Of a stretch of 64,000 nt of DNA, positions 1 through 64,000 are shown piece after piece (within the stretch, counting starts at the first letter, position 1; every line of letters starts with the position of its first letter). The stretch comes from Alloalcanivorax gelatiniphagus (GTDB taxonomy: Bacteria > Pseudomonadota > Gammaproteobacteria > Pseudomonadales > Alcanivoracaceae): NCBI RefSeq assembly GCF_005938655.1, contig NZ_VCQT01000022.1, positions 1 to 64,000 of the forward strand, read 5' to 3'. Position numbers and translations under genes: made by a program. The notes under the pieces are model-generated. The model saw nothing but the letters and a program-made list of their open reading frames with translations, did no database searches and was not told the origin of the DNA.

Positions 1-1427
1 CTCGATACCCGGGGCGGTTCACTATACTCGTCTCTTCTTAGTTGAGAAGAAACACGCTCCAAAGCAACTCTAAGGCCTGCCATATATAACTGGCGCCACC
101 GCCAAAGACCATACCACCCAGGTTTATTTTCTTTGCCAAAAGCGAACCAAGCAACATTCCGAAATACATTATCGGAACTGACCGGGGCAGCCTCTCTGAA
201 CATAAAAGAGATCAAAGGATTACCCCAATCCTCCCTCGGAGACAGATGGTATCCAAAAATATCAAGATTTGAGTATAAAGAAATCCTTTTTCCAATCTTA
301 TTATTAGCCTCTCGAACATCCTCTTTTGTATTATTATCTTTTTTATAGAAAGGCCTGTATTGACACATGGATTCAAAATCCAAGTTCCCCGAATAAGATT
401 CCGCCCTCAGAACAACAACCCGAAGAAGCCATCCAGGCGCCGAATCACTGTTAATTATCCCTTCGTCGCGAGCACAAATAAGAAATCGGTGCCCATCCTC
501 CAAAGCCTGCTGCCAAACTCGAATGCTACTAATGTCAGACTTCTCCAGAACGGAAAGCAAATTCTCTTCAGCAATCTGAACAATTTCGGAAAGCGACTTG
601 TCGCTCTTAATCTCGTCAACTTTGGCCCGCACAATAGCATTGAGGCAGGATTTTATCGTCACTGTTTCTTTAATAAACTTCTCTTTGGAACGCATATATA
701 GATCATGTTGCGACGCTCTTTCTTCTTCCTCGTTACATAGGTAGACCACCACCACACCTGTGTCCAACATGAGCCGATATACAGTTTCATAAAAATTATT
801 TTTAAAGCATTCACCCACCCTTTCTACATCATCAAGAATAATTACCAGCCTTCCGCAGTTTGATACTATCATTTTAAAGTATGCCGACGACCGACCACCA
901 AAAGAGGAAGTCATCCCTGACAGAAAACGGTTAAAAACCAAACCTTGTTCACGCCAGAAGGAAGGCGCCACCTCAGATAAAATTGCGACCTCTAACTCTT
1001 CATAACTTTTTATCCCGGCAACACTAACGTATGCCGCGCGTTTCATTTTCAAAAAATCGCTGAAAATTTTCTTGACAAAATAGGTCTTACCTATCCCCCA
1101 GCGACCTATCAACTTTATTGCACCATCGATGGCATCCTCGCTATCGACACATTCCACCAGAACGTTGTAGGCATGCTGGTTGCTCCGCAACTCTTCAGGT
1201 AACGCAGTATCAGCCAACCTTAAAATTCTCCGATCATAATGCGCAATTACGATAAATAGTGCCCAACCAAAAGCAGCAGAAACCAACAGTGACCACAAGA
1301 CTCCTTCTGCAATTAAATTGCCCAAATAATCAACAAGTGGATATGTTTCATAGAACGAAATCCCAACGACCATTGAAGCCAATGCGACAATAGCAACATC
1401 GAAAAATTTATTATTTTCTTTCCTCAT
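1..1427 (-). CDS. KAP-family P-loop NTPase, membrane-anchored (partial, runs off the left edge)
   Basis: I translated the open frame running leftwards from the ATG at 1427; it has no stop before base 1, giving about 475 residues. The N-terminus carries two hydrophobic segments (about residues 8-28 and 40-60). These are followed by a Walker A motif, IGRWGIGKTYF (near residue 100), and a Walker B-like motif, LVIILDDVERV. The GxWGxGKT form and the DD-[VL]-[ED]-R Walker B are typical of KAP P-loop NTPases, which are membrane-associated ATPases; some, such as PifA of the F plasmid, exclude phages. Here the membrane segments precede Walker A. The C-terminal half is not recognised. Its base composition is more AT-rich than the genes to its right, suggesting acquisition. 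A defence role is inference; the missing C-terminus could carry another domain. Confidence 0.7.
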   Translation of the reverse strand, partial: MRKENNKFFDVAIVALASMVVGISFYETYPLVDYLGNLIAEGVLWSLLVSAAFGWALFIVIAHYDRRILRLADTALPEELRSNQHAYNVLVECVDSEDAIDGAIKLIGRWGIGKTYFVKKIFSDFLKMKRAAYVSVAGIKSYEELEVAILSEVAPSFWREQGLVFNRFLSGMTSSFGGRSSAYFKMIVSNCGRLVIILDDVERVGECFKNNFYETVYRLMLDTGVVVVYLCNEEEERASQHDLYMRSKEKFIKETVTIKSCLNAIVRAKVDEIKSDKSLSEIVQIAEENLLSVLEKSDISSIRVWQQALEDGHRFLICARDEGIINSDSAPGWLLRVVVLRAESYSGNLDFESMCQYRPFYKKDNNTKEDVREANNKIGKRISLYSNLDIFGYHLSPREDWGNPLISFMFREAAPVSSDNVFRNVAWFAFGKENKPGWYGLWRWRQLYMAGLRVALERVSSQLRRDEYSEPPRVS

Positions 1428-1503
1428 AGAATTACCATTTTATTATTTTTAATTAAAAAGGAATGGTTCCATCCCCACCAAACAAACGCTGCGATGAACC
1501 AAG

Positions 1504-1800
1504 CTAGGTTCGGGTTTTCCAGCGCCGGGGGTCACGGCTGCCGTGCATGACGGCAATCACGACAATGGCGTCCTCAGAAATAACAAAATGCACGCCGAAA
1601 GGGAATCTGCGTATAAGGGCACGGTGGGAGTCCCGGTGGACCCGGGGGAAAGCGAGGGGATTTTCCTGGATCAAATGCAGGGTCTCGGACACCGAGTCGA
1701 GAAAGGCCTGCCCCAGTCCCCGCTGCTGAGATTCATACCATCGGGCGGCGTCTTCAATATCCCACTCGGCGTCCGGGCGAATCCGGACGGTGTGAGTCAT
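1504..1800 (-). CDS. RelE/ParE-family toxin of a type II TA pair
   Basis: A 98-residue protein with the ParE/RelE layout: an early RPDAEWDIEDAARWYE helix, a central LIQENPLAFPRV turn, and the C-terminal strand pattern RRFPFGVHFVI...VIAVMHGSRDPRRW. The FPFGVHF and GSRDPRRW blocks are characteristic of ParE-like toxins in this subfamily. The start ATG overlaps the TGA of the upstream antitoxin (ATGA at 1797-1800), so the two are translationally coupled, antitoxin first. ParE toxins act on DNA gyrase and RelE toxins on ribosome-bound mRNA; the target here cannot be told from sequence. Confidence 0.87.
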   Translation of the reverse strand: MTHTVRIRPDAEWDIEDAARWYESQQRGLGQAFLDSVSETLHLIQENPLAFPRVHRDSHRALIRRFPFGVHFVISEDAIVVIAVMHGSRDPRRWKTRT

Positions 1801-2006
1801 AGCCGATTGCGTACCCTATCCAGCACTTCAAGCATGTCCGCGCCGGGAAGCGGGTCCTGACGGTAGGCGTCCAGGCGGCGGTCGAGTTCCTGCCGATGGG
1901 CGGCGGTCAGTTCCACGTTGCCCTGGTCCGCCGCAATGCTGTCCCAAAGGTCCTCCACCAGACGAAGGCGCTGGTCGACGGGAAGATCTCGAATGTGCGA
2001 ATTCAT
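1797..2006 (-). CDS. Addiction-module antitoxin (unstable antitoxin family)
   Basis: A 69-residue acidic protein. The helix around LPVDQRLRLVEDLWDSIAAD and the following ELDRRLDAYRQDP segment are the hallmark of the addiction-module component family (Unstab_antitox), which pairs with ParE/RelE toxins. It is the first gene of the pair and ends in a 4-bp ATGA overlap with the toxin. It would neutralise the toxin and, as in related pairs, probably represses its own promoter in the roughly 140-bp gap toward the ferritin gene. Confidence 0.85.
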   Translation of the reverse strand: MNSHIRDLPVDQRLRLVEDLWDSIAADQGNVELTAAHRQELDRRLDAYRQDPLPGADMLEVLDRVRNRL

Positions 2007-2148
2007 AGTAGGACTCCGGGTTCCGACACCTCACATTACCGCGCGGGTACCGGCGGTGTCACTGGCGAATGGAGCAAAGAAACGGAGCAAGGGGAGACGC
2101 GAAGCATGAGGGCCGACGCGCGGAAGCGCGCCGGCGGGCGGGGCAGGC

Positions 2149-2616
2149 TTATGAAATCTGCGACTGGCGGTAATTTTCCTCGCCGATATGCTTGATCAGG
2201 CGAAGCTGCTGTTCCAGCCAATGGGTGTGGTCTTCCTCGGTGTCGGCCAGTTGCTGGCGCAGCATGTCACGGGTGACGTAATCACGCACCGATTCGCACA
2301 GGGCGATGGCGTTGGCCAGATTCTCACGCACCTCGTATTCCAACCGCAGGTCCGCCTCCAGCATTTCCATCAGGGTGCGCCCCGGCTTCATGGGATTCGG
2401 GGTCATGTCCGGAGTGCCTTCCAGAAACAGCAGGCGGCGCAGGATGGCGTCGGCGTGCTGGGTTTCCTCTTCCATTTCGTGATGGATGCGCTCGTAGAGC
2501 TTGCCGTAGCCCTGGTCTTCGTACTGGCGCGAATGCAGGAAATACTGGTCGCGGGCGGCCAGCTCGCCGCGCAACAAATCCTGCAAACATTCGATCACGT
2601 CCGGATGACCTTTCAT
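2149..2616 (-). CDS. ftnA: Bacterial ferritin, FtnA type (bacterioferritin fold without the haem Met)
   Basis: 155 residues, the full length of this family. It stores iron in 24-mer shells after oxidation at a dinuclear ferroxidase centre. The ligand residues are visible: E18, E51 and H54 in EEETQHAD, E93 in DLRLE, and E127 and H130 in ADTEEDH. Y25 is also present. The residue that binds haem in bacterioferritin (Met52) is Thr here, so haem binding at the subunit interface is not expected. The sequence follows Pseudomonas aeruginosa FtnA (formerly called BfrA) closely from end to end, from memory of that protein. It stands alone, with no bacterioferritin-associated ferredoxin beside it. Confidence 0.93.
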
Positions 2617-2754
2617 GGGGGGCGCTCCTTGAACAGCGTTGGTGGCCTGGAATGTGCGCAGAGTATGCCGTCATGCCCCGTAAAACGCCACCCCAAAGAG
2701 GTGATTTTTCAATGGAATCAAGGAGTTAATCGTTCTCATTTGTTGTACGCGCTT

Positions 2755-2797
2755 TGTAGGAAATTGACCATGGTATTTTCAGCTTTTTCCTACAGAC
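2755..2797. promoter_or_regulatory. Inverted repeat TGTAGGAAA / TTTCCTACA upstream of first small paralogue
   Basis: TGTAGGAAA at 2755-2763 is repeated in perfect inverted orientation as TTTCCTACA at 2786-2794. The right arm continues as TCCTACAGAC (2788-2797), a 10-mer that recurs upstream of the next gene at 3197-3206. Both lie about 55-60 bases upstream of their paralogous start codons, so this is probably a shared operator. The regulator is unknown. Confidence 0.5.
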
Positions 2798-2840
2798 AGC
2801 GGGGTGTCGCTTTGACATTATTTTGCCAACAGGGAATAGC

Positions 2841-2905
2841 AGGGAGAGCAATGACATGGACCGCAATCGCATGGAGAGCAACGGCATGGAGAGCAATGGA
2901 ATGGA
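2841..2905 (+). repeat. 15-bp tandem repeat containing the start codon
   Basis: Units of the form ATGGAGAGCAACGGC follow each other with slight drift, so ATG codons fall in frame at 2856, 2871, 2886 and 2901, and the AGGGAGAGCAATGAC stretch just upstream looks like one more unit. Each unit contains both a GGAGAG-like Shine-Dalgarno and an ATG, so each copy is a potential initiation site for the same frame. Confidence 0.65.
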
Positions 2906-3137
2906 AATCAACCAGACCTGGATGGTGCTGCTGGAAACCCCCAACGGAAAACGCCAATCGATACCCGTGAGTTACCCACGGCAGCCCACCAAGGACTTCG
3001 CCGCCGGCTTCGCGCGAATGGCGCTGGGCATGCCGATATCCCCGCCCCGGGAATACCGGGACCAGGAAGATGCCAGCCTGCGCGCCCTGGAAGGCGCCGG
3101 GTACCGGCTTCTGGGCGTGCGCCTGGCGTCCCACTAG
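2856..3137 (+). CDS. Small protein of unknown function, tandem paralogue 1
   Basis: About 93 residues; not recognised as a named family. The core WMVLLETPNGKRQSIPV...YPRQPTKDFAAGFARM...LRALEGAGYRLLGV aligns throughout with the next gene (WTVVLETPSGLEQVILV...YPRRPSQDLAAGLVRL...LRALEECGYKMIWI), so the two are tandem duplicates. I start it at the ATG at 2856, which follows a GGGAGAG ribosome site. In-frame ATGs recur at 2871, 2886 and 2901 because the N-terminus is a tandem 15-bp repeat encoding MESNG units, so the true start is ambiguous. No signal peptide or membrane segment is seen. Confidence 0.6.
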   Translation: MDRNRMESNGMESNGMEINQTWMVLLETPNGKRQSIPVSYPRQPTKDFAAGFARMALGMPISPPREYRDQEDASLRALEGAGYRLLGVRLASH

Positions 3138-3173
3138 GGGCGCGGGCCCACGGGCCTGCCCGGCGTAAGTTTT

Positions 3174-3206
3174 ATCCTACAAGGATTTGCTCCATATCCT
3201 ACAGAC
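3174..3206. promoter_or_regulatory. Direct repeats ATCCTACA upstream of second small paralogue
   Basis: ATCCTACA occurs at 3174-3181 and again at 3196-3203, exactly 22 bases (two helical turns) apart. The second copy extends to TCCTACAGAC (3197-3206), the same 10-mer found upstream of the preceding paralogue. The first copy also forms ATCCT-ACA-AGGAT. This looks like a conserved activator or repressor site. Confidence 0.5.
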
Positions 3207-3258
3207 GGTTGTCTCCCGGGCGTGCAAAGCTGTACCAACGTACAAGGAGACAACCAAC

Positions 3259-3537
3259 ATGGACATGGACGTTTATGAGAAGGTCTGGACGGTGGTCCTG
3301 GAGACCCCTTCCGGCCTGGAACAGGTGATTCTGGTGCGCTACCCGCGCCGCCCCAGCCAGGATCTGGCCGCCGGCCTGGTGCGCCTGCACCTGAACATGC
3401 CCACCGCCATCCCCGAGGCCTTCCGCGATCACGAGGAACCGGCCCTGCGCGCCCTGGAGGAATGCGGCTACAAGATGATCTGGATCGGCGAGCCCACCGA
3501 GATCATCGGCCGCCAGCGGCCGCCGAGGGATCCCTGA
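3259..3537 (+). CDS. Small protein of unknown function, tandem paralogue 2
   Basis: About 92 residues starting at the ATG at 3259, which sits behind AAGGAGACAACCAAC, a strong ribosome site; an upstream in-frame start at 3187 would include the putative operator and is less likely. The LETPSG, YPRRPSQDLAAGLVRL and ALRALEECGY blocks match the preceding gene, with an extra proline/arginine-rich tail. The predicted mixed alpha/beta fold has no catalytic motif that I recognise. It is transcribed away from ferritin and convergently with wecA. Confidence 0.7.
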   Translation: MDMDVYEKVWTVVLETPSGLEQVILVRYPRRPSQDLAAGLVRLHLNMPTAIPEAFRDHEEPALRALEECGYKMIWIGEPTEIIGRQRPPRDP

Positions 3538-3557
3538 GTCTGAGTGAAGGCCGGGCC

Positions 3558-4625
3558 TCAGCGGTCAGTGCGCGAGGCCACCAGGGCGGTAAGGCGGCCG
3601 GTGCCGAGCAGGAAGCTCAGGGAGAAGTAGGCGCCGCCGGCCACGAAAGTGCCCACCGTTAGAGTAAATTCCGACCAACCAGCCAGGGTACCCAGCACCC
3701 CGAAACCGACCATGGCCATATGCATGGCCGCCACCATGATCAGCGCCTGACGAGCGTTGAACCCATGATCCAGCAACAGGTGGTGAATATGGGTGCGGTC
3801 GGCGCTGAACGGTGAACGGCCGCTCAGCGTGCGGCGCATGAATACCGCGAGCATATCCAGGATCGGCACGCCCACCAGCCACACCGCCACAATCGGCGGG
3901 AAACTGCCGTCGCGCTGGCTGCCCAACACCACCAGCCACAGCACCAGAAAGCCCAGAAGATTGGAGCCGCCGTCGCCCAGGAACATCTTGCGGCCACGCA
4001 GCCAGGGCACTTCCAGGTTGAACATCAGATAAACCAGCAGCGCCAGGCAGGAAAGCCCGGCGAACAAGCCGGTGTTGTGATGGCCGGAAACGGTGGACAG
4101 CACCGCCACGCCCGCCAGCGTAATCAGCGTTACACAGCCGGCCTGACCGTCGATGCCATCGATCATGTTGTAGGCGTTAATGCACGCCAGCGCGCACACC
4201 AGGGTGAAAACCAGCCCGAACAGACCGCCCAGCAACAGCACGCTGTCGCCCATCAGCAGGCCCAGGCTGTTGATATAAACACCGGAAACGGCGCAGGCCA
4301 GGGTCACGGTGACGCCCTGGATCAGAAAACGCCAACGGGCGCTCAGGTCGTAGATGTCGTCCAGGGTGCCCACGGTGGTCAGGATCACCGCGGCGGCCAG
4401 GAACCAACCCCAGCCCTCGCCATCCCACAATCCGGTGGCCAGACCGGCCGCCATCAGACCGACAAACACCACGACGCCGCCGGTCAGCGGCACCGGCGCC
4501 GCATGCTGCTTACGACCATTGGGGTGATCCACAAAGCCCGTCCGATGGGCCAGGGGCAAAAACCCGAACGCGGCGAGCATGCTGCTAAGCGGTACCAGAA
4601 ATGATCCCAGTACTCCGACTTCCAT
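3558..4625 (-). CDS. wecA: WecA-like undecaprenyl-phosphate GlcNAc-1-phosphate transferase
   Basis: A 355-residue polytopic inner-membrane protein of the MraY/WecA (glycosyltransferase 4-like) family. It would transfer GlcNAc-1-P from UDP-GlcNAc to undecaprenyl phosphate, the first step of O-antigen or capsule repeat assembly. Motifs: GRKQH near residue 38, the DD pair at 89-90 in TLDDIYDLSARWRF, NAYNMIDGIDG (150-160), FLGDGGSN, and the HIHH motif in DRTHIHHLLLDHG. I chose the ATG at 4625 because AAGGAAA precedes it; an in-frame ATG at 4712 lacks such a site. The substrate (GlcNAc or another HexNAc) is inferred. It lies about 7 kb from the nearest other polysaccharide gene, together with a ligase. 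Confidence 0.9.
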   Translation of the reverse strand: MEVGVLGSFLVPLSSMLAAFGFLPLAHRTGFVDHPNGRKQHAAPVPLTGGVVVFVGLMAAGLATGLWDGEGWGWFLAAAVILTTVGTLDDIYDLSARWRFLIQGVTVTLACAVSGVYINSLGLLMGDSVLLLGGLFGLVFTLVCALACINAYNMIDGIDGQAGCVTLITLAGVAVLSTVSGHHNTGLFAGLSCLALLVYLMFNLEVPWLRGRKMFLGDGGSNLLGFLVLWLVVLGSQRDGSFPPIVAVWLVGVPILDMLAVFMRRTLSGRSPFSADRTHIHHLLLDHGFNARQALIMVAAMHMAMVGFGVLGTLAGWSEFTLTVGTFVAGGAYFSLSFLLGTGRLTALVASRTDR

Positions 4626-4869
4626 GCCGATTTCCTTAAAGGTATTGGTTGACAGGCCGAACGCTAACCAGCCCACAAAATTCCGAACAGACCCGAAATA
4701 AGGGGTACGCATCTACGAAGAAAGGATGGTACTCTCTAAGGTCGGCGCCGGGATTATCTCAAAACTCTCAAGCCGGTGCGCAGTGTAAGCGATTCACATG
4801 ACAATCGCTCGCACGCTGTTCACGTGAAAGGTACATTTTCGTAAAAAATTGCATCGAATTGATAAACCC

Positions 4870-6126
4870 CTACCCGCGCCGCTCTCCGCCACCCACCTGG
4901 CCCACCATCGCCACCGTCCCGGACACCAGTACCAGATAGGCCGCCAGAGTGTACGGGTCCCGTAACTGACTCTGGGTCAGCCCGAAGCCCGCGAACATCA
5001 CCACCGTCACCAGGCCCGCCATGGCCACCACCGCGTGCGGCCCGCGCAACCGCCGCAGCAACAGCCAGGCCGGCACCAGGTACAACGGCAGCAAAGTGCC
5101 CAGCCCCAGCAGGCCCCGTCGGGCCAGGGTGTCCAGCACGTCGCTGTGCAGTTGGTAGCCGAAATACTGCGCCTGTTCGTTCAACCGCCCGGCCAGGATC
5201 AGGCGTTGCAGCTCCAGGGCCAGACCCTGTTCGCCCCAACCCAGCCAGGGTTTCTGCAGGAACAGCGCCCAGGCGGTGCGCCACATGTCCAACCGCAGGC
5301 CCACCGAGGTGCGCGTGTTGCCCTCCGCCGAGAAACGTCGCAGATCGCTGAGCAGATCGTCCACCCGGGGGCCCACCCGAGCCGCCGCGAACACCGCCAA
5401 GCCCACCAACACCGCCCAACCGAACAGACGCCAGCCCACCGGCAACCGTCGCCAGCCCCGCCACAGCGCCCCACCCCGCCAGGCGGCCAGCATCAGTGCC
5501 ACCGCCGGCAAGGTGACCCAGCCACCCCGGGTGCCGGACAGCAACGAGGCCACCAGGCCAAGCAAACCGGCCAATGCCAGAAGCGCGGCCCGATGTGGGT
5601 CGCGACGCGGGAACAGGCCCCCCAACAGCGCCAATACGCCGAAACACAGGGAAAGATTACCGAACGGAATAGCATTCATGTCGGTCCGCACACGGACCCG
5701 CACCGTGCCACCCCACTGATACAGCAGCAGCGCACCGGCCACCGCCGCCGCCAAGGCCGCGCCCCACCACAGCGCCTCCGGCGCCGGCGGAAAGCGCCGC
5801 CATGCCAGAAACAGCCCGGCGGCCGCCAGCGGCCAATACGGCAAGGAAGCCAGGGTGTGCGCCGCCATCGGCACCGCGCCGCCGCGTCCGGCATCCAGCA
5901 GCCAATGGCCGCCGAACGCCAACAGGGCCCACAGCCAGGCAGCGAACCCGACCGGCAGCCCGCCCCCCGGCGATGCCCCGGCCGGCCGGCGAAGGGCCAC
6001 CAGTGCCCAACCGCCGGCCAATAGCGCCACCAACCCCGCCGACCAGGGCGAGAGCATCAACGCAACGGGGAAAACAAACAGAATGGTGGAAGCAAAGAGG
6101 GACAAACCGGATGCCTTATCGCTCAA
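4870..6126 (-). CDS. O-antigen ligase / Wzy_C family membrane protein
   Basis: 418 residues with about 10-12 hydrophobic segments and one large periplasmic loop, typical of WaaL ligases and Wzy polymerases. The LLSGTRGGWVTLP block (about residues 195-207) is the conserved ligase motif preceding the long loop, and a cluster near HSDVLDTLARRGLLG (about residues 325-340) corresponds to the conserved loop histidine region. It would join undecaprenyl-linked glycan to lipid A-core, or attach another acceptor. It is adjacent to wecA, about 245 bases upstream on the same strand. A decayed relative lies at 29.3-29.7 kb. Confidence 0.85.
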   Translation of the reverse strand: MSDKASGLSLFASTILFVFPVALMLSPWSAGLVALLAGGWALVALRRPAGASPGGGLPVGFAAWLWALLAFGGHWLLDAGRGGAVPMAAHTLASLPYWPLAAAGLFLAWRRFPPAPEALWWGAALAAAVAGALLLYQWGGTVRVRVRTDMNAIPFGNLSLCFGVLALLGGLFPRRDPHRAALLALAGLLGLVASLLSGTRGGWVTLPAVALMLAAWRGGALWRGWRRLPVGWRLFGWAVLVGLAVFAAARVGPRVDDLLSDLRRFSAEGNTRTSVGLRLDMWRTAWALFLQKPWLGWGEQGLALELQRLILAGRLNEQAQYFGYQLHSDVLDTLARRGLLGLGTLLPLYLVPAWLLLRRLRGPHAVVAMAGLVTVVMFAGFGLTQSQLRDPYTLAAYLVLVSGTVAMVGQVGGGERRG

Positions 6127-6176
6127 GGATGAAACAGCCGCCCCGACAACACCAGGACCAGGGCCGGCAAGACAAA

Positions 6177-6902
6177 TCAGAGTTCGTCGCGGGAACGCTC
6201 GGTTCGCCCCATGCCCTGATCCGTCGCAAGCAGGTCAATGCCGTCGATAATCAGGGACCGGTCCCGGATCTGCAGTGCGTCGAAGCATTTGCCTCGATAA
6301 GCCTGGGAGGATTGAAACTTTTGCAAGGCCTTGCCGAGCGGGTCCACGACGGGATAGGCCTCCTCAGCTTTAGCGATAGCCTCATCGCACAGCCCCTCAT
6401 GCAGCCGGAGAACCGCCAAATCAATTAAATCACGGGATTCGATGGCCGAATCCGCCCATCGATCCGCATTCGCCAACAATTTTTCCGCGTATCGATCCAC
6501 ACGGTTCAGACAAGGAGTGTTCAGCCAGCTGAATCTTTCGGGCTCACCGAGCTCAATCCTGGCCTCGGTCACAATCTCGAACTTGATGGGCGTGCCATCA
6601 GCAATCACCAGAAAGCGGATACCATATTGGTCCGCCCGAAGTTCGCGCGGGAACTCCAGACCATCCACGTTTTGGAAGAGAAAGGTGGGAGCATGTCCGG
6701 CCTGAGCGGCCGCTTTACGCAAGTCGCGATACCCGGGCCCCACGGGACATCGAAAACCGATACCCTCGCTCCAGCGATATTCATCGTGGAGCAAGGCAAT
6801 CAGGGTGCCTCCGCCAAAGCAAGTCCCGGTTTTTTCGAAGATGGAGGGATCTAAAGCGTCGAGAACACTCAGAATCTTGCCATGATGTTCGTGATCAAAC
6901 AT
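6177..6902 (-). CDS. AbiEii-like nucleotidyltransferase with degenerate active site
   Basis: 241 residues. The N-terminal block CFGGGTLIALLHDEYRWSEGIGF (residues 28-50) is recognisable as the nucleotidyltransferase motif of the AbiEii/AbiGii toxin family, which normally reads GGT...R.S.DIDF. Both catalytic aspartates of the DxD are replaced by Gly here (SEGIGF, 45-50), so metal-dependent nucleotide transfer should be lost. The rest (KFEIVTEARIEL, a DRYAEKLLANADR helix) follows the family. It overlaps the small upstream gene by 8 bases, so they form a pair. It may be an inactivated toxin, or a family with an altered mechanism. Confidence 0.7.
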   Translation of the reverse strand: MFDHEHHGKILSVLDALDPSIFEKTGTCFGGGTLIALLHDEYRWSEGIGFRCPVGPGYRDLRKAAAQAGHAPTFLFQNVDGLEFPRELRADQYGIRFLVIADGTPIKFEIVTEARIELGEPERFSWLNTPCLNRVDRYAEKLLANADRWADSAIESRDLIDLAVLRLHEGLCDEAIAKAEEAYPVVDPLGKALQKFQSSQAYRGKCFDALQIRDRSLIIDGIDLLATDQGMGRTERSRDEL

Positions 6903-7125
6903 CTACTTGCAGCCAAGATCCCTTGGCCACGGCAAGTTTATGGACAAAAGCTCTCTCCTGACCTTCCAGATCGGCCAGCGCTCCCCGGTATCCCCAACCT
7001 CGTTCATAACGGTTGAGCATTTCGTCCAGGGTGAGGTCATGCACATCGCGCAAATCCCAACATACCGCCTCCAGGAACGGGAGCCGTCCGGGTATGTTGA
7101 AATGCCCTTGCTGTTGCATTTCCAT
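6895..7125 (-). CDS. Small partner protein upstream of the AbiEii-like gene
   Basis: 76 residues, not recognised by family. It starts MEMQQQGHFNIPGRLPFLEAVCWDLRD and contains an acidic helix (LTLDEMLNRYERGW) followed by a helical C-terminus. It overlaps the following AbiEii-like gene by 8 bases, implying translational coupling. This is the position of an antitoxin, but it is much shorter than AbiEi-type antitoxins (about 200 residues) and has no visible winged-helix motif. The role is inferred from arrangement only. Confidence 0.55.
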   Translation of the reverse strand: MEMQQQGHFNIPGRLPFLEAVCWDLRDVHDLTLDEMLNRYERGWGYRGALADLEGQERAFVHKLAVAKGSWLQVDV

Positions 7126-7208
7126 CTAAACCTTTGATTAAGAAATGAGCGTCGATCTCATACTACCGGAAACCGAATAACGCTTCTAATACCAGAATTT
7201 ATCTCAAG

Positions 7209-8603
7209 CTATGCCGGGTCACACGGAGGACATTCCACCGACACCGCCCTGCCGGCCTCCCGGTAGCGTTGCCGCAGGGCGTCGGCCAGGGCCTGTTTGG
7301 CGTCAGGATCGCCATGCACGATCAGAATGCGCGAGGGCCAGCGCCGCTGGCCGGTGACGAACTGGATCAGACCGTCCCGGTCGGCGTGGGCGGAGTAACC
7401 GCCAAGGGTCTCGATGCCGGCGCGGATGGTAATACGCTCGTCGTCCAGGTCCACATAGCCGCCCTTCGGGCCATGGGTCTGAATATCCCGGCCGGGGGTG
7501 CCGGCGGCCTGGTAGCCCACGAACAGCACATTGTGGCGCGGGTCGCCGAGCATGGCCTTCAGGTAGTTGACGATGCGCCCGCCGGTGCACATACCGCTGG
7601 CGGCGATCACCACGGCTGGACGGCGGCTCTCCGCCAGGTGGCGCACCATGCGCCGGTGAGCATCGTGGTCGTCCACGGTAAGCCGCTGCTCGAAGGCCAG
7701 CGGCCGGCGCCCGACGGCCCGGCGCGCCCGCGCCTCCGCCGGCCAGAAATGCGCCAGTTCCCGGTACACCCGGGTAAAACGGCTGGCCAGCGGGGAATCC
7801 AGAATCACCGGCAGCTGGCGCCAGGGCAGCCCGTCCACCACCTCGCCATCGCCGCCCTCCTCGATGATGTCTTCCAGTTCGTAGAGCAGCTCCTGGGTGC
7901 GGCCGATGCTGAAAGCCGGAATCAGCACCGTGCCCTGGTCGCGCAGCGCCCGCCGCAGCACCGCCGCCAACCGTTCCCGGCGGCGCGCCCGCCCCTGGTG
8001 TTGGCGGTCGCCGTAGGTGCTCTCGATCACCAGGGTATCGCACCCCTCCGGCGGCTCCGGCGGGTCCAGTAAGGGCGCGTGGGGCGCGCCCAGATCGCCG
8101 GAGAACACCGTCCGGTGCCCGGCCAGGTCGCACTCCACATAGGCGGACCCGAGAATATGCCCGGCCCGCCGCAGACGGATGCGCGCCTCGCCGCGCACCC
8201 GGTGCCACCGGTCGTAGGGCAACGCCACCAGACGCTGTTCGATCACCTTGAGATAGCGCTCCACCGCCTCGGTCTGGCGGCTCAAGCTCAACTTGAAGGC
8301 GTCCTCCAAAACCAGCGGCAGCAACCGAGCGGACGGCTCGCTGCACAGAATCGGACCGTCGAAGCCGGCGGCCAGCAACCAGGGAATACGGCCCACATGA
8401 TCGATATGCACATGGGTGACCACCAGAGCCTTGATCCGGCCAACATCAAATCCGATGGCCAACTGGTCCGGCCCACCCCGGGGCGCCGCGTCCTCGCCCT
8501 GAAACAGCCCGCAATCGATCAACAGGCTGGCGTCCGGCCCCAGCACCAGTTCATGGCAAGAACCGGTAACGCCGTCCACCGCTCCGTGGTGATGAATGAT
8601 CAC
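7209..8603 (-). CDS. MBL-fold RNase with beta-CASP and RNA-specificity domains
   Basis: 464 residues, the usual length of bacterial CPSF73-like metallo-beta-lactamases. Zinc-site motifs run in order: THVHIDHVG (63-71; canonical HxHxDH with H66, D68, H69), HILGSAYVE, SGDLGAP, and the C-terminal HAD in GGYSAHADRDG and IVHGDP. The beta-CASP insert shows ESTYGDRQH and AFSIGRTQELLY, with ASGMCTGGRIVNYL in the specificity motif. Such proteins are exo/endoribonucleases. It is followed upstream by an unknown gene 6 bases away, probably co-transcribed. Confidence 0.88.
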   Translation of the reverse strand: MIIHHHGAVDGVTGSCHELVLGPDASLLIDCGLFQGEDAAPRGGPDQLAIGFDVGRIKALVVTHVHIDHVGRIPWLLAAGFDGPILCSEPSARLLPLVLEDAFKLSLSRQTEAVERYLKVIEQRLVALPYDRWHRVRGEARIRLRRAGHILGSAYVECDLAGHRTVFSGDLGAPHAPLLDPPEPPEGCDTLVIESTYGDRQHQGRARRRERLAAVLRRALRDQGTVLIPAFSIGRTQELLYELEDIIEEGGDGEVVDGLPWRQLPVILDSPLASRFTRVYRELAHFWPAEARARRAVGRRPLAFEQRLTVDDHDAHRRMVRHLAESRRPAVVIAASGMCTGGRIVNYLKAMLGDPRHNVLFVGYQAAGTPGRDIQTHGPKGGYVDLDDERITIRAGIETLGGYSAHADRDGLIQFVTGQRRWPSRILIVHGDPDAKQALADALRQRYREAGRAVSVECPPCDPA

Positions 8604-8609
8604 GCTTCC

Positions 8610-9110
8610 CTACCCCGCCAACTTCTCCACCTGTCCCAATAGCCTCAGATCCAAGGCCGTGACCCGGCCGGCATCCAACTCGTCGCAGGCCAGGGCCAGC
8701 ACCGCATGATGCAGCGCGCCGCACCACCCGGTGAGGGTGATCAACCCCGCGGCCACCCGCTCCTCACAGCACTCGGTGAACGAACGCTCCAGGTCGCTGG
8801 AACCGGCCTGGAGATAATCCCGTGCCAGCCCGTCCAGCCAGGCGCCGGACAACGACAGCTCCGCCATCAGCAAATGGGAACGCACCAGCCCCAGGCAGCA
8901 CGCCCGGGGGTAGGCCGACAACGGCGTGTGCCCGCCGCACCCGCAGGTGTGGCCCGCCACATACCCCACCGCATGCAGCTGACAACGAGCCAACAGAGTC
9001 ATCAGGTCCAGCTGCCGCTTCATTACTCGCAGCCAGTCGTCGAAGGCGACGGCGGAGAAGGACGCACGCACGAAGGTCACGCCCTCCAGCCGATCCAGCG
9101 GATCTCCCAT
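8610..9110 (-). CDS. Unknown protein, Cys/His-rich, co-transcribed with the MBL RNase
   Basis: 166 residues, largely helical, not recognised. A central cluster H-T-C-G-C-G-G-H (in VAGHTCGCGGHTPLSAYP) together with later Cys residues (RACCLG, ECCEE) could bind a metal. No signal peptide or obvious membrane span. It ends 6 bases before the start of the beta-CASP RNase gene, so the two are probably one operon, but I know of no functional link. Confidence 0.55.
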   Translation of the reverse strand: MGDPLDRLEGVTFVRASFSAVAFDDWLRVMKRQLDLMTLLARCQLHAVGYVAGHTCGCGGHTPLSAYPRACCLGLVRSHLLMAELSLSGAWLDGLARDYLQAGSSDLERSFTECCEERVAAGLITLTGWCGALHHAVLALACDELDAGRVTALDLRLLGQVEKLAG

Positions 9111-9223
9111 TATGCCCCCGGCACGGATTGATGATTATTTATACACCTTGTATAGCCCGTCCGATAGCCATTACACCATCCAGAACCGGACCACCCCGCC
9201 GAACGCTGATCGAACGCCCTGGA

Positions 9224-9583
9224 TCAGCTATCCGCTCTCGCCAGACCAAACAACCACAGCACCAGCGCCGCGGCCAATACGCCCGCCAGATTGGCGGCCA
9301 CGTCCAGCCAGTTGAATTCTCTGGAAGCCTGCAGGACGGGTTGCAGCGCCTCAAGCGCTACCGCCCAAAACAACGCGCCACTCCAAAACAGGGAAGAAGG
9401 GAGCCGGTGCAGCACACAGCGGGCGGTGACGACCATGGCCAATAAGGCACCCAAATGCAGAACCTTATCAAACTGGTTGACCTCAAAAGCGTCAACCACG
9501 GCCTTGGGAACAAACATTCCGGCAAGCACGACAACCCAGATTGCCCCACACACAAAAAGCCCAAAAAAACGGGACTTCAGCAC
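9224..9583 (-). CDS. VanZ-like small membrane protein
   Basis: 119 residues with four hydrophobic helices. The pattern DKVLHLGALLAMVV followed by ALEALQPVLQASREFNWLDVAANLAG matches the VanZ-like family (DKxxHxxxY/G, E..Q....R..ewlD...N..G). VanZ of enterococci gives low-level teicoplanin resistance, but most homologues have unknown roles. Its position directly left of the cassette region marks the boundary with ordinary sequence. Confidence 0.8.
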   Translation of the reverse strand: MLKSRFFGLFVCGAIWVVVLAGMFVPKAVVDAFEVNQFDKVLHLGALLAMVVTARCVLHRLPSSLFWSGALFWAVALEALQPVLQASREFNWLDVAANLAGVLAAALVLWLFGLARADS

Positions 9584-9802
9584 ACGCCACCCTCTCGCCG
9601 CCTCGGAGCCTTACCCCGACGCCCACGGCCAACACCAAGCTTCTCACGCCGGAACTCGGTCACCAACCCTGCTCCCAATACGCTTAGATGCTCCCAAAAG
9701 AACTCCCGTAAGGCTGGCTCGCTAGCTACTTACCGGAGAACGCCGAACAATAGCCAGAGAACGGCTCTTCCACGCCCCCACGGACATACGCCTGATTATT
9801 AT

Positions 9803-9837
9803 TACCAGGCGCTCGCCGACCTCCGCCTCGATGCTCC
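9803..9837 (-). pseudogene. Glycosyltransferase 3'-end remnant (copy a)
   Basis: About 34 bases beginning ACCAGGCGCTCG match the conserved 3' segment found at 11637, 23436, 26070 and 28677 with roughly three mismatches by eye. It sits at the extreme left end of the mosaic, immediately before the Rpn remnant. Confidence 0.45.
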
Positions 9838-9851
9838 AGGCGACCGGATCG

Positions 9852-10365
9852 CTAGTGGAACACCTGCTCCAGCGAGCCCGCGTCGTAGAACCGATCGATC
9901 CAGTCTTCCAGCTGCTCCAGCGGTGCCTGGTCCAACCGTTCGCGCACCTCCGCCGGCAATGTGCCGAAACGCCGGGCCAGCAGGCGTGAGAGAATCAGGC
10001 GTGCCTCGATGGTGGAGCCTTCCTGGCGGCCTTCCTGGCGGCCTTCCTGGCGGCCTTCTTGACGGCCTTCTTGACGGCCTTCCTCGCGGCCCTCTTGCAG
10101 GCCCTCTCGCCGGTACTGTGCTTTCCATTCCTTAATGCGATCTTCGAGCATGGTGTCGGCCTCCTCCAGGCTGTGTATGCTTTGCCAATCCAACGATGGG
10201 TCGAGGCTCTCGCCCCGGCGGCGTTGTCCATTATATAAAACAATCGGCAAAACCAGTGGCAGAGCGCCACCTCGTTCCACTTCGCCGCGTCGAATCAGGT
10301 TCTGGATCCCGCACCATCTCCTTGTGCGCGAACAGCAGCTTGTAGCCGGTGTCATGCTGTGCCAT
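9852..10365 (-). pseudogene. Rpn-family (YhgA-like PD-(D/E)XK) nuclease, internally deleted
   Basis: The ATG at 10365 begins MAQ followed by HDTGYKLLFAHKEMVRD, the signature N-terminus of Rpn recombination-promoting nucleases/transposase_31. After about 20 codons the frame is broken, and the sequence resumes in another frame at IQNLIRRGEVERGG...LPLVLPIVLYNG, which in intact relatives lies about 100 residues later. The catalytic centre between them is therefore missing. The C-terminus is intact, including a glycine/glutamate repeat and an RLILSRLLARRFG helix. Intact family members are about 300 residues. This copy cannot make an active nuclease. Confidence 0.8.
10017..10100 (-). repeat. 12-bp minisatellite encoding (GRQE)n in the Rpn remnant
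   Basis: Near-perfect 12-bp units GGCGGCCTTCCT/GACGGCCTTCTT run in tandem and, on the minus strand, encode GREEGRQEGRQEGRQEG. Such EG-rich repeats are a common feature of Rpn C-termini and would vary in number by slippage. Identical units with no spacers exclude a CRISPR array. Confidence 0.75.
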
Positions 10366-10462
10366 CCCTCGCCCCCAAATACTGACCTTATGACCAGTAT
10401 AATCAGCAAGCGGGCCAGCATCTGTCAGCCAAAACGGAAAAGGATGTAAGCCAAAGCGGACG
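10292..10462 (-). repeat. Boundary repeat copy A (Rpn 5' end plus upstream)
   Basis: 171 bases nearly identical to 11409-11579 (copy B) and partly to 21302-21460 (C) and 23299-23400 (D). It contains the first about 22 codons of an Rpn gene, its GGGGGCGAGGG ribosome site, a TGACC-TTA-TGACC direct repeat, and a conserved block from CAGCAAGCGGGCCAGCATCT to AAGCGGACG. In copies A and B it flanks the TA module on both sides. Confidence 0.8.
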
Positions 10463-10498
10463 GCGGCACCAACAAATGGCAAGAGCCGGTGGTGGTGA

Positions 10499-11077
10499 TC
10501 AGCTCACCAGGAGCTGTTCAGCCTTTTGGATTAACTCAGGGGCAGCGGCACGGCTCTGGTGGTATTCCTTGGTGCTGTTCAGCATTCGTATCGCGGAAGC
10601 CAGCGTGATAAGCGATTGCGCAGGCTCTGATGTCGCCTGAATTTTCCGATTGTCCATCATCCATGCGAGAACTTCATCCGCGTGCCAAAGGGGGGTGCCT
10701 CCGGATACCCGGGGCGACGGGAATCGCGTGGCGGTTCTTTTCACTTCACCTTTCGCATACTTACGCATCGCCTGCCGGGTGACTTTTGCCAGCCTGTCCG
10801 TCATCAGCTCGGCGAGCTCAGATAAATTAAGCAAATCCGGCCCTGCAGAGACCAATCGCGCTTCTGGGATAGCCGTTTTTACGTCTCGCACGGCGGTTTG
10901 CAGCGCTTCCCAGGCGGTCGGCGCTTCTCGGTTGAAGTCGAGGGACAGATAGCCGTGGGAGGCGAGACCAACCAAGGCATCGTCACAGCCTGCCTCGAAC
11001 AGAGCGTCCAGCCAGAGTTCGGGGTCGGCCTCGCCGTCAGGAAGCTGAAAATGAAGCTGGAATTCAAACGTACTCAT
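10499..11077 (-). CDS. HTH antitoxin of HicA-like TA pair, copy X1
   Basis: 192 residues. The middle (LAELMTDRLAKVTRQAMRKY...RFPSPRVSGGTPLWHADEVLAWM) looks like an AlpA/MerR-type DNA-binding domain with the P-x-P...W...EVLAW pattern. The N-terminal 60 residues resemble an antitoxin dimer domain. Its start overlaps the toxin stop by 4 bases (toxin first). A second copy at 20558-21136 differs by only four residues (A/V in NREAPTAW, D/E in MMDN, S/P in ATSEP, I/M in ELIQ). It probably binds the operator at 11367-11386. Confidence 0.7.
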   Translation of the reverse strand: MSTFEFQLHFQLPDGEADPELWLDALFEAGCDDALVGLASHGYLSLDFNREAPTAWEALQTAVRDVKTAIPEARLVSAGPDLLNLSELAELMTDRLAKVTRQAMRKYAKGEVKRTATRFPSPRVSGGTPLWHADEVLAWMMDNRKIQATSEPAQSLITLASAIRMLNSTKEYHQSRAAAPELIQKAEQLLVS

Positions 11078-11331
11078 TCCCCACCTCCGGTGTACTTACA
11101 CTTTTCCACCCATTTAATGATAGCTCGCGCATGGGCCTCCGCGTTCCTGGGCGTGGACCAGACCCCATTTCGGCAGAACTTGCCACAACGGCACTCGGGG
11201 TCATTGTTCGGGCACTCAAGAACACCCCAGGCGTGTGCACTTTTGCCGGCCTTTCGCACCGTCCACCCTCTGGCTTCAGCATACTGAAGCGCCTTTTCGA
11301 TGGCCGCCTTGGGATGCTTTCCACGCGCCAT
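11074..11331 (-). CDS. HicA-like small toxin, copy X1 (intact)
   Basis: 85 residues from the ATG at 11331, preceded by GGGGGAAGATCGAT. It starts MARGKHPKAAIEKALQYAE and continues GWTV...SAHAWGVLECP, with a Cys cluster CPNNDPECRCGKFC and an ending STPRNAEAHARAI. I recall this WGxLxCPxxDxxCxCGxFC, STPRN pattern as a widespread small-toxin family related to HicA, always beside an HTH gene. HicA proteins are mRNA interferases; the activity here is inferred. An in-frame upstream ATG at 11376 lies inside the operator and is rejected as the start. Confidence 0.65.
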   Translation of the reverse strand: MARGKHPKAAIEKALQYAEARGWTVRKAGKSAHAWGVLECPNNDPECRCGKFCRNGVWSTPRNAEAHARAIIKWVEKCKYTGGGE

Positions 11332-11366
11332 ATCGATCTTCCCCCAAAACCTATCGGCTCTCATAT

Positions 11367-11386
11367 TTGTTGTCAAGCGACAACAA
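11367..11386. promoter_or_regulatory. Operator of HicA-like TA pair X1
   Basis: A perfect 8-bp inverted repeat TTGTTGTC-AAGC-GACAACAA lies 36 bases upstream of the toxin ATG. The same palindrome, with AAGT in the centre, occurs upstream of the second copy at 21259-21278. Conservation of both arms supports a binding site for the HTH antitoxin. Confidence 0.65.
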
Positions 11387-11408
11387 TTCGATGGGATCGA
11401 GCCTTAGA

Positions 11409-11596
11409 GAATCAGGTCCTGGATCCCGCACCATCTCCTTGTGCGCGAACAGCAGCTTGTAGCCGGTGTCATGCTGTGCCATCCCTCGCCCCCAGATACT
11501 GACCTTATGACCAGTATAATCAGCAAGCGGGCCAGCATCTGTCAGCCAAAACGGAAAAGGATGTAAGCCAAAGCGGACGCAGGCTTGGGGGGTTAC
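11409..11596 (-). repeat. Boundary repeat copy B
   Basis: Nearly identical to copy A (10292-10462), including the MAQ-HDTGYKLLFAHKEMVRD start of an Rpn gene that then runs into unrelated sequence. It continues right into CGCAGGCTTGGGGGG, a junction shared with copies C and D. In B and D this junction abuts the glycosyltransferase fragment; in C it abuts the AbiEii gene. Confidence 0.8.
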
Positions 11597-11941
11597 GGGC
11601 GGGCGCCCTCCAGGCAATCCAACGCCGCCCGCACCACCAGGCGCTCGTCGAACTCCGCCTCGATGCGCCGGCGGGCGGCCTGCCCCGCCGCCGCCAGGGT
11701 CTCGCGGGGCAACGCGAGGCCGTCCTGCATACAGGCGGCCAGGGACTCGACCACGCCCGCCTCCCGCCAGCGCGCCACCTCGTCCGGTGGGATGGCACTG
11801 CTGTTGCTCACCCCCTGCGGCCCGATCAGCAGAAAACGCACGTCCGGACGCCGCCAGGCCACCTGAGCGGCGGCGGCCACGTACTCCCGCACGCCCTTAT
11901 CACCGATCAGCCGCGCCACCATCACAAAGGTGAACGGCCCC
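11597..11941 (-). pseudogene. Glycosyltransferase 3'-end fragment (copy b) with in-frame internal deletion
   Basis: Encodes a piece from MVARLIGDKGVREYVAAAAQ to ...[21 protein letters not shown]. Compared with the copies at 23.4 and 26.0 kb, 204 bases (68 codons) are missing exactly between two ACTCG pentamers (the equivalents of 26183-26187 and 26387-26391), which removes the nucleotide-sugar-binding E-x7-E region. The right edge joins directly onto the stop of the wzx gene (11942). It has no proper N-terminal domain and cannot be a working enzyme. Confidence 0.85.
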
Positions 11942-13225
11942 TCAGTACGCGGTAGCGGCCAACGTTTTTCTTACCAGCCAGAACTTGACGATGGCGTTAC
12001 AGCCGTACGCAAGGCTCGTGGCCAAGGCCGCGCCGATAATGCCGTTACTCGGAATCAGAAGGAGGTTGGCCAGGATATTGATGGTCACCGTACCGAGTGC
12101 CACATACATATTCCACTCAGGCTTGCCGGCGGCCGCGATACAGCTGGATTGAACGCGGGCACCCGCCCCGGCGATGATTCCGGGTAGCAGCCATACAAAA
12201 GCCGGCCATGCTTCCTGATACTGCTCCCCAAATACGGGAGCGACCAGCCAATACAATGCGCCTGCGGCTGCTCCGCCCAACAACGCCGTGAGGCCCGCCA
12301 CGGCCCAGAACCCTTTGTTGGTCAGTGCCAATCTACCCATGGGGTCGGCGTGCATGGCGGCAAGTCGGGGAAGCAGCACGCTGCATACCGCTTGTGAAAG
12401 CATCCAGAGCTTTTCGGCTATCTGGACGGCAATAACGTAGATACCCGTGGCGACAGGCGTTAGAAAGAGATTCACCAGAAAAATGTCGGCACGATAGTTC
12501 ACAAACGTCAGGACGTTTGATAGATGGGCCTTCCAGCCGTAACTCAGAATCTTTCGACCGTATTGAGCATATCCCTGAGTGGCGTTCGGTGCAGGGTCCG
12601 CTCTCTGCGCCTGTAGAACCAGGGCGAGAGCCAGCATCACACCGGCAACCTGGGCAACCAGGTAAGCCATCATTGCCCCCGCCACGCCACCATCCAGCAG
12701 AAAAAGCGCTATGACAATACCCGCAAGGTTCGCGAACGGAGGACACAATACGGTTAAGTTATAGGCCTTGAAGTTCTCCTTACCCTGCAGGATCACAGTC
12801 AAGTACGCCATCAGAAGCGTGAGAGGAAAGCTGATCAAACCGATGTATAGCAACAGCGTCGGAACCCCGGGAAACAGCGTCTTCCCCCAGATCCAGACCA
12901 CTGGTAACGCTACGGCGATGCCCACGCAAGACACTGTAAAGGCGAGCCGCACGTTGCCAAACAGAGCTTCCCGGACGCTCAAATCTCGGCGACTTACATA
13001 ATAGACCGTGGCGGGCCCCACACCGAAATTCAGGAAATTGGCCAGCAGAGACGGCAACAATACCGCCATTGCGTAGAAACCGTTGCCTTCGGGCCCAAGG
13101 TGTCGGGCGATCAGTACGACCAGAAAGAGCTGTGCAAGTGCCGCTAAAAGCTGGCGCCCTAGCGTCATGCCGACATTACGTCTGACGGAGGACGAAAACG
13201 TACTCTGCTTTAACCTGCCGAACAT
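11942..13225 (-). CDS. wzx: Wzx-type polysaccharide flippase (MATE/MOP superfamily)
   Basis: 427 residues with about 12 membrane helices. The N-terminus NVGMTLGRQLLAALAQLFLVV...RHLGPEGNGFYAMAV is typical of oligosaccharide flippases in the polysaccharide-synthase family. These proteins move undecaprenyl-diphosphate-linked repeat units to the periplasmic face. The ATG at 13225 is chosen because it is where homology should start; an extension to 13369 would overlap the next gene by more than 120 bases. Four-base-scale gaps to the HprK-like gene indicate an operon. The window also holds an ABC-type flippase (42.8-44.7 kb). Confidence 0.88.
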   Translation of the reverse strand: MFGRLKQSTFSSSVRRNVGMTLGRQLLAALAQLFLVVLIARHLGPEGNGFYAMAVLLPSLLANFLNFGVGPATVYYVSRRDLSVREALFGNVRLAFTVSCVGIAVALPVVWIWGKTLFPGVPTLLLYIGLISFPLTLLMAYLTVILQGKENFKAYNLTVLCPPFANLAGIVIALFLLDGGVAGAMMAYLVAQVAGVMLALALVLQAQRADPAPNATQGYAQYGRKILSYGWKAHLSNVLTFVNYRADIFLVNLFLTPVATGIYVIAVQIAEKLWMLSQAVCSVLLPRLAAMHADPMGRLALTNKGFWAVAGLTALLGGAAAGALYWLVAPVFGEQYQEAWPAFVWLLPGIIAGAGARVQSSCIAAAGKPEWNMYVALGTVTINILANLLLIPSNGIIGAALATSLAYGCNAIVKFWLVRKTLAATAY

Positions 13226-13245
13226 CCTGTGGATTTTCCCTTTCT

Positions 13246-14364
13246 TTATGTAAGAAGGCGACGGGTCACTTCGTTGACCCTCTTTTGATAAGCCACGTGA
13301 TCCACGATCACGGGAATTTCCAGCTTTTCGGATTGTTTCGAAAAAGCCTGGCCATATATCGTCTTCCACTTATCTGATACATCACTCATGGTGATATGGG
13401 GCACGGCACCGCAAGCGAGCGCGTTGTACTTTTCCCAATTTATGAACTTGTGGAAGACCTGATATTCAGCACTCATCACCTCAAAGGCCAGGTCCACTGA
13501 GGCCTCCCTACTCAGATTCTGCAGGCTCATGGTTTCTACGTCATTTTTTATCAGGAAGCACACTTCTTTTAGTTGGCAGCCATCGGCAATGCAGCTCTCA
13601 AATAGCTGATTTGGCCGCATCTTCCTTCTGACTCTCGAAGGATTTCTTTTATTCTTGATATGAAAGTGAAGCCTGTTAAGAAAATTTCGACCAGCAAGAA
13701 TCCTCTTCTCCAGACCATTGCCGACACAGTTGTATCCATAGATTTTTGGCCAGGCCATATTCCCGTAGACCACGCCATCAGCATCCAGAACTGCGATGTC
13801 GTCTGAGATAAAGGCAACCTCTTCGTTATCGACAAAGGATAGCAATGCGGAAGATTTGCCTACACCGCCCGTACCGGTCAACAACACACATCCGCCCCTG
13901 GTTCCCACGCAGGCCGCATGGATGGGCGCAAGGCCGGGCAAAAAATACACTGTAGGGATAAGGATCAGTTCATGCAGAATCTGCTCGAACCATTCAATCC
14001 GAGAGGGATACTCCATGGATATCAGCTTCTTCAGATAGCCGATCATCGTCCTGTAATTGGGTTCTCTTGCTACCACAAAGACATTCAGTGGCTTTGCACC
14101 AATATTATCCCACGCGACTACCGTCCCGCCGAAATCAACCTGCAGGGCAGTCTCATTTCTTTTGAATATCTTGGGATTGTTCGCAAAACCGCTTTCGATA
14201 AACTCTTCGTCAATGAAAGAGACGATCACGTCCGGATCATCCTCTTCCACGGACGTATACAGATCCAGCGAAGCACTCAGGCAGTCCTGCCATCGCCCAT
14301 CGGATACGAATCGGAAATTTCTACCGAATATTTTTTTATTGAGCTGGTACGCACCTGAGTTCAT
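13246..14364 (-). CDS. HPr kinase/phosphorylase-like P-loop protein of a polysaccharide locus
   Basis: 372 residues. The C-terminal half contains GTGGVGKSS (Walker A, 164-172) preceded by LAPIHAACV, and FISDDIAVL (185-193), the layout of the HprK C-terminal kinase domain (H before the P-loop and a DD after it). The N-terminal half is not recognised. True HprK phosphorylates Ser46 of HPr; stand-alone homologues in polysaccharide and lasso-peptide loci have uncertain substrates. It lies between a glycosyltransferase gene and wzx, 5-20 bases from each, so it is part of that operon. Its target may be a sugar precursor or regulator; unknown. Confidence 0.7.
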   Translation of the reverse strand: MNSGAYQLNKKIFGRNFRFVSDGRWQDCLSASLDLYTSVEEDDPDVIVSFIDEEFIESGFANNPKIFKRNETALQVDFGGTVVAWDNIGAKPLNVFVVAREPNYRTMIGYLKKLISMEYPSRIEWFEQILHELILIPTVYFLPGLAPIHAACVGTRGGCVLLTGTGGVGKSSALLSFVDNEEVAFISDDIAVLDADGVVYGNMAWPKIYGYNCVGNGLEKRILAGRNFLNRLHFHIKNKRNPSRVRRKMRPNQLFESCIADGCQLKEVCFLIKNDVETMSLQNLSREASVDLAFEVMSAEYQVFHKFINWEKYNALACGAVPHITMSDVSDKWKTIYGQAFSKQSEKLEIPVIVDHVAYQKRVNEVTRRLLT

Positions 14365-14369
14365 GTTGA

Positions 14370-15617
14370 TTAAGCCTTACCCGATATCCGTTCCACAGCA
14401 TCAACGAATGCTGGATAGTTCCTATTGGCATTGAAGTATTCTTCTATATGCCGCCTGGCTGACTCCGCCATGACCTCTCTGCGCGCCATCGGTGCCAGTA
14501 CACACTCCTCAATAGCGTCCGCGATATCCCGAGGGCCGGGTTCCGACTTCAGCAAACGACCACGCTCATCGGATACCAGACCGGCGACACTGCCGACATC
14601 GGGAGCGATCACCGGTACACCGAAGCTCATGGCCTCCATGATGGAGACCGGCATGCCCTCCGAGGCACTGCTGTTGATGAATACGTCAACGGGGTTGTCC
14701 TCGAAGAATTGTTTCACTCGGTCGTGTTCCAGAGCGCCGGTAAACCGGCATCTCAGGTTTGCCAGGCGCCGGGCTCGGGACTCCGCCTCGGTTTTCAGCG
14801 CTTCGTATAGAGGCCCATGGCCGATGTGCGTCCAGGAGACCGAAAGATCCGGAATTTTCGCCGCGAACTGCTCGACCGCTTCCAGGATTCGATCTATGCG
14901 TTTCACCGGAGCACAAAAAGACAGCGACAGGATATGCACATTCCCTTTCGGGCTCCGCGAGGTCATTGCCGTGCCCACTGGTACACCTAACGGTGCCACC
15001 TGTACGCTTTGTCTTGTGCCACCGAAGCGCGCGTGGAAGTAATCCGCCGCTTCCGCTGACAGGCAGAACACCGTATCAAAACTGTCCACGTACTGGCGTT
15101 TCAAAGGCATATACTCGTGGGCTCGCTCCTCTTCGTAGAGGTCCGCCCGATGCGCCCTAGAGACCACTTTGCCTGGCCACCCTTTTCGCTTCTGCTCACA
15201 AGCCGCGTACGCGGCGGCATTGTTCCAATAGCTGTAGATGACGTCCGTTGGATTGTCGGCAAGGAATCGTTTCAGACGCCTTTCGGCGATTTTAACCTGT
15301 GTGGTTTCTTTCAGGGCCAACCAGACGGTGGCCAGCGTCAGTTTTGCTTGCGAGCGAAGATAGCGGACCTCATTTCTGAAAGTAGCGGAGAACAACGCAC
15401 TGAAAAGCGCGCTGACCATCGCTGCCCTGGGCACTGTTTCGCGAGGCTCCGAAACTTCAAGCCGCTTCGGGACCGGCCTGGGCTCACCGGCTCCCAGGGC
15501 CGGCAAAATGCGGATGTCCTGGAAACCGCTATCGGCCCAATACCCGATTTCATCTTCCAGAAACTGTTCTCCCGGGGGATACGGGTAATTAATGGTCAGC
15601 AACAGCAGACTTGCCAC
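14370..15617 (-). CDS. Glycosyltransferase family 4 (GT-B)
   Basis: 415 residues. It starts MASLLLLTINYPYPPGEQFLEDE, a form typical of GT4 enzymes with an N-terminal acceptor domain. The C-terminal donor domain carries VDVFINSSASEGMPVSIMEAMSFGVPVIA (about residues 310-338), with the E-x7-E pair for the nucleotide sugar. The FCAPVKRIDRILEAV segment is the usual start of that domain. Donor and acceptor cannot be read from sequence. It sits 5 bases upstream of the WbpB gene and 5 bases before the HprK-like gene on the other side. Confidence 0.85.
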   Translation of the reverse strand: MASLLLLTINYPYPPGEQFLEDEIGYWADSGFQDIRILPALGAGEPRPVPKRLEVSEPRETVPRAAMVSALFSALFSATFRNEVRYLRSQAKLTLATVWLALKETTQVKIAERRLKRFLADNPTDVIYSYWNNAAAYAACEQKRKGWPGKVVSRAHRADLYEEERAHEYMPLKRQYVDSFDTVFCLSAEAADYFHARFGGTRQSVQVAPLGVPVGTAMTSRSPKGNVHILSLSFCAPVKRIDRILEAVEQFAAKIPDLSVSWTHIGHGPLYEALKTEAESRARRLANLRCRFTGALEHDRVKQFFEDNPVDVFINSSASEGMPVSIMEAMSFGVPVIAPDVGSVAGLVSDERGRLLKSEPGPRDIADAIEECVLAPMARREVMAESARRHIEEYFNANRNYPAFVDAVERISGKA

Positions 15618-15621
15618 CCGA

Positions 15622-16572
<951 letters not shown>

Positions 16573-16576
16573 CTAC

Positions 16577-17737
16577 TTAGTGCAGTATCCGGCGGGCCAG
16601 TACCGCGTAATCCAGCTTGTTCCGGGCCAGCGCTTCCGCCCTGCCCTTCATGGCGTCCAGATCGGCGGCGCCGGATTGAATCTCTTGCAGTGCCGCGACG
16701 ATACCGGCCTGATCGGTGACCCGCCAGCCGGTTCCGTCGGTATAGATTTCGTGCCCTTCCATGTCTTCCAGAATCAGCGCGCAGCGGCAGCACAGGCTGG
16801 TCTGCATGGTGGACGACTGGCTGCCCGGCTGCAGGTAGACGTCGGCGGCGCACAGCAGCGCTTTCAGTTGCGCCGGGCTTTGCCAGCCCAGGAAGCGCAC
16901 CCGGGGGTCCACCTGAATCAGGGCTTCCGCTTCCTCCCGGACCTCCTCCAGCAGGGAGCCGGCGATCACCAGGCGGAAGTCCGGGTCCGGCACTTCGGCA
17001 AAGGCCCGCAGGGCCTCCAGAATCTTCTTGTGCGAGGCCTGCTTGCCGGACTGCACGAACAGGGTGCCGTGGGCGGGCACCGCCAGGTCCGCCCGGATGG
17101 TCTCGCGCAGCCGCCGGTACTCGTCATCGGGCACCGGATGACCGCCCAGGGGGTAAAATTCCAGCTTGCTGTCCGGTACGCCATAGAAGTCCCGGGCGAA
17201 CCGGCCGGTGAGCGCGGAGATGTACAGGACCCGGTCGATCGCGTTCAGGCAGCGGTGCACGATGGGCCGGTAATACAGGTAGTGCAGGCCCCACTTGGAT
17301 ACCGGGCCCCGGGCGCTGTTGATAAAGTCGGTGTGGGTGTCCACGTAGAACTTCACCTCCGGGTGCGCCTGCTTGTAACGGCGCACCGTGAGCAGCTCCC
17401 AGCCGCACATACCGTGGAACAGGATGGCATCCGGGGCGAACGCTTCCAACAGTTGGTAGACACCGCGATGCACCCGCAGGCTTTTCGCCAGACGGTGGGG
17501 CAGCGCCGGGTGATACGGCAACCGCACCACGTCCACACCGTGGTCATTGCGGTAGCGTCCGGGCGCCACGAATTCCCGCTGGCGCTCGGTATTGAGCACC
17601 TGGGTGGAGGCGATCACCAGCACCTGGTGGCCCTGGCGGGCATGCTCCTCGATCAGCTCGTTTTCCTGGTAGGCCCGGTCGTCCATGTAGTAGTTGGACA
17701 GACACAAATGCGCCACTTTCCTACTCGCCCCGGTCAT
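16577..17737 (-). CDS. Glycosyltransferase family 4, inserted between wbpB and wbpE
   Basis: 386 residues from the ATG at 17737, whose ATGA overlaps the TGA of wbpE (17734-17736). The N-terminus has VAHLCLSNYYMDDRAYQENEL; the donor domain has FVQSGKQASHKKILEALRAF and AADVYLQPGSQSSTMQ in place of the common E-x7-E, so the donor-site acid is altered. The same order (GT between wbpB-like and wbpE-like genes) suggests that it transfers the sugar they make. The donor is otherwise unknown. A much longer upstream reading frame through wbpE is a frame artefact. Confidence 0.85.
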   Translation of the reverse strand: MTGASRKVAHLCLSNYYMDDRAYQENELIEEHARQGHQVLVIASTQVLNTERQREFVAPGRYRNDHGVDVVRLPYHPALPHRLAKSLRVHRGVYQLLEAFAPDAILFHGMCGWELLTVRRYKQAHPEVKFYVDTHTDFINSARGPVSKWGLHYLYYRPIVHRCLNAIDRVLYISALTGRFARDFYGVPDSKLEFYPLGGHPVPDDEYRRLRETIRADLAVPAHGTLFVQSGKQASHKKILEALRAFAEVPDPDFRLVIAGSLLEEVREEAEALIQVDPRVRFLGWQSPAQLKALLCAADVYLQPGSQSSTMQTSLCCRCALILEDMEGHEIYTDGTGWRVTDQAGIVAALQEIQSGAADLDAMKGRAEALARNKLDYAVLARRILH

Positions 17738-18822
17738 GCCAGGGCCCCGGCCAGCGCCTCCACCACCCGGTTCAGATCGTCGTCTTCCAGGTAGGGGTGC
17801 ATGGGCAGGCTCATCACCTGCCCGGCCATGGCGTCGCCCACGGGCAGGCGGGCATCCGGGTCCACCACCGCCGGCTGGCGGTTCAGCGGGATCGGGTAAT
17901 GCACCGCGGTGGGGATGCCCGCTTCCTTGAGGCGGGCCTGCACCCGGTCCCGCTCGGGCACCCGCACGGTGTACTGAGCCCAGGCGCTGACGTTGTGGGC
18001 TTCCACCACCGGGGTGGTGTCCAGGCCGGCGGCGTTCAGTTTGCCGGTGTAGGCGGCGGCCACCCGGTCCCGGCGGGCCAGCTCGTCCTCGAAGATCCCC
18101 AGCTTGGCCAGCAGAATGGCCGCCTGCAGGGTATCCAGGCGGCTGTTCAGGCCCACCCGGGCGTGGTGATAGCGGCGGTCCTGGCCGTGATTGGCGATCT
18201 GGCGGATGCGCTCCGCCAGCGTGTCGTCGCTGGTGAACAGGGCGCCCCCGTCCCCGTAGGCCCCCAGCGGCTTGCTGGGGAAGAACGAGGTAGTGGCGAT
18301 GTGGCTCAGGCTGCCGGAGCGGCGGCCCTTGTAGGTGGCGCCCAGGCTCTGGGCGGCGTCCTCGATCACCACCAGGCCGTGGCGTTCGGCCACCGCGTTG
18401 ATGGCGTCGAAGTCGGCGCACTGGCCGTACAGAGACACCGGAATAATGGCCTTGGTGCGCTGTGTGATCAGCGCTTCCAGGCCGGCCGGGTCCAGGTTGT
18501 AGGTGCGCGGGTCGATGTCCGCGTACACCGGGCGGGCACCGGTGACGGCCACCGCTTCGGCGGTGGCGATAAAGGTAAAGCCGGGGGTAATCACCTCGTC
18601 GCCGGGGCCGATACCCACGGCCATCAGGGCGATCTGCAGGGCGTCGGTGCCGTTGCCCACGCCAATACAATGGCCGGCGCCGGTAAAGGCGGCCAGCTTG
18701 TGTTCCAGCTCGGCCACTTCCGGGCCCTTGATGTACTGGCCGTGGGCCAGTACGGCCTGGATATTAGCGTCGACGGCGGCCTTGATGCGCGCCTGCTGGG
18801 CATGGAGATCAATAAACTGCAT
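17734..18822 (-). CDS. wbpE: UDP-2-acetamido-2-deoxy-3-oxo-glucuronate aminotransferase, WbpE family
   Basis: 362 residues of the DegT/DnrJ/EryC1 family. PLP-binding marks: GNGTDAL (57-63), EDAAQSLGA (154-162, D155 to the ring nitrogen) and the Schiff-base lysine K184 in SFFPSKPLG. The start [10 protein letters not shown] is characteristic of WbpE/WlbC. It would aminate C3 of the 3-keto product of WbpB using glutamate. The start at 18822 overlaps the wbpD stop (TGATG), showing tight coupling. Confidence 0.92.
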   Translation of the reverse strand: MQFIDLHAQQARIKAAVDANIQAVLAHGQYIKGPEVAELEHKLAAFTGAGHCIGVGNGTDALQIALMAVGIGPGDEVITPGFTFIATAEAVAVTGARPVYADIDPRTYNLDPAGLEALITQRTKAIIPVSLYGQCADFDAINAVAERHGLVVIEDAAQSLGATYKGRRSGSLSHIATTSFFPSKPLGAYGDGGALFTSDDTLAERIRQIANHGQDRRYHHARVGLNSRLDTLQAAILLAKLGIFEDELARRDRVAAAYTGKLNAAGLDTTPVVEAHNVSAWAQYTVRVPERDRVQARLKEAGIPTAVHYPIPLNRQPAVVDPDARLPVGDAMAGQVMSLPMHPYLEDDDLNRVVEALAGALA

Positions 18823-19403
18823 CAGCCAGCCTCTTTGGTCAGGGCCTTGCCGCGCAGTACATAAACCGCGCCGGTGTGCGGACACACCGCCCGGCCCTCG
18901 CCGTCCAGGGGCAGGTCCAGCTGCGCGCCGAACTCGCTCATCCAGCCGATCTGCCGGCCGGGCACGCCCACCACCAGGGCGTAGGCCGGCACATCCTTGT
19001 TGACCACGGCGCCGGCGCCGACAAAGGCGTGAGCGCCCACGGTGACCCCGCACACGATGGTGCAGTTGGCGCCCAGGGTGGCGCCGGTGCGAATCAGGGT
19101 GTCGCGGTATTCATCCTTGCGCTGGATAAAGGAGCGCGGGTTGTAGACGTTGGTGAACACCATGCTGGGGCCGCAGAAGACGCCGTCTTCCAGGTGCACG
19201 TTGTCGTAGATGGACACGTTGTTCTGGATCTTGCAATCGTCGCCGATGGTCACTTTATTGCCAACGAACACGTTCTGACCCATGGACACATTGCGGCCCA
19301 CCCGGGCACCGCCGCACACATGCACGAAGTGCCAGATGCGCGAGCCACTGCCGATTTGCGCGCCCTCATCGACGATGGCGCTGTCGTGTACCTGATAATC
19401 CAT
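18822..19403 (-). CDS. wbpD: N-acetyltransferase WbpD (left-handed beta-helix)
   Basis: 193 residues, the size of WbpD/WlbB. It starts [20 protein letters not shown] and continues with hexapeptide repeats ([40 protein letters not shown]) and the NVYNPRS loop. It acetylates the 3-amino group, using acetyl-CoA, to give UDP-2,3-diacetamido-2,3-dideoxy-D-glucuronate. The C-terminal tail after [11 protein letters not shown] resembles a small DNA-independent cap. It is the first gene of the wbpD-E-GT-B run. Upstream is a cassette junction, so its promoter is uncertain. Confidence 0.92.
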
Positions 19404-19444
19404 GAAACTGTCCGCCCCGAATAACAACCGCCTAGGGTACCAGC

Positions 19445-19461
19445 GGGCCCGGTCCGGGCCC
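19445..19461. repeat. Perfect GC-rich palindrome
   Basis: GGGCCCGG-T-CCGGGCCC, a perfect 8-bp inverted repeat with a one-base centre, upstream of wbpD. It may be an operator or the residue of a terminator; no T-run follows on either strand. Confidence 0.35.
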
Positions 19462-19552
19462 AGTCTCACATCAAAGCCGCAAGCCCAAGTAGGAGGAGCG
19501 GTGAACGAGACGCTTTCCAAGGCCCGCCCGGCCACTAAGGCCAAACATCTTA

Positions 19553-19620
19553 CAGGCAATCCAGCGCCGCCCGCACCACCAGCCGCTCGTCGAACTCCGC
19601 CTTGATGCGGCCGCGGGCCG
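19553..19620 (-). pseudogene. Glycosyltransferase 3'-end remnant (copy c)
   Basis: About 68 bases beginning AGGCAATCCAGCGCCGCCCG match the 3' end of the glycosyltransferase copies at 23.4 and 26.0 kb and then stop abruptly at GCGGGCCG. It separates wbpD from the GNAT pair. The region 19404-19713 otherwise contains a palindrome (19445-19461) and the promoter of the next gene. Confidence 0.75.
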
Positions 19621-19651
19621 GCACTGCTGTCAGTGATCATAATTTGACCTG

Positions 19652-19678
19652 TTGCAGGCGTGTGAAACCTGCTATAAT
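19652..19678 (+). promoter_or_regulatory. Promoter with inverted repeat for the GNAT TA pair
   Basis: A -10 box TATAAT at 19673-19678 lies behind TTGCAG (19652-19657) with a spacer of 15-16 bases. GCAGG (19654-19658) and CCTGC (19668-19672) form an inverted repeat that sits within the promoter, as expected of an antitoxin-bound operator. Confidence 0.55.
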
Positions 19679-19713
19679 AGGGCGCTCGACCACCCATTAA
19701 GAGGAGCTGCCGC

Positions 19714-19893
19714 ATGGCCACCGCATCCTTTGAAAAACGCTTTGTGGTCAAAGATAAGGAATCCATTGACCGGATTCACCAGGACTTGGCGACCCCCCGC
19801 CTTGTCAAGGTCAGGAGACGCGACTACAGAGCCGAGAACGCACGGGGGATTCAGCTATTAAAACGACAATTGTCCAACTCGGAGACCTCTTAA
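19714..19893 (+). CDS. Small antitoxin-like protein upstream of GNAT toxin
   Basis: A 59-residue basic protein read from the ATG at 19714 behind AGAGGAGCTGCCGC; it is too short for common ORF finding. It begins [20 protein letters not shown], continues [18 protein letters not shown] and ends [13 protein letters not shown]. The [11 protein letters not shown]...I.RI..DL and RGI.LLK patterns are those of a family commonly found before GNAT-type toxins, as I recall. Its 3' end overlaps the GNAT frame by about 37 bases. It runs on the plus strand, against its surroundings. Confidence 0.6.
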
Positions 19894-20432
19894 AGGAGCT
19901 TGGTGATGACGATACCGCCAGGCTCCTTACTGCGTTCTCGTGCAATCGAAACAGAGATGTAGAAAACTTCCTCACCCACCCCTCCAAAGCCATCCGCTTC
20001 GAAAAAACGGATAACGCACGAACTTATCTGATCCTTGATGACGAGACCGGCCATATTCTTGGGTACTTTTCCATTTCGTTTAAAGAACTCGTCCTGGAAG
20101 ACCTCCAGATCAGCAAATCCAAGGTAAGGCGCCTTGACGGCATCTCAAAAAATGCGGAACGCATCCGTGCTTTTTTGATTGGTCAATTGGGAAAGAACAC
20201 ATCCATCGCTCAAAACCCGATCACTCTCGAGATAATTCTGGAAGAAATCTACGCGGTTATTTCGGAAGCACGGAATCTGATCGGCGGCCGTATTATTATT
20301 CTGGAATGTGAAGATTCACCCCAGCTTATTCAGTTGTATGAGCGCAACGGGTTCTCCCTGATCCAAACCGCGGATGAGGCACAAGCTGAGCTACGCACCA
20401 TGTATATACACGTGGCGGAGTGCGTGGATTAA
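19857..20432 (+). CDS. GNAT-fold acetyltransferase toxin, no canonical start codon
   Basis: The frame is open from 19770 to 20432 and encodes a GNAT-like protein: [23 protein letters not shown] at the N-terminus, then ARTYLILDDETGHILGYFSIS, YLIGQLG-like FLIGQLGKN, and the acetyl-CoA region ending [29 protein letters not shown] is the usual N-terminus of this family. Yet no ATG, GTG or TTG exists before 20175. I place the start at ATT (19857), 8 bases after GGGGG, as the likeliest candidate. It may instead be a mutated start, making the gene inactive. Toxic GNATs acetylate aminoacyl-tRNA; the exact activity is inferred. Confidence 0.55.
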   Translation: MKTTIVQLGDLLKELGDDDTARLLTAFSCNRNRDVENFLTHPSKAIRFEKTDNARTYLILDDETGHILGYFSISFKELVLEDLQISKSKVRRLDGISKNAERIRAFLIGQLGKNTSIAQNPITLEIILEEIYAVISEARNLIGGRIIILECEDSPQLIQLYERNGFSLIQTADEAQAELRTMYIHVAECVD

Positions 20433-20484
20433 GCTCCAGTATGAATATCTGGACGGATGCCAGATCTATTTTTCAACCAAAAAA

Positions 20485-20539
20485 TCCAGCCCCGTGCGCG
20501 GCATCCCCTCCCGGTAGGACGGCAGCACCAGCACATGGC
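20485..20539 (-). pseudogene. Glycosyltransferase internal remnant (copy d)
   Basis: About 55 bases matching the SHVLVLPSYREGMPRTVLEA region of the glycosyltransferase copies (compare 28885-28945): GTGCGCGGCATCCCCTCCC followed by GGTAGGACGGCAGCACCAGC. It then passes into AGCGCCGG and the TA block. It marks the left end of duplicated block X2. Confidence 0.75.
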
Positions 20540-20557
20540 AAGCGCCGGCGGTGATGA

Positions 20558-21136
20558 TCAGCTAACCAGGAGCTGTTCCGCCTTTTGCATTAATTCGGGG
20601 GCAGCGGCACGGCTCTGGTGGTATTCCTTGGTGCTGTTCAGCATTCGTATCGCGGAAGCCAGCGTGATAAGCGATTGCGCGGGCTCTGGTGTCGCCTGAA
20701 TTTTCCGGTTTTCCATCATCCATGCGAGAACTTCATCCGCGTGCCAAAGGGGGGTACCTCCGGATACCCGAGGCGATGGGAATCGCGTGGCGGTTCTTTT
20801 CACTTCACCTTTCGCATACTTACGCATCGCCTGCCGGGTGACTTTTGCCAGCCTGTCCGTCATCAGCTCGGCGAGCTCAGATAAATTAAGCAAATCCGGC
20901 CCTGCAGAGACCAATCGCGCTTCTGGGATAGCCGTTTTTACGTCTCGCACGGCGGTTTGCAACGCTTCCCAGGCGGTCGGCACTTCTCGGTTGAAGTCGA
21001 GGGACAGATAGCCGTGGGAGGCGAGGCCGACCAAGGCATCGTCACAGCCTGCCTCGAACAGAGCGTCCAGCCAGAGTTCGGGGTCGGCCTCGCCGTCAGG
21101 AAGCTGAAAATGAAGCTGGAATTCAAACGTACTCAT
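20558..21136 (-). CDS. HTH antitoxin of HicA-like TA pair, copy X2 (orphan)
   Basis: 192 residues, identical to copy X1 except for four substitutions, and equally intact. The neighbouring toxin is broken here (21133-21223), so this antitoxin is an orphan. It could still act as a repressor at the two matching operators (11367-11386 and 21259-21278), giving cross-regulation and protection against the X1 toxin. Confidence 0.7.
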   Translation of the reverse strand: MSTFEFQLHFQLPDGEADPELWLDALFEAGCDDALVGLASHGYLSLDFNREVPTAWEALQTAVRDVKTAIPEARLVSAGPDLLNLSELAELMTDRLAKVTRQAMRKYAKGEVKRTATRFPSPRVSGGTPLWHADEVLAWMMENRKIQATPEPAQSLITLASAIRMLNSTKEYHQSRAAAPELMQKAEQLLVS

Positions 21137-21223
21137 TCCCCACCTCCGGTGTACTTACACTTTTCCACCCATTTATTGAAGCGCCATTTCGATGGCCGCC
21201 TTGGGATGCTTTCCACGCGCCAT
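21133..21223 (-). pseudogene. HicA-like toxin, copy X2, internally deleted
   Basis: The ATG at 21223 gives MARGKHPKAAIEMALQ and then a TAA stop after 16 codons. Relative to copy X1, 167 bases are missing, so the frame is lost and the Cys cluster is gone; the last codons match X1 again. The ribosome site and operator upstream are retained. Confidence 0.8.
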
Positions 21224-21258
21224 ATCGATCTCCCCCCAAAACCTATTGTTTCTTATTT

Positions 21259-21278
21259 TTGTTGTCAAGTGACAACAA
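21259..21278. promoter_or_regulatory. Operator of HicA-like TA pair X2
   Basis: TTGTTGTC-AAGT-GACAACAA is the same 8+8 palindrome as in X1, with one centre base changed. It lies 36 bases upstream of the truncated toxin's ATG, at the same distance as in X1. Confidence 0.65.
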
Positions 21279-21301
21279 ATCCAATGAGATCGAGGCTTAG
21301 A

Positions 21302-21460
21302 GAATCAGGTCCCAGCCCCCGCACCATCTCGTTGTGCGCGAACAGCAGCCTGTAGCCGGAACACTGATCCTATAACCAGTATAAGCGGCAAGCGGACCAG
21401 CATCTGTCAGCCAAAACGGAAAAGGATGTAAGCCTAAGCGGACGCAGGCTTGGGGGTTAC
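21302..21460 (-). repeat. Boundary repeat copy C
   Basis: Matches copy B from GAATCAGGTC through CGCAGGCTTGGGGG, with a deletion that removes the Rpn start codon and ribosome site. The right-hand junction abuts the 3' end of the AbiEii gene instead of a glycosyltransferase fragment. The stretch 21137-21456 therefore holds only a toxin remnant, an operator and this repeat. Confidence 0.75.
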
Positions 21461-22440
21461 GGACTGGCAAGGCGCTCCAAAACGTCACCTAGCCGTTCCA
21501 GCAATTGAACAATTTCATCCGAGTCGGGAAGGTCACCTCCGTATACCATTTTGGAAAAAGGGCCTTCGAACTCAGCGGCAACCAGAGCCCAGGTGGCGCG
21601 TGGCTCGGCGAAAAGTGGGGCCTCGTGAAGAGGCTCGTCGAGCCAGGCACTGGCGCCGGCGAAAACTCGCCTGTCCGCGTCACAAACGGCAACCAACATC
21701 CGCTCAAAACTCTGGTTATCCAGCCACTGAACATGCTCTTCGTTACGAAAAATCATGCACAGGTCGTAAACGTGGCGGATCCTTAGTTTCAGGTAGCTCT
21801 CATCACCGCCTTCCCGACTTGCCCTCACCAACGCAATGACTTTTTCCGCAGCCGTGCGTTGGACATCCAGAACCTTCAGCCGGAAAGGCTGAAGCTCATA
21901 ACGTTCCACCAACTCCGCATTGCCGGACCCGATTAAGTACTCGGCCACCAGCGACTGGATCTCTTCTACGGAATGGGGTTCTGGAGCAGCCATGGCGTTG
22001 ACCTCCAAAAGCAGTACGTCAGAGGCATGGCCCAGATCCGCGTCTTCATCTTGTCTCGGGTATTGATAATAGGTTTTGCGGAAATTTCCTTGCTTGGATT
22101 CGCCAGGATGATCAGGAAGATAGGTCAGGCCCGCGGTGATGTCCTTGCCCACCGCCTTTAAGCGTTTTCTTCTTTTTGAGCCACCCCATTCTGTATTGCA
22201 AACGGCCAGGTCCACGTCCTCTGAAAATCGATGAATAAGACCGTGAACCTTGGAAAGCGACGTGCCGCCTTTGAATACAAAGTCATCGCAATGCGAGGAG
22301 GCCGCCAGGTTGGCAAGAACCCAGGTTACCCAATAATCCTTTTCCACGTAGGCCTGAGGCAGCCCCATCGAATCGGCAGCGGTCAAAACCATCTCTTCGA
22401 AAACGTCCTTGTCTTCGTGCAATTTCACCCAATTCTCCAT
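21457..22440 (-). CDS. abiEii: AbiEii/AbiGii-family nucleotidyltransferase toxin
   Basis: 327 residues, full length. The nucleotidyltransferase motif KGGTSLSKVHGLIHRFSEDVDL (57-78) keeps both aspartates (DVD), and RTAAEKVIALV (near residue 188) is the second conserved block. AbiEii-type toxins transfer nucleotides to RNA targets and act with AbiEi in abortive phage resistance (type IV TA). It overlaps the upstream gene by 16 bases. Contrast the damaged relative at 6177-6902. Confidence 0.85.
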   Translation of the reverse strand: MENWVKLHEDKDVFEEMVLTAADSMGLPQAYVEKDYWVTWVLANLAASSHCDDFVFKGGTSLSKVHGLIHRFSEDVDLAVCNTEWGGSKRRKRLKAVGKDITAGLTYLPDHPGESKQGNFRKTYYQYPRQDEDADLGHASDVLLLEVNAMAAPEPHSVEEIQSLVAEYLIGSGNAELVERYELQPFRLKVLDVQRTAAEKVIALVRASREGGDESYLKLRIRHVYDLCMIFRNEEHVQWLDNQSFERMLVAVCDADRRVFAGASAWLDEPLHEAPLFAEPRATWALVAAEFEGPFSKMVYGGDLPDSDEIVQLLERLGDVLERLASP

Positions 22441-23153
22441 TTTTCGCGTAAAGGCCAGACCCGGGGGTCTAGCGGAACTTTGTAGCGGCTTAACGGGTTC
22501 AGCGAGTTTTCCAACCCCTGGAAGTCGCCTTGATCAAGGGTTTCCAGTACCAGGCCCAGTAATGCTCGAACCATGGGCGGATAGAACTGAATGGCGAGCT
22601 CCACCGTACGAGACAAAAGGTCACCCTCGAGGTTCTCAATGCGGAGCACCAACCTCTGGAGTGTCGCTTGCGGCGTCGCATCTGGAATACGGCGGATATC
22701 CTTCAATGCGTCAAGCAATTCCAATGCCGGCACATCTTGCTTGTTGACGGGCGCCCGGGCAGCGACCAGGCGCAGCGAGAGAGTCTTCAATTCCACGCTT
22801 GTAGCAGAACCGCCACGGGCGAGAGTGACCACTCTTGGCACCTGCGTCGTCAGCCCCAGACGGTTATACAAACTTGCGCCGGTGACATACCCCACCTGGC
22901 TCCCGCCACGGTACAGAAACGCTCGCAACTTTTCCGAGTCCTTCAGCGGCACTTCGCCAAGCAGGCCTCGGCGAGGCTTATAAAATTGCCCCTTTCTCAA
23001 TCGCTTTAGCTCGCCCGCCTGAACCATACGGCTAATCGCCTTCACCACGGCGCCCGGCGATTGCCGATAGACGGGCAAAGCGTCATAACCGAATACACGG
23101 CCTTCGGGCGCTCGAGAAATCTGGCTAAGGACCTGGGCCTGGATACTGCTCAT
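22425..23153 (-). CDS. abiEi: AbiEi-like (DUF6088) antitoxin
   Basis: 242 residues. The N-terminal winged helix is typical: PVYRQSPGAVVKAISRMVQAGELKRLRKGQFYKP (about residues 28-61). This is followed by the SRMV/GxYxK-type strand and a helical C-terminus. DUF6088/AbiEi antitoxins repress their operon and neutralise AbiEii without direct contact. It precedes and overlaps the AbiEii gene, the standard order. Confidence 0.82.
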   Translation of the reverse strand: MSSIQAQVLSQISRAPEGRVFGYDALPVYRQSPGAVVKAISRMVQAGELKRLRKGQFYKPRRGLLGEVPLKDSEKLRAFLYRGGSQVGYVTGASLYNRLGLTTQVPRVVTLARGGSATSVELKTLSLRLVAARAPVNKQDVPALELLDALKDIRRIPDATPQATLQRLVLRIENLEGDLLSRTVELAIQFYPPMVRALLGLVLETLDQGDFQGLENSLNPLSRYKVPLDPRVWPLREKWRIG

Positions 23154-23298
23154 AGCTCACCTCCGGCTGGTCATTTTATGGCCATCGCGCAGCGAGAGCA
23201 AGTTTTTTAGGGCAAAAACATGACAACTCCACGAACACCAGAGCACCAGATGGACAGCAGCGGTGGCGGGGCGCCCTCTCGCCACTACGCCGCCTCTC

Positions 23299-23400
23299 GA
23301 ACTGATCTTATGACCAGTATAAACAGCAAGCGGGCCAGCATCTGTCAGCCAAAACGGAAAAGGATGTAAGCCTAAGCGGACGCAGGCTTGGGGGGTTACG
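23299..23400 (-). repeat. Boundary repeat copy D
   Basis: Carries the TATGACCAGTATAA block, the conserved CAGCAAGCGGGCCAGCATCT...GGACGCAGGCTTGGGGGG segment and the same right-hand junction as copy B, abutting the glycosyltransferase fragment at 23401. It lacks the Rpn coding part. The 23154-23298 stretch to its left is not recognised. Confidence 0.75.
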
Positions 23401-24058
23401 GGCGGGCGCCCTCGAGGCAATCCAGCGCCGCCCGCACCACCAGCCGCTCGTCGAACTCCGCCTCGATGCGGCGGCGGGCAGCCTGCCCCGCCGCCGCCAG
23501 GGTCTCGGGGGGCAGCGCCAGGCAGTCCTGCATACAGGCGGCCAGGGACTCGGCGCTCTTCACCTCGCACAACCAGCCGGTTTCGCCGTTCACCACCGCC
23601 TGGCGACAGCCAGGCACGTCGGTGACGATGGCGGGCCGGCCCATGGACGCGGCCTCCAGCACCGTGCGCGGCATGCCCTCCCGGTAGGACGGCAGTACCA
23701 GCACATGGCTCTCGGCGATAAAGGGCCGCACATCGTCCTGCTCGCCCAGATACTCGACCACGCCCTCCTCCCGCCAGCGTTCCATCTCCTCCGGCAGGAT
23801 GGCACTGCTGTTACTCACCCCCTGGGGCCCGATCAGCAGAAAACGCACGTCCGGATGCCGCCGAGCCACCTGCGCGGCGGCGGCCACGTACTCCCGCACG
23901 CCCTTATCACCGATCAGCCGCGCCACCATCACAAAGGTGAACGGCCCCTCGGACGGCAACACACTGAACGGGAACCGAACCGTATCCATCCCGGCCCCGG
24001 GCAACAGCACCGTGGGCGTGTCCCTCAGCAGGCCGGTGGCCTGAAAGGTCCGCAGATT
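23401..24058 (-). pseudogene. Glycosyltransferase C-terminal fragment (copy e)
   Basis: Encodes the C-terminal donor domain of a GT4 enzyme, from LRTFQATGLL through FVMVARLIGDKGVREYV and SHVLVLPSYREGMPRTVLEA to AALDCLEGARP and a stop. The N-terminal acceptor domain is absent, with unrelated sequence upstream. Bases 23625-23955 look identical to 26260-26590 by eye. This argues for recent duplication or gene conversion. The E-x7-E donor region is intact, but half the enzyme is missing. Confidence 0.85.
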
Positions 24059-24126
24059 GATAACTTGACGCCAAGGAGGGATAAAGATTCTGGGGTAACA
24101 AAGAGGGAGGAACGGAGACCCGGGGT

Positions 24127-25488
24127 TCAGGCGCGCGCCGCCAAAGGGCGGTAAGGCCACGCGTCGTTGCCATCGACCAGATCCTCCGTCTCAATAAGAT
24201 GATTGTTTGCCAGCAAGTTTGTCACCGTGGTGGTACTGACATCGAAATACTCAGCCACCTCATCAATCGCTGAATCCGAATAATCTCCCTGCATGACCGC
24301 TTTCACACCCTCAATCGGACACAGCAATTCCGCCGCGAACGCGCGCTGATATTTTTGCCGGAATGTACCCAGGTCCGAAGAAACGAGCCACCCCTCATCA
24401 TCTCTTCGAAACATACAGTCGCCAAGAAGACGGGCATACTCAAATCGCCGAGCCACGGGATGCTTCTTACGCGGCATGAAACGAATACCCTGCTGATTCT
24501 CCGGGATCGCCACCGACACCCTCGACCGATTTTCCAAGGTATAACCTTTAATAGCGGCGCTGCTAATGCTCAGCGCGTCAAAAAGTGTGCTATTGGGAAT
24601 CGGCTCGAGGCCACACCCTAAGTAATCACGCACAATTTTTGCGTCCTCAACCGCCACCCTCCACGGCGCCTGGGTATCCCCGGCGTCCCCGCGTATGGAA
24701 GTATCCGGAATATTCGGGCGCGCCTGTATGCCGTGCAATTCGAAAAAGCATTCAATCTGCTTCTCATGCTGCACTCCGAACTCGTTACCCTGCGCCAAGG
24801 CGGACATTAACTCCGGCAAGGAGTCCTCGCCAACTGTGGTGGCAAGTTGCGACATGGTCTTCAGAAGTGATTCAGGACATTCCTCTGGGTCGTACCCCAT
24901 CATCGCTTCAAAGGCACGCAGCCGAGCAATCGCTGTATCCGCGGTTTCTTCGCAAATCAGTGTCCAAAGACCCCTGAGTTCCGTATCTTCGCAACCACAT
25001 GCCTGCAGCCTGTTGAGCACCGCATCGATAAGAGCAGAAACGCCCTTACGAAAATCATCCACCGGCACAAAAAACGGGAAACGGGAACCATTCAAGTATC
25101 GGACTGACTGCTCCACACTTTCATCCGATGGCCGGGACCAAAGCTGAATACCCTCGCCATCCGTCGCGAACATAACCGTAGGCCAAATGAAGCCTTGGTT
25201 AGCAGACGCCAGCTCATGGGCCATGCGCCAGGACATCGAGGGCCGCACGCCCTTTCCAGGGTGCGGTTCATACAACAAACGCCACCAGGAAGAGGCTAAC
25301 CAGGACGCCAGGGGATACAATGCTACCAGAACATCGTCCTTGACAGTCCGCGACCAACAATCTTCGTTGCGCGTCAGGGAGTAATTATTAACGGAGAGCG
25401 ACAGCCGTGCCATGGTGTGGTACAACTCAGGCACATCGTTGCCGACCGCCTCCCATTGAAAAGCAAAGTCCAGATGCCTCTCGCTCAT
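24127..25488 (-). CDS. Unknown protein with degenerate ImmA/IrrE-like C-terminal domain
   Basis: 453 residues from the ATG at 25488. The C-terminal 140 residues (RRFEYARLLGDCM...FRQKYQRAFAAELLCPIEGVKAVMQG...IDEVAEYFDVSTTTVTNLLANN) resemble ImmA/IrrE zinc-peptidase domains, including FAAELL and the final helix-turn-helix-like AEYFDVSTTTV. The zinc-binding HExxH helix is replaced by FEYARLLGD, so peptidase activity is not expected. The N-terminal 300 residues are not recognised. Its start overlaps the upstream gene by 4 bases. Lying between two glycosyltransferase fragments in an array of TA/abortive systems, it is a candidate defence or TA component. Confidence 0.6.
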   Translation of the reverse strand: MSERHLDFAFQWEAVGNDVPELYHTMARLSLSVNNYSLTRNEDCWSRTVKDDVLVALYPLASWLASSWWRLLYEPHPGKGVRPSMSWRMAHELASANQGFIWPTVMFATDGEGIQLWSRPSDESVEQSVRYLNGSRFPFFVPVDDFRKGVSALIDAVLNRLQACGCEDTELRGLWTLICEETADTAIARLRAFEAMMGYDPEECPESLLKTMSQLATTVGEDSLPELMSALAQGNEFGVQHEKQIECFFELHGIQARPNIPDTSIRGDAGDTQAPWRVAVEDAKIVRDYLGCGLEPIPNSTLFDALSISSAAIKGYTLENRSRVSVAIPENQQGIRFMPRKKHPVARRFEYARLLGDCMFRRDDEGWLVSSDLGTFRQKYQRAFAAELLCPIEGVKAVMQGDYSDSAIDEVAEYFDVSTTTVTNLLANNHLIETEDLVDGNDAWPYRPLAARA

Positions 25489-25919
25489 GGCTGCCGTGCC
25501 TCCCACTCTCTCAGCACCAGCTCCGCGAACGGGTCCGTCGGAGGCAGAGGGTACCCATGATATGCCCCCGTCATCCGATTCTCCAATTGTGCCTCCAATA
25601 CATCACCATTCTCGGTAACGGCCCATACCTTTTGCGGCCAGTCGCCTCGGAACTGTCTGCTTATCAACCCCCGACCGATCCCTTCTCGTAATAGTTTACC
25701 GGCCACTTCTTTTCTGAAAATTTTCGCCACATCGCATAAGGATTTAGCAGGGTGCGGCGCGGATGGCGGAGTTAATCCGAAATCGCCCGGGTTTTTCTTG
25801 TGGGCAGGATTACCACAATAAACAGCAGATTCTTTCAGCGACGCAATATTGATATCCACCAGCTCCTCCGGCGAGCAGATTCGTCGCTTGCTACTGTATC
25901 TGTCCCCACCAACGCGCAT
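25485..25919 (-). CDS. Unknown partner of the ImmA/IrrE-like gene
   Basis: 144 residues, not recognised. A motif AVYCGNPAHKKNPGDFGLTPP (about residues 32-52), with Cys and His, precedes a helix-rich segment SLCDVAKIFRKEVAGKLLREG and a basic stretch GLISRQFRGDWPQKVWAV. It ends with WEARQP. The 4-base ATGA-type overlap with the downstream gene shows that they work together. I recall the CGNP.HK.NPGDFGLTPP motif in small proteins beside similar large genes, but no function is known to me. Confidence 0.6.
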   Translation of the reverse strand: MRVGGDRYSSKRRICSPEELVDINIASLKESAVYCGNPAHKKNPGDFGLTPPSAPHPAKSLCDVAKIFRKEVAGKLLREGIGRGLISRQFRGDWPQKVWAVTENGDVLEAQLENRMTGAYHGYPLPPTDPFAELVLREWEARQP

Positions 25920-26043
25920 GGCCTGTGCTCGGGCAATAAAACAATGGATTAGCGAATGATCGCGATAGCTCTGAAGGCTGTCAATGAAGATCCGACAACC
26001 GGCAGAGCGGCACCTGCCAATCCAGATTTATGTTGGCTTACCG

Positions 26044-26624
26044 GCCGTCAGGCAATCCAACGCCGCCCGCACCACCAGGCGCTCGTCGAACTCCGCCTCG
26101 ATGCGCCGGCGGGCGGTCTGCCCCGCCGCCGCCAGGGTGTCGCGGGGCAACGCCAGGCAGTCTTCCATACAGGCAGCCAGGGACTCGGCGCTCTTCACCT
26201 CGCACAGCCAGCCGGTTTCGCCGTTCACCACCGCCTGGCGGCAGCCGGGCACGTCGGTGACGATGGCGGGCCGGCCCATGGACGCGGCCTCCAGCACCGT
26301 GCGCGGCATGCCCTCCCGGTAGGACGGCAGTACCAGCACATGGCTCTCGGCGATAAAGGGCCGCACATCGTCCTGCTCGCCCAGATACTCGACCACGCCC
26401 TCCTCCCGCCAGCGTTCCATCTCCTCCGGCAGGATGGCACTGCTGTTACTCACCCCCTGGGGCCCGATCAGCAGAAAACGCACGTCCGGATGCCGCCGAG
26501 CCACCTGCGCGGCGGCGGCCACGTACTCCCGCACGCCCTTATCACCGATCAGCCGCGCCACCATCACAAAGGTGAACGGCCCCTCCGACGGCAAGGCACT
26601 GAACGGGAACCGCGCCGTATCCAT
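26044..26624 (-). pseudogene. Glycosyltransferase C-terminal fragment (copy f)
   Basis: Starts in frame at MDTARFPFSALPSEGPF and runs to AALDCLTAGKPT. It lacks about 190 N-terminal residues. It abuts the acyltransferase gene (12 bases) on its right and the ImmA-like pair on its left. The left edge of homology is near the DCL codons, as in all copies; the right edge differs from copies b, e and g. Confidence 0.85.
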
Positions 26625-26635
26625 CTAGTGAAACC

Positions 26636-28621
26636 CTAGTCATGCCTGAACGGATTCCCCACCTCGCTGGCATAAATCTCCCCGATAAGCATTGAGCCTT
26701 TATAATTCAGGTGATTGCTATCTTTGTAGAGCGGCAAACCATCCAACTCTGAATAGCACCAACTCTGATCGCACATGACTTTAGCCGGATCGATCACGAC
26801 CAAGCTATCGAATTCTTCGGTCAATGAGTCCAGCAAAGCAGACCAACCAGCGAACTTCTCTTCGTACTCTTTTCTAGGCAGATTGCATTCTTCGTTTTTT
26901 CCAAAGCGGAGATTATTTAAAGTGCACCTAGACACATTCCGGTCGAAAGTCGGAGCGCCTTTGACGATAATGGGAACAGCGCCCGATTCGATAACCGCTT
27001 GCACGGTCGCGAGCATTGCTGCTTTCATAACGGCAGGAGTCTCGGCGTGGCTCGGTGCGTTGCCACCATCGCTTAAAAGACCTTTATAGTAGCCGACATA
27101 AGACCCCGCCATAACGACGTAGTCATAGCCTTTAGGGATTATGTCGTTTCTCAGCACTTCATTTCGAGTCCTGAAATTACCGTGCTTTACGATTTCACCG
27201 TCCCTTTCATAATAGCGATCAACGCCCACCATGAATGCCGTATTGCTTTGAGTTATATCATAAGCTCTCAACCCGGCCTTAGAAGCCAGGACATCGATCA
27301 TTCCTGAAAAATGGTTCGCATGGGAGTCACCAACAAGCAAGATGTCAACTCCCTGCTTCTTCTTTCCCAAAATACATTGGTCTGGCCCCAATGGAGCCGC
27401 TACAGGCCCTTCATTGCATCGCCCCCTCTCAAGGTCGGCATGAGCCAGGACCGCTGCGGCCTTCTGGTTCAGCGCCTCGTCAAATCTTGAGGGAAAGCCG
27501 TTAAAGAAGAAAACGGACAAGCAAAACAGAACTGAAAGCATGGCTGGCATCACAAACCCAGTGACCGCAACTTTTCCAATTCCAGAATTTCGAAATCGAC
27601 GCGCCGGCTTTTCTATTCCAACATATGTCGCAGCGGAAAGCAGCATAGTAGCGACAACTACTGCCGCGCCCACAAACAAATTAATTTCTATAAGACACAG
27701 GTTTAAAAAAGCGATGAGCGGCCAATGCCAAAGGTAGGCGGGGTAAGATATCTTCCCCACACCGACGAAAACGCGACTGGCCAAGACTCTTCCCAACAGC
27801 GGGTCGTCCTGACGAACAAATATTATGATCAATGCCGTGCCCAGGCAGGGCACCAAAGCGTGAAGCCCAGGGAACCAAGTCGCCCCAGAGAAGGATAAGC
27901 AAGCATAGACGACCAAGCAGAGCCCTAAACAACCGCCTAATACTTGGATAGGCCGAGGGAACCACCTATATATGCTCTCTGCCGAAAACGCTAAAGCCGC
28001 GCCGATCAATAGCTCAAAGGCACGCGCAGGCATCAGGTAGTACGCGGCAGCACGGTAGTGAATCGCCCCGTACTCCGATACGGCAAGAGCCAGCAGCAGA
28101 AGAACCAAGATGACGCCTAGGAGCCTACCCTTTGCGCCTAAAAAATGCATAAGGACCAGCAGTGATGCAGGCCAGACCAGATAGAATTGCTCCTCGACAG
28201 CCAGAGACCAAAGGTGCAGCAGAGGAGTAGTGTCCGCGCCAGTACCGAAGTAGCCGCCAACGGCGTGCCACATATAAAAATTTGCGGCAAAGAAAGTAGA
28301 GAAAAGAGCGCTTTCAGAGAACTGCTCCAGCTCTGCCGGCAGCATAATAATGGCTGAAAGCAGCCCGGTGAAGAAAAGCACCGTGAAATAAGCCGGTGCC
28401 AATCTGATAATACGCCGCCTGTAGAAACTTGAAATACTGAAGGCGCCAATTTGCTTTTCGGACTTGATGATTTCGGTGATCAAGTATCCAGATATGACAA
28501 AGAAGACATCCACCCCGACGTAGCCGCCCCCAAAACCAGGCACGCCGAGATGATTGAAAATTACAATCATCACGGCAACGCAACGAAGACCATCAATTTC
28601 GGGTCTGTAAGCTATCGACAT
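26636..28621 (-). CDS. OafA-type O-acyltransferase (acyltransferase-3 plus SGNH domain)
   Basis: 661 residues. The N-terminal 10-helix acyltransferase-3 domain begins YRPEIDGLRCVAVMIVIFNHLG (H24 is the conserved catalytic His) and includes FYRRRIIRLAPAYF (66-79). It is followed from about residue 390 by a periplasmic SGNH domain with GDSHANH (about 431) and a late DSNHLN (about 640) supplying Asp and His. It would acetylate the polysaccharide in the periplasm. It occupies a cassette between two glycosyltransferase fragments, with 12 bases on each side. Confidence 0.9.
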   Translation of the reverse strand: MSIAYRPEIDGLRCVAVMIVIFNHLGVPGFGGGYVGVDVFFVISGYLITEIIKSEKQIGAFSISSFYRRRIIRLAPAYFTVLFFTGLLSAIIMLPAELEQFSESALFSTFFAANFYMWHAVGGYFGTGADTTPLLHLWSLAVEEQFYLVWPASLLVLMHFLGAKGRLLGVILVLLLLALAVSEYGAIHYRAAAYYLMPARAFELLIGAALAFSAESIYRWFPRPIQVLGGCLGLCLVVYACLSFSGATWFPGLHALVPCLGTALIIIFVRQDDPLLGRVLASRVFVGVGKISYPAYLWHWPLIAFLNLCLIEINLFVGAAVVVATMLLSAATYVGIEKPARRFRNSGIGKVAVTGFVMPAMLSVLFCLSVFFFNGFPSRFDEALNQKAAAVLAHADLERGRCNEGPVAAPLGPDQCILGKKKQGVDILLVGDSHANHFSGMIDVLASKAGLRAYDITQSNTAFMVGVDRYYERDGEIVKHGNFRTRNEVLRNDIIPKGYDYVVMAGSYVGYYKGLLSDGGNAPSHAETPAVMKAAMLATVQAVIESGAVPIIVKGAPTFDRNVSRCTLNNLRFGKNEECNLPRKEYEEKFAGWSALLDSLTEEFDSLVVIDPAKVMCDQSWCYSELDGLPLYKDSNHLNYKGSMLIGEIYASEVGNPFRHD

Positions 28622-28649
28622 GTCTTCCCCAGATTAAGTGTTGTTTTTC

Positions 28650-29305
28650 GGCAAACAGTCCAACGCCGCCCGCACCACCAGGCGCTCGTCGAACTCCGCC
28701 TCGATGCGGCGGCGGGCGGCCTGCCCCGCCGCCGCCAGGGTCTCGGGGGGCAGCGCCAGGCAGTCCTGCATGCAGGCGGCCAGGGACTCGGCGCTCTTCA
28801 CTTCACACAACCAGCCGGTTTCGCCGTTCACCACCGCCTGGCGGCAGCCGGGCACGTCGGTGACGATGGCGGGCCGGCCCATGGACGCGGCCTCCAGCAC
28901 CGTGCGCGGCATCCCCTCCCGGTAGGACGGCAGCACCAGCACATGGCTCTCGGCGATAAAGGGCCGCACATCGTCCTGCTCGCCCAGGTACTCCACCGCG
29001 CCCTGCTCCCGCCAGCGCGCCACCTTGTCCGGCGGGATGGCACTGCTGTTGCTCACCCCCTGGGGGCCGATCAGCAGAAACCGCACGTCCGGATGCCGTC
29101 GGGCCACCTGAGCGGCGGCGGCCACGTACTCCCGCACGCCCTTATCACCGATCAGCCGCGCCACCATCACAAAGGTGAACGGCCCCTCGGACGGCAACGC
29201 ACTGAACGGGAACCGCACCGTATCCATCCCGGACCCGGGCAACAACGTCGTAGGCGTGTCTTCCAGCAGGCCGGTGGCCTGGAAGGTCCTCAGATCTTCT
29301 TCGTT
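28650..29305 (-). pseudogene. Glycosyltransferase C-terminal fragment (copy g)
   Basis: The longest fragment: homology begins at NEEDLRTFQATGLLEDTP, corresponding to QNEEDLVVFREAGLL in the intact gene at 30.6 kb, and runs to AALDCL, then PKNNT and a stop. The N-terminal domain is absent; sequence further upstream is a ligase remnant. It is closer to copies e and f than to the intact neighbour, so the donor was a different allele. Confidence 0.85.
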
Positions 29306-29310
29306 AAGGG

Positions 29311-29740
29311 CTAGGCGGAGTCGCACATATCAAGCCGCAGGCTAGCGGAAGTGCTAGTATCGCCGTCCGTCACGAAACCATACGGACCCGCCAGGGAGTC
29401 CGCCATATGAGGCTCCATAAGCGTCCAGGCGACCGCCACGCCACCAGGCAAAACAACCACGCCAAACCCCTGAGCGCCAATGGAAGCGCACGCCAAAGCC
29501 CCCGTACCCAGCGGCCTCGCCAGGCCAGCACGCACGCCATGACCAATAGCAACGTAATCCAGCTGCCCAAGTCCCGGACAACAGGGAAGCAACCAAGCCC
29601 ATTACGGCAGCGGCGAAAAAAGAGCGCGCCCGCGTGCGGCTCGCCCGCCAGAACAGTCCCCAAGCGCCGACAAACCGCCAAAGCATACTACTGTTGCCTA
29701 ATCTATGAAATTCGAGAAAATAGGCCAAACCAACATTGGT
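29311..29740 (-). pseudogene. O-antigen ligase remnant, frameshifted
   Basis: Two overlapping frames together resemble the middle of the ligase at 4870-6126: MGLVASLLSGTWAAG (compare LGLVASLLSGTRGG) in one frame, then GSWITLLLVMACVLAWRGRWVRGLWRALPL (compare GGWVTLPAVALMLAAWRGGALWRGW) in the next. The N- and C-terminal parts are missing. It is a decayed ligase or polymerase. It fills the stretch 29311-29740 between the last fragment and the sulfotransferase. Confidence 0.65.
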
Positions 29741-29834
29741 AAGAGAAAAAAGAGGAGGGGGGAAGGACGCAACTTAAGGTTTCGCTGCCGCTCAATCCTG
29801 TCGATTACTCTTCAATTTCAGCCTTGGTGGACTC

Positions 29835-30542
29835 ATGCTGACAGTAAAGGACAAGGTAGAAATATCTATAAAAAATTTTCAATTCGAAAAGCAAATACCA
29901 AGCGTACTTTACCGCGCATTATGGCCCAACGGTAATCCCATGATACCAGCATTCAAGGCAAGAAAATGCATATTTATTCATATACCAAAAGCCGCCGGGA
30001 GCAGTGTATCCAATGCTCTTTTCGGTGAAGCTGTGGGCCACAGACCAATACGCCGCCACGCAGCATACTCTCCCGATATTATAAATGACTTCTACAAATT
30101 TACTTTTGTAAGGAACCCTTGGGACAGACTCTACTCAGGATATCACTACTTTTATCGTTGTGTCGGAATGAACGCCCATAGAGACCACAGGTGGGCAAAT
30201 GAATTTTTATCGGAGCTAACCACTTTTGAAAAGTTCATACATAAACTCGAGAACCCCAAATTTTTAAAAACCATAAAAAAATATGACCATTTTAGAGATC
30301 AGCGAGACTGGCTGTACGATCCTACATCTGGAAAAAATCTGATTGATTTCGTAGGTCGATTCGAGAACCTGGATAATGATTTTGAAATCATTTGCAATCA
30401 TCTTGGTATGACACGGACACTACCACATGAGCGTAGAGGAAGCGGGGAGAATTTTCGTGATTATTACACAAAAAAAATGATCAGCATTGCTGCCGACGCT
30501 TACAAAAGTGATATCACAGAGCTTTTATACGAATTTGATTAG
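29835..30542 (+). CDS. Carbohydrate sulfotransferase (Sulfotransfer_2 type)
   Basis: 235 residues. The 5'-phosphosulfate loop FIHIPKAAGSSVSNALF (47-63) and the 3'-phosphate-binding FVRNPWDRLYSGY (91-103) are clear. They mark a PAPS-dependent sulfotransferase acting on glycans. No signal peptide is seen, so it would act in the cytoplasm on the lipid-linked or nucleotide-linked sugar. The ATG at 29835 is used; an in-frame ATG at 29940 is an alternative. It is the only plus-strand gene of the locus interior and is strongly AT-rich, so a late insertion is likely. PAPS could come from CysC at 57.7 kb. Confidence 0.85.
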   Translation: MLTVKDKVEISIKNFQFEKQIPSVLYRALWPNGNPMIPAFKARKCIFIHIPKAAGSSVSNALFGEAVGHRPIRRHAAYSPDIINDFYKFTFVRNPWDRLYSGYHYFYRCVGMNAHRDHRWANEFLSELTTFEKFIHKLENPKFLKTIKKYDHFRDQRDWLYDPTSGKNLIDFVGRFENLDNDFEIICNHLGMTRTLPHERRGSGENFRDYYTKKMISIAADAYKSDITELLYEFD

Positions 30543-30557
30543 GAGAAAATTTCCGCA

Positions 30558-31691
30558 CTAATCGGCAGATTTATTTCTATAACAAAAACCCGAGAGGCAA
30601 TCCATATAGGCTTTAACTACAACACGTTCACTAAAATGTGCCTCCATTCTTTGCCGTGCGGCATAACCGACATACGACACCTCCTTTCTGCTCATCATGG
30701 TTATCTTTCGCATCTGCTCAGCTAGCGACGCCTCATTACGCACTTCACAAAACCAACCTGTTTTTCCGGACTCAACCGCCTGTCGGCAACCCGGCACATC
30801 CGTCACAATAGCAGGGCGCCCCATAGCCGCCGCCTCCAGCACAGTCCGGGGCATGCCTTCACGGTATGACGGCAAGACCAACACATGGGATTCAGAAATC
30901 ACCGGACGCACATCATTGGTGGCACCGCGATATTCCAGAATTCCCTCAGCGTGCCAGTTATCCACTTCCTCCTTACTGACAGCACTGTGATTACTAATTC
31001 CCAATGGCCCCACCAGCAAACAACGGGCAGGAACGCCATTGTTCTTGAGGATACGGCAAGCGCCAGCATACTCACGCACCCCTTTGTCACCGATCAAGCG
31101 GCCAATCATGACAAAGGTCAGTACCCCATCTTCCGGTAGCGACTGATAGGCAAAACCATAAAGATCCACACCTGAACCGGGCAACAATGTCACAGGCGTA
31201 TTACCAAGCAAACCGGCCTCCCGAAACACCACCAAGTCTTCCTCATTCTGGAAGAAAAGATGGTTCGCTCTACTGTTTATCCAGCCATACACCTGCCGAA
31301 CCCGACGGAAAAGCCATGAATCATGGATAAAAGCGGTACCCAGCCCTGAGATATTATTAGCAAAAGGGATTCGCAATAATTTACATAAAAGACCACCATA
31401 AAGGTTTAGCTTTATCGTGAAATTGAAAACGAAAACAGGCTTGTAGCGACGGAAAGTCTGCCAAATAAACAGCATACTTCGAAGCTCCTGCATCAGCCCG
31501 GTACTTTTCCCCTCCATCGGCAAGGCAATGTACTCAACACCTAAATCATTAACCAATTGGAAACTAAAATCGTCTTGCGGCGACATGCAAACAACACGAT
31601 AACCCTGATCCCGTAACGCACGGATTGTGCTTTTTCGGAAATTGTAGAGATACCAAGATGTGTTGGAAGTCAGAAAAACAGCCTGCATCAT
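30558..31691 (-). CDS. Glycosyltransferase family 4, intact copy (PglA/WbpX-like)
   Basis: 377 residues from the ATG at 31691 (a TTG at 31700 is less likely). It has the full GT-B layout: QAVFLTSNTSWYLYNFRKS at the N-terminus, GLGTAFI mid-protein, FVMIGRLIGDKGVREYAGA and VLVLPSYREGMPRTVLEAAAMG (E-x7-E). It is an undecaprenyl-linked glycan GT; the N-terminal pattern is shared with PglA, which adds GalNAc. It is the only complete member of the family that was truncated repeatedly to its left, but its sequence is clearly diverged from those fragments. Confidence 0.87.
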   Translation of the reverse strand: MMQAVFLTSNTSWYLYNFRKSTIRALRDQGYRVVCMSPQDDFSFQLVNDLGVEYIALPMEGKSTGLMQELRSMLFIWQTFRRYKPVFVFNFTIKLNLYGGLLCKLLRIPFANNISGLGTAFIHDSWLFRRVRQVYGWINSRANHLFFQNEEDLVVFREAGLLGNTPVTLLPGSGVDLYGFAYQSLPEDGVLTFVMIGRLIGDKGVREYAGACRILKNNGVPARCLLVGPLGISNHSAVSKEEVDNWHAEGILEYRGATNDVRPVISESHVLVLPSYREGMPRTVLEAAAMGRPAIVTDVPGCRQAVESGKTGWFCEVRNEASLAEQMRKITMMSRKEVSYVGYAARQRMEAHFSERVVVKAYMDCLSGFCYRNKSAD

Positions 31692-31703
31692 CGAAGCCAA
31701 TTT

Positions 31704-32744
31704 TTAATTAAAAATCAAAAAACGGTATGGATCCCAAGCATAAGAGTGGGCGCCAAAAACCAACCAGACAAACTGCACCACACCGTAATAGGCCATCACT
31801 GCTAGCACTATCACCCCACGTATCCGTGGGTCCTTAGCAATACTTGGAAGGTGCGAAAAGACAAACAGTTGGATTGGAATTAGATACAGTGCCACTCTGT
31901 CAGTCGCAGTGGAAGAAATAATCACCAAGGGGATACATGCCAGTGACAACAACGCCATCCACGACCAAAGCTTTCTCTCTGCATCAGAAATACTCATGCT
32001 GCGCGAAAAAACAAGGAAAAGGACTGCAGGAACTGCATTCATCAACACACGAATCAGGCCTCCTTGCGACTGATAGTCGGCTTCAACATAGCTGGCCCAC
32101 AGATGCTCTACAGAATCAAACACGAACAAGTATGCTGCCGCCAGGGAAACCACCCCACCCCAGAACAGGCTCCAGAAACGTTGCGTAGTAGACGCTAGTG
32201 CCGCGACAGGCAACATTAGTACCGCCGATTTGTGGAAGGTCGCGCCCAATAATGTCCAAAAAACAAACTGGCGCATGCTACGATTAGCCAACGAGACCAA
32301 TCCCAACATCAAAAAACCCAACGCCGCAGCTTGTCGAGTATATCCCATACCCACGACAATAATCAGATAAGGGACAGAAACCAACAATGCCAACCACGGC
32401 AAAGGTAAAGTGCGTGAAAAACGAACCACCCCTGTCATTAAAATCATGCCACAGACGGTATTAACAAAATAAATTGTTCCTCCATACCTCTGCGCTAACC
32501 AGCAGAGCAATAAGTAGCCAGGATCGTTACCTGATATAACATCGGCAAAGGACCGCTCTACTTGATTTTCGAACATCCTTAAATAGGCCCACCAATCTCC
32601 GCCAACCTGGTGCCGCAAGCCAATTGCCAAGGTAAAGAAAAGCCAGACAGCTCCCCAACCCACCAACCGGGTCCGGCTATTAGCGGGCTGATTGACGAGT
32701 ACTACACTCGCAGGGATCAGGAAAAAAAACCAATATGGCAGCAT
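31704..32744 (-). CDS. wzy: EpsG-family polysaccharide polymerase (Wzy-like)
   Basis: 346 residues with about 10 membrane helices. The motif AIGLRHQVGGDWWAYLRMF (near residue 42) is diagnostic of EpsG-family polymerases (R..VG.D...Y), and YTRQAAALGFLMLGLV and TFHKSAVLMLP follow in the usual order. It would polymerise undecaprenyl-linked repeat units in the periplasm. It lies 12 bases from the following glycosyltransferase and 23 bases from the asparagine-synthase-like gene. Confidence 0.85.
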   Translation of the reverse strand: MLPYWFFFLIPASVVLVNQPANSRTRLVGWGAVWLFFTLAIGLRHQVGGDWWAYLRMFENQVERSFADVISGNDPGYLLLCWLAQRYGGTIYFVNTVCGMILMTGVVRFSRTLPLPWLALLVSVPYLIIVVGMGYTRQAAALGFLMLGLVSLANRSMRQFVFWTLLGATFHKSAVLMLPVAALASTTQRFWSLFWGGVVSLAAAYLFVFDSVEHLWASYVEADYQSQGGLIRVLMNAVPAVLFLVFSRSMSISDAERKLWSWMALLSLACIPLVIISSTATDRVALYLIPIQLFVFSHLPSIAKDPRIRGVIVLAVMAYYGVVQFVWLVFGAHSYAWDPYRFLIFN

Positions 32745-32766
32745 CAGAATTACTCCGGACCAAACA

Positions 32767-34749
32767 TCAACATGATCTTACCTCCGGCTTCCAATACTGT
32801 TGCCACGCCAGCAACTGGAGCACTACCCATAACTGCTGCGCATAATGGCCCTTGCCCTTTAAATGCTGCTGCCAGCAATGGCGAATAGCCCGAGCATTCA
32901 GCATTGGCAACGATGATAAAGAAGCTGGTGATAACAGAGACTCCGCCCAGTCCCGCAACGGCCCTCGGAGCCAAACGTCCAGAGGAACGGCAAACCCCAT
33001 CTTGGGCCGTTCTATCAACCCACGAGGAACGTGCCGGTAGAGAATGTCGCGCAGCACGCGCTTGCCTTGCCCTTGATCCACTCGCTGCGATAACGGCAAA
33101 GACCAAGCTGCCCTGAACACGATCGGATCCAGAAACGGCGCCCTCACCTCGAGGCTGGACGCCATACTCGCCCGGTCAACCTTCACCAGCACATCGTCCA
33201 CCATATAAGTCAGCGTATCCATGAGCATCATCCACTCCGCCTGACTGAAGCCTTCCATCGCAGAGAAGGCGGTGGCAGAAGGAACCTTACCGGTGGAATC
33301 CTTATCGAGAAACAAGCCAGGATTACAATTCATGGAAGAGAGATCGGCATAGAATGCCTCGGGCGAATCACAGCCAAACAATTCCGCCAGCTTGTACAGC
33401 TTCTCGCCGAAAGTACGCACCTGGAAGCGAGAAGGCAGCACCTGACTCACCAACCCCATCACCCCGTCATAGCCTGCGGATGGTACGGCCCGCAGCAATG
33501 CAGCCAATACAGCCCTGACCGGGTGCGGCAACCGGGAGATACGAGCCCACACGCGCGGCCCCCAGACATGGCGATTGTAGCCACCGAACAGCTCATCTCC
33601 ACCATCCCCACTCAGTACCACCGTCACATACTCACGAGTCAACGACGCCACCAAGCAAGTGGGTAATTGAGAGGAGTCGGCAAAGGGCTCATCATACAGC
33701 TGCGGCAGGCTCGGCACGATGTCCAATGCCATTTGCGCTGTGGCCCGCAAAGTAGTGTGCTCAGTGCCTAGATGGGCCGCCACCGCTGCGGCATGCTCGG
33801 ATTCATCATAACGGGGGTCGTCAAACCCTACGGTAAAGGTTCTAACCGGCCGCGACACCTGCGCCTGCATCAGCGCCACTATAAGAGAGCTATCGATACC
33901 CCCGGACAGAAAGGCCCCCAGCGGCACGTCCGCCTCCATCATTCTGCCCACAGCGCCCTGTAGAACCATCTCCATATCGTGAGACGACAAAGAGCGGCGC
34001 CCCTCATGCGACAGATTGTCGGCGGCCTCCTTCTTCGTAGACCACCATTGAACCGGAAAGGGACGAATGCCGGATGCGAGCTGGGAGCGGGAGAGAGTCA
34101 ATAAGGAACCGGGTGGAAGCTTGAAGACATCGCGGTAGATACTGTTACGCCCCCCTACACACCCATAACGGAGATAGCGCTCCACTACTGATTCATCCAA
34201 CACAGGCTCCCAACCAGGGACAGCTCGTAGGGCCTTTAGCTCAGAGGCGAAAGCAAAATTACCGTTCAGCCACCCATAATATAACGGCTTCTCACCGAAA
34301 CGATCCCTCGCCAGGGCAAGAGATTGCTGTTGCCTATCCCATAATGCCAGCGCAAACATCCCACTAGCCGCCTGCAGGGTAGCTTCAATGCCCTGTACGG
34401 CAAAAGACAGGAGAAGGGTTTCGGTATCAGAATGCCCTCGCCAGTAGACAGGAGCACCCGCGCGCCCCTCAACCTGCGCCCTAAGTTGACGATGATTGTA
34501 AATCTCGCCATTAAATACCAGCGCATAGCGCCCACAAGGCGAGATCATGGGCTGATGACCGGCTTCCGAAATATCAAGAATAGATAACCGGCGATGGCCT
34601 AGCGACAGCCCGACGCGACAGTCCTGCCACACTCCTCGGCTATCCGGGCCACGGGAAGCGATCATATCCGACATCACATGAACAATCTCGGATACTGATT
34701 TCTGGCCGCTTTGATAATCTGAATAAAAGTAACCAGCTACGCCACACAT
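32767..34749 (-). CDS. Asparagine-synthase-like glutamine amidotransferase (WbpS-like role possible)
   Basis: 660 residues. MCGVAGYF gives the catalytic Cys2 of a class II glutaminase. The C-terminal synthase domain has SGGIDSSLI (PP-loop, ATP), VVLSGDGGDELFGGYNRH and RAPFLDP. In polysaccharide loci such proteins amidate uronic acids (for example WbpS and WbpG-related steps in P. aeruginosa) as well as making asparagine. With WbpO and WbpB/E/D products nearby, amidation of GalNAcA or a 2,3-diacetamido-uronate is the favoured role; this is inference. Confidence 0.85.
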   Translation of the reverse strand: MCGVAGYFYSDYQSGQKSVSEIVHVMSDMIASRGPDSRGVWQDCRVGLSLGHRRLSILDISEAGHQPMISPCGRYALVFNGEIYNHRQLRAQVEGRAGAPVYWRGHSDTETLLLSFAVQGIEATLQAASGMFALALWDRQQQSLALARDRFGEKPLYYGWLNGNFAFASELKALRAVPGWEPVLDESVVERYLRYGCVGGRNSIYRDVFKLPPGSLLTLSRSQLASGIRPFPVQWWSTKKEAADNLSHEGRRSLSSHDMEMVLQGAVGRMMEADVPLGAFLSGGIDSSLIVALMQAQVSRPVRTFTVGFDDPRYDESEHAAAVAAHLGTEHTTLRATAQMALDIVPSLPQLYDEPFADSSQLPTCLVASLTREYVTVVLSGDGGDELFGGYNRHVWGPRVWARISRLPHPVRAVLAALLRAVPSAGYDGVMGLVSQVLPSRFQVRTFGEKLYKLAELFGCDSPEAFYADLSSMNCNPGLFLDKDSTGKVPSATAFSAMEGFSQAEWMMLMDTLTYMVDDVLVKVDRASMASSLEVRAPFLDPIVFRAAWSLPLSQRVDQGQGKRVLRDILYRHVPRGLIERPKMGFAVPLDVWLRGPLRDWAESLLSPASLSSLPMLNARAIRHCWQQHLKGKGHYAQQLWVVLQLLAWQQYWKPEVRSC

Positions 34750-34845
34750 GAAGCAAACCCCAACAGAGAGGAGGATGAATTGCGCTGAAGTTTTGGGTAA
34801 CTTTAAAGCACCTTGACATTCAAGAGAGAAACTAAAATCATTTTA

Positions 34846-35622
34846 CTATTGTGATGGCCGCGAAAATTTATACGTCAATGCCGCACCTACACTGGAGACT
34901 GCAGCCCAATAAACAACCAGCAAGAGATAGCCTTGAGCTTGCCCATAAGGCCATAGTGCGACAGCGCCAGCCATAGGACTAAGAAAGAAAAATAAACGGA
35001 ATCTAGTTCGCTTCCTGCCTGGCATTAAGAGCAAACCTTTACTATCCATATACCCTAGTTTTCGGTAGGCAACATAGCCAAACGCGACTGCAAGACCAAC
35101 GCTCATAAGCTGATCTTTGCTAATCACGAAAATCACAGGCGCCATAAACCTAAACCATGCAAGCCATGAAAAAGTAGCAGCTTTCATTTCTCGGTCGTTA
35201 AGGAGGTTATGCAATGAAAAAACCAAAATCAGAGCGAAAAAAAACAACCACCAAGAAGCATCGAAAAACTTATTCATCACTATGGTACAGGCTAAAAATG
35301 TAGCTAGCCTGATGACAACCCAAAGGCAAACCCATAAATTTAGATTGCGTGCTCCTTGAGGACCACGATGCCTTCCATATTTCTCATATTTAGCCGCATA
35401 AATATCATTGGCCATGTAGCCAATCTCATAGATACTAATGAAAGCGATGTAGTTGAGAAACAATGCAAAAATATTTTGTGAAACTGTTACACCATCACCA
35501 ATCCATACAACAAGCCACAATGCAGCGATCCATTCAAAAATAACATGAAAAGCTATTGACCCCTCTTTTAAACGAGTTTGATAGAAATAGCTAAAAGGCA
35601 GCAAATAAAAACTCATAGCCAA
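34846..35622 (-). CDS. UbiA-like integral membrane prenyltransferase homologue
   Basis: 258 residues with about seven hydrophobic helices. Residues near 68-82, YMANDIYAAKYEKYG, resemble the NDxxDxxxD motif of UbiA prenyltransferases, but the first two aspartates are spaced as ND..A..YE, so it is degenerate or divergent. It overlaps the upstream HAD gene by 10 bases. UbiA plus HAD pairs transfer a phosphorylated sugar to polyprenyl phosphate and then dephosphorylate it (as with decaprenyl-phosphoryl-ribose). The role here is inferred from this pairing. Confidence 0.6.
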   Translation of the reverse strand: MAMSFYLLPFSYFYQTRLKEGSIAFHVIFEWIAALWLVVWIGDGVTVSQNIFALFLNYIAFISIYEIGYMANDIYAAKYEKYGRHRGPQGARNLNLWVCLWVVIRLATFLACTIVMNKFFDASWWLFFFALILVFSLHNLLNDREMKAATFSWLAWFRFMAPVIFVISKDQLMSVGLAVAFGYVAYRKLGYMDSKGLLLMPGRKRTRFRLFFFLSPMAGAVALWPYGQAQGYLLLVVYWAAVSSVGAALTYKFSRPSQ

Positions 35623-36284
35623 GTCTCCAGATATTCAGCATCCAGACCTTGCCAACGCATTCGGTCTTTGCTTCTATTGAGCACCACCACTGGTTTATCC
35701 GCACAGCATAACAAAGGCTTATCAGTAAGATTGTCAGATATTACCGTCGAAATATTCCCGAACGCCCCCCCCTCAATAATAGAAGCCAAGCGTTCAATTT
35801 TTTCTCCGGTGATATCTACTAACAAACGCCCGGTATACTTACCGGAACTACACTCCAGCTCACTCGCTACATATTGACACTTTAGTCGCGCAGCCAGAGC
35901 AGCGACAAAAGGACTGATACTAGCTGAGGCCAAAACGAGCGTCTCTCCGTCACAGACTCGCAACCGGGACCAGACCGCGGCCTGCGTTTTATAAGTCATT
36001 AAATGGTCAAGATAACACTCTGCAGTGAACTCTAATTCCTTCTTAGTTGCACCACGCAAAAAATAAATAATAACATGCTTGAAAAAATGCCTTCCCCTAA
36101 CCCTTTCCATTAAAAGAAAAGCCAAATATACCGGGGAATACCTTGTGGAAAAAGCCCATAACAAAGCTCGCATGAAAGGGCTACCAGCTCGAGCAATATG
36201 GGCCTGAACAAGCCCCAATGTAGTATCTGCACTAAACAGAGTTCCACACACGTCCACTACACAGTAGCGTTTATTATTAACCAT
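35613..36284 (-). CDS. HAD-superfamily phosphatase, UbiA partner
   Basis: 223 residues from the ATG at 36284, preceded by AAGAGTGGGG. VVDVCGTLFSADTTL (near residues 9-23) is motif I (DxCGT), LVLASASISPFVAAL is motif II, and VISDNLTDKPLL is motif IV. Together they mark a HAD-IB-type phosphohydrolase of the SerB-like group. It overlaps the UbiA-like gene by 10 bases, so the products presumably act in sequence. An earlier ATG at 36362 gives an unlikely extension. Confidence 0.75.
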   Translation of the reverse strand: MVNNKRYCVVDVCGTLFSADTTLGLVQAHIARAGSPFMRALLWAFSTRYSPVYLAFLLMERVRGRHFFKHVIIYFLRGATKKELEFTAECYLDHLMTYKTQAAVWSRLRVCDGETLVLASASISPFVAALAARLKCQYVASELECSSGKYTGRLLVDITGEKIERLASIIEGGAFGNISTVISDNLTDKPLLCCADKPVVVLNRSKDRMRWQGLDAEYLETWL

Positions 36285-36362
36285 GCGCGCCCCACTCTTG
36301 CACGACAAAAACAATACGCACTGAACCGAGACCATTTCCATAGGAGTTTGGCGGCTCGGCAA

Positions 36363-36686
36363 TTGAACAATAGACTTTAGAGCTTTCTATCACAGAAATT
36401 GCATCTCCAACGATACCTTCAACAGTGGCCCCGAATTGTGGTTTATGTTGGAATAAAATAAAGATCTACAACGGAGCCGGTCATCCGACGGTGACACTCC
36501 TCAGGGGAAGGTACCGATCTGTTATACATACGCATGATAGCCTCCAAATGGCAGATGCCACTAGGTGGTAATGCCCCAAAAAAGCACCAAAATATGCACT
36601 CGTCGTATCTGCTTGGACAAATACATCAATCTCTATACAAATAGCGCCCAAGAAAACAAGCCCGATTTCATTACATCGCCAACCGT
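36363..36686. other. Gap containing a gene-end remnant
   Basis: No full gene. On the minus strand a frame without start (about 36265-36450) reads VEGIVGDAISVIESSK, then SIAEPPNSYGNGLG and VVQEWGAHG, and stops inside the HAD gene. It has the look of the end of a real protein cut by recombination; I do not recognise it. The rest, 36451-36686, shows nothing I can support. Confidence 0.3.
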
Positions 36687-37931
36687 CTATTTTACCCTAT
36701 CATGCCGCTGTTTCTTCTCATGGAATAAATCAATCAATCTGGATGCTTGATTTTTTGCACTATAAAACTCATCAGCGCTCCCTCGTGAGAAATGGTCTTC
36801 TTCAGACAGTTCCCAACTTTTAAATGACTTTATGATTATGTTCATCAGCCCTTCTGCATCATTATGGTCAACGACGTCACCCAGACCACTATTCCGCACC
36901 ACATCTGCGGTGCAACTACCCCTGTCCGTAACTGCTATAACTCTTCGTCCAGCAAGCATATAATCCAAAAGTTTCGAGGGGAAAAACATCGCGTCATCAG
37001 AGTTTTTTGTTGGAGTATCAATTAACAGAAGAATATCGGCGTCTGACTGAAGCTCGATAGCCTGATCAAATGCAAGAAGACCTACATGCTTTATGCCGAG
37101 ATTCTGATCCTCCAGAATCTTTTTTACGCCTCGATCCACCTCTCCTGCCAGCACAACTTCTATTTTTGATAAAACATCTTTATTATAAGCACGAATTAAA
37201 TTAAATGCGTCAACTATAATTTTCGGGGTACGGGTCCCCACAAGTCCGCCCGTATAGACTAACTTCATTTTCTTCTTCTTTTTCCAGCGCTTATCTTTAA
37301 GATCATCAGGATCGAAAACATTAGGAAAAACCACCATTTTATGAGCAAAATTTGGGTACAATTCAGCATACCTAAGCAATGTTTTATCTGATGTAAAGCT
37401 CAATATCGTGGCAGCGGAGAAACAACGACTCTCCATAGTCGCGTTCCAATCCTTCGCTGGCTCAGAAGGCCTCAAAGGATTAATTGTCCAAGGATCACTA
37501 AGATGCAAAACCCAAGGACACCGGTAGTGCTGCTGAAGCCTATACGCCATCATTGTTGATGACAAAGGGTAAGAGCGAGAGTAAATGATGTCGGGGCTTT
37601 CTTTTAAGTTACGACAAACCAAATAAGCCCAAAAAGAAAAACTTTTCTTCGAATCAGGCATACTCATAATAGAAGGGAATATTTTTCTCAATATAACATT
37701 TGTGTATCTTGACTCCAATAAAGGCAAATTTATAATTTGCCGAACGTCACGCAGGAAAACTTCTAAACTAGAGTCATACGGCATATACAGCGTAGGGTTT
37801 TTTGACGTGACGATATCAATATGCAGCCCAGCGTCCCTTCCAAGATATTTTAAATACTTAGCCACCTGGAGAGACTCGGAATCCTTTTTAGGTGGACAGG
37901 AAATCGACACTAGAAGAACGTTCAATTTCAC
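36687..37931 (-). CDS. Glycosyltransferase family 4 (GT-B)
   Basis: 414 residues. It begins MKLNVLLVSISCPPKKDSESLQ and has SRSYPLSSTMMAYRLQ with WVLHLSDPWTINPL in the N-terminal domain. In the C-terminal domain it has LVYTGGLVGTRTPKIIVDAF and FPSKLLDYMLAGRRVIAVT. Family-4/9-like motifs are present, but the exact donor is unknown. AT-rich. Its stop lies at the end of an AT-rich gap; its start overlaps the following GT gene's stop by 4 bases. Confidence 0.82.
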   Translation of the reverse strand: MKLNVLLVSISCPPKKDSESLQVAKYLKYLGRDAGLHIDIVTSKNPTLYMPYDSSLEVFLRDVRQIINLPLLESRYTNVILRKIFPSIMSMPDSKKSFSFWAYLVCRNLKESPDIIYSRSYPLSSTMMAYRLQQHYRCPWVLHLSDPWTINPLRPSEPAKDWNATMESRCFSAATILSFTSDKTLLRYAELYPNFAHKMVVFPNVFDPDDLKDKRWKKKKKMKLVYTGGLVGTRTPKIIVDAFNLIRAYNKDVLSKIEVVLAGEVDRGVKKILEDQNLGIKHVGLLAFDQAIELQSDADILLLIDTPTKNSDDAMFFPSKLLDYMLAGRRVIAVTDRGSCTADVVRNSGLGDVVDHNDAEGLMNIIIKSFKSWELSEEDHFSRGSADEFYSAKNQASRLIDLFHEKKQRHDRVK

Positions 37932-39169
37932 TTTTTATTACCCCGTGATGACGCCGCAGCCATACAATTCACATATGCATCGAGTACACCCTCAATTGAA
38001 AAATGCTTCATTCCTGCGTCACGAGCGTTTTTTTTAGCTAGAGGTAATTTCCCACTACTAAGCAAAGAAAAAAACCATTCTGATGCTGAATCCAATGCAG
38101 ACTCATCAACATGGTCTATTGCAAAGCCAAACTCAGGGGCAATATATGAAGCAGAATCACCTATATTCTTTATTGTGGCAACCACAGGCAACCCGCACAA
38201 CAAATATTCACCTAGCTTCACAGGTGAAACAGCCCTCATTGAGTAGGAAGGCTCAATAAAAACCAGACCTAAATCTACGAATGAAAGATATCTGGGAACT
38301 TCTGAGCCCGCAACATGCCTTACAGCGCAGCTATCAGCCTCATTACGGGGCAAATGGCTTATCGCCTCCCTCGCCAAATCGGGGCTTGGCGTCAACACCA
38401 ACAGCTGCGCGCCTGGCAGCCTGAGACGCAGCCGGAGAAAAAACTGCAAGACTTGGTCAAAACGATACTTTCCGCCTAAAGAGCCGACATACGCAATCGT
38501 CGGAGCATCGACATTAAAACCTAGGCTCTTCTTTAAATGCGTATAAACATCCTCGTTGTCAGGAGAAAAAGCTGCTGAATCTCTTCCATTTCCAACAACG
38601 AAAGTCTTACTAGCATCAAAATTTGCACCAGCTCTCTCCTGCAAAATAATTGCAGCGTCCTTAGAACGGACCATTACAGCGTCGGCAGCGTGAAGTGCCC
38701 GAAACTCAATATCACGAAGGAACCTATGGGCAAGACTTGAAACTGACATTCCCCCAAACTCAATTTTTTCATCGATTGGGAGGCCATCTGAATCAAAGAC
38801 AACGGGAAGGCCTAAACTATTATTAATACGCTGAATAGCCCAGGCTGGGAGAGTAGCTCTTGGCATCAAAATATTAATCTTCCAGTCTTTGATTGCCCGT
38901 CTCAGAACTTTCTTAGAGCGCAATACAGTGAGCACGCTTCCAATAGATACAGAAGGCCAACGTAATATATTCACTGAACGATAAGGAATATCCATCTCTT
39001 CACAAGCTCGTTGAACTCGGCTCAATCGTTCAGGATCCGCCCAAGTGAACTGCAACACATGAAACTTGTAACCATACAACCTAAGACGCATAAAAATTGG
39101 AGCAAAAAGGCTCTCAAGATAATTGACTTGAGGCCCGTCCCATGTCACAAACAAAACATTAGTTTGCAT
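37928..39169 (-). CDS. Glycosyltransferase family 4 (GT-B)
   Basis: 413 residues. MQTNVLFVTWDGPQVNYLES at the N-terminus, then IAYVGSLGGKYRFDQVLQFF at the start of the donor domain, and SFVDLGLVFIEPSYSMRAVSPVKLGEYLLCGLPVVAT, with the K-x-x-EY variant of the nucleotide-sugar motif. ATGA-type overlap with the downstream GT. Its product presumably adds one of the repeat-unit sugars; donor unknown. Confidence 0.82.
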   Translation of the reverse strand: MQTNVLFVTWDGPQVNYLESLFAPIFMRLRLYGYKFHVLQFTWADPERLSRVQRACEEMDIPYRSVNILRWPSVSIGSVLTVLRSKKVLRRAIKDWKINILMPRATLPAWAIQRINNSLGLPVVFDSDGLPIDEKIEFGGMSVSSLAHRFLRDIEFRALHAADAVMVRSKDAAIILQERAGANFDASKTFVVGNGRDSAAFSPDNEDVYTHLKKSLGFNVDAPTIAYVGSLGGKYRFDQVLQFFLRLRLRLPGAQLLVLTPSPDLAREAISHLPRNEADSCAVRHVAGSEVPRYLSFVDLGLVFIEPSYSMRAVSPVKLGEYLLCGLPVVATIKNIGDSASYIAPEFGFAIDHVDESALDSASEWFFSLLSSGKLPLAKKNARDAGMKHFSIEGVLDAYVNCMAAASSRGNKK

Positions 39170-39177
39170 AGGAAGTC

Positions 39178-40275
39178 CTATTCTAAAGGGCTAAGCCCTG
39201 AATCAATCAATAACAAATTTATTCTTTCGAATTGCTTTGAGTAAGTATTCTCACGTGCGAAGCTCTTCCTAGCATTTTTCTTTTCGATGCTGTTTTCCAC
39301 GTGGATGTTGGAAACCGTTTGGTTAAAGACTCTTTTGAACTCAGCCTGACTATCCGCCATCTGTATTAAATTTCTTTTATCGGCGTATTCATCTGTGTAA
39401 GTCGCAACACAAACTTTTCCAGAAGATAGGTACTCCATCAATTTATGGGGGTTCGAAAGTTGATCTCTAAATTCATCTGCACGATAAACTAAGAGTGTGA
39501 TATCGACACCAGCGAGAATCTTCCCAACCTTGCCTGGGGAGACTCGCCCATACCATATTACATTAGGATAGGCGTTTAGAGCTCTGTAACAGTTATTGCT
39601 TTTATCGTACCCACCGACCAATAGAAAAGTTATATCTGGATGACTATGTATAATCGAAGAAAAAAGAGCTATATCCAAATAAGGTATATCTAAATTACCA
39701 ACGTAAGCAGCCTTAACAGCTGACCCGGCTTCTATTTGTTCTACTCCATCCTCAAATTGATTTAATACATCATCGCTGACGCCATGATTTATCTTATGTA
39801 TTTTACCACTAACCGCTGATAGTTTTTGACGAATGACATTAGAAGTACAAAAAACAATATCTGCTGTCTCAGCGGCTGTTAAAGGATTAAAGTTTTGATT
39901 AAGATCTACTTGGTGGTATATCTTAAGTCTTTGACCAGCAAACGAAAGGTCGTAAAATCTCGAATTTTCGAAACTCCAAACACAATCAATTTTGGCTTCC
40001 GCAACTCTTTCCAACGCATTCAGCCATCGTCTTTCAATAAAGGATTTAATTACGGGAAATAAAAACCGCAGGCCACGCATGACCACACCTGAGCGAACAA
40101 TTTCTATATCACCTTGTCTTGTTTTTATCTTCTCTAAAATAATACCTTTGATTCTTTCTGGTGGACCTAAGAATAAAACGCGATGCCCGCGCCTCGCTAG
40201 CTCCAACGCATAATGGTGTTTACTGACAAAGTGCTCGCCCCAAGACTCCGGTGATATGATAAGAATTGTTTTCAT
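39178..40275 (-). CDS. Glycosyltransferase, GT1/GT4-like
   Basis: 365 residues. [23 protein letters not shown] and LIYHQVDL-type [13 protein letters not shown] in the first half; [20 protein letters not shown] (about residues 265-285) carries the E-x-L-x-x-G-K form of the donor motif. It overlaps the following acetyltransferase gene by 4 bases and precedes the pair of GT4 genes. AT-rich. Confidence 0.8.
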
Positions 40276-40961
40276 TTTTCTCTTTTATGCACTTCAGTCA
40301 AAAAACTTGATTCTTTTATAATTTTTTCTTCGCTCCAATCCCACCATTTAATCGACATTAGCTCATAAATTTTTTTATCTGAAAATCTGTAACGAATAAT
40401 GCGTGCGGGATTTCCTGCTACGATTGCATAGGGAGGAACGCTGGATGTAACAACTGCACCTGCAGCGATAACTGCGCCATCTCCTATGGAAACACCAGAA
40501 AGAAGTATCGCACTATCCCCAATCCAAACATCATTCCCAACCTCGATTTTTCCTTTGCTTATTTCAGCATCTTCTAGCTCTTCAATTTTGAGAATATTTC
40601 TTTCGATGAAATATGTAGTAGTTCGATCAAGATTATGAAACGATTCATAGATAGCTACATTTCTGGCTATAGAGCAAAATGAGCCGATTTCAATTGAGGA
40701 TTTTTTACTATTGAGAAATACACCTGGCCCCCACAAGGAGGTAAATCTATGGATGGCTATTTCACCCGAAAGGTGGGTTTTATAAAGTTTGCAGCATTCT
40801 CCTATTGATACATTACCTTCTATCGTACAGCCTGAAACCCAACTCCTCGGTCCAATCTTTGCAGTCACATCAATATAATTTACTCTCTCAATCCTTTTTT
40901 TTATAAACATGAAAAGCGAATCTGAAAAACTTTTTTTACTGAGCCACATTACATACTCCAA
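40272..40961 (-). CDS. Left-handed beta-helix O-acetyltransferase (CatB-like)
   Basis: 229 residues. Hexapeptide repeats appear from residue 35 ([20 protein letters not shown]) and the characteristic loop with a catalytic His ([10 protein letters not shown], near residue 110). [48 protein letters not shown] is the end of the domain, with the final WWDW motif. It acetylates a sugar hydroxyl in the cytoplasm. Confidence 0.87.
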
Positions 40962-40974
40962 ATACCGCCGGCCC

Positions 40975-42009
40975 TTATTTGGCGATTTCCTCAGCTATGA
41001 TTTCAAACATTCTCGGGGTTCTCAGCCTTGCGGCACTTACGTAACGATCGATACTATCATTCTCAAGACTGGAAAATGTTTCAGATCCTTCATTCATCTT
41101 AAGGTTCTCGATTCTATGAGAAATATCCTTCAACGATAAACTACGCTCTGTATTATCAAAAACATCACGCAAAGTTACTTCAATCTTTGGAGTATTAGAG
41201 GCTATTGCTATAAATGGGGTCTTTGTGGCGATCGCCATAACCACACCATGAAATCTACCAGTTATAAAGAAAGAAGCACCTTTTACAGGCGTCACTAATT
41301 TTCTATCTCTCATTTTATTGGCATAGTTGGGTCTTAAGATCAACGGATCATAGCCAAACAACTGCCTAGTTCGAGACTTTACTTTAGGGTAAAAATTTCT
41401 AAATAAGGTTTTAGCACTTTTATTTTGGTAAAAACTTACACTTTTTCCTGCATGTTTCTCGGCCATGTCATGCATATGGCGCGACCTATCAGAAAGTACA
41501 CTGTCAGTGAAAACAATATTTCTATGATTTTTTGTTTTATTAATACCATTTGACAGCCGAACAAACTCTAGCAAAGACAAATCAGGCAGGCACATGCTCT
41601 TAAGATTTAAAGATCTGCAGAACTTCAAGCTCTCTGTTTCTCTTGTAAAAACCAGTCTAAAATCTTTTAGGTACATGCTATTATCTTTACCAACATTAAA
41701 CAAAGAAGCATTAATAAGGAAAATTGGCACCCTTAACTTCTCTTTTGCATACCTCGCCAATTTAAGAAGATCTGCGGCACGAGTGTATTTATGGGGCGAA
41801 TGGATCGTGCCTTCACCATTAACTATTATTGCATCAATTTCTAAGGACTCTATAAAGCCTCTGGATGGCTCCCAAGGAACCCCCGTCGGCCAATAACCGA
41901 CAGGAGTAATGCCGGCTTTATTTAGACCTGAATCGATTGCACTCATTACAGCCATGCATCCATAATGCCCAGTTATAGATGTGTCATTAAAAACTAGAAC
42001 TCTCATCAT
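40975..42009 (-). CDS. Polysaccharide pyruvyltransferase family protein
   Basis: 344 residues. The N-terminus [15 protein letters not shown] and VNGEGTIHS (near 74-82) fit the family, and [23 protein letters not shown] (about residues 247-269) is its signature. These enzymes add a pyruvate ketal from phosphoenolpyruvate to a sugar. It overlaps the next gene by 23 bases, so its start must be ATG at 42009 or slightly downstream (a second ATG follows immediately). Confidence 0.82.
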
Positions 42010-42805
42010 GCCTGCTCATTTCCACTGTGCTAATGCCTTTAAAAGGTACTCCTAACGCCTCGCTGAGCCCCCTTCCAAGAACTATATTTCTCTCATCATC
42101 GATGGCCTCTCTCAGTGCCCTGGAGGTTATCGCGAAGTCAAAATCCGGATTGTGTACGCCGCCGGCCTCTGTCCACTTTCTAGTAGACGAAACGTCGGGC
42201 GCCTTGTTGTTGTAGTGTTGATCATAGCCAGTTCGAAACAAGGACATACCTATAATGCATAGTTCTTTGAAATCTGTAGACAATACAAAATCGATAATTA
42301 TTGATCCAATCGTTGGGCTGTAAGGCGTAAATTTTCTACAGATTCTTCGATAACTTGATGGGGGCAGAAAGGCGACCTCAACCTCTTGTATAGTGCGCTT
42401 GAGGCTTTCACGTTTCTGCAAGTAATCCTTGAGTGTTGCTGCCGTAAGTGTTGGATAAATGATTTTTTTAACTTTATGTTCATTCAAGATCTTATTATTT
42501 AGGACACCAGCAGCACGCTCGCCTTCCATTTTGAAATTATGGAAAAGAAAATCCGTTCTATTTCCCAGTGCACCACTTAATTCCGTCGCATGCTTAACGC
42601 CAGCATTCATTCTTATAATTATGTCATAGTCATCAATATCTTTTCCTTTCGCGTCAAGCTCCACTTCCGACGCAGGACCAATAATAATTATTCTTTTGTT
42701 TTTAAATAAAGACCTTGGAAGATCGTCGCGCCCTGAAATTAACTCCAGTCTAAATCGCCAATATGATCGCTTAATCAGCCAAGTGATATAGGATTTATTT
42801 TTCAA
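41987..42805 (-). CDS. GT29 (sialyltransferase)-like glycosyltransferase
   Basis: 272 residues. IIIIGPASEVELDAKG...DYDIIIRMNAG (about residues 38-70) corresponds to the L-sialyl motif of GT29 (nucleotide-binding), and YSPTIGSIIIDFVLSTDFKELCIIGMSLF to the S-motif region; a late HNPDFDF includes a conserved His. Bacterial GT29 relatives are not all sialyltransferases, and no sialic-acid or CMP-Neu genes are visible in this window, so the donor is uncertain (CMP-Kdo or another CMP-sugar is possible). Confidence 0.68.
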   Translation of the reverse strand: MKNKSYITWLIKRSYWRFRLELISGRDDLPRSLFKNKRIIIIGPASEVELDAKGKDIDDYDIIIRMNAGVKHATELSGALGNRTDFLFHNFKMEGERAAGVLNNKILNEHKVKKIIYPTLTAATLKDYLQKRESLKRTIQEVEVAFLPPSSYRRICRKFTPYSPTIGSIIIDFVLSTDFKELCIIGMSLFRTGYDQHYNNKAPDVSSTRKWTEAGGVHNPDFDFAITSRALREAIDDERNIVLGRGLSEALGVPFKGISTVEMSRHDESSSF

Positions 42806-42844
42806 AATATATCAGCCAATGCCAGTTATTAACTTATAGCAGCA

Positions 42845-44671
42845 TCAAGCGTTAGCAGCCATTTTTCTAAAAATTTCGTTACGACTACACAGATCTTCAA
42901 AGCTGCCCTCATCAATCAAGTGCCCCTTCGAAAACAAAAATATAGAATCACATTTTTTCACAGTCGCCAGCCTATGGGCGATGATGATTATCGTTTTTTT
43001 CCCAGAGAAATCATGTATTGCCTCCATTATTTTTTTTTCAGTTATTCCATCGAGGGCGCTAGTTGCTTCATCCAAGACTAGAATTTCAGCCTCCTCATAA
43101 AGTGCCCTTGCAATTCCGATTCTCTGACGCTGGCCACCTGATAGTTGAACACCTCGCTCACCAACTCTTGCAAACAACCCATCCGGTAATTCTTTCAAAA
43201 ATGAATCTAAATGCGCCAGAGATGCCGCTTTTCTAAGCTTATCCATGTTTATTTCATTTTCTGGCACACCGTACGCAATATTCTCTGCTATTGAATTGTC
43301 TGAAAGAAAAATTGATTGGGGCACAAATCCGATCGTGTTTTGCCATGACCTGATGTTGTCTCTGCACAACTCTCTTCCATCAATGGTCACCTTCCCATTA
43401 TCGGGCTGAAGTAAGCCTAGCAAAATGTCTACCGCCGTCGACTTCCCCGATCCGGACTCCCCTACCAGACCTATGACCTTTTTTATGGGTATAGTTAAAC
43501 AAACATCATTTAAAGCTCTTGAAGATTTTCCTGGATATGAATAAGTTACATTTTCAAATTTTATTTCGTTTCCTGCATGCCAGAACCCAGCATCCTCCGA
43601 ATCATAACTTCTAATACCCCCATCCTTTTTCAAGGATTCTTTTGTTTCATTTAAACTATTAGATAGGTCATCTCTAATTTCCTCAAAAGCAACAAGACTC
43701 CCTCTTATTTGTGAAACGCTTGCATAAACCTGTTGAAAAGCAGGCAATAATTTCATCCCGGCCAATGCGAATACTGACAATATAGGCAACACATCTTGTA
43801 TTCCGCCTTCTTTCGATGACAACAAGAAAAGAGTCAAAAATATAATCGTACCAAAAGCCACCAGCTCCATGATGTAACGTGGTGTTTGGGTCATCACTTG
43901 GTTTCTACCTTGGGCAACCGCGACCCGCTTACAAGCTTCATCAAATTTATTAACAAAGAGGGCTTGCCGACCAAGAAGAATGACATCCTTAATTCCACCA
44001 AAGCCATCACCCATCATTTTAAATCTCTGTTTTTGGGCGCTCGTCACTTGCTTTCCATTTCTGACTATTCGTGCACGAATGAATTTAAATATCAATAGAT
44101 ATGCGAATGAAAATATTCCTATTCCTATAACCGCAACTACTGGATCATACAAAACCAAAGCAACAGACATGAGCACCACTAACGTCAATCTAGCATTCAT
44201 CTGCATAAAAGGGTTTATAACACCATTAGTCAGTCGGGCAGTTTCCTGAGCGATCTTATTTGTTAGTTGGCTAGAACTGCCGCTTGCATGAAATAGCCAA
44301 TTTTGATACATATAATGTCGATACAAACGCGAACTTATTTCTGCCCCGACTCTCGATCCATACATTGACAACCGCCAAATTGTTATCATCGAAATACTCG
44401 CGGCTAGAGTGAGCATGGCCAGTACTGCAACCCCCAACCAAAATAAAAACGATCTTGGTTGCTCTATTCCCGATAATGAATATAAGCCCGCTACTAATCC
44501 GTCTCCATTTAGGACGCTGGGATCTGCGACTAGCGACATAAATGGAGCGATTGCCACAACACTTGTAAGCTCTGCAAATGCCATTATAACAACGAGTATC
44601 TGGAGCCGTAATAGTCTTTTCTTTTGCCCAACATCGAGTAGCTGATACAGGTCTTTTAGCTGTTTAAGCAT
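42845..44671 (-). CDS. ABC-type lipid-linked oligosaccharide flippase (PglK/MsbA-like)
   Basis: 608 residues, one half-transporter: six membrane helices in residues 20-320, then an ATPase domain with GESGSGKST (about 404), LSGGQRQR (about 509), ILVLDEATSALD (about 527-538) and the H-loop IIAHRL. PglK-like proteins flip undecaprenyl-diphosphate oligosaccharides. Together with Wzx at 12 kb this gives the locus two alternative flippases. It lies 56 bases left of wbpP and is AT-rich. Confidence 0.85.
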   Translation of the reverse strand: MLKQLKDLYQLLDVGQKKRLLRLQILVVIMAFAELTSVVAIAPFMSLVADPSVLNGDGLVAGLYSLSGIEQPRSFLFWLGVAVLAMLTLAASISMITIWRLSMYGSRVGAEISSRLYRHYMYQNWLFHASGSSSQLTNKIAQETARLTNGVINPFMQMNARLTLVVLMSVALVLYDPVVAVIGIGIFSFAYLLIFKFIRARIVRNGKQVTSAQKQRFKMMGDGFGGIKDVILLGRQALFVNKFDEACKRVAVAQGRNQVMTQTPRYIMELVAFGTIIFLTLFLLSSKEGGIQDVLPILSVFALAGMKLLPAFQQVYASVSQIRGSLVAFEEIRDDLSNSLNETKESLKKDGGIRSYDSEDAGFWHAGNEIKFENVTYSYPGKSSRALNDVCLTIPIKKVIGLVGESGSGKSTAVDILLGLLQPDNGKVTIDGRELCRDNIRSWQNTIGFVPQSIFLSDNSIAENIAYGVPENEINMDKLRKAASLAHLDSFLKELPDGLFARVGERGVQLSGGQRQRIGIARALYEEAEILVLDEATSALDGITEKKIMEAIHDFSGKKTIIIIAHRLATVKKCDSIFLFSKGHLIDEGSFEDLCSRNEIFRKMAANA

Positions 44672-44726
44672 ATTTTACTCTTTCAAATTTATTGCAACTT
44701 GCCATCAACTATTTATACATTCGAGC

Positions 44727-45779
44727 CTAAATACAGTTTCGAGGCCGCCGTTCTTCATTCTTTCCAAATTCCATGTACCAATAAACAGACTTATTGATGC
44801 CTTCATCAATTCGAAATTGGGGCTCGTAACCTAAAAGTAGTTTGGCTTTCTCAATATCAGCTTGGGAATGACGAACATCCGCAGCACGAAAGTCCATATA
44901 TTTTGGGAAGGTATCAATTTCAATGCCGCAGTCTTCCAATGCACGTTTCAAAGCATTGAACAGGTTGTTGAGAGTGGTTCTGTCACCCACTGCCACGTTG
45001 TAAACCTGGTTCTTGGCTTCTTTCCGAGCAGTGGCAGCGAGAAGATTGACCTGCACGACGTTTTCGATGAAGCAAAAATCCCGGCTGGTTTCACCGTCGC
45101 CGTTGATGAATACCTCATCCCCTTTAATCATCGCCGCCGTCCATTTGGGAATCACCGCCGCGTAGGCGCCGTTGGGGTCCTGGCGCGGCCCGAACACGTT
45201 GAAATAGCGCAGGCCGATGGTCTTGAAGCCGTAGGTACGGGCGAAGACGCCGGCGTACAGCTCATTGACGTACTTGGTCACCGCGTAGGGCGAGAGCGGG
45301 TTACCGATCTTGTCTTCCACCTTGGGCAGGTCCGGGTGGTCGCCGTAGGTGGAGCTGGAGGCGGCGTAGGTGAAGCTGCCCACCTCCTCGTCCTTGGCCG
45401 CCACCAGCATGTTCAGGAAGCCATCGATATTGGCTTGGTTGGTGGCGATAGGGTCGGCGATGGATCGCGGCACCGAGCCCAGGGCGGCCTGGTGCAGCAC
45501 GTGGTCGGTGCCGCGTACCGCCAGGCGGCAGGTGTCCAGGTCACGGATATCCCCATCGATAAAGCTGAAGCGCTGCCAGGCGTCCTCGCCCACGTTTTCC
45601 CGCACCTCATCCAGGTTGTGCTGGTGGCCGGTGGCGAAGTTGTCCAGGCCGACCACGGTCTGGCCCAGGCCCAGCAGCGTCTCCAACAGGTTGGAGCCGA
45701 TAAAACCGGCCACGCCGGTGATCAGCCAGGTTTTGGGGTTGGCTTGGAGGTCGGTTTTGACTTGTTCGTATTTGCTCAT
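44727..45779 (-). CDS. wbpP: UDP-GlcNAc C4-epimerase, WbpP family
   Basis: 350 residues. SDR fold with GVAGFIGSN (22-30), [22 protein letters not shown] and the catalytic SSSTYGD with Y-x3-K in SPYAVTKYV. From memory of WbpP of P. aeruginosa O6 the similarity runs the whole length. It interconverts UDP-GlcNAc and UDP-GalNAc (and possibly the uronic acids). It lies 83 bases from wbpO, in the canonical order dehydrogenase then epimerase. Confidence 0.92.
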
Positions 45780-45813
45780 ACGGGGATTAGGGCTCCGTTG
45801 AGGGAGGGTATTT

Positions 45814-45835
45814 TCGCGGTTGAAACCGCTCCTAC
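45814..45835. repeat. REP-like element between wbpO and wbpP
   Basis: CGCGGTTGAAACCGCTCCTA is a hairpin-forming half of the REP family seen at 57.6 and 60.6 kb (GCGGYTGAAACCGC). It sits in the 83-base wbpO-wbpP gap and is followed by a short AT-poor segment. Confidence 0.6.
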
Positions 45836-45861
45836 ATGAGGGAGGGGTAAGAGCGGAGGAG

Positions 45862-47130
45862 TTAGAGGCGGAGATCCACCGCTTCCTTGGGCAGGATGTA
45901 CTTCAGGTCGTAGAGCACATGGTCGTCGCGGCCCAGGCGGCGGATAGCCTCGGCGCCCATGTCCTTGAACTGGTGGTGGCCCACGGCCAGCACGATGCCG
46001 TCGTAGTCCCCGTCCCGGGGGGCCTCGATGGGCTGGATGCCGTATTCGTGGTGGGCCTCGTCCGGGTTGATCCAGGGGTCGTACACGTCCACCCGCACAT
46101 TGTATTCCGCCAATTCGTTGACCACGTCCACCACCCGGGTGTTGCGCAGGTCCGGGCAGTTTTCCTTGAAGGTAAGACCCATTACCAGTACCCGGGCGCC
46201 GTTCACCTGGATGCAGCGGGCCAGCAGCGCTTTGACCAGCTGGCTGGCCACGTAGCGGCCCATGCCGTCGTTGATGCGCCGGCCGGAGAGGATCACCTGG
46301 GGGTGGTAGCCGATGGCCTCGGCCTTGTGGGTCAGGTAGTAGGGGTCCACGCCGATGCAGTGGCCGCCCACCAGGCCGGGCCGGAACGGCAGGAAGTTCC
46401 ACTTGGTGCCGGCGGCTTCCAGCACTTCCTGGGTGTCGATGTCCAGGCGGTTGAAGATCATCGACAGCTCATTGATCAGGGCGATGTTCAGGTCGCGCTG
46501 GGTGTTCTCGATCACCTTGGCCGCTTCCGCCACCTTGATGGACGAGGCTTTGTGGGTGCCGGCGGTGACGATGGAGGCGTACAGGTCGTTGACAGTGTCC
46601 GCCACTTCCGGGGTGGAGCCGGCGGTCACCTTCTTGATGGTGGTGACCCGGTGTTCCTTGTCGCCCGGGTTGATGCGCTCCGGGCTGTAGCCGGCGAAGA
46701 AGTCCTGGTTGAAGGTCAGGCCGGAGACCCGCTCCAGCACCGGCACGCAGTCTTCCTCGGTGGCGCCGGGGTAGACGGTGGACTCGTAGACCACGATGTC
46801 GCCTTTCTTGAGCGTCTTGCCGATGGTCTCGGAGGCGCGGATCAGCGGCGTCAGATCCGGGCGGCGGTGCCCGTCGATGGGGGTGGGCACGGTGACGATG
46901 TAGACGTTGCAGTCCTTGAGGTCGTCGGTATCGGCGCTGAAGGTCAGGCCGCCGGCTTCCGCCAGTTCTTCATCGGACACTTCCAGGGTGCTGTCGTGGC
47001 CGTCCTGCAGGGCGCGAATGCGCCGGGCGTTGATGTCGAACCCCACCACCGGGCGGTGTTTACCGAATTCCACGGCCAGGGGCAGGCCGACGTAGCCGAG
47101 GCCGACCACGGCCAGTTTGAGGTTGTCCAT
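45862..47130 (-). CDS. wbpO: UDP-HexNAc 6-dehydrogenase, WbpO/TviB family
   Basis: 422 residues. [12 protein letters not shown] (8-19) is the NAD site; catalytic Cys in [11 protein letters not shown] (about 257); [16 protein letters not shown] in the C-terminal domain separates WbpO/TviB from UDP-glucose dehydrogenases. It oxidises UDP-GalNAc and/or UDP-GlcNAc at C6. No separate WbpA gene is seen, so this enzyme may feed both the GalNAcA branch and WbpB/E/D. It lies 16 bases left of wzc. Confidence 0.9.
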
Positions 47131-47146
47131 GTGGGCTTCCTTGAGG

Positions 47147-49357
47147 TTAATCCTTGCTGTCGTACTTGTAGGCGTAGTAGCCGTATTCGTTGGAGGCGCG
47201 GCGTTCGATGCAGTTGAGGATCACGCCTTTGATTTCCACTTTGTTCTGGTCGAAGCGGTTGATGGATACATCCACTTCCTTTACCGAGTTCTGGCCGAAG
47301 CGGGCCACCAGCAGGCTGGTGCCGGCCAGCTGGCCGATAATGGAGGCATCGGTCACCGCCAGCACCGGCGGGGTGTCCACCAGCACCAGGTCGTAGCGTT
47401 GCGACAGCTCTTCCATCAGTTGCTGGAAGCGCGGGTGCATCAGCAGCTCGGAGGGGTTGGGCGGCACCTGGCCCCGGGGCAGGAAGTCCAGGTTGTCGAT
47501 GTCGGTGCCCGCCATCACCGCGTCCAGGTCGGCCTGGCCGGACAGGATCGTGGACAGCCCCTGCTGGCCGTTGAGGCCGAAGTAGCGGTGCAGATGGCCC
47601 TTGCGCATGTCCGCGTCCACCACCGCCACCTTCTGGCCCACCTGGGCCAGTACCGTGGCCAGGTTGGCGGTGATAAAGGACTTGCCCACTTCCGGGCTGG
47701 GGCCGGAGATCATCAGCACCTTGTTGCTGGCTTCCATGGTGGCGAAGTGCAGGCTGGTGCGCAGACTGCGCAGGGCCTCCACCGCCAGGTCGCCGGGGTC
47801 GTTCACCGCCAGCAGCGGCGCGGGCTCGCCATGGGCGCGGCGTTTGCGGCGGCGCAGCATGTCGGCCACCCGGTCGCGGCGGGCCTGCTCCTCGGAGAGC
47901 GGTACGGCGGCGTACACCGGGATGCCCAGTTCCTCCAGCTCATCCGGGGATTCGATGCCCCGGCGCAGCAGGCCGGCGGCCAGCACCACGGCGGCGGTGA
48001 GCAAAAAGCCCAGGCCGGTGCACAGCGCCAGAATCAGGCGCTTCTTGGGCGCCACCGCGCCGGGGTAGACCACGGCGTCGTCGATAATGCGCACATTGCC
48101 CACGGTGCTGGCCTTGAGAATACGCAGCTCCTGGGCCCGGTTAAGCAGGCTCACATAGAGCTGCTGGTCCACTTCCACGTCGCGCATCAGGCGCAGGATT
48201 TCCTGCTGGGTCTCCGGCAGATCGCCGATCTGATCGTTGAGCCGTGCCTTCTGGGCTTCCAGGGAGCGGCGCTGTTCCAGCAGGGTACGGTAGGCCGGGT
48301 GTTCCTTGGTGTAGCGGGCGGCCACCTCGCTTTCCTTGATCTTCAGGTCGTTGAGCTTGGCGTCCATGTCCACCAGCCGGCCGAGCAGGGACTGGGTCTC
48401 CATGTCGATGTCCACGGAGTCGCTGTTAGACCGGTAGGCGTTCAGCTTTTCCTCGGCCTCGTTGAGGGTGTCGCGCACCTCGGGAAGCTGCTCGTTGAGA
48501 AACTCCAGGCTGTTTTCCGCTTCCGCCGCCTGACGCTTCACGTTCTGCATCAGGTAGGCTTCGCTGATGGCATCGAGAATGGCGCGGGCGCGGGCCGGGT
48601 CCGGGCCGGTGAGGCTGATATTGAGCATGCCGGTGTCGCGGCCCTGCTCTTCCACGGTCAGGCTGCCACGGATGCTATTGACGGCGGACAGCATGGACAG
48701 GCGGGTCAGGTTGAAGGTCTCGCCGGCGGGCTCCCAGGTGGACAGGCGCAGCACCACCTGGCCGTCCTCGCCGGTGAGCGGCTGGTCGGCGGGGCTGCTG
48801 GCGATCAGCCGGTCGCCCAGGTACAGGGCCGGCTGGCCGCCGTCACCGGGGCGCAGCTCGAAGGTGCGGCCCCGGTAGGCCTCCGGCACCTGGAATTCCG
48901 CCACCACCACGGTGGCGTCGCCGTCGCGCACGCTGGCGGGCACCGCCCGGCCGGCGTCGTCCACCACGCCCGGGGCGAACTGGAATCGGCCAATCAGCGG
49001 CAGGGGCTGGGGGGCGATGCGGGTGTCCAGGCGCAGCTGGTCCACCACCTCGCCCAGCACCATGCGCGAGCGCAGGATGGCGATTTCCGCCGCGGTGGAC
49101 GATTCCGCGCCGCCCAGGGCCCGGTCCAGCTGGTCCAGGCCGAGCATGCCGCCCTGCTTCTTTTCGATCTGCAGCAGGCCCTCCGCCTTGTAGATGGGCA
49201 CTGCCATCTGCACATAGACCAGCCCCAGCACGAAGGCCAGCAGCGCCGCCCCCAGGATCAGCCAGCGGCCATCCACCAGCAGCGCCCACAGGCGCTGCAG
49301 ATCGATGTCGTCGTCCGTGGTGGCCGGGCGTCCCCGAGAAGCGTGCTGGTCGGTCAT
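47147..49357 (-). CDS. wzc: Wzc-type polysaccharide co-polymerase and tyrosine autokinase
   Basis: 736 residues. An N-terminal Wzz domain with a membrane helix ([20 protein letters not shown], near 28-48), a periplasmic coiled coil (about 260-370) and a second helix near 425 ([19 protein letters not shown]). The BY-kinase domain has [11 protein letters not shown] (about 548), VVDADMRKG and [13 protein letters not shown]. The tail EYGYYAYKY carries the autophosphorylated tyrosine cluster. It controls chain length and export and is dephosphorylated by Wzb. Confidence 0.92.
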
Positions 49358-49375
49358 TCCTGCGTTTTCCTTTTT

Positions 49376-49807
49376 CTAGAGTTTGGCGGCCCAGGCGGCC
49401 ACCGCGTCGCGGATCATGGGATGGATGCGTTCGTGGACTTCCCGGGACTGGCGGAACGGGTCGGGAATGTCGCGGCCGCCGGTCCAGTGGGTCAGCAGCA
49501 TGGTCTTGCCACTGGCCTCCGGAAAGCGCTGGATGATGCGCTCGCGCTGGCGGCCTTCCATCACCAGGATCAGGTCCGCCAGGCGGCACAGTTCGCCGGT
49601 GAGTTTGCGCGCCCGGTGCTGGTCGCCGCCCTGCATGCCGTGGGCCTCGGCCACCGCCAGGGCGGTGGCGTCCATGCCGTGGCCTTCCAGGCCCACCAGG
49701 CCGGCGGAGGTGACCTCCACCCCGGGCTTGTGCGCGGCCAGCAGGCCAGCGGCGGTGGGGCTGCGACAGATATTGCCGTCGCAGACCACCAGCACATGCT
49801 TAAACAA
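49376..49807 (-). CDS. wzb: Low-molecular-weight protein tyrosine phosphatase Wzb
   Basis: 143 residues. The P-loop VCDGNICRS (8-16) supplies nucleophile C9 and R15 (C-x5-R), and DIPDPFRQS is the general-acid loop (D-P-F). The length is standard. It removes phosphate from Wzc tyrosines. Order wza-wzb-wzc is conserved; the gene ends 18 bases from wzc. Confidence 0.92.
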   Translation of the reverse strand: MFKHVLVVCDGNICRSPTAAGLLAAHKPGVEVTSAGLVGLEGHGMDATALAVAEAHGMQGGDQHRARKLTGELCRLADLILVMEGRQRERIIQRFPEASGKTMLLTHWTGGRDIPDPFRQSREVHERIHPMIRDAVAAWAAKL

Positions 49808-50932
49808 TCAATTATCCCTCAGCTCGTCTTCGGCCTGACTCCCGAGATAAAGAGCGCTTGCCGTCGGCACAAGCAAACTGAGCACCCGGTTCCAGCGGGC
49901 CAGCGGCGCGGCGGTGACGTAGACGATGTCGCGGGACTGCAGGGTGAAACTGTCCGCCAGCACCAGGGCGGCGGCGTCCTTGGCGTTAAGCTGGTAGACG
50001 TCGATGCCGTGGTCGGCGCCGGCCGGCGCCTTGCGGAACACGAACACCCCGGAGGCGTCGGAGGAGCGCGGGTCCAGGCCGCCCTTTTCGGACAGGGCCT
50101 CGGCCAGGGTCATGCCGTTGCGGCCCATGGGCAGGCTGGAGGGGCGCATCACCTCGCCGAGCACGAACACCTTGTTCTCTTCCGCGCGGGCCACGTTGAT
50201 CACGTCACCGGGCTGCAGCAGGATGTTCTGCGCCGCGTTGCCGTCCTGGTAGATGTTGCGCAGGGACAGGCTGTAGTCGCGACCGTCCCGGGTCAGCAGC
50301 ACGTTGGACCAATCGGCGGTTTCGCTGATGCCGCCGGCGGCGCTGATGGCGTCCACCAGGCGCAGGGGAATATTGGTGATCGGGTAGGTACCGGGCTGGC
50401 CCACGGAGCCGGTGACGTAGACCTTCTTGCTGCGGAAGGCGGCCACGGTCACGTCCACCTGGGGGTTCTCGATGTACTGGCCCAGGCGTCGGGTGATCAT
50501 GGCGCGGATTTCGTTCACGTTCAGGCCGGCCACCTCCACGGTGCCCACATAGGGGTAGAAGATGGTGCCGTCGTTGTGCACCCAGTTGCCGGATTCCGTG
50601 GAGCTGCGCTGGGAGCCGGCGGGGATGGTCAGCTCCGGGTGGTCCCAGACGGTGACGTTGAGCACGTCGCCGGGGCCCACTTCGTAGTCGTAGTCCTCGG
50701 ACACCGATTCCAGCCCTTCCGGGGTGCCGATGGCGGTGTCGGTTTTGGGGTCATTGAGGATGGCGGTGCTGATCTGGTGCACGCGGATGATGTCCGGCAG
50801 CGCCTCGGCGTCGGCGCCGTCGTCCTCGGCGAACCAGCCGGGGGACTCGGAATGGTGGGACCCGGGCACCACCGTGCAGCCGCCCAACAAAAGCACCGGC
50901 AGCGCGGCGGAGAGTAACCGTAATGCGTTCAT
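49808..50932 (-). CDS. wza: Wza-type outer-membrane polysaccharide export lipoprotein
   Basis: 374 residues from the ATG at 50932. The lipobox LLGGC (about 15-19) precedes a soluble barrel with the PES domain (YEVGPGDVLNVTVWDHPELT, near 105) and two SLBB domains (VYVTGSVGQPGTYPIT, VFVLGEVMRPSSLPM). It is the outer-membrane channel for the capsule. Upstream ATG at 51046 would remove the signal peptide from the N-terminus and is rejected. Confidence 0.92.
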   Translation of the reverse strand: MNALRLLSAALPVLLLGGCTVVPGSHHSESPGWFAEDDGADAEALPDIIRVHQISTAILNDPKTDTAIGTPEGLESVSEDYDYEVGPGDVLNVTVWDHPELTIPAGSQRSSTESGNWVHNDGTIFYPYVGTVEVAGLNVNEIRAMITRRLGQYIENPQVDVTVAAFRSKKVYVTGSVGQPGTYPITNIPLRLVDAISAAGGISETADWSNVLLTRDGRDYSLSLRNIYQDGNAAQNILLQPGDVINVARAEENKVFVLGEVMRPSSLPMGRNGMTLAEALSEKGGLDPRSSDASGVFVFRKAPAGADHGIDVYQLNAKDAAALVLADSFTLQSRDIVYVTAAPLARWNRVLSLLVPTASALYLGSQAEDELRDN

Positions 50933-50963
50933 GTTCCCTGAATCACTCCGTTCGTTGTCTTTT

Positions 50964-52478
50964 TTACCAGGCGAAGCTGCGTTGCCATTGGGCCATGGCG
51001 GTGACCCGCTCGCGTTCGCCGTCGAAGGTGTCGATGGGGTCGTCACTGGCGGCCAGGGCCCAGGTCATGCGTCCGCCCAGCAGGCCATGCTCCAGGCGCA
51101 GCTCGGCGACCACCACGTCCTGTTCGTCCACCGCCTGCAGGATCTCGGCGCCGCCCTCCGCGACCACCGCCCGTTTGCCGCCGCCGGCGTTGAGGGTGGC
51201 GTTGGTGAGCGCGGCGGTGGCCACCCAGCCGTTGCGGAAGAACTGCTGCAGCCCCAGCGTCAGGGTGCGGGCGTCCCCTTCGAAGGTGGTGGCCAGATTA
51301 CGGCCGTAATAGCGGAAGCCGCTTTGATAGGTGCTGTGCTCGTAGGCGGTGTTGTAGCGGGCGTCGCTGAAGGTGCGGCCGGCCACGGTGTCCGAGGCTT
51401 CCAGGAAGAACCGCTGGTGGCCCTCGCCCAGGCCGGTGAGCAGGTCCAGGCCCGCCAGGGTGGAGAACTTGGACGGCAGGCCGCCGGCCTCGTCCTCGCC
51501 CATGGCCTGGCCGTACAGGCCGGTGGGCACGCCGAACACCGGGAAGCTGGCGCGGAAATCGAGACCGGCCACCTGGTTGCTGGGGTCGTCTTCCTCGGCG
51601 AAGCCGGTGCTCTGGCCGTTGTCCTTGCCGATCAGCGCGTCCTTGAATGAATCCAGGCCGTCCGGGCGCCCTTCCCCACCCCACTGGAACAGCCGGGTCA
51701 GGCCGATCTGCAGAAAATTCGCCGGGCGGAAGGTGAAGCGGCCGCCGATCAGTTTGGCGTCGGGTACCGCCCGGTCCTGCTCCAGCTGGCCGGCGAAGCC
51801 CTGGAAGTCCCAGGGGCCGATCCAGGACAGCCAGCGGGAGCGCGGCGCGTAGGGGGTTTGCCGGCCGAACCACAGGCCGGTGACCGGGCGGGCGTTGTTG
51901 GACAGCGCCAGGGAGCTGTGCCAGCCCGGGCCCCACCAGCGGTCGATGGCACCGGCGCCGAGCTGCCAGTTGCCGAAGCGGCCGGCCACGTAGCTGCCGT
52001 CCAGGCGGGCTTCCCGGTCTTCCCGGTCGTTGTCCACGTATTGGGCGCGCACCCGGGCGGCGAAGCGGCGGCCGGTGACGCTCACCGCGGCGGAGGCGTC
52101 GGCCTCGCCCCGGGGCTGGTCGCCGTAGTGGCGGAACAGGGGTTCGTCGTTGGCGCCGCCGACGGTGAGCGTGGCGGTGCGGCCGGCGGTCTTGGCGCGG
52201 TCCAGGCGGGCGCGCAGCCAGGCGGCGTGTTCGGTGGCCTGGCAGGCGTCGCTGGCGCCGTTGAGGCCGTGGGCCACCGCCGACCAGTTGAGCGGCCAGG
52301 TCAGGGTCAGGCCGTCGAAACAGCCCTGGGCGGACAGCGCTTCAATATGGTGGCGGGCCTGCAGGTCACCGGTTTCCACCCAGGGGGCGGTCCAGGAGGC
52401 GGCGCCCGCGGCGCCGCTCAGGCCCATCCCCAAAATCAGGGCAAAGGCCCCCTTACATCTGTTGCCCGGGTTCACCAC
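50964..52478 (-). CDS. wzi: Wzi-type capsule assembly outer-membrane protein
   Basis: 504 residues, 18-strand beta-barrel family with a signal peptide (GAFALILGMGLSGAAGA). Characteristic barrel segments: DRWWGPGWHSSLALSNNARP and TPYAPRSRWLSWIGPWDFQGF. It lacks the usual ATG; GTG at 52478 is chosen, behind AGGAACGCGCTT. Any longer start would run into ugd (52549). Wzi anchors capsule at the cell surface; its presence says that part of the polymer is a capsule rather than only lipid-linked O-antigen. Confidence 0.85.
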   Translation of the reverse strand: MVNPGNRCKGAFALILGMGLSGAAGAASWTAPWVETGDLQARHHIEALSAQGCFDGLTLTWPLNWSAVAHGLNGASDACQATEHAAWLRARLDRAKTAGRTATLTVGGANDEPLFRHYGDQPRGEADASAAVSVTGRRFAARVRAQYVDNDREDREARLDGSYVAGRFGNWQLGAGAIDRWWGPGWHSSLALSNNARPVTGLWFGRQTPYAPRSRWLSWIGPWDFQGFAGQLEQDRAVPDAKLIGGRFTFRPANFLQIGLTRLFQWGGEGRPDGLDSFKDALIGKDNGQSTGFAEEDDPSNQVAGLDFRASFPVFGVPTGLYGQAMGEDEAGGLPSKFSTLAGLDLLTGLGEGHQRFFLEASDTVAGRTFSDARYNTAYEHSTYQSGFRYYGRNLATTFEGDARTLTLGLQQFFRNGWVATAALTNATLNAGGGKRAVVAEGGAEILQAVDEQDVVVAELRLEHGLLGGRMTWALAASDDPIDTFDGERERVTAMAQWQRSFAW

Positions 52479-52548
52479 AAGCGCGTTCCTGCTACCAGAT
52501 CGTTTAGGTTCTGTCGTAGATATCCGAAAAAGGCATTCTACATGCCGG

Positions 52549-53895
52549 CTACTGAATTGCGACACGTACCGACTCGCCGCGCCCCACCGCGTAATAGAGC
52601 AATCCGGCCTGACGCACGGCGGCCGGCTCATACAGATTGCGACCATCCACCACTATCGGCAGGGCCAGGGTTTTCTTGATGGTGGCAAAATCGGCCACCC
52701 GGAATTCCTTCCACTCGGTGCAGATCACCAGGGCATCGGCCCCTTCCAGAGCCTGATAGCGCTGGTCCACCAGTGTCAGGTCCTGCCGCTCGCCGTACAG
52801 CCGGCGGCATTCCTCGGCGGCCTCCGGGTCGTAGGCGCGCACCCGGCCGCCGGCGCTCCATACGGCTTCCATCAGCGCACGGCTGGGAGCTTCACGCATA
52901 TCGTCGGTGCTGGGTTTGAACGCCAGTCCCCAGACCGCCACGGTGCGGCCGGCCAGGTCGCCGTCGAAGGCCGCCGCCAGCTTGTCGAACAGGGTTCTTT
53001 TCTGTTGCTCATTGACCGCTTCCACCGCGCTCAGAATGCGGGCCTGGTAGCCCACCTCCCGGGCGGTTCGCTCCAGAGCCTTGACGTCCTTTGGGAAGCA
53101 GGACCCGCCGTAACCACAGCCTGGATAAATAAATTGGTAGCCGATGCGCGGGTCGGAGCCGATGCCCAGGCGGACCTGTTCGATGTCGGCCCCCAGCCGT
53201 TCGGCCAGATTGGCCATTTCGTTCATAAAGCTGATCTTGGTGGCAAGCATGGCGTTGGCGGCGTACTTGGTCAGTTCCGCGGATCGAGCGTCCATGAACA
53301 CCAGCTTGTCGTGATTACGGCTATAGGGCGCGTAGCATTCGCGCATCAGCTCACGAACCCGATTGGAGTCGGTACCCACCACGATGCGCGCACCACGGGT
53401 AAAGTCCTCGATGGCGGCGCCTTCTTTGAGGAACTCCGGATTGGAACACACGTCGTAGTCAATCCGAGCGCCTCTCGCCACCAGGGCCTCGGCGAGCGCG
53501 CCGTGCACCCGGTCTGCGGTGCCCACCGGCACGGTGGATTTGTTGACCACCAGTTTGTAGTCGTCCATGTGCCGGCCAATGGTGGCGGCCACCTCCAACA
53601 CGTAGCGCATATCGGCGGAACCGTCTTCGTCCGGCGGTGTGCCCACGGCGATGAACTGCAGGGCGCCGAAGGCCACGCCAGCAGCGGCGTCATTGGTGAA
53701 GGACAGGCGGCCCTCAGCCCGGTTGTGGACCACCAACGGCGCGAGGCCCGGCTCATAAATGGGCACCTCGCCACGGTTCAGGGCGTCCACTTTGGCGGGG
53801 TCCACATCCACGCAGAGCACCTCATGCCCGGCGTCCGCCAGGCAGGCACCGGTGACCAACCCCACATAACCGGTGCCAAAAATCGTGATTCGCAT
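52549..53895 (-). CDS. ugd: UDP-glucose 6-dehydrogenase
   Basis: 448 residues. [24 protein letters not shown] is the NAD site; catalytic Cys in [10 protein letters not shown] (about 264); [11 protein letters not shown]-type [18 protein letters not shown] in the C-terminal domain. It makes UDP-glucuronic acid for the polymer. It is the first gene of the long leftward operon, 72 bases downstream of the ops site. Confidence 0.93.
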
Positions 53896-53966
53896 CCCTT
53901 GGCCTTTCCAAATAAACAGTCGAATGTCGTGCCGGCGGAAGCATACAGGGCATCGGCCGCTCCGGG

Positions 53967-53978
53967 CACGCTACCGCC
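53967..53978 (-). promoter_or_regulatory. ops element (RfaH recruitment site)
   Basis: On the minus strand GGCGGTAGCGTG matches the ops consensus of E. coli RfaH-controlled operons exactly. It lies in the leader of ugd, the first gene of the operon, 72 bases before its ATG, and 76 bases past the rfaH stop. RfaH joins paused RNA polymerase here and suppresses Rho termination. Confidence 0.88.
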
Positions 53979-54053
53979 ACAGGGTTTGCCGTCAATTCCC
54001 CGGGAACGGTCCGTTGTCGCCTCGGGCGCGGTGGCCGCGCCGTTGTTCGCGCC

Positions 54054-54569
54054 TCAGTGACGCGCCGCCAGCGGGCGCACGTCTTTCAGGGCCAGGTTCA
54101 GCCGGTGCTGTTTGTGCAGCATCTCCAGCAGAACGATGGCCCGCTGTTCGCCGTCGTAGGCCTGGAAGGTGGCTTCCAGGTTGGCGAAGGGGCCGTTTTC
54201 GATGCGCAGCCGGTCGCCGGCGCGGATCGCCGGACGGGTGTCCGCATCGTCGGAATCGTTGACGGCCCCCTGGATCAGCGCGTCCACCACGCTATCGGGC
54301 ACCCGGGCCGGCTGATCGCCGAACGCCACCAGCCGGTTGACGCCGCGCGTGGAGCGCACGGTGTGCCAACTGGGGCCATAATCCTGGAATTGGACGAACA
54401 GGTAACCGGGGAACAGGGGTTCGGTGCGATGGGTGCGCCGGCCGGCGCGCAGCTTCTCCACGCGGAGACACGGCTGGAAGCAGGTGAAGCCTTGGTTTTC
54501 CAGGTTTTCCTGGGCGCGGAAATTCTGGTTGGCGCGGCATTGGACCACGTACCAAGCGTTGCTACTCAT
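54054..54569 (-). CDS. rfaH: Transcription antitermination protein RfaH
   Basis: 171 residues from the ATG at 54569 behind GGAAGCAGGGT. The NusG-like N-terminal domain starts AWYVVQCRANQNFRAQENLENQGF, with FPGYLFVQF, and the C-terminal KOW region has AGDRLRIENGPFANL. RfaH is a specialised NusG paralogue. Located next to an ops site and the capsule operon, its target is evident. It is encoded immediately upstream of the operon, not far away as in E. coli. Confidence 0.93.
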   Translation of the reverse strand: MSSNAWYVVQCRANQNFRAQENLENQGFTCFQPCLRVEKLRAGRRTHRTEPLFPGYLFVQFQDYGPSWHTVRSTRGVNRLVAFGDQPARVPDSVVDALIQGAVNDSDDADTRPAIRAGDRLRIENGPFANLEATFQAYDGEQRAIVLLEMLHKQHRLNLALKDVRPLAARH

Positions 54570-54919
54570 ACCCTGCTTCCATAAGTGGGTGTGTCCGGCG
54601 GGCCGAACGATTCCGTTAACTGCACAATTGCCGCAGAAGCTTAGCGCGAAACGGGCCATTTTGCCCCTTTCTTCACGCTGAAATTTGTTGGCATTGTTTT
54701 ACTGCCTGGCGCGCAAAGGCCCAACTGCCGTGCAATTTGTTTGTGTGGCAAGCATGACATTGAAGTGATGCGCGGTCCATCGTCCCGCATGTCGGGACAA
54801 CCGGTGGCAACCGGAGCGGCAATGGCGTTCTCGGCATCTCAGGGGCAGAGTGTGGACGTTCTGGTTACCCGAACTCAATTTAGAAAAATTATTGCTTACA
54901 TTCGTGGCGTTTGCCGCCG
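54570..54919. other. Non-coding gap upstream of rfaH
   Basis: 350 bases without a supported gene. It holds a perfect small hairpin GTCCCG-CATGT-CGGGAC at 54782-54798, and AT-rich stretches near 54660-54730 and 54880-54905 that could hold the rfaH promoter; I could not settle on a -35/-10 pair. Confidence 0.4.
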
Positions 54920-55342
54920 CTATTGCGTGGGGTTGCGACCGGCCTGCATTTCCAGGGTGAGTTCCTCGGAGGTGAATTCCAGCTCGTCCTCGTCATGTTC
55001 GTCGTATTCGTCGGAGATATCGCGCATGGCGCCGCTAATGCGGGCATCCGGAAAGGCGCGCCCGAGATCACGCATAAGCGCCAGCAGCAGCGCGGGGCCA
55101 TTCTTCTGGTCCGGGGCCAGGAACACCACCTCCACACCGTGGCCGTCCGGGATGATGGTACGGCGAGGCTGACCCAGGCCGCCGCCGTCCTCGGGATAGG
55201 GGTAATCCGTGACAGTCCGCCCGAACCGGTTCACCCCTTCGATCTCCAGGTCGTCGCGGGCGGCCACGAAGCGCCTGACGTCGGGCACGGTGTCTTCTTC
55301 ACCCTGTGGGAAACAAAGCTGAAACCAGACCTTGTAGGCCAT
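54920..55342 (-). CDS. Unknown acidic protein
   Basis: 140 residues from the ATG at 55342, preceded by GGGAGGAGAAAGGC. MAYKVWFQLCFPQGEEDTVPDVRRFVAARDDLEIEG then VTDYPYPEDGGGLGQPRRTIIP. The C-terminus is rich in Asp/Glu (DISDEYDEHDEDELEFTSEEL). Not recognised. It lies between the rfaH gap and a divergent TPR-glycosyltransferase gene with a 238-base shared upstream region. Confidence 0.55.
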   Translation of the reverse strand: MAYKVWFQLCFPQGEEDTVPDVRRFVAARDDLEIEGVNRFGRTVTDYPYPEDGGGLGQPRRTIIPDGHGVEVVFLAPDQKNGPALLLALMRDLGRAFPDARISGAMRDISDEYDEHDEDELEFTSEELTLEMQAGRNPTQ

Positions 55343-55580
55343 GCCTTTCTCCTCCCTGAATTTTTCGGTCATTACCGACCTTCAATGGCCATTGGCACAA
55401 TAGTACCAAAATGCTATCGCCCAGCCAAGCCGCCAGTGACCCATTGTCATTATGGTTAAATCTCAGGACCGGTTTTTCAATGCGCGGTTCCCTCATTAAT
55501 GCCGGCCTTGCCATGGCGGCCATGGTTTTATCCGCCCTCTTCCGACCCGGCGGCGCCACCGACCTACCCGCCAGCCCGGA

Positions 55581-57584
55581 ATGACGGTATTGTTGCCGCC
55601 CATGACTGAGCACCCGGAACAGACCCTGAAGCGCGCCCTGGCCTTGATCGGCGATGGCCGGCTGGAAGACGCCCTGGCACTGCTGGCGCCGCTGGCGGCG
55701 CGCCACCCGGGCGTGCCGGCGGCGGTAATCAACCATGGCGAGCTGCTGCGCCGCCTGGGCCGCTTCGACGAGGCGGTGGCGGTGCTGGAGAAGGCGGTGG
55801 CAAGGCTGCCGGACCTGCCGGTGGCGCGCTTTAATCTGGCCCTGGCGCTGCGCGGCGCCGGTCGGCTGGAGGACGCCCTGGCGGTGTACCGGGAAGCGCT
55901 GCGCCGCCAGCCGGACCACGGCGACGGCTGGTACAACCAGGGTAACACCCTGCTCGACAGCGGCCGGGACGAAGAGGCGGTGGCCAGCTACCGCCGGGCC
56001 CTGCAGCACCTGCCGCCGGCCCGCCAGCCGCGCACCCTCAACAACCTGGGCAGCGCCCTGATTCTGCTGCGCCGCCCCACCGAGGCGGCGGCGCCGCTGC
56101 GCGACGCCCTGGCGCTGGCACCGGACTACGCCGACGCCCATCTGAATCTGGCGGTGGCCAATGAGCGCCAGGGACAGATGGCGTCGGCGGCGGCCGGTTA
56201 CCGGCGCGTCAGCGCCCTGCGGCCGGACCATTGGTGGCATGAACTGCACGCCGATCTTTTGTGCCCAGACGTGTTCGACGACAACGCCGCCATCGACGCC
56301 TGGCAGGACGGCTATGCCGCCACCCTGGCGCGCTGGCGGGACCGGCCAGGCCAGTTGGACCCGGCCCACCTGCATCACAGCGGCGCCGAGCCGCCGCCCA
56401 CCCTGATGTACCAGGGCCGCGCGGACCTGGCCGTGAAAAGCGCCCACGCGGATCTGCTGGCGCCGCGCCTGCCCGACTACCAGCCGCCGGCGGCGCGCAC
56501 CGGCGGCGACCGCCGGCGCATCGGCATGGTGGTCAATCACGGCCACGAGGGCATCTTTATCCGCAGCGTGCTGGGCCTGCTGCCGCGCCTCGACCGGCAA
56601 CGCTTCGAGATCGTGGTGGCGGTGACCCGCCCGGCACTGGATCGCACCCGGGCGGCCCTGGGCGAGGACGGCATCACCTGGCTGGCGCTCGATCCGCGGG
56701 TGGACCAGGCCGCCGCCCAGCTGCGCGCGGCGCGACTGGACCTGCTTTATCACTGGGAGGTGGGTTCGGACTCGTTCAACTACTTCCTGCCGTGGCTGCG
56801 GCCGGCGCCGCTGCAGTACACCAGCTGGGCCTGGCCGTTGACCACCGGCATCCCGGCGATGGATTTCTTCCTGTCGTCGGATCTGGTGGAACCGGCGGAC
56901 GCGGCGCACCGTTACCGGGAAAACCTGATCACCATGCCCGGCAACATGTTCACCTGGACCACGCCCCCGGAGCCGCCGTCGCGGCCGCCCACCCGTGGCG
57001 ATTTTGGTCTGCCGGAACGGGCCAACCTGTACCTGTGCGCACAGAACCCGCGCAAGATTCACCCGGACTTCGACCCGCTGGTGGCGGCCATTCTGGAGCG
57101 CGACCCGCTCGGCCGGGTGCTGCTGATCGGCAGCCAGGAAGGCGCCGAAACCGCGCCCCTGCGCCGGCGCCTGCAACGGCGCCTGGGGCCCCTGGCGGAG
57201 CGTATCACCCTGCTGCCCCGCCAATCCCGGCAGCGTTACCTGGGCCTGCTCGGCCTGGCGGACGTGGTCCTGGACCCGCCCCACTACAGCGGCGCCAACA
57301 CCAGCTACGACGCCCTTGGCCTGGCGCTGCCGCTGATCACCCTGCCCTCGCCCCTGCTGCGTGGCCATTTCACCGCCGGCCTCTATGGCCGCATGGGCCT
57401 CAACGGCCTGATCGCCCGGGACCCGGACCACTACGTGGACCTGGCCGTCGCCCTGGCCACCGACCCGGCCCTGCGCGCCCATTGGCGCGACACCCTGCGC
57501 CAGCACAACGGCGCCCTGTTCCATGACGAGCGGGCGGTGCGGGAATTAGAGGACGCCTGGGAGCGGATGCTGGGCGACGGGTGA
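55581..57584 (+). CDS. TPR-containing GT41-type glycosyltransferase
   Basis: 667 residues. Five to six tetratricopeptide repeats (about residues 12-230; for example RFNLALALRGAGRLEDALAVY, YADAHLNLAVANERQGQMASA), then a GT-B catalytic region related to O-GlcNAc transferase and HMW1C (LPRQSRQRYLGLLGLADVVLDPPHYSGANTSYDALGLALPLITLPS near 540-590). It would glycosylate a protein or glycan in the cytoplasm. Start at 55581 or the in-frame ATG at 55602. Divergent from the unknown gene to its left. Confidence 0.82.
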   Translation: MTVLLPPMTEHPEQTLKRALALIGDGRLEDALALLAPLAARHPGVPAAVINHGELLRRLGRFDEAVAVLEKAVARLPDLPVARFNLALALRGAGRLEDALAVYREALRRQPDHGDGWYNQGNTLLDSGRDEEAVASYRRALQHLPPARQPRTLNNLGSALILLRRPTEAAAPLRDALALAPDYADAHLNLAVANERQGQMASAAAGYRRVSALRPDHWWHELHADLLCPDVFDDNAAIDAWQDGYAATLARWRDRPGQLDPAHLHHSGAEPPPTLMYQGRADLAVKSAHADLLAPRLPDYQPPAARTGGDRRRIGMVVNHGHEGIFIRSVLGLLPRLDRQRFEIVVAVTRPALDRTRAALGEDGITWLALDPRVDQAAAQLRAARLDLLYHWEVGSDSFNYFLPWLRPAPLQYTSWAWPLTTGIPAMDFFLSSDLVEPADAAHRYRENLITMPGNMFTWTTPPEPPSRPPTRGDFGLPERANLYLCAQNPRKIHPDFDPLVAAILERDPLGRVLLIGSQEGAETAPLRRRLQRRLGPLAERITLLPRQSRQRYLGLLGLADVVLDPPHYSGANTSYDALGLALPLITLPSPLLRGHFTAGLYGRMGLNGLIARDPDHYVDLAVALATDPALRAHWRDTLRQHNGALFHDERAVRELEDAWERMLGDG

Positions 57585-57594
57585 TGGTGCGGGT

Positions 57595-57647
57595 ATCGCG
57601 GCTGAAGCCGCTCCTACGGCTGATGTAGGAGCGGCTTCAGCCGCGAT
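57595..57647. repeat. REP pair (BIME) downstream of the GT41 gene
   Basis: ATCGCGGCTGAAGCCGCTCC (57595-57617) and its inverse GTAGGAGCGGCTTCAGCCGC (57625-57647) face each other with 7 bases between. This is the inverted-pair form in which REP elements are mobilised. It sits between convergent stops of the GT41 gene and cysC, so it may also serve as a bidirectional terminator. Confidence 0.85.
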
Positions 57648-57652
57648 GGGGC

Positions 57653-58270
57653 TTACACGCCGATGGCGGCGATCAGCTGTTTGACGCAGGTTTCGATGTC
57701 GTTCTCGGCGGTGTTGATCACCACCTCGGCGCGGTCCGGGGCCTCGTAGGGGCTGTCGATGCCGGTGAATTCCTTGATCTCGCCGGCGCGGGCTTTCTTG
57801 TACAGGCCCTTGGGGTCGCGCTCTTCGCATTTTTCCAGGGGCGCATCGACGAACACTTCCACGAACTCGCCGTCCTCGAACAGCGCGCGGGCGGCGTCCC
57901 GGTCGGCGCGGAACGGGCTGATAAAGGCGGTGACCACCACCAGCCCGGCGTCCACCATCAGCTTCGCCACCTCGGACACCCGGCGGATGTTTTCGGTACG
58001 GTCTTCATCGCTCATGCCCAGGTTCTTGTTCAACCCGTGGCGCACGTTGTCGCCGTCCAGCAGGTAGGTGTGCTTACCCTGCTCGGTGAGCGCCACTTCC
58101 AAAGCGTTGGCCAGCGTCGACTTGCCGGACCCGGACAGGCCGGTGAGCCAGATGCACTTCGGCACTTGGGATTTGGCGTCGGCCCGATCCTGCTTGGTGA
58201 TGTGGGTTTGGTGCCAGATGACTTCGGCTTGGGAGTCGTTTTTGCGGCGTTGGTAGGGGGTGTCGGTCAT
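57653..58270 (-). CDS. cysC: Adenylylsulfate (APS) kinase
   Basis: 205 residues. GLSGSGKST (44-52), DGDNVRHGL (72-80), and FISPF with the phospho-acceptor Ser118 are all present; it makes PAPS from APS and ATP. No ATP-sulfurylase genes (cysDN) lie beside it. PAPS here may serve sulfate assimilation or the sulfotransferase in the capsule locus. Confidence 0.94.
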
Positions 58271-58299
58271 CGTCTTTCCCGTTCGGTTCGCAGTTGCAA

Positions 58300-58325
58300 G
58301 TTAAAAGTTAAAAGTTGAAAGGGAG
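58300..58325. repeat. Left flank repeat AAGTTAAAAGTTAAAAGTTG
   Basis: Tandem 8-bp units (AAAAGTTA) directly downstream of the four-helix-bundle gene. The reverse-complementary pattern recurs at 58725-58752 beyond the other end of that gene. Confidence 0.7.
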
Positions 58326-58336
58326 CGCCCTCTCAA

Positions 58337-58681
58337 CTATCGATGTTCGATGCCTGCAATCAGGCTTTGGATCATGCGCGAGATCTCTCTTACCTCGCGC
58401 AACCAATGGGACGCCGTCTCGGTGTCCAGATACTCAATTTCTCTCGCTATGTATATTTGCGTTCGTAGTTCGCCCGCGGAGCCTTTGGCATAGCTCCAGA
58501 ATCGTGCCCGGTCCCTGGTAGAGAGCCGCTCGTAGCCCTCAGCGAGATTACAGGGTACGGACAAGCCACTGCGGGTAATCTGGTCACGAAACCCGAAGTC
58601 CCTGGACTGCGCAAAATACCTGTAAATATCGGCGCTCAGCCGCGCCGATCGTCTCCATACTTCCAAATCCTCGAAGCGCAT
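58337..58681 (-). CDS. Four-helix-bundle protein (S23 / 23S rRNA IVS-type)
   Basis: 114 residues from the ATG at 58681. MRFEDLEVWRRSARLSADIYRYFAQ, then FGFRDQITRSGLSVPCNLAEGYER and ELRTQIYIAREIEYL are the family's standard helices. Such genes occur inside 23S rRNA intervening sequences or singly, with unknown function. Flanking AAAAGTT-type repeats in opposite orientation on each side suggest a small mobile unit. It sits between two sulfate-related genes. Confidence 0.85.
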   Translation of the reverse strand: MRFEDLEVWRRSARLSADIYRYFAQSRDFGFRDQITRSGLSVPCNLAEGYERLSTRDRARFWSYAKGSAGELRTQIYIAREIEYLDTETASHWLREVREISRMIQSLIAGIEHR

Positions 58682-58724
58682 CCTTGCCCTCCTGATTCCA
58701 TCCACCGGCTACAAAGCCGCCCTT

Positions 58725-58752
58725 TTAACTTTGAACTTTTAACTTTCAACTC
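58725..58752. repeat. Right flank repeat (inverted copy of the left flank)
   Basis: TTTTAACTTTGAACTTTTAA reads as the reverse complement of the left flank units with one change (GAACTT). The pair encloses the four-helix-bundle gene. Confidence 0.7.
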
Positions 58753-60536
58753 ACCCCGAACGGCCAGAATACCGGAATCAAAGCCATCGTGACCGCCGCC
58801 GCCAGGATCGACATCGGCACGCCAATACGCAGGTAATCCGTGAAGCGGTAGCCGCCGGGGCCCATGACCATGAGGTTGGTTTGGTAGCCCAGGGGGGTCA
58901 TGAAGCTGGCGCTGGCGGCGAACATGACGGCGACGATGTAGGGCATGGGCGAGACGCCCAGGTGGTCGGCGACGCCGGTGGCGATGGGGAATACCAGCAC
59001 GGCGGCGGCGTTGTTGGTGATTACCTCGGTGAACAGGGCGGTGATCAGGTAGACCATCAGCAGGGCCAGCCAGGGGCTGTCGATGCCCAGGCCCATCAGC
59101 TGGTTGACGATGAAGGCGGCGGTGCCGCTTTCTTCCAGGGCGGTGCCGAGGGCGAAGGCGGCGCCGATCACCACCAGCACCGGCAGGTTGACGCTCACGT
59201 TCATGCGCGCGCGGTTGACGGTGACGCAGCGGGTGGCGAGCAGCAGGCCGGCGGCGACAAAGGCGGCTTCCAGCACCGACAGCAGGCCCAGCACGTTGAT
59301 CGCCACCATGCCCACCAGGATGGCGGTGGCCAGGGGCGCGCGGCTGAAGTCCGGCGGGGTGGAGTCGCTGAGCGGGCTGACCAGCATGAAGTCGCGGCGG
59401 TAGCGGTATTGCTCGACGAAGGTCTGGCCGGTTTCCAGCAGCAAGGTGTCGCCGACCCGCAGCACCTGCTCGCCGACCTTGCCGGGCTGGCGGTGCCCGC
59501 CCCGGCTGATGCTGAGGATGGCGGCCTGGTAGCGGGTGCGGAAGGCGCTGTCCTTGACGGTGTGGTTGAGGCCGGGAAATTCCGGGCCGATCACCACTTC
59601 CACCAGGCAGCGCTGGTGGTTGGTGAGCTTGAGCTTGTGGGCGCCGCCGTGGGCCGGCACCAGGCCGTTGATGCGCTGCAGCTCGCGGGCGCAGTCCGGG
59701 GCGCCGATAAAGGCGAGCTGGTCGCCGGCCAGGATCTGCATGTCCGGGCCCACGGCGGTGTAGAGCTTGTCGCCGCGCTGGATTTCGGTGAGGTAGCCGT
59801 GGGTCAGGTTGCGCAGGCCGGCGTCCTGGATGGTTTTGTTGTGCAGCGGGCTGCCCTCCGGCACCACCATCTCCACGTGGTATTCGCGGGCCCGTTCCAC
59901 CTGCTCCACCAGGCCGGCCCGGTTCGGCAGCAGACGGCGGCCGAGCAGCAGCAGAAAGACGGAGCCGGCCAGCAGCAGCGGCACGCCCACCCAGGCCAGG
60001 TCGAAGATATGGAAGCCGTCCAGGCCCCGGCGCTGCATCATGCCGTCCACCACCAGGTTGGTGCTGGTGCCGATCAGGGTGCAGGTACCGCCGAGGATGG
60101 CCGCGTAGCTGAGCGGCAGCAGCAACTGGGAGGCGGACAGCTTGAGACGCTGGGCCCACTCCTGCACCGCCGGGATCATCATCGCCACCACCGTGGTGTT
60201 GTTGAGGAAGGCGCTGAGCAGAGCGGTGGGGGCGATCAGGCGGGTCTGGCTGCCGGTCAGGGTTTTCGGCTGGCCCAGCAGCTTGTGGGCGATCCAGTAG
60301 ATGGCGCCGGTGTCGCGCAGGGCGGCGGCCACCACGTAGAGCACCGCCACGGTCATCAGCCCCGGGTTGGCGAAGCCGGCCAGGGCCTGGTCCGGCGTGA
60401 TCACGTCGCCCACCAGCACCGCCACCAGGGCGGCCATCATGGTCACTTCGGCGGGCACCCGGTTGCTTGCCAGGGCGCCGAGCACGGCGACCACGACCAG
60501 CGAGGTGAACAGAATATCCGGCGTCATGGTGGCCAA
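58746..60536 (-). CDS. SLC13-family permease with TrkA-C (RCK_C) domains; likely sulfate/anion transporter
   Basis: 596 residues. Two membrane halves (about 1-190 and 400-596) flank two soluble RCK_C domains (about 210-290 and 300-385). NNTTVVAMMIPAV and TEVITNNAAAVLVFPIA are the conserved SLC13 NTx signatures. Sulfate importers of the SAC1/CysZ-alternative type have this architecture. Its closeness to cysC points to sulfate uptake, but substrate is inferred. Confidence 0.85.
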   Translation of the reverse strand: MATMTPDILFTSLVVVAVLGALASNRVPAEVTMMAALVAVLVGDVITPDQALAGFANPGLMTVAVLYVVAAALRDTGAIYWIAHKLLGQPKTLTGSQTRLIAPTALLSAFLNNTTVVAMMIPAVQEWAQRLKLSASQLLLPLSYAAILGGTCTLIGTSTNLVVDGMMQRRGLDGFHIFDLAWVGVPLLLAGSVFLLLLGRRLLPNRAGLVEQVERAREYHVEMVVPEGSPLHNKTIQDAGLRNLTHGYLTEIQRGDKLYTAVGPDMQILAGDQLAFIGAPDCARELQRINGLVPAHGGAHKLKLTNHQRCLVEVVIGPEFPGLNHTVKDSAFRTRYQAAILSISRGGHRQPGKVGEQVLRVGDTLLLETGQTFVEQYRYRRDFMLVSPLSDSTPPDFSRAPLATAILVGMVAINVLGLLSVLEAAFVAAGLLLATRCVTVNRARMNVSVNLPVLVVIGAAFALGTALEESGTAAFIVNQLMGLGIDSPWLALLMVYLITALFTEVITNNAAAVLVFPIATGVADHLGVSPMPYIVAVMFAASASFMTPLGYQTNLMVMGPGGYRFTDYLRIGVPMSILAAAVTMALIPVFWPFGVS

Positions 60537-60641
60537 GGCTCCAGCGGTCTGGTGGTCCGGGAATGGCTGGATGGTAGCGGTTTTTTTATAACCTGCAAGC
60601 AGCGGTTGGTTCTTTGCTTATAGCGGTTTGGTTTGGGCAGG

Positions 60642-60788
60642 ATCGCGACTGAAGTCGCTCCTACGGTTCATAGGATGTTGTAGGAGCGACTTCAGTCGCG
60701 ATTCCCCGGCCCATAGGAGATGGTAGAAGCGACTTCAGCCGCGATCCCCCGGCCCATAGGAGATGGTAGAAGCGACTTCAGCCGCGAA
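60642..60788. repeat. REP cluster (four units)
   Basis: Units at 60642-60664 and 60680-60702 form an inverted pair (ATCGCGACTGAAGTCGCTCC / GTAGGAGCGACTTCAGTCGC). Two more in direct orientation follow at 60723-60745 and 60766-60788 with GTAGAAG in place of GTAGGAG; they are separated by the identical spacer CCCCCGGCCCATAGGAGATG. The last abuts the next gene's stop. Spacer identity shows that a unit-plus-spacer block was duplicated. Confidence 0.85.
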
Positions 60789-60796
60789 AGCCGCGT

Positions 60797-61195
60797 TTAT
60801 TTCTCCTGGTTGCAGATCAGCCGGGCTTCTTCCAGGGCGGCGGTGCGATGTTTGGTCGCTTCCCGGTATTCCGGGTCCGCCAGCATGGTGGCGAACGCCT
60901 GGATCGACGGGTAGCGCACCAGCAGCACCTCGTCCCAGTGCTCGTCCTCCGGGGCGATCACGCCGGCCAGGGTGTGGCCGCTCCAGACCATCTCGCCGCC
61001 CACGCCCTGGACTTTCTGGAACGCCACCTTGGAATAGCGGCGGTAGGCTTCGCGGCCGTCGTAATCGGCTTCGCCGTCCTTGTAGCGGGCTTTGTCGCGG
61101 AAGCGCAGCAGGTTGAGCATGACGATGGGGGTGTCGGCGGGAATGCTTTTGAGAATGTCCGGCAGGCGTTTGGGATCCGGGTCGACCACGGGCAT
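60797..61195 (-). CDS. DUF1330 family protein
   Basis: 132 residues. MLNLLRFRDKARYKDGEADYDG...YRRYSKVAF and ...DEVLLVRYPSIQAFATMLADPEYRE show the ferredoxin-like DUF1330 fold (dimeric alpha-beta barrel). Function unknown. Its stop is separated from the last REP unit by 8 bases. Confidence 0.85.
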   Translation of the reverse strand: MPVVDPDPKRLPDILKSIPADTPIVMLNLLRFRDKARYKDGEADYDGREAYRRYSKVAFQKVQGVGGEMVWSGHTLAGVIAPEDEHWDEVLLVRYPSIQAFATMLADPEYREATKHRTAALEEARLICNQEK

Positions 61196-61316
61196 GGGGG
61201 GCTCCTGTTGTTGTCATCGATATCGCCCCCCAGGGTGCCGCCTGCGGCCGCTGGCGCCAATGACCGATTGCGTCAAAGCCATGGCGGGATTTGCGGGCGG
61301 CCGCGATAGAGACCCG

Positions 61317-61339
61317 GTAGGAGCGGTTTCAACCGCGAT
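61317..61339. repeat. REP unit overlapping the stop of yigZ
   Basis: GTAGGAGCGGTTTCAACCGC runs across the last codons of yigZ; the C-terminal Asp-Arg-Gly and the stop are encoded within the REP arm. Confidence 0.7.
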
Positions 61340-61916
61340 CCATACCCTGCGCCGCACAAAAGGCGTCCAACTCCGCCACCCGTGCCTCCGGCAGGGTCAG
61401 GCGCACGCGCACCCGCTCGCCGTAGTCGATCTCATCGAGCTGGCCGTCGTGCTGGTCGCACCAATGCCGCAGGGGCTGCTCGTGGGCAAAATCCAGCACC
61501 AGGGTGACGGTGCACTCCGGCACCTGCTCGATCACCTCCATGGCGGACAGCACCGCCTCGGCGGCGCCGGCGTAGGCGCGTACCAGCCCGCCGGCACCGA
61601 GTTTCACGCCGCCGAAGTAGCGGATCACCACCACCATCACGTCGCCCACGCCCTTGTGCTGGATGACGTTGAAGATCGGCTTGCCGGCGGTGCCGGAGGG
61701 TTCGCCGTCGTCGTTCATGGCGCCGTGGCCGGAGTTGGGCGCGCCGATCAGCCAGGCGTGGCAATGGTGGGTGGCGTCCGGGTAGCGGGCGCGGGCCGCC
61801 TCGAGTACCGCCTGCCCTTCCGCGCGGCTGCGCACCGGGCGCAACCAGGCGATAAAGCGGCTTTTGTTGATCTCCAGCTCGCGGTCCACCGGGCCGCCGG
61901 GGACGGGATAGGTCAT
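61329..61916 (-). CDS. yigZ: YigZ / IMPACT family protein
   Basis: 195 residues. INKSRFIAWLRPV, HHCHAWLIG, NDDGEPSGTAGKPIFNVI, and RYFGGVKLGAGGLVRAY are the signature of the family; the C-terminus is a DUF1949-type domain. Function is not settled. It overlaps the next gene by 4 bases (ATGA). Confidence 0.92.
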   Translation of the reverse strand: MTYPVPGGPVDRELEINKSRFIAWLRPVRSRAEGQAVLEAARARYPDATHHCHAWLIGAPNSGHGAMNDDGEPSGTAGKPIFNVIQHKGVGDVMVVVIRYFGGVKLGAGGLVRAYAGAAEAVLSAMEVIEQVPECTVTLVLDFAHEQPLRHWCDQHDGQLDEIDYGERVRVRLTLPEARVAELDAFCAAQGMDRG

Positions 61917-62890
61917 TGCACCCGCAGCACCACGGCGCCGTGGGTTTTGCGGGCCTCCATGTCCTGATGGGCGCGGCCCACGTCCTTGAGGTCGTAGATC
62001 GCCGGGGCGGCGGGGGTCAGGGTGCCGTCCTGGAGGGCGGTGAAGAACTCAGCGGCGACCTGGTCGCGGCGCGCCAGGTCGCCGATGTAATGGCCGAGCA
62101 TGGGCCGGGTCACGGTGAGCGAGGCCGCGGCCAGGCGCGGCATGGCCAGCGGCTCCACCGGGCCGGAGGACTGGCCGAAGTTGACCAGATGGCCGCGCGG
62201 GGCCAGACAGGCCAGGGAACCGTAGAAGGTGTCCTTGCCCACGGAGTCATAGGCGACCTGCACGCCACGGCCGTCGGTGATCGTCTTGACCGCTTCCGTC
62301 ACGTCCTGCTCGCGGTAGAGAATCACATGGTCGCAGCCCTGGGCGCGGGCCTGCTCGGCCTTGGCCTCGCTGCCCACGGTGCCGATCACGGTGGCGCCCA
62401 GGTGGTGCGCCCACTGGCACAGCAACTGGCCAACGCCGCCGGCGGCGGCCTGCACCAGCAGGGTGTGGCCGGGCTTGAGGGCGAACACGTCGGTCATCAG
62501 CACCCGGGCGGTGAGGCCACGCACCATCATGCCGGCCACCAGGGTGTCGTCCAGGCCGTCCGGCAGACGCACCGCGTTGTCGGCCTTGATCAACCGCTCT
62601 TCCGCGTAGGCGCCGTAGCCGTGGGCGATGTAGGCCACCCGGTCGCCGACCTGGAAGCGGTCCACGCCCTCGCCCACCGCCAGCACCTCGCCGGCCCCTT
62701 CCAGGCCGGGCACGCCGGGCAGCGGCAGGGTCTGATACAGGCCGGAGCGCACATAGATGTCGTGGAAGTTGACCCCCACGGCGGTTTGCTTGAGATGCAG
62801 CTCACCGGGCCCGGGGACGCCGATCTCGATGGGCTCGGCTTTCAGAACCTCGGGGCCGCCGGCTTCGTGCATCACCATGGCGATGGGCAT
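61913..62890 (-). CDS. qor: NADPH:quinone oxidoreductase (MDR superfamily)
   Basis: 325 residues. The catalytic domain start EVLKAEPIEIGVPGPGE and NFHDIYVRSGLY, then AAAGGVGQLLCQWA (about residues 152-165), the AxxGxGxxxxQ nucleotide-binding loop. No zinc-binding cysteine set. It reduces quinones with NADPH. Coupled to yigZ by an ATGA overlap. Confidence 0.9.
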   Translation of the reverse strand: MPIAMVMHEAGGPEVLKAEPIEIGVPGPGELHLKQTAVGVNFHDIYVRSGLYQTLPLPGVPGLEGAGEVLAVGEGVDRFQVGDRVAYIAHGYGAYAEERLIKADNAVRLPDGLDDTLVAGMMVRGLTARVLMTDVFALKPGHTLLVQAAAGGVGQLLCQWAHHLGATVIGTVGSEAKAEQARAQGCDHVILYREQDVTEAVKTITDGRGVQVAYDSVGKDTFYGSLACLAPRGHLVNFGQSSGPVEPLAMPRLAAASLTVTRPMLGHYIGDLARRDQVAAEFFTALQDGTLTPAAPAIYDLKDVGRAHQDMEARKTHGAVVLRVQ

Positions 62891-63032
62891 GGGAACTCCT
62901 TACTTCACGAATGAGGGCACACAGGATACAGCCCCCTTCGCCTTATCGCCGTTTTTTCCACCCCAAAACCGCCCTCTAAGCCCCAAATTTCCCCCAAAAA
63001 ACAGCCCTAAACCCAATAAAAACAACCCCTTA

Positions 63033-63049
63033 CCGGGGTCCGACCCCGG
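63033..63049 (-). terminator. Hairpin downstream of uvrB
   Basis: A perfect CCGGGGTC/GACCCCGG inverted repeat with a one-base centre. On the minus strand it lies 21 bases past the uvrB stop and is followed by TAAGGGGTTGTTTTTATT, a T-rich tract. Confidence 0.5.
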
Positions 63050-63069
63050 CAACGCCCCGGCAACGGCCG

Positions 63070-64000
63070 CTAGCGCATGAAGCCTTCTTCGCGGAGTTGG
63101 TGGATTTTGTCGCGGACGGCGGCGGCCTGTTCGAACTCCAGGTTCTTGGCGTGCTCCATCATTTCCGCTTCCAGCTTTTCGATGTCCTTGGCCACTTCCG
63201 CCGGGGAGCGGGCCACGTATTTGCCTTTGTCCTCCGCCACCTTGCGGTTGCGTTTGCGGTCCGGCTGGCCGGCGCCGGTGGTGTAGGCGTCGTCCATGAT
63301 GTCGCGGACCATTTTCTTGAGCCCCTGGGGGGTGATGCCCTGTTCCTTGTTGTGGGCGATCTGCTTGTTCCGGCGGCGCTCGGTTTCGTCCATGGCGCGG
63401 CGCATGGAGCCGGTGATTTCGTCCGCGTAGAGGATGGCGCGGCCATTGAGGTTGCGCGCCGCCCGACCGATGGTCTGGATCAGCGAGCGCTCGGCGCGCA
63501 GGAAGCCTTCCTTGTCGGCGTCCAGGATCGCCACCAGGGCCACCTCCGGCATGTCCAGGCCCTCGCGGAGCAGGTTGATGCCCACCAGCACGTCGAACTT
63601 GCCCAGGCGCAGGTCGCGGATGATTTCCACCCGCTCCACGGTGTCGATGTCGGAGTGCAGGTAGCGCACCTTGACGCCGTGCTCGTTGAGGTACTCGGTG
63701 AGGTCCTCGGCCATGCGCTTGGTGAGCGTGGTGACCAGCACCCGCTCGCCCTTCTGCACCGACTCGCGCACCTCGCCGAGCAGGTCGTCCACCTGGCTGC
63801 CCGCCGGGCGCACCTCGATGGCCGGGTCCACCAGGCCGGTGGGCCGCACCACCTGCTCCACCACCTGACCGGCGAATTTCTGTTCATAGGGGCCCGGGGT
63901 GGCGGAGACGAACACCATCTGCGGCGCCAGCCGTTCCCACTCCTCGAATTTGAGCGGCCGGTTGTCCAGGGCCGAGGGCAGCCGGAAGCCGAACTCCACC
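63070..64000 (-). CDS. uvrB: Excinuclease ABC subunit B, C-terminal part (truncated by the window edge)
   Basis: The last 310 residues. [17 protein letters not shown] and [24 protein letters not shown] are helicase motifs V-VI. The final [24 protein letters not shown] is the UVR domain that binds UvrC. It acts in nucleotide excision repair. The upstream portion lies outside this window. Confidence 0.95.

Follow-up and report, generated by a model that had tools for sequence, protein, structure and literature searches.

How could broken 3′ ends of one glycosyltransferase gene come to lie scattered among defence, acyltransferase and sugar genes at a single polysaccharide locus? The window, by which we mean the whole stretch of 64,000 nucleotides analysed, comes from a draft assembly (50 contigs) of a marine bacterium of the Alloalcanivorax group and represents a Wzx/Wzy-type polysaccharide locus. 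At the end of this surface-sugar gene cluster we found seven remnants of a GT4 glycosyltransferase (GT) gene, all on the minus strand, 31-672 bp in length and with different cassettes between them. They lie in the interval between wzc, present in 13/13 genus genomes, and a metallo-beta-lactamase-fold gene (MBL), present in 11/13; this interval holds alternative cassettes between the two conserved genes, and its contents differ among the genomes compared. The features are as follows.

7209..8603, minus strand, beta-CASP metallo-beta-lactamase-fold gene (MBL), conserved flank
9804..9842, minus strand, GT remnant a
9852..10291, minus strand, 3′ part of an Rpn/YhgA-like gene, internally deleted, DUF4351 (PF14261), nearest the conserved flank
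10292..10462, minus strand, GT-Rpn spacer with Rpn 5′ part, copy 1
10499..11376, minus strand, candidate defence pair PDC-M06B/M06A, copy 1 (PADLOC 1.1e-48, 1e-34)
11385..11592, minus strand, GT-Rpn spacer with Rpn 5′ part, copy 2, adjoining GT remnant b
11593..11943, minus strand, GT remnant b
11942..19424, minus strand, older glycan block: wzx, HprK-like gene (weak), two GT4 genes, Gfo/Idh, hexapeptide acetyltransferase and what we take to be an aminotransferase
19553..19622, minus strand, GT remnant c
19863..20432, plus strand, acetyltransferase-like gene inserted into a GT remnant (GNAT weakly supported)
20485..20539, minus strand, GT remnant d
20558..21247, minus strand, PDC-M06 copy 2, M06A lacking ~160 bp
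21278..21468, minus strand, GT-Rpn spacer with Rpn 5′ part, copy 3, the AbiEii 3′ end joined at the GT stop codon
21457..23153, minus strand, AbiEii / AbiEi
23301..23395, minus strand, GT-Rpn spacer, copy 4, lacking the Rpn part
23396..24057, minus strand, GT remnant e, adjoining spacer copy 4
24127..25919, minus strand, two-gene cassette (459 + 144 aa), weakly ImmA/IrrE-like, between arms e and f
26028..26625, minus strand, GT remnant f
26636..28621, minus strand, AT3-SGNH acyltransferase
28634..29305, minus strand, GT remnant g
29835..30542, plus strand, sulfotransferase (PF03567)
30558..31691, minus strand, intact GT4 belonging to the present cluster, with EpsG/wzy upstream
47147..49357, minus strand, Wzc/Wzz-type kinase gene (wzc), conserved flank on the other side

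The starts of the seven minus-strand partial copies match those given in the original prediction exactly or to within a few bases, the 5′ (right) edges differ among all seven as it had claimed, and the intact, diverged copy at 30558-31691 was likewise recovered. The latter shares 57% amino acid identity with the remnants and is not their source. Remnants e, f and g are 93.9-96.7% identical in DNA over 573-640 bp, far beyond chance, while a is the weakest of the seven (31-38 bp, 84-90%, E 2.2e-4). At base level, e, f and g each have a different 5′ edge, and by eye no long homology to the neighbouring sequence was seen there. A common left edge near the DCL codons, predicted for b, c, e, f and g, was observed for c, f and g, which diverge directly after DCL, each into a different tail, while b and e run on through …EGARP-stop, b keeping the natural stop codon, and stay alike for ~113 bp more. 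Of these two, b extends to the 5′ part of the Rpn-like gene and e only to the spacer before it; remnant a ends short of the DCL edge. What looks like a shared edge in c, f and g may rather mark where conservation of the coding sequence stops. Remnants c and d are halves of one fragment with an insertion between them. Like a displacement array, the locus contains a series of displaced 3′ ends from a single gene family, all in one orientation and with unequal 5′ edges, and the repeats of the array are themselves coding GT sequence. Five-bp microhomologies were seen by eye at both internal deletions examined, one in b (11736-11749) and one beside M06. In remnant g, D-C-L is kept with other codons, and its tail runs straight into the acyltransferase, with the stop just ahead of the acyltransferase start.

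The material between the remnants was only partly as first described. AbiEi/AbiEii, the AT3 acyltransferase, wzx and the sugar genes stood, whereas the ImmA/IrrE-like and HprK assignments proved weak: the 459-aa protein matched RmrA (E 5e-4) and capP (E 0.002) in PADLOC, the 144-aa protein had no PADLOC match, neither gene of this cassette had a Pfam match at 0.001, and the HprK-like product matched TIGR00679 (E 8e-5) and PF07475 (E 8e-4), both below cut-off. The acetyltransferase-like gene gave E 0.088 with GNAT and E 0.8 with a solved N-acetyltransferase; a small ORF upstream of it was noticed by eye. What had been called a TA pair at 10499-11376 is a two-gene pair, assigned by PADLOC to the candidate defence pair PDC-M06B/A, and the M06 segment is present twice in the window (10458-11120 against 20517-21179, 96.5% identical). 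To the copies first listed, four spacers have to be added (10292-10462, 11385-11592, 21278-21468 and 23301-23395), of which three include the Rpn 5′ part.

That related genomes would carry different cassettes beside GT fragments was borne out, the cassettes being in part different, in two sister species, A. marinus (G002) and a second species (G003), one of them with an intact close GT beside the array. These were the 2/12 other genus genomes with GT-remnant arrays, and we compared them with the window genome, one genome per species. The window array holds the acyltransferase, the two-gene cassette, AbiE, M06 twice, the GNAT-like gene and the glycan block; that of A. marinus holds the same two-gene cassette, PemK/MazF and M06, and that of G003 holds M06, the GNAT-like gene and a variant of the glycan block. 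The intact GT of G003 (84% identical) is followed by the spacer, the Rpn 5′ part and M06, with a 318-aa Rpn ORF behind the outermost remnant. A. marinus has no intact close GT, the best other match among those listed being 34% in amino acids. More than one close GT copy occurred in only 3/13 genus genomes and in 3/46 in the family. In A. marinus the c+d fragment is unsplit, and this form represents the empty site for the GNAT-like cassette. The M06-GT junction is identical in the three genomes and the window contains it twice, one copy having the deletion seen in A. marinus and the other matching the form of G003; since both forms are present, two arrays seem to be concatenated in the window. 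Positions 14560-21179 are common to G003 (65 differing positions in 6620), and this shared block begins within the 3′ terminus of a different GT4 gene, not in a remnant of the GT treated here, and ends in M06A. The joins of g to the acyltransferase and of b to wzx were seen in the window alone. Outside these arrays, the GT of genome G004 lies beyond the wzc-MBL interval, beside a wecA-like block, and in Halomonas cerina and H. stenophila a single intact GT (68% and 66% identical) sits within an asn-wzy-GT-ugd arrangement, with no second GT copy within 10-kb flanks.

Rpn/YhgA-like nucleases have a recombination-promoting role. An ORF of this family (PF04754 + DUF4351), the 318-aa one to which we also aligned the piece at 9852-10291, stands at the flank end of G003, and broken pieces are found in the window and in A. 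marinus. No sign of activity of the Rpn-like pieces was noticed at this locus, and the Rpn-like gene may simply be the ancestral downstream gene.

Sequence identity was distributed unevenly across the shared cassette. Between the window and A. marinus the two-gene cassette was 99.75% identical and the flanking remnants only 95.5% and 93.2%, mismatches numbering 5/1991 bp in the stretch between the two arms against 29/643 in e and 39/577 in f (Fisher 1.3e-23); the right flank was 93.4% identical. The high identity reached only 47 bp into e and ended within ~10 bp of the DCL edge of f. Because it barely enters the two arms, crossovers would need to fall very near the cassette, and a later conversion of the arms would fit equally. 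Within the window, e and f share a 338-bp identical tract covering 39 consecutive segregating sites (0/20000 shuffles in a test that reorders the segregating sites and takes no account of rate differences along the gene); the longest identical stretch in the A. marinus counterpart of this pair is at most 57 bp. Among the other nine pairs, the same test gave p 5e-5 for window f and A. marinus f (a 19-site run at the f tail that both share), p 0.04 for window f and g, and p of at least 0.1 for the remaining pairs. The contrast between cassette and arms, together with the e/f tract, shows that the remnants recombine, although the tract could have been duplicated at insertion instead of converted later. 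The dN/dS ratio among the five long remnants was 0.13-0.26, a sign of purifying selection: their divergence arose in working GT genes and not in a duplicated dead fragment. These values and the mosaic pattern point to different donor alleles for the remnants, the likeness of e and f being partly due to conversion or duplication.

We argue that the array was probably built by sequential displacement of the GT at the cluster end, integrase-free as far as tyrosine recombinases are concerned, with the remnants serving as homology arms. The ancestral cluster would have ended with a GT4 as its last gene, followed by the spacer, the Rpn-like gene and the conserved flank. DNA of relatives would have recombined through homology on one side, at the GT or close to it, and been joined illegitimately on the other, so that breaks at different 5′ points truncated the old GT, and its 3′ portion moved flankward together with the cassette behind it. 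Once several remnants were present, they would have been dispersed arms for the exchange of TA, defence and glycan cassettes between species by ordinary homologous recombination, while converting one another and shrinking by small deletions. What we infer from the present arrangement is the one-sided character of the joining, the sequence of events and the route of entry, natural transformation or conjugation. Of the repeated integration or recombination first suggested, recombination at the GT is thus retained, given the cassette and arm contrast and the e/f tract, and a fixed 3′-end site is dropped.

The original prediction had compared the array with the regeneration of gene 3′ ends by integrative elements. 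Were such elements to insert at the GT 3′ end and regenerate it, as at tRNA genes, the common edge of c, f and g directly after DCL and the TA and defence genes in the cassettes would be expected; but b and e pass that edge, the fragments range from 31 to 672 bp, the cassettes whose edges were read show no common short repeat at both ends, and the remnants do not derive from the allele of the intact GT. A fixed 3′-end integration site was accordingly rejected, b and e overrunning the DCL edge and a falling short of it. In line with the original prediction, we found no tyrosine recombinase in the window; the nearest on the contig is at C15:187553, ~123 kb past the right end of the window. On the other side the array lies 9.8 kb from the contig end, and leftward linkage was judged in the sister species alone, where the nearest tyrosine recombinase lies 137 kb from the array on the same contig (A. 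marinus) or none is present on the 320-kb contig (G003). A tyrosine recombinase linked to the fragments, the proposed signature of such elements, was thus found neither on the window contig nor in the vicinity of the arrays of G002 and G003. No transposase was detected among the scanned window proteins, which cover part of the ORFs, the Rpn remnant apart. The phage collection gave no match, and the plasmid collection one record covering 2% of the query, within the hexapeptide acetyltransferase (18926-19383), on which grounds a phage or plasmid origin was rejected. Taken together, we give the integrative-element reading almost no credence. A chromosomal integron was likewise rejected, as no match exceeded the TIGR02249 cut-off for integron integrases in the window genome (G000), G002 or G003, a cut-off also passed by 0/14 control genomes; on another contig of G003 a 180-aa frame matches the N-terminal part of TIGR02249 below cut-off.

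If a single truncated GT had been duplicated locally in tandem and other genes had entered afterwards, the single orientation and the 94-97% identity of e, f and g would be accounted for; this reading is contradicted by the different 5′ edges and tails, the dN/dS of 0.13-0.26, the other orders in the sister species and arms less similar than the cassette they enclose, and is to our mind exceedingly improbable. Mis-assembly is a natural concern in a 50-contig draft with repeats of several hundred bp at 93-97% identity, yet the e-cassette-f arrangement recurs in G002 and both c-GNAT-like-d-M06 and b-spacer-M06 recur in G003, each a separate assembly, which makes it very unlikely. There is more to be said for the wzc-MBL interval itself being the hot spot, with cassettes arriving by any route, glycan swaps proceeding through the conserved flanks and the remnants lying as passive litter. 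AbiE, M06, ParDE, HipA or PrlF/YhaV are found at or beside the locus in four genus members that lack GT remnants, and several intervals of such genomes contain other short repeats. Because these four relatives carry TA or defence modules all the same, the hot spot is, by this comparison among genomes, the locus end and not, as had been predicted, the GT gene, and the GT arms are dispensable for acquisition. Passive litter would, however, explain neither the drop in identity in the GT arms on either side of the two-gene cassette nor the 338-bp identical e/f tract, and we regard the reading with inert remnants as unlikely.

Sequential displacement with the remnants as arms has a bolder extension, that of a self-extending integrase-free platform to which each imported defence or glycan cassette brings a GT piece that stays behind and becomes the next arm, coupling capsule switching to defence turnover across species. 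We put it forward tentatively, as possible though rather doubtful. If it were true, a surface-polysaccharide gene would double as a docking site for cassettes, and surface-glycan type and phage-defence content would shift in linked steps. The base-level evidence argues that defence and TA genes can accumulate and move at a glycan locus in the absence of a linked tyrosine recombinase, and would extend the displacement model of T6SS effectors to polysaccharide loci.

Rhs/CDI orphan modules vary in the toxin end of the gene itself, whereas here separate genes make up the variable part. Their strings of orphaned 3′ regions, described for Rhs, resemble the present strings of displaced 3′ ends of one gene. 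In V. cholerae T6SS immunity arrays, new modules also displace the 3′ gene and shift old 3′ parts and small genes downstream, and the arrays are mosaic and spread through homologous recombination, homology-facilitated illegitimate recombination being proposed; the displaced gene there is a toxin and here a polysaccharide GT, and, unlike in those arrays, TA, candidate defence and glycan genes unrelated to the GT are kept between the remnants. Homology-facilitated illegitimate recombination pairs homology at one end with an illegitimate join at the other, a pattern suggested by the GT edges; it was measured with test DNA (PMC3240628), while here there is its footprint alone. Minimal mobile elements of Neisseria likewise exchange alternative whole-gene cassettes between conserved genes by homologous recombination, the two conserved genes being the arms (PMC3082526); at the present locus many broken copies of one gene lie between the cassettes, so that cassettes add up. 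No description of such a GT array or locus was found among open-licence papers screened by title and start of abstract. Finally, ComEC is present in the window genome, as it is in 10/14 control genomes.

The window (C15:1-64000 in a 4.2-Mb genome assembled into 50 contigs) contains a Wzx/Wzy-type polysaccharide locus, to which ugd, an epimerase, an ABC protein and an asparagine synthase-like gene also belong, with the following landmarks:

7209-8603, conserved Beta-CASP MBL gene
30558-31691, intact GT4 gene
31704-32744, EpsG/wzy
47147-49357, wzc-type kinase

About 21 kb of cassettes punctuated by GT remnants lie between the intact GT4 and the MBL gene. All seven predicted partial GT copies (a-g, minus strand) were recovered by self-BLAST or DNA matching, remnant a by a match of just 31-38 bp. 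Self-BLAST gave DNA identities of 96.7% (e/f), 93.9% (e/g) and 94.1% (f/g) across 573-640 bp; b matched as two pieces, and c and d, the halves of one fragment, over 66 and 55 bp. Elsewhere in this genome the sole DNA match was a 69-bp piece (80%) on contig C22. The repeat search put the intact GT at 61% identity to e, the BLAST-aligned parts at 67-75%; the remnants represent another allele of the same GT than this intact copy. No gene was recognised by eye at 29311-29742, between g and a sulfotransferase. The hexapeptide acetyltransferase region at 18926-19383 showed a 79% DNA match to the conjugative Diaphorobacter plasmid NZ_CP065407.1, where it is annotated as an acyltransferase.

The original prediction placed a common left edge of b, c, e, f and g near the codons for DCL. 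This held for c, f and g, which diverge immediately past DCL into three different tails, and failed for b and e, which read DCLEGARP-stop in the sense direction and continue into a spacer, beyond which b reaches an Rpn/YhgA-like gene, represented by its 5' part. Four spacer copies are present in the window, three with the Rpn 5' part attached. In the sister species G003 the outermost GT remnant is followed by a 318-aa Rpn ORF, which makes GT, spacer, Rpn, flank the probable ancestral order. The 5' edges are unlike among e, f, g and the long A. marinus remnants, except that e and its A. marinus counterpart share theirs.

In a DNA search some GT match was found in 15 of 46 family genomes (in G059 as two short pieces, 68% and 86%), and more than one close copy only in the window, A. 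marinus and G003. The latter two arrays are ordered as follows:

G003: intact GT, spacer/Rpn start, M06 (candidate defence pair M06B/M06A), GT d, GNAT-like gene, GT c, glycan block, GT remnant, Rpn, flank
A. marinus: active cluster, GT f', two-gene cassette, GT e', PemK/MazF, GT m, spacer/Rpn start, M06, residual GT/spacer/Rpn start, flank

The intact G003 GT (371 aa) shares 84% amino acid identity with remnant g; in the A. marinus active cluster no close GT is intact. The fragment that the GNAT-like gene cuts into c and d in the window and G003 is unsplit in A. marinus, as GT m. The M06-to-GT join is identical in all three arrays and occurs twice in the window, where one occurrence has a deletion common to A. 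marinus, which by eye sits on 5 bp of microhomology, and the other has the form of G003; from these joins the window array seems to consist of two concatenated arrays. In the second PDC-M06 copy (within 20173-21247) about 160 bp of M06A are missing; the stretch 20173-21179, which includes M06B, matches G003 at 99.9% across 1007 bp. G003 also has a second, more diverged MBL gene (C23:274984-276438; 80% amino acid identity to that of the window) adjoining the locus on its other flank, like a relic of an older cluster boundary. A 222-bp epimerase gene fragment between wzx and a GT remnant of G003 (C23:252052-252272; 88.7% to window 45287-45508) indicates that remnants come from other glycan genes too.

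Between arms e and f the window and A. marinus differ at only 5 of 1991 bp, whereas the arms themselves carry 29/643 (e) and 39/577 (f) mismatches (Fisher 1.3e-23 against the cassette); the two-gene cassette is therefore a recent transfer, with a history different from that of the GT arms. Flank identity is 93.4% on the right and 83-92% on the left. In the window a 338-bp tract containing 39 consecutive segregating sites is identical between e and f (0/20000 shuffles); their A. marinus counterparts have no identical stretch >57 bp. Pairwise dN/dS among the five long remnants (0.13-0.26) is similar to that of the intact GTs of G003 versus G004 (0.21). Window 14560-21179 differs from G003 at 65 of 6620 positions, only one of them in 19619-21179, and remnant c at 3 of 66. 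Since this common block runs from within another GT4 gene into M06A, exchange boundaries are not all within remnants of this GT.

The suggested search for a tyrosine recombinase linked to the fragments found none near the arrays. The nearest of five in the window's genome on the same contig lies at C15:187553 (to the left the contig ends at the window), the sole one on the A. marinus array contig is at C54:12465, 137 kb off, and none of six in G003 is on the 320-kb array contig. In none of the three genomes did an integron integrase pass the TIGR02249 cut-off; a 180-aa frame on another G003 contig (C34:41860-42264) resembles the N-terminal part of integron integrases below that cut-off (E 3.5e-40). 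We propose that the array would arise by one-sided, homology-facilitated joining at the cluster-end GT, followed by exchange with remnants serving as arms, remnant-remnant conversion and decay through short deletions. ComEC is present in the window's genome, and the addictive nature of TA genes may help their retention. The closest known parallel is the displacement of T6SS effectors in V. cholerae (PMC5361080), and minimal mobile elements (PMC3082526) are alike in exchange via homologous recombination.

The GT gene had been proposed as the hot spot, and relatives argue against this. Among other genus members, the TA/defence survey covered G001, G004, G005 and G006, with modules identified in each, and G012 by its gene list. 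Without GT remnants, the interval between wzc and the MBL gene holds AbiE, M06, an HD gene and a nucleotidyltransferase gene in G001 (where contig breaks divide it), ParDE and an HTH/HipA pair in G005, and AbiE and ParDE in G006; no TA gene was seen by eye among the listed genes of the G012 interval. In G004, PrlF/YhaV, RelE-like/HTH, GNAT and PIN genes lie near a single intact GT, itself outside the interval. The end of the locus is the hot spot, and GT remnants are one type of punctuation, the one best seen to recombine. Several intervals without GT remnants contain short repeats (L067 7699-7839, 10454-10517 and 13032-13486; also L059, L060, L061 and L062), which stand between modules as direct and inverted copies, some tandem, and are perhaps REP-like.
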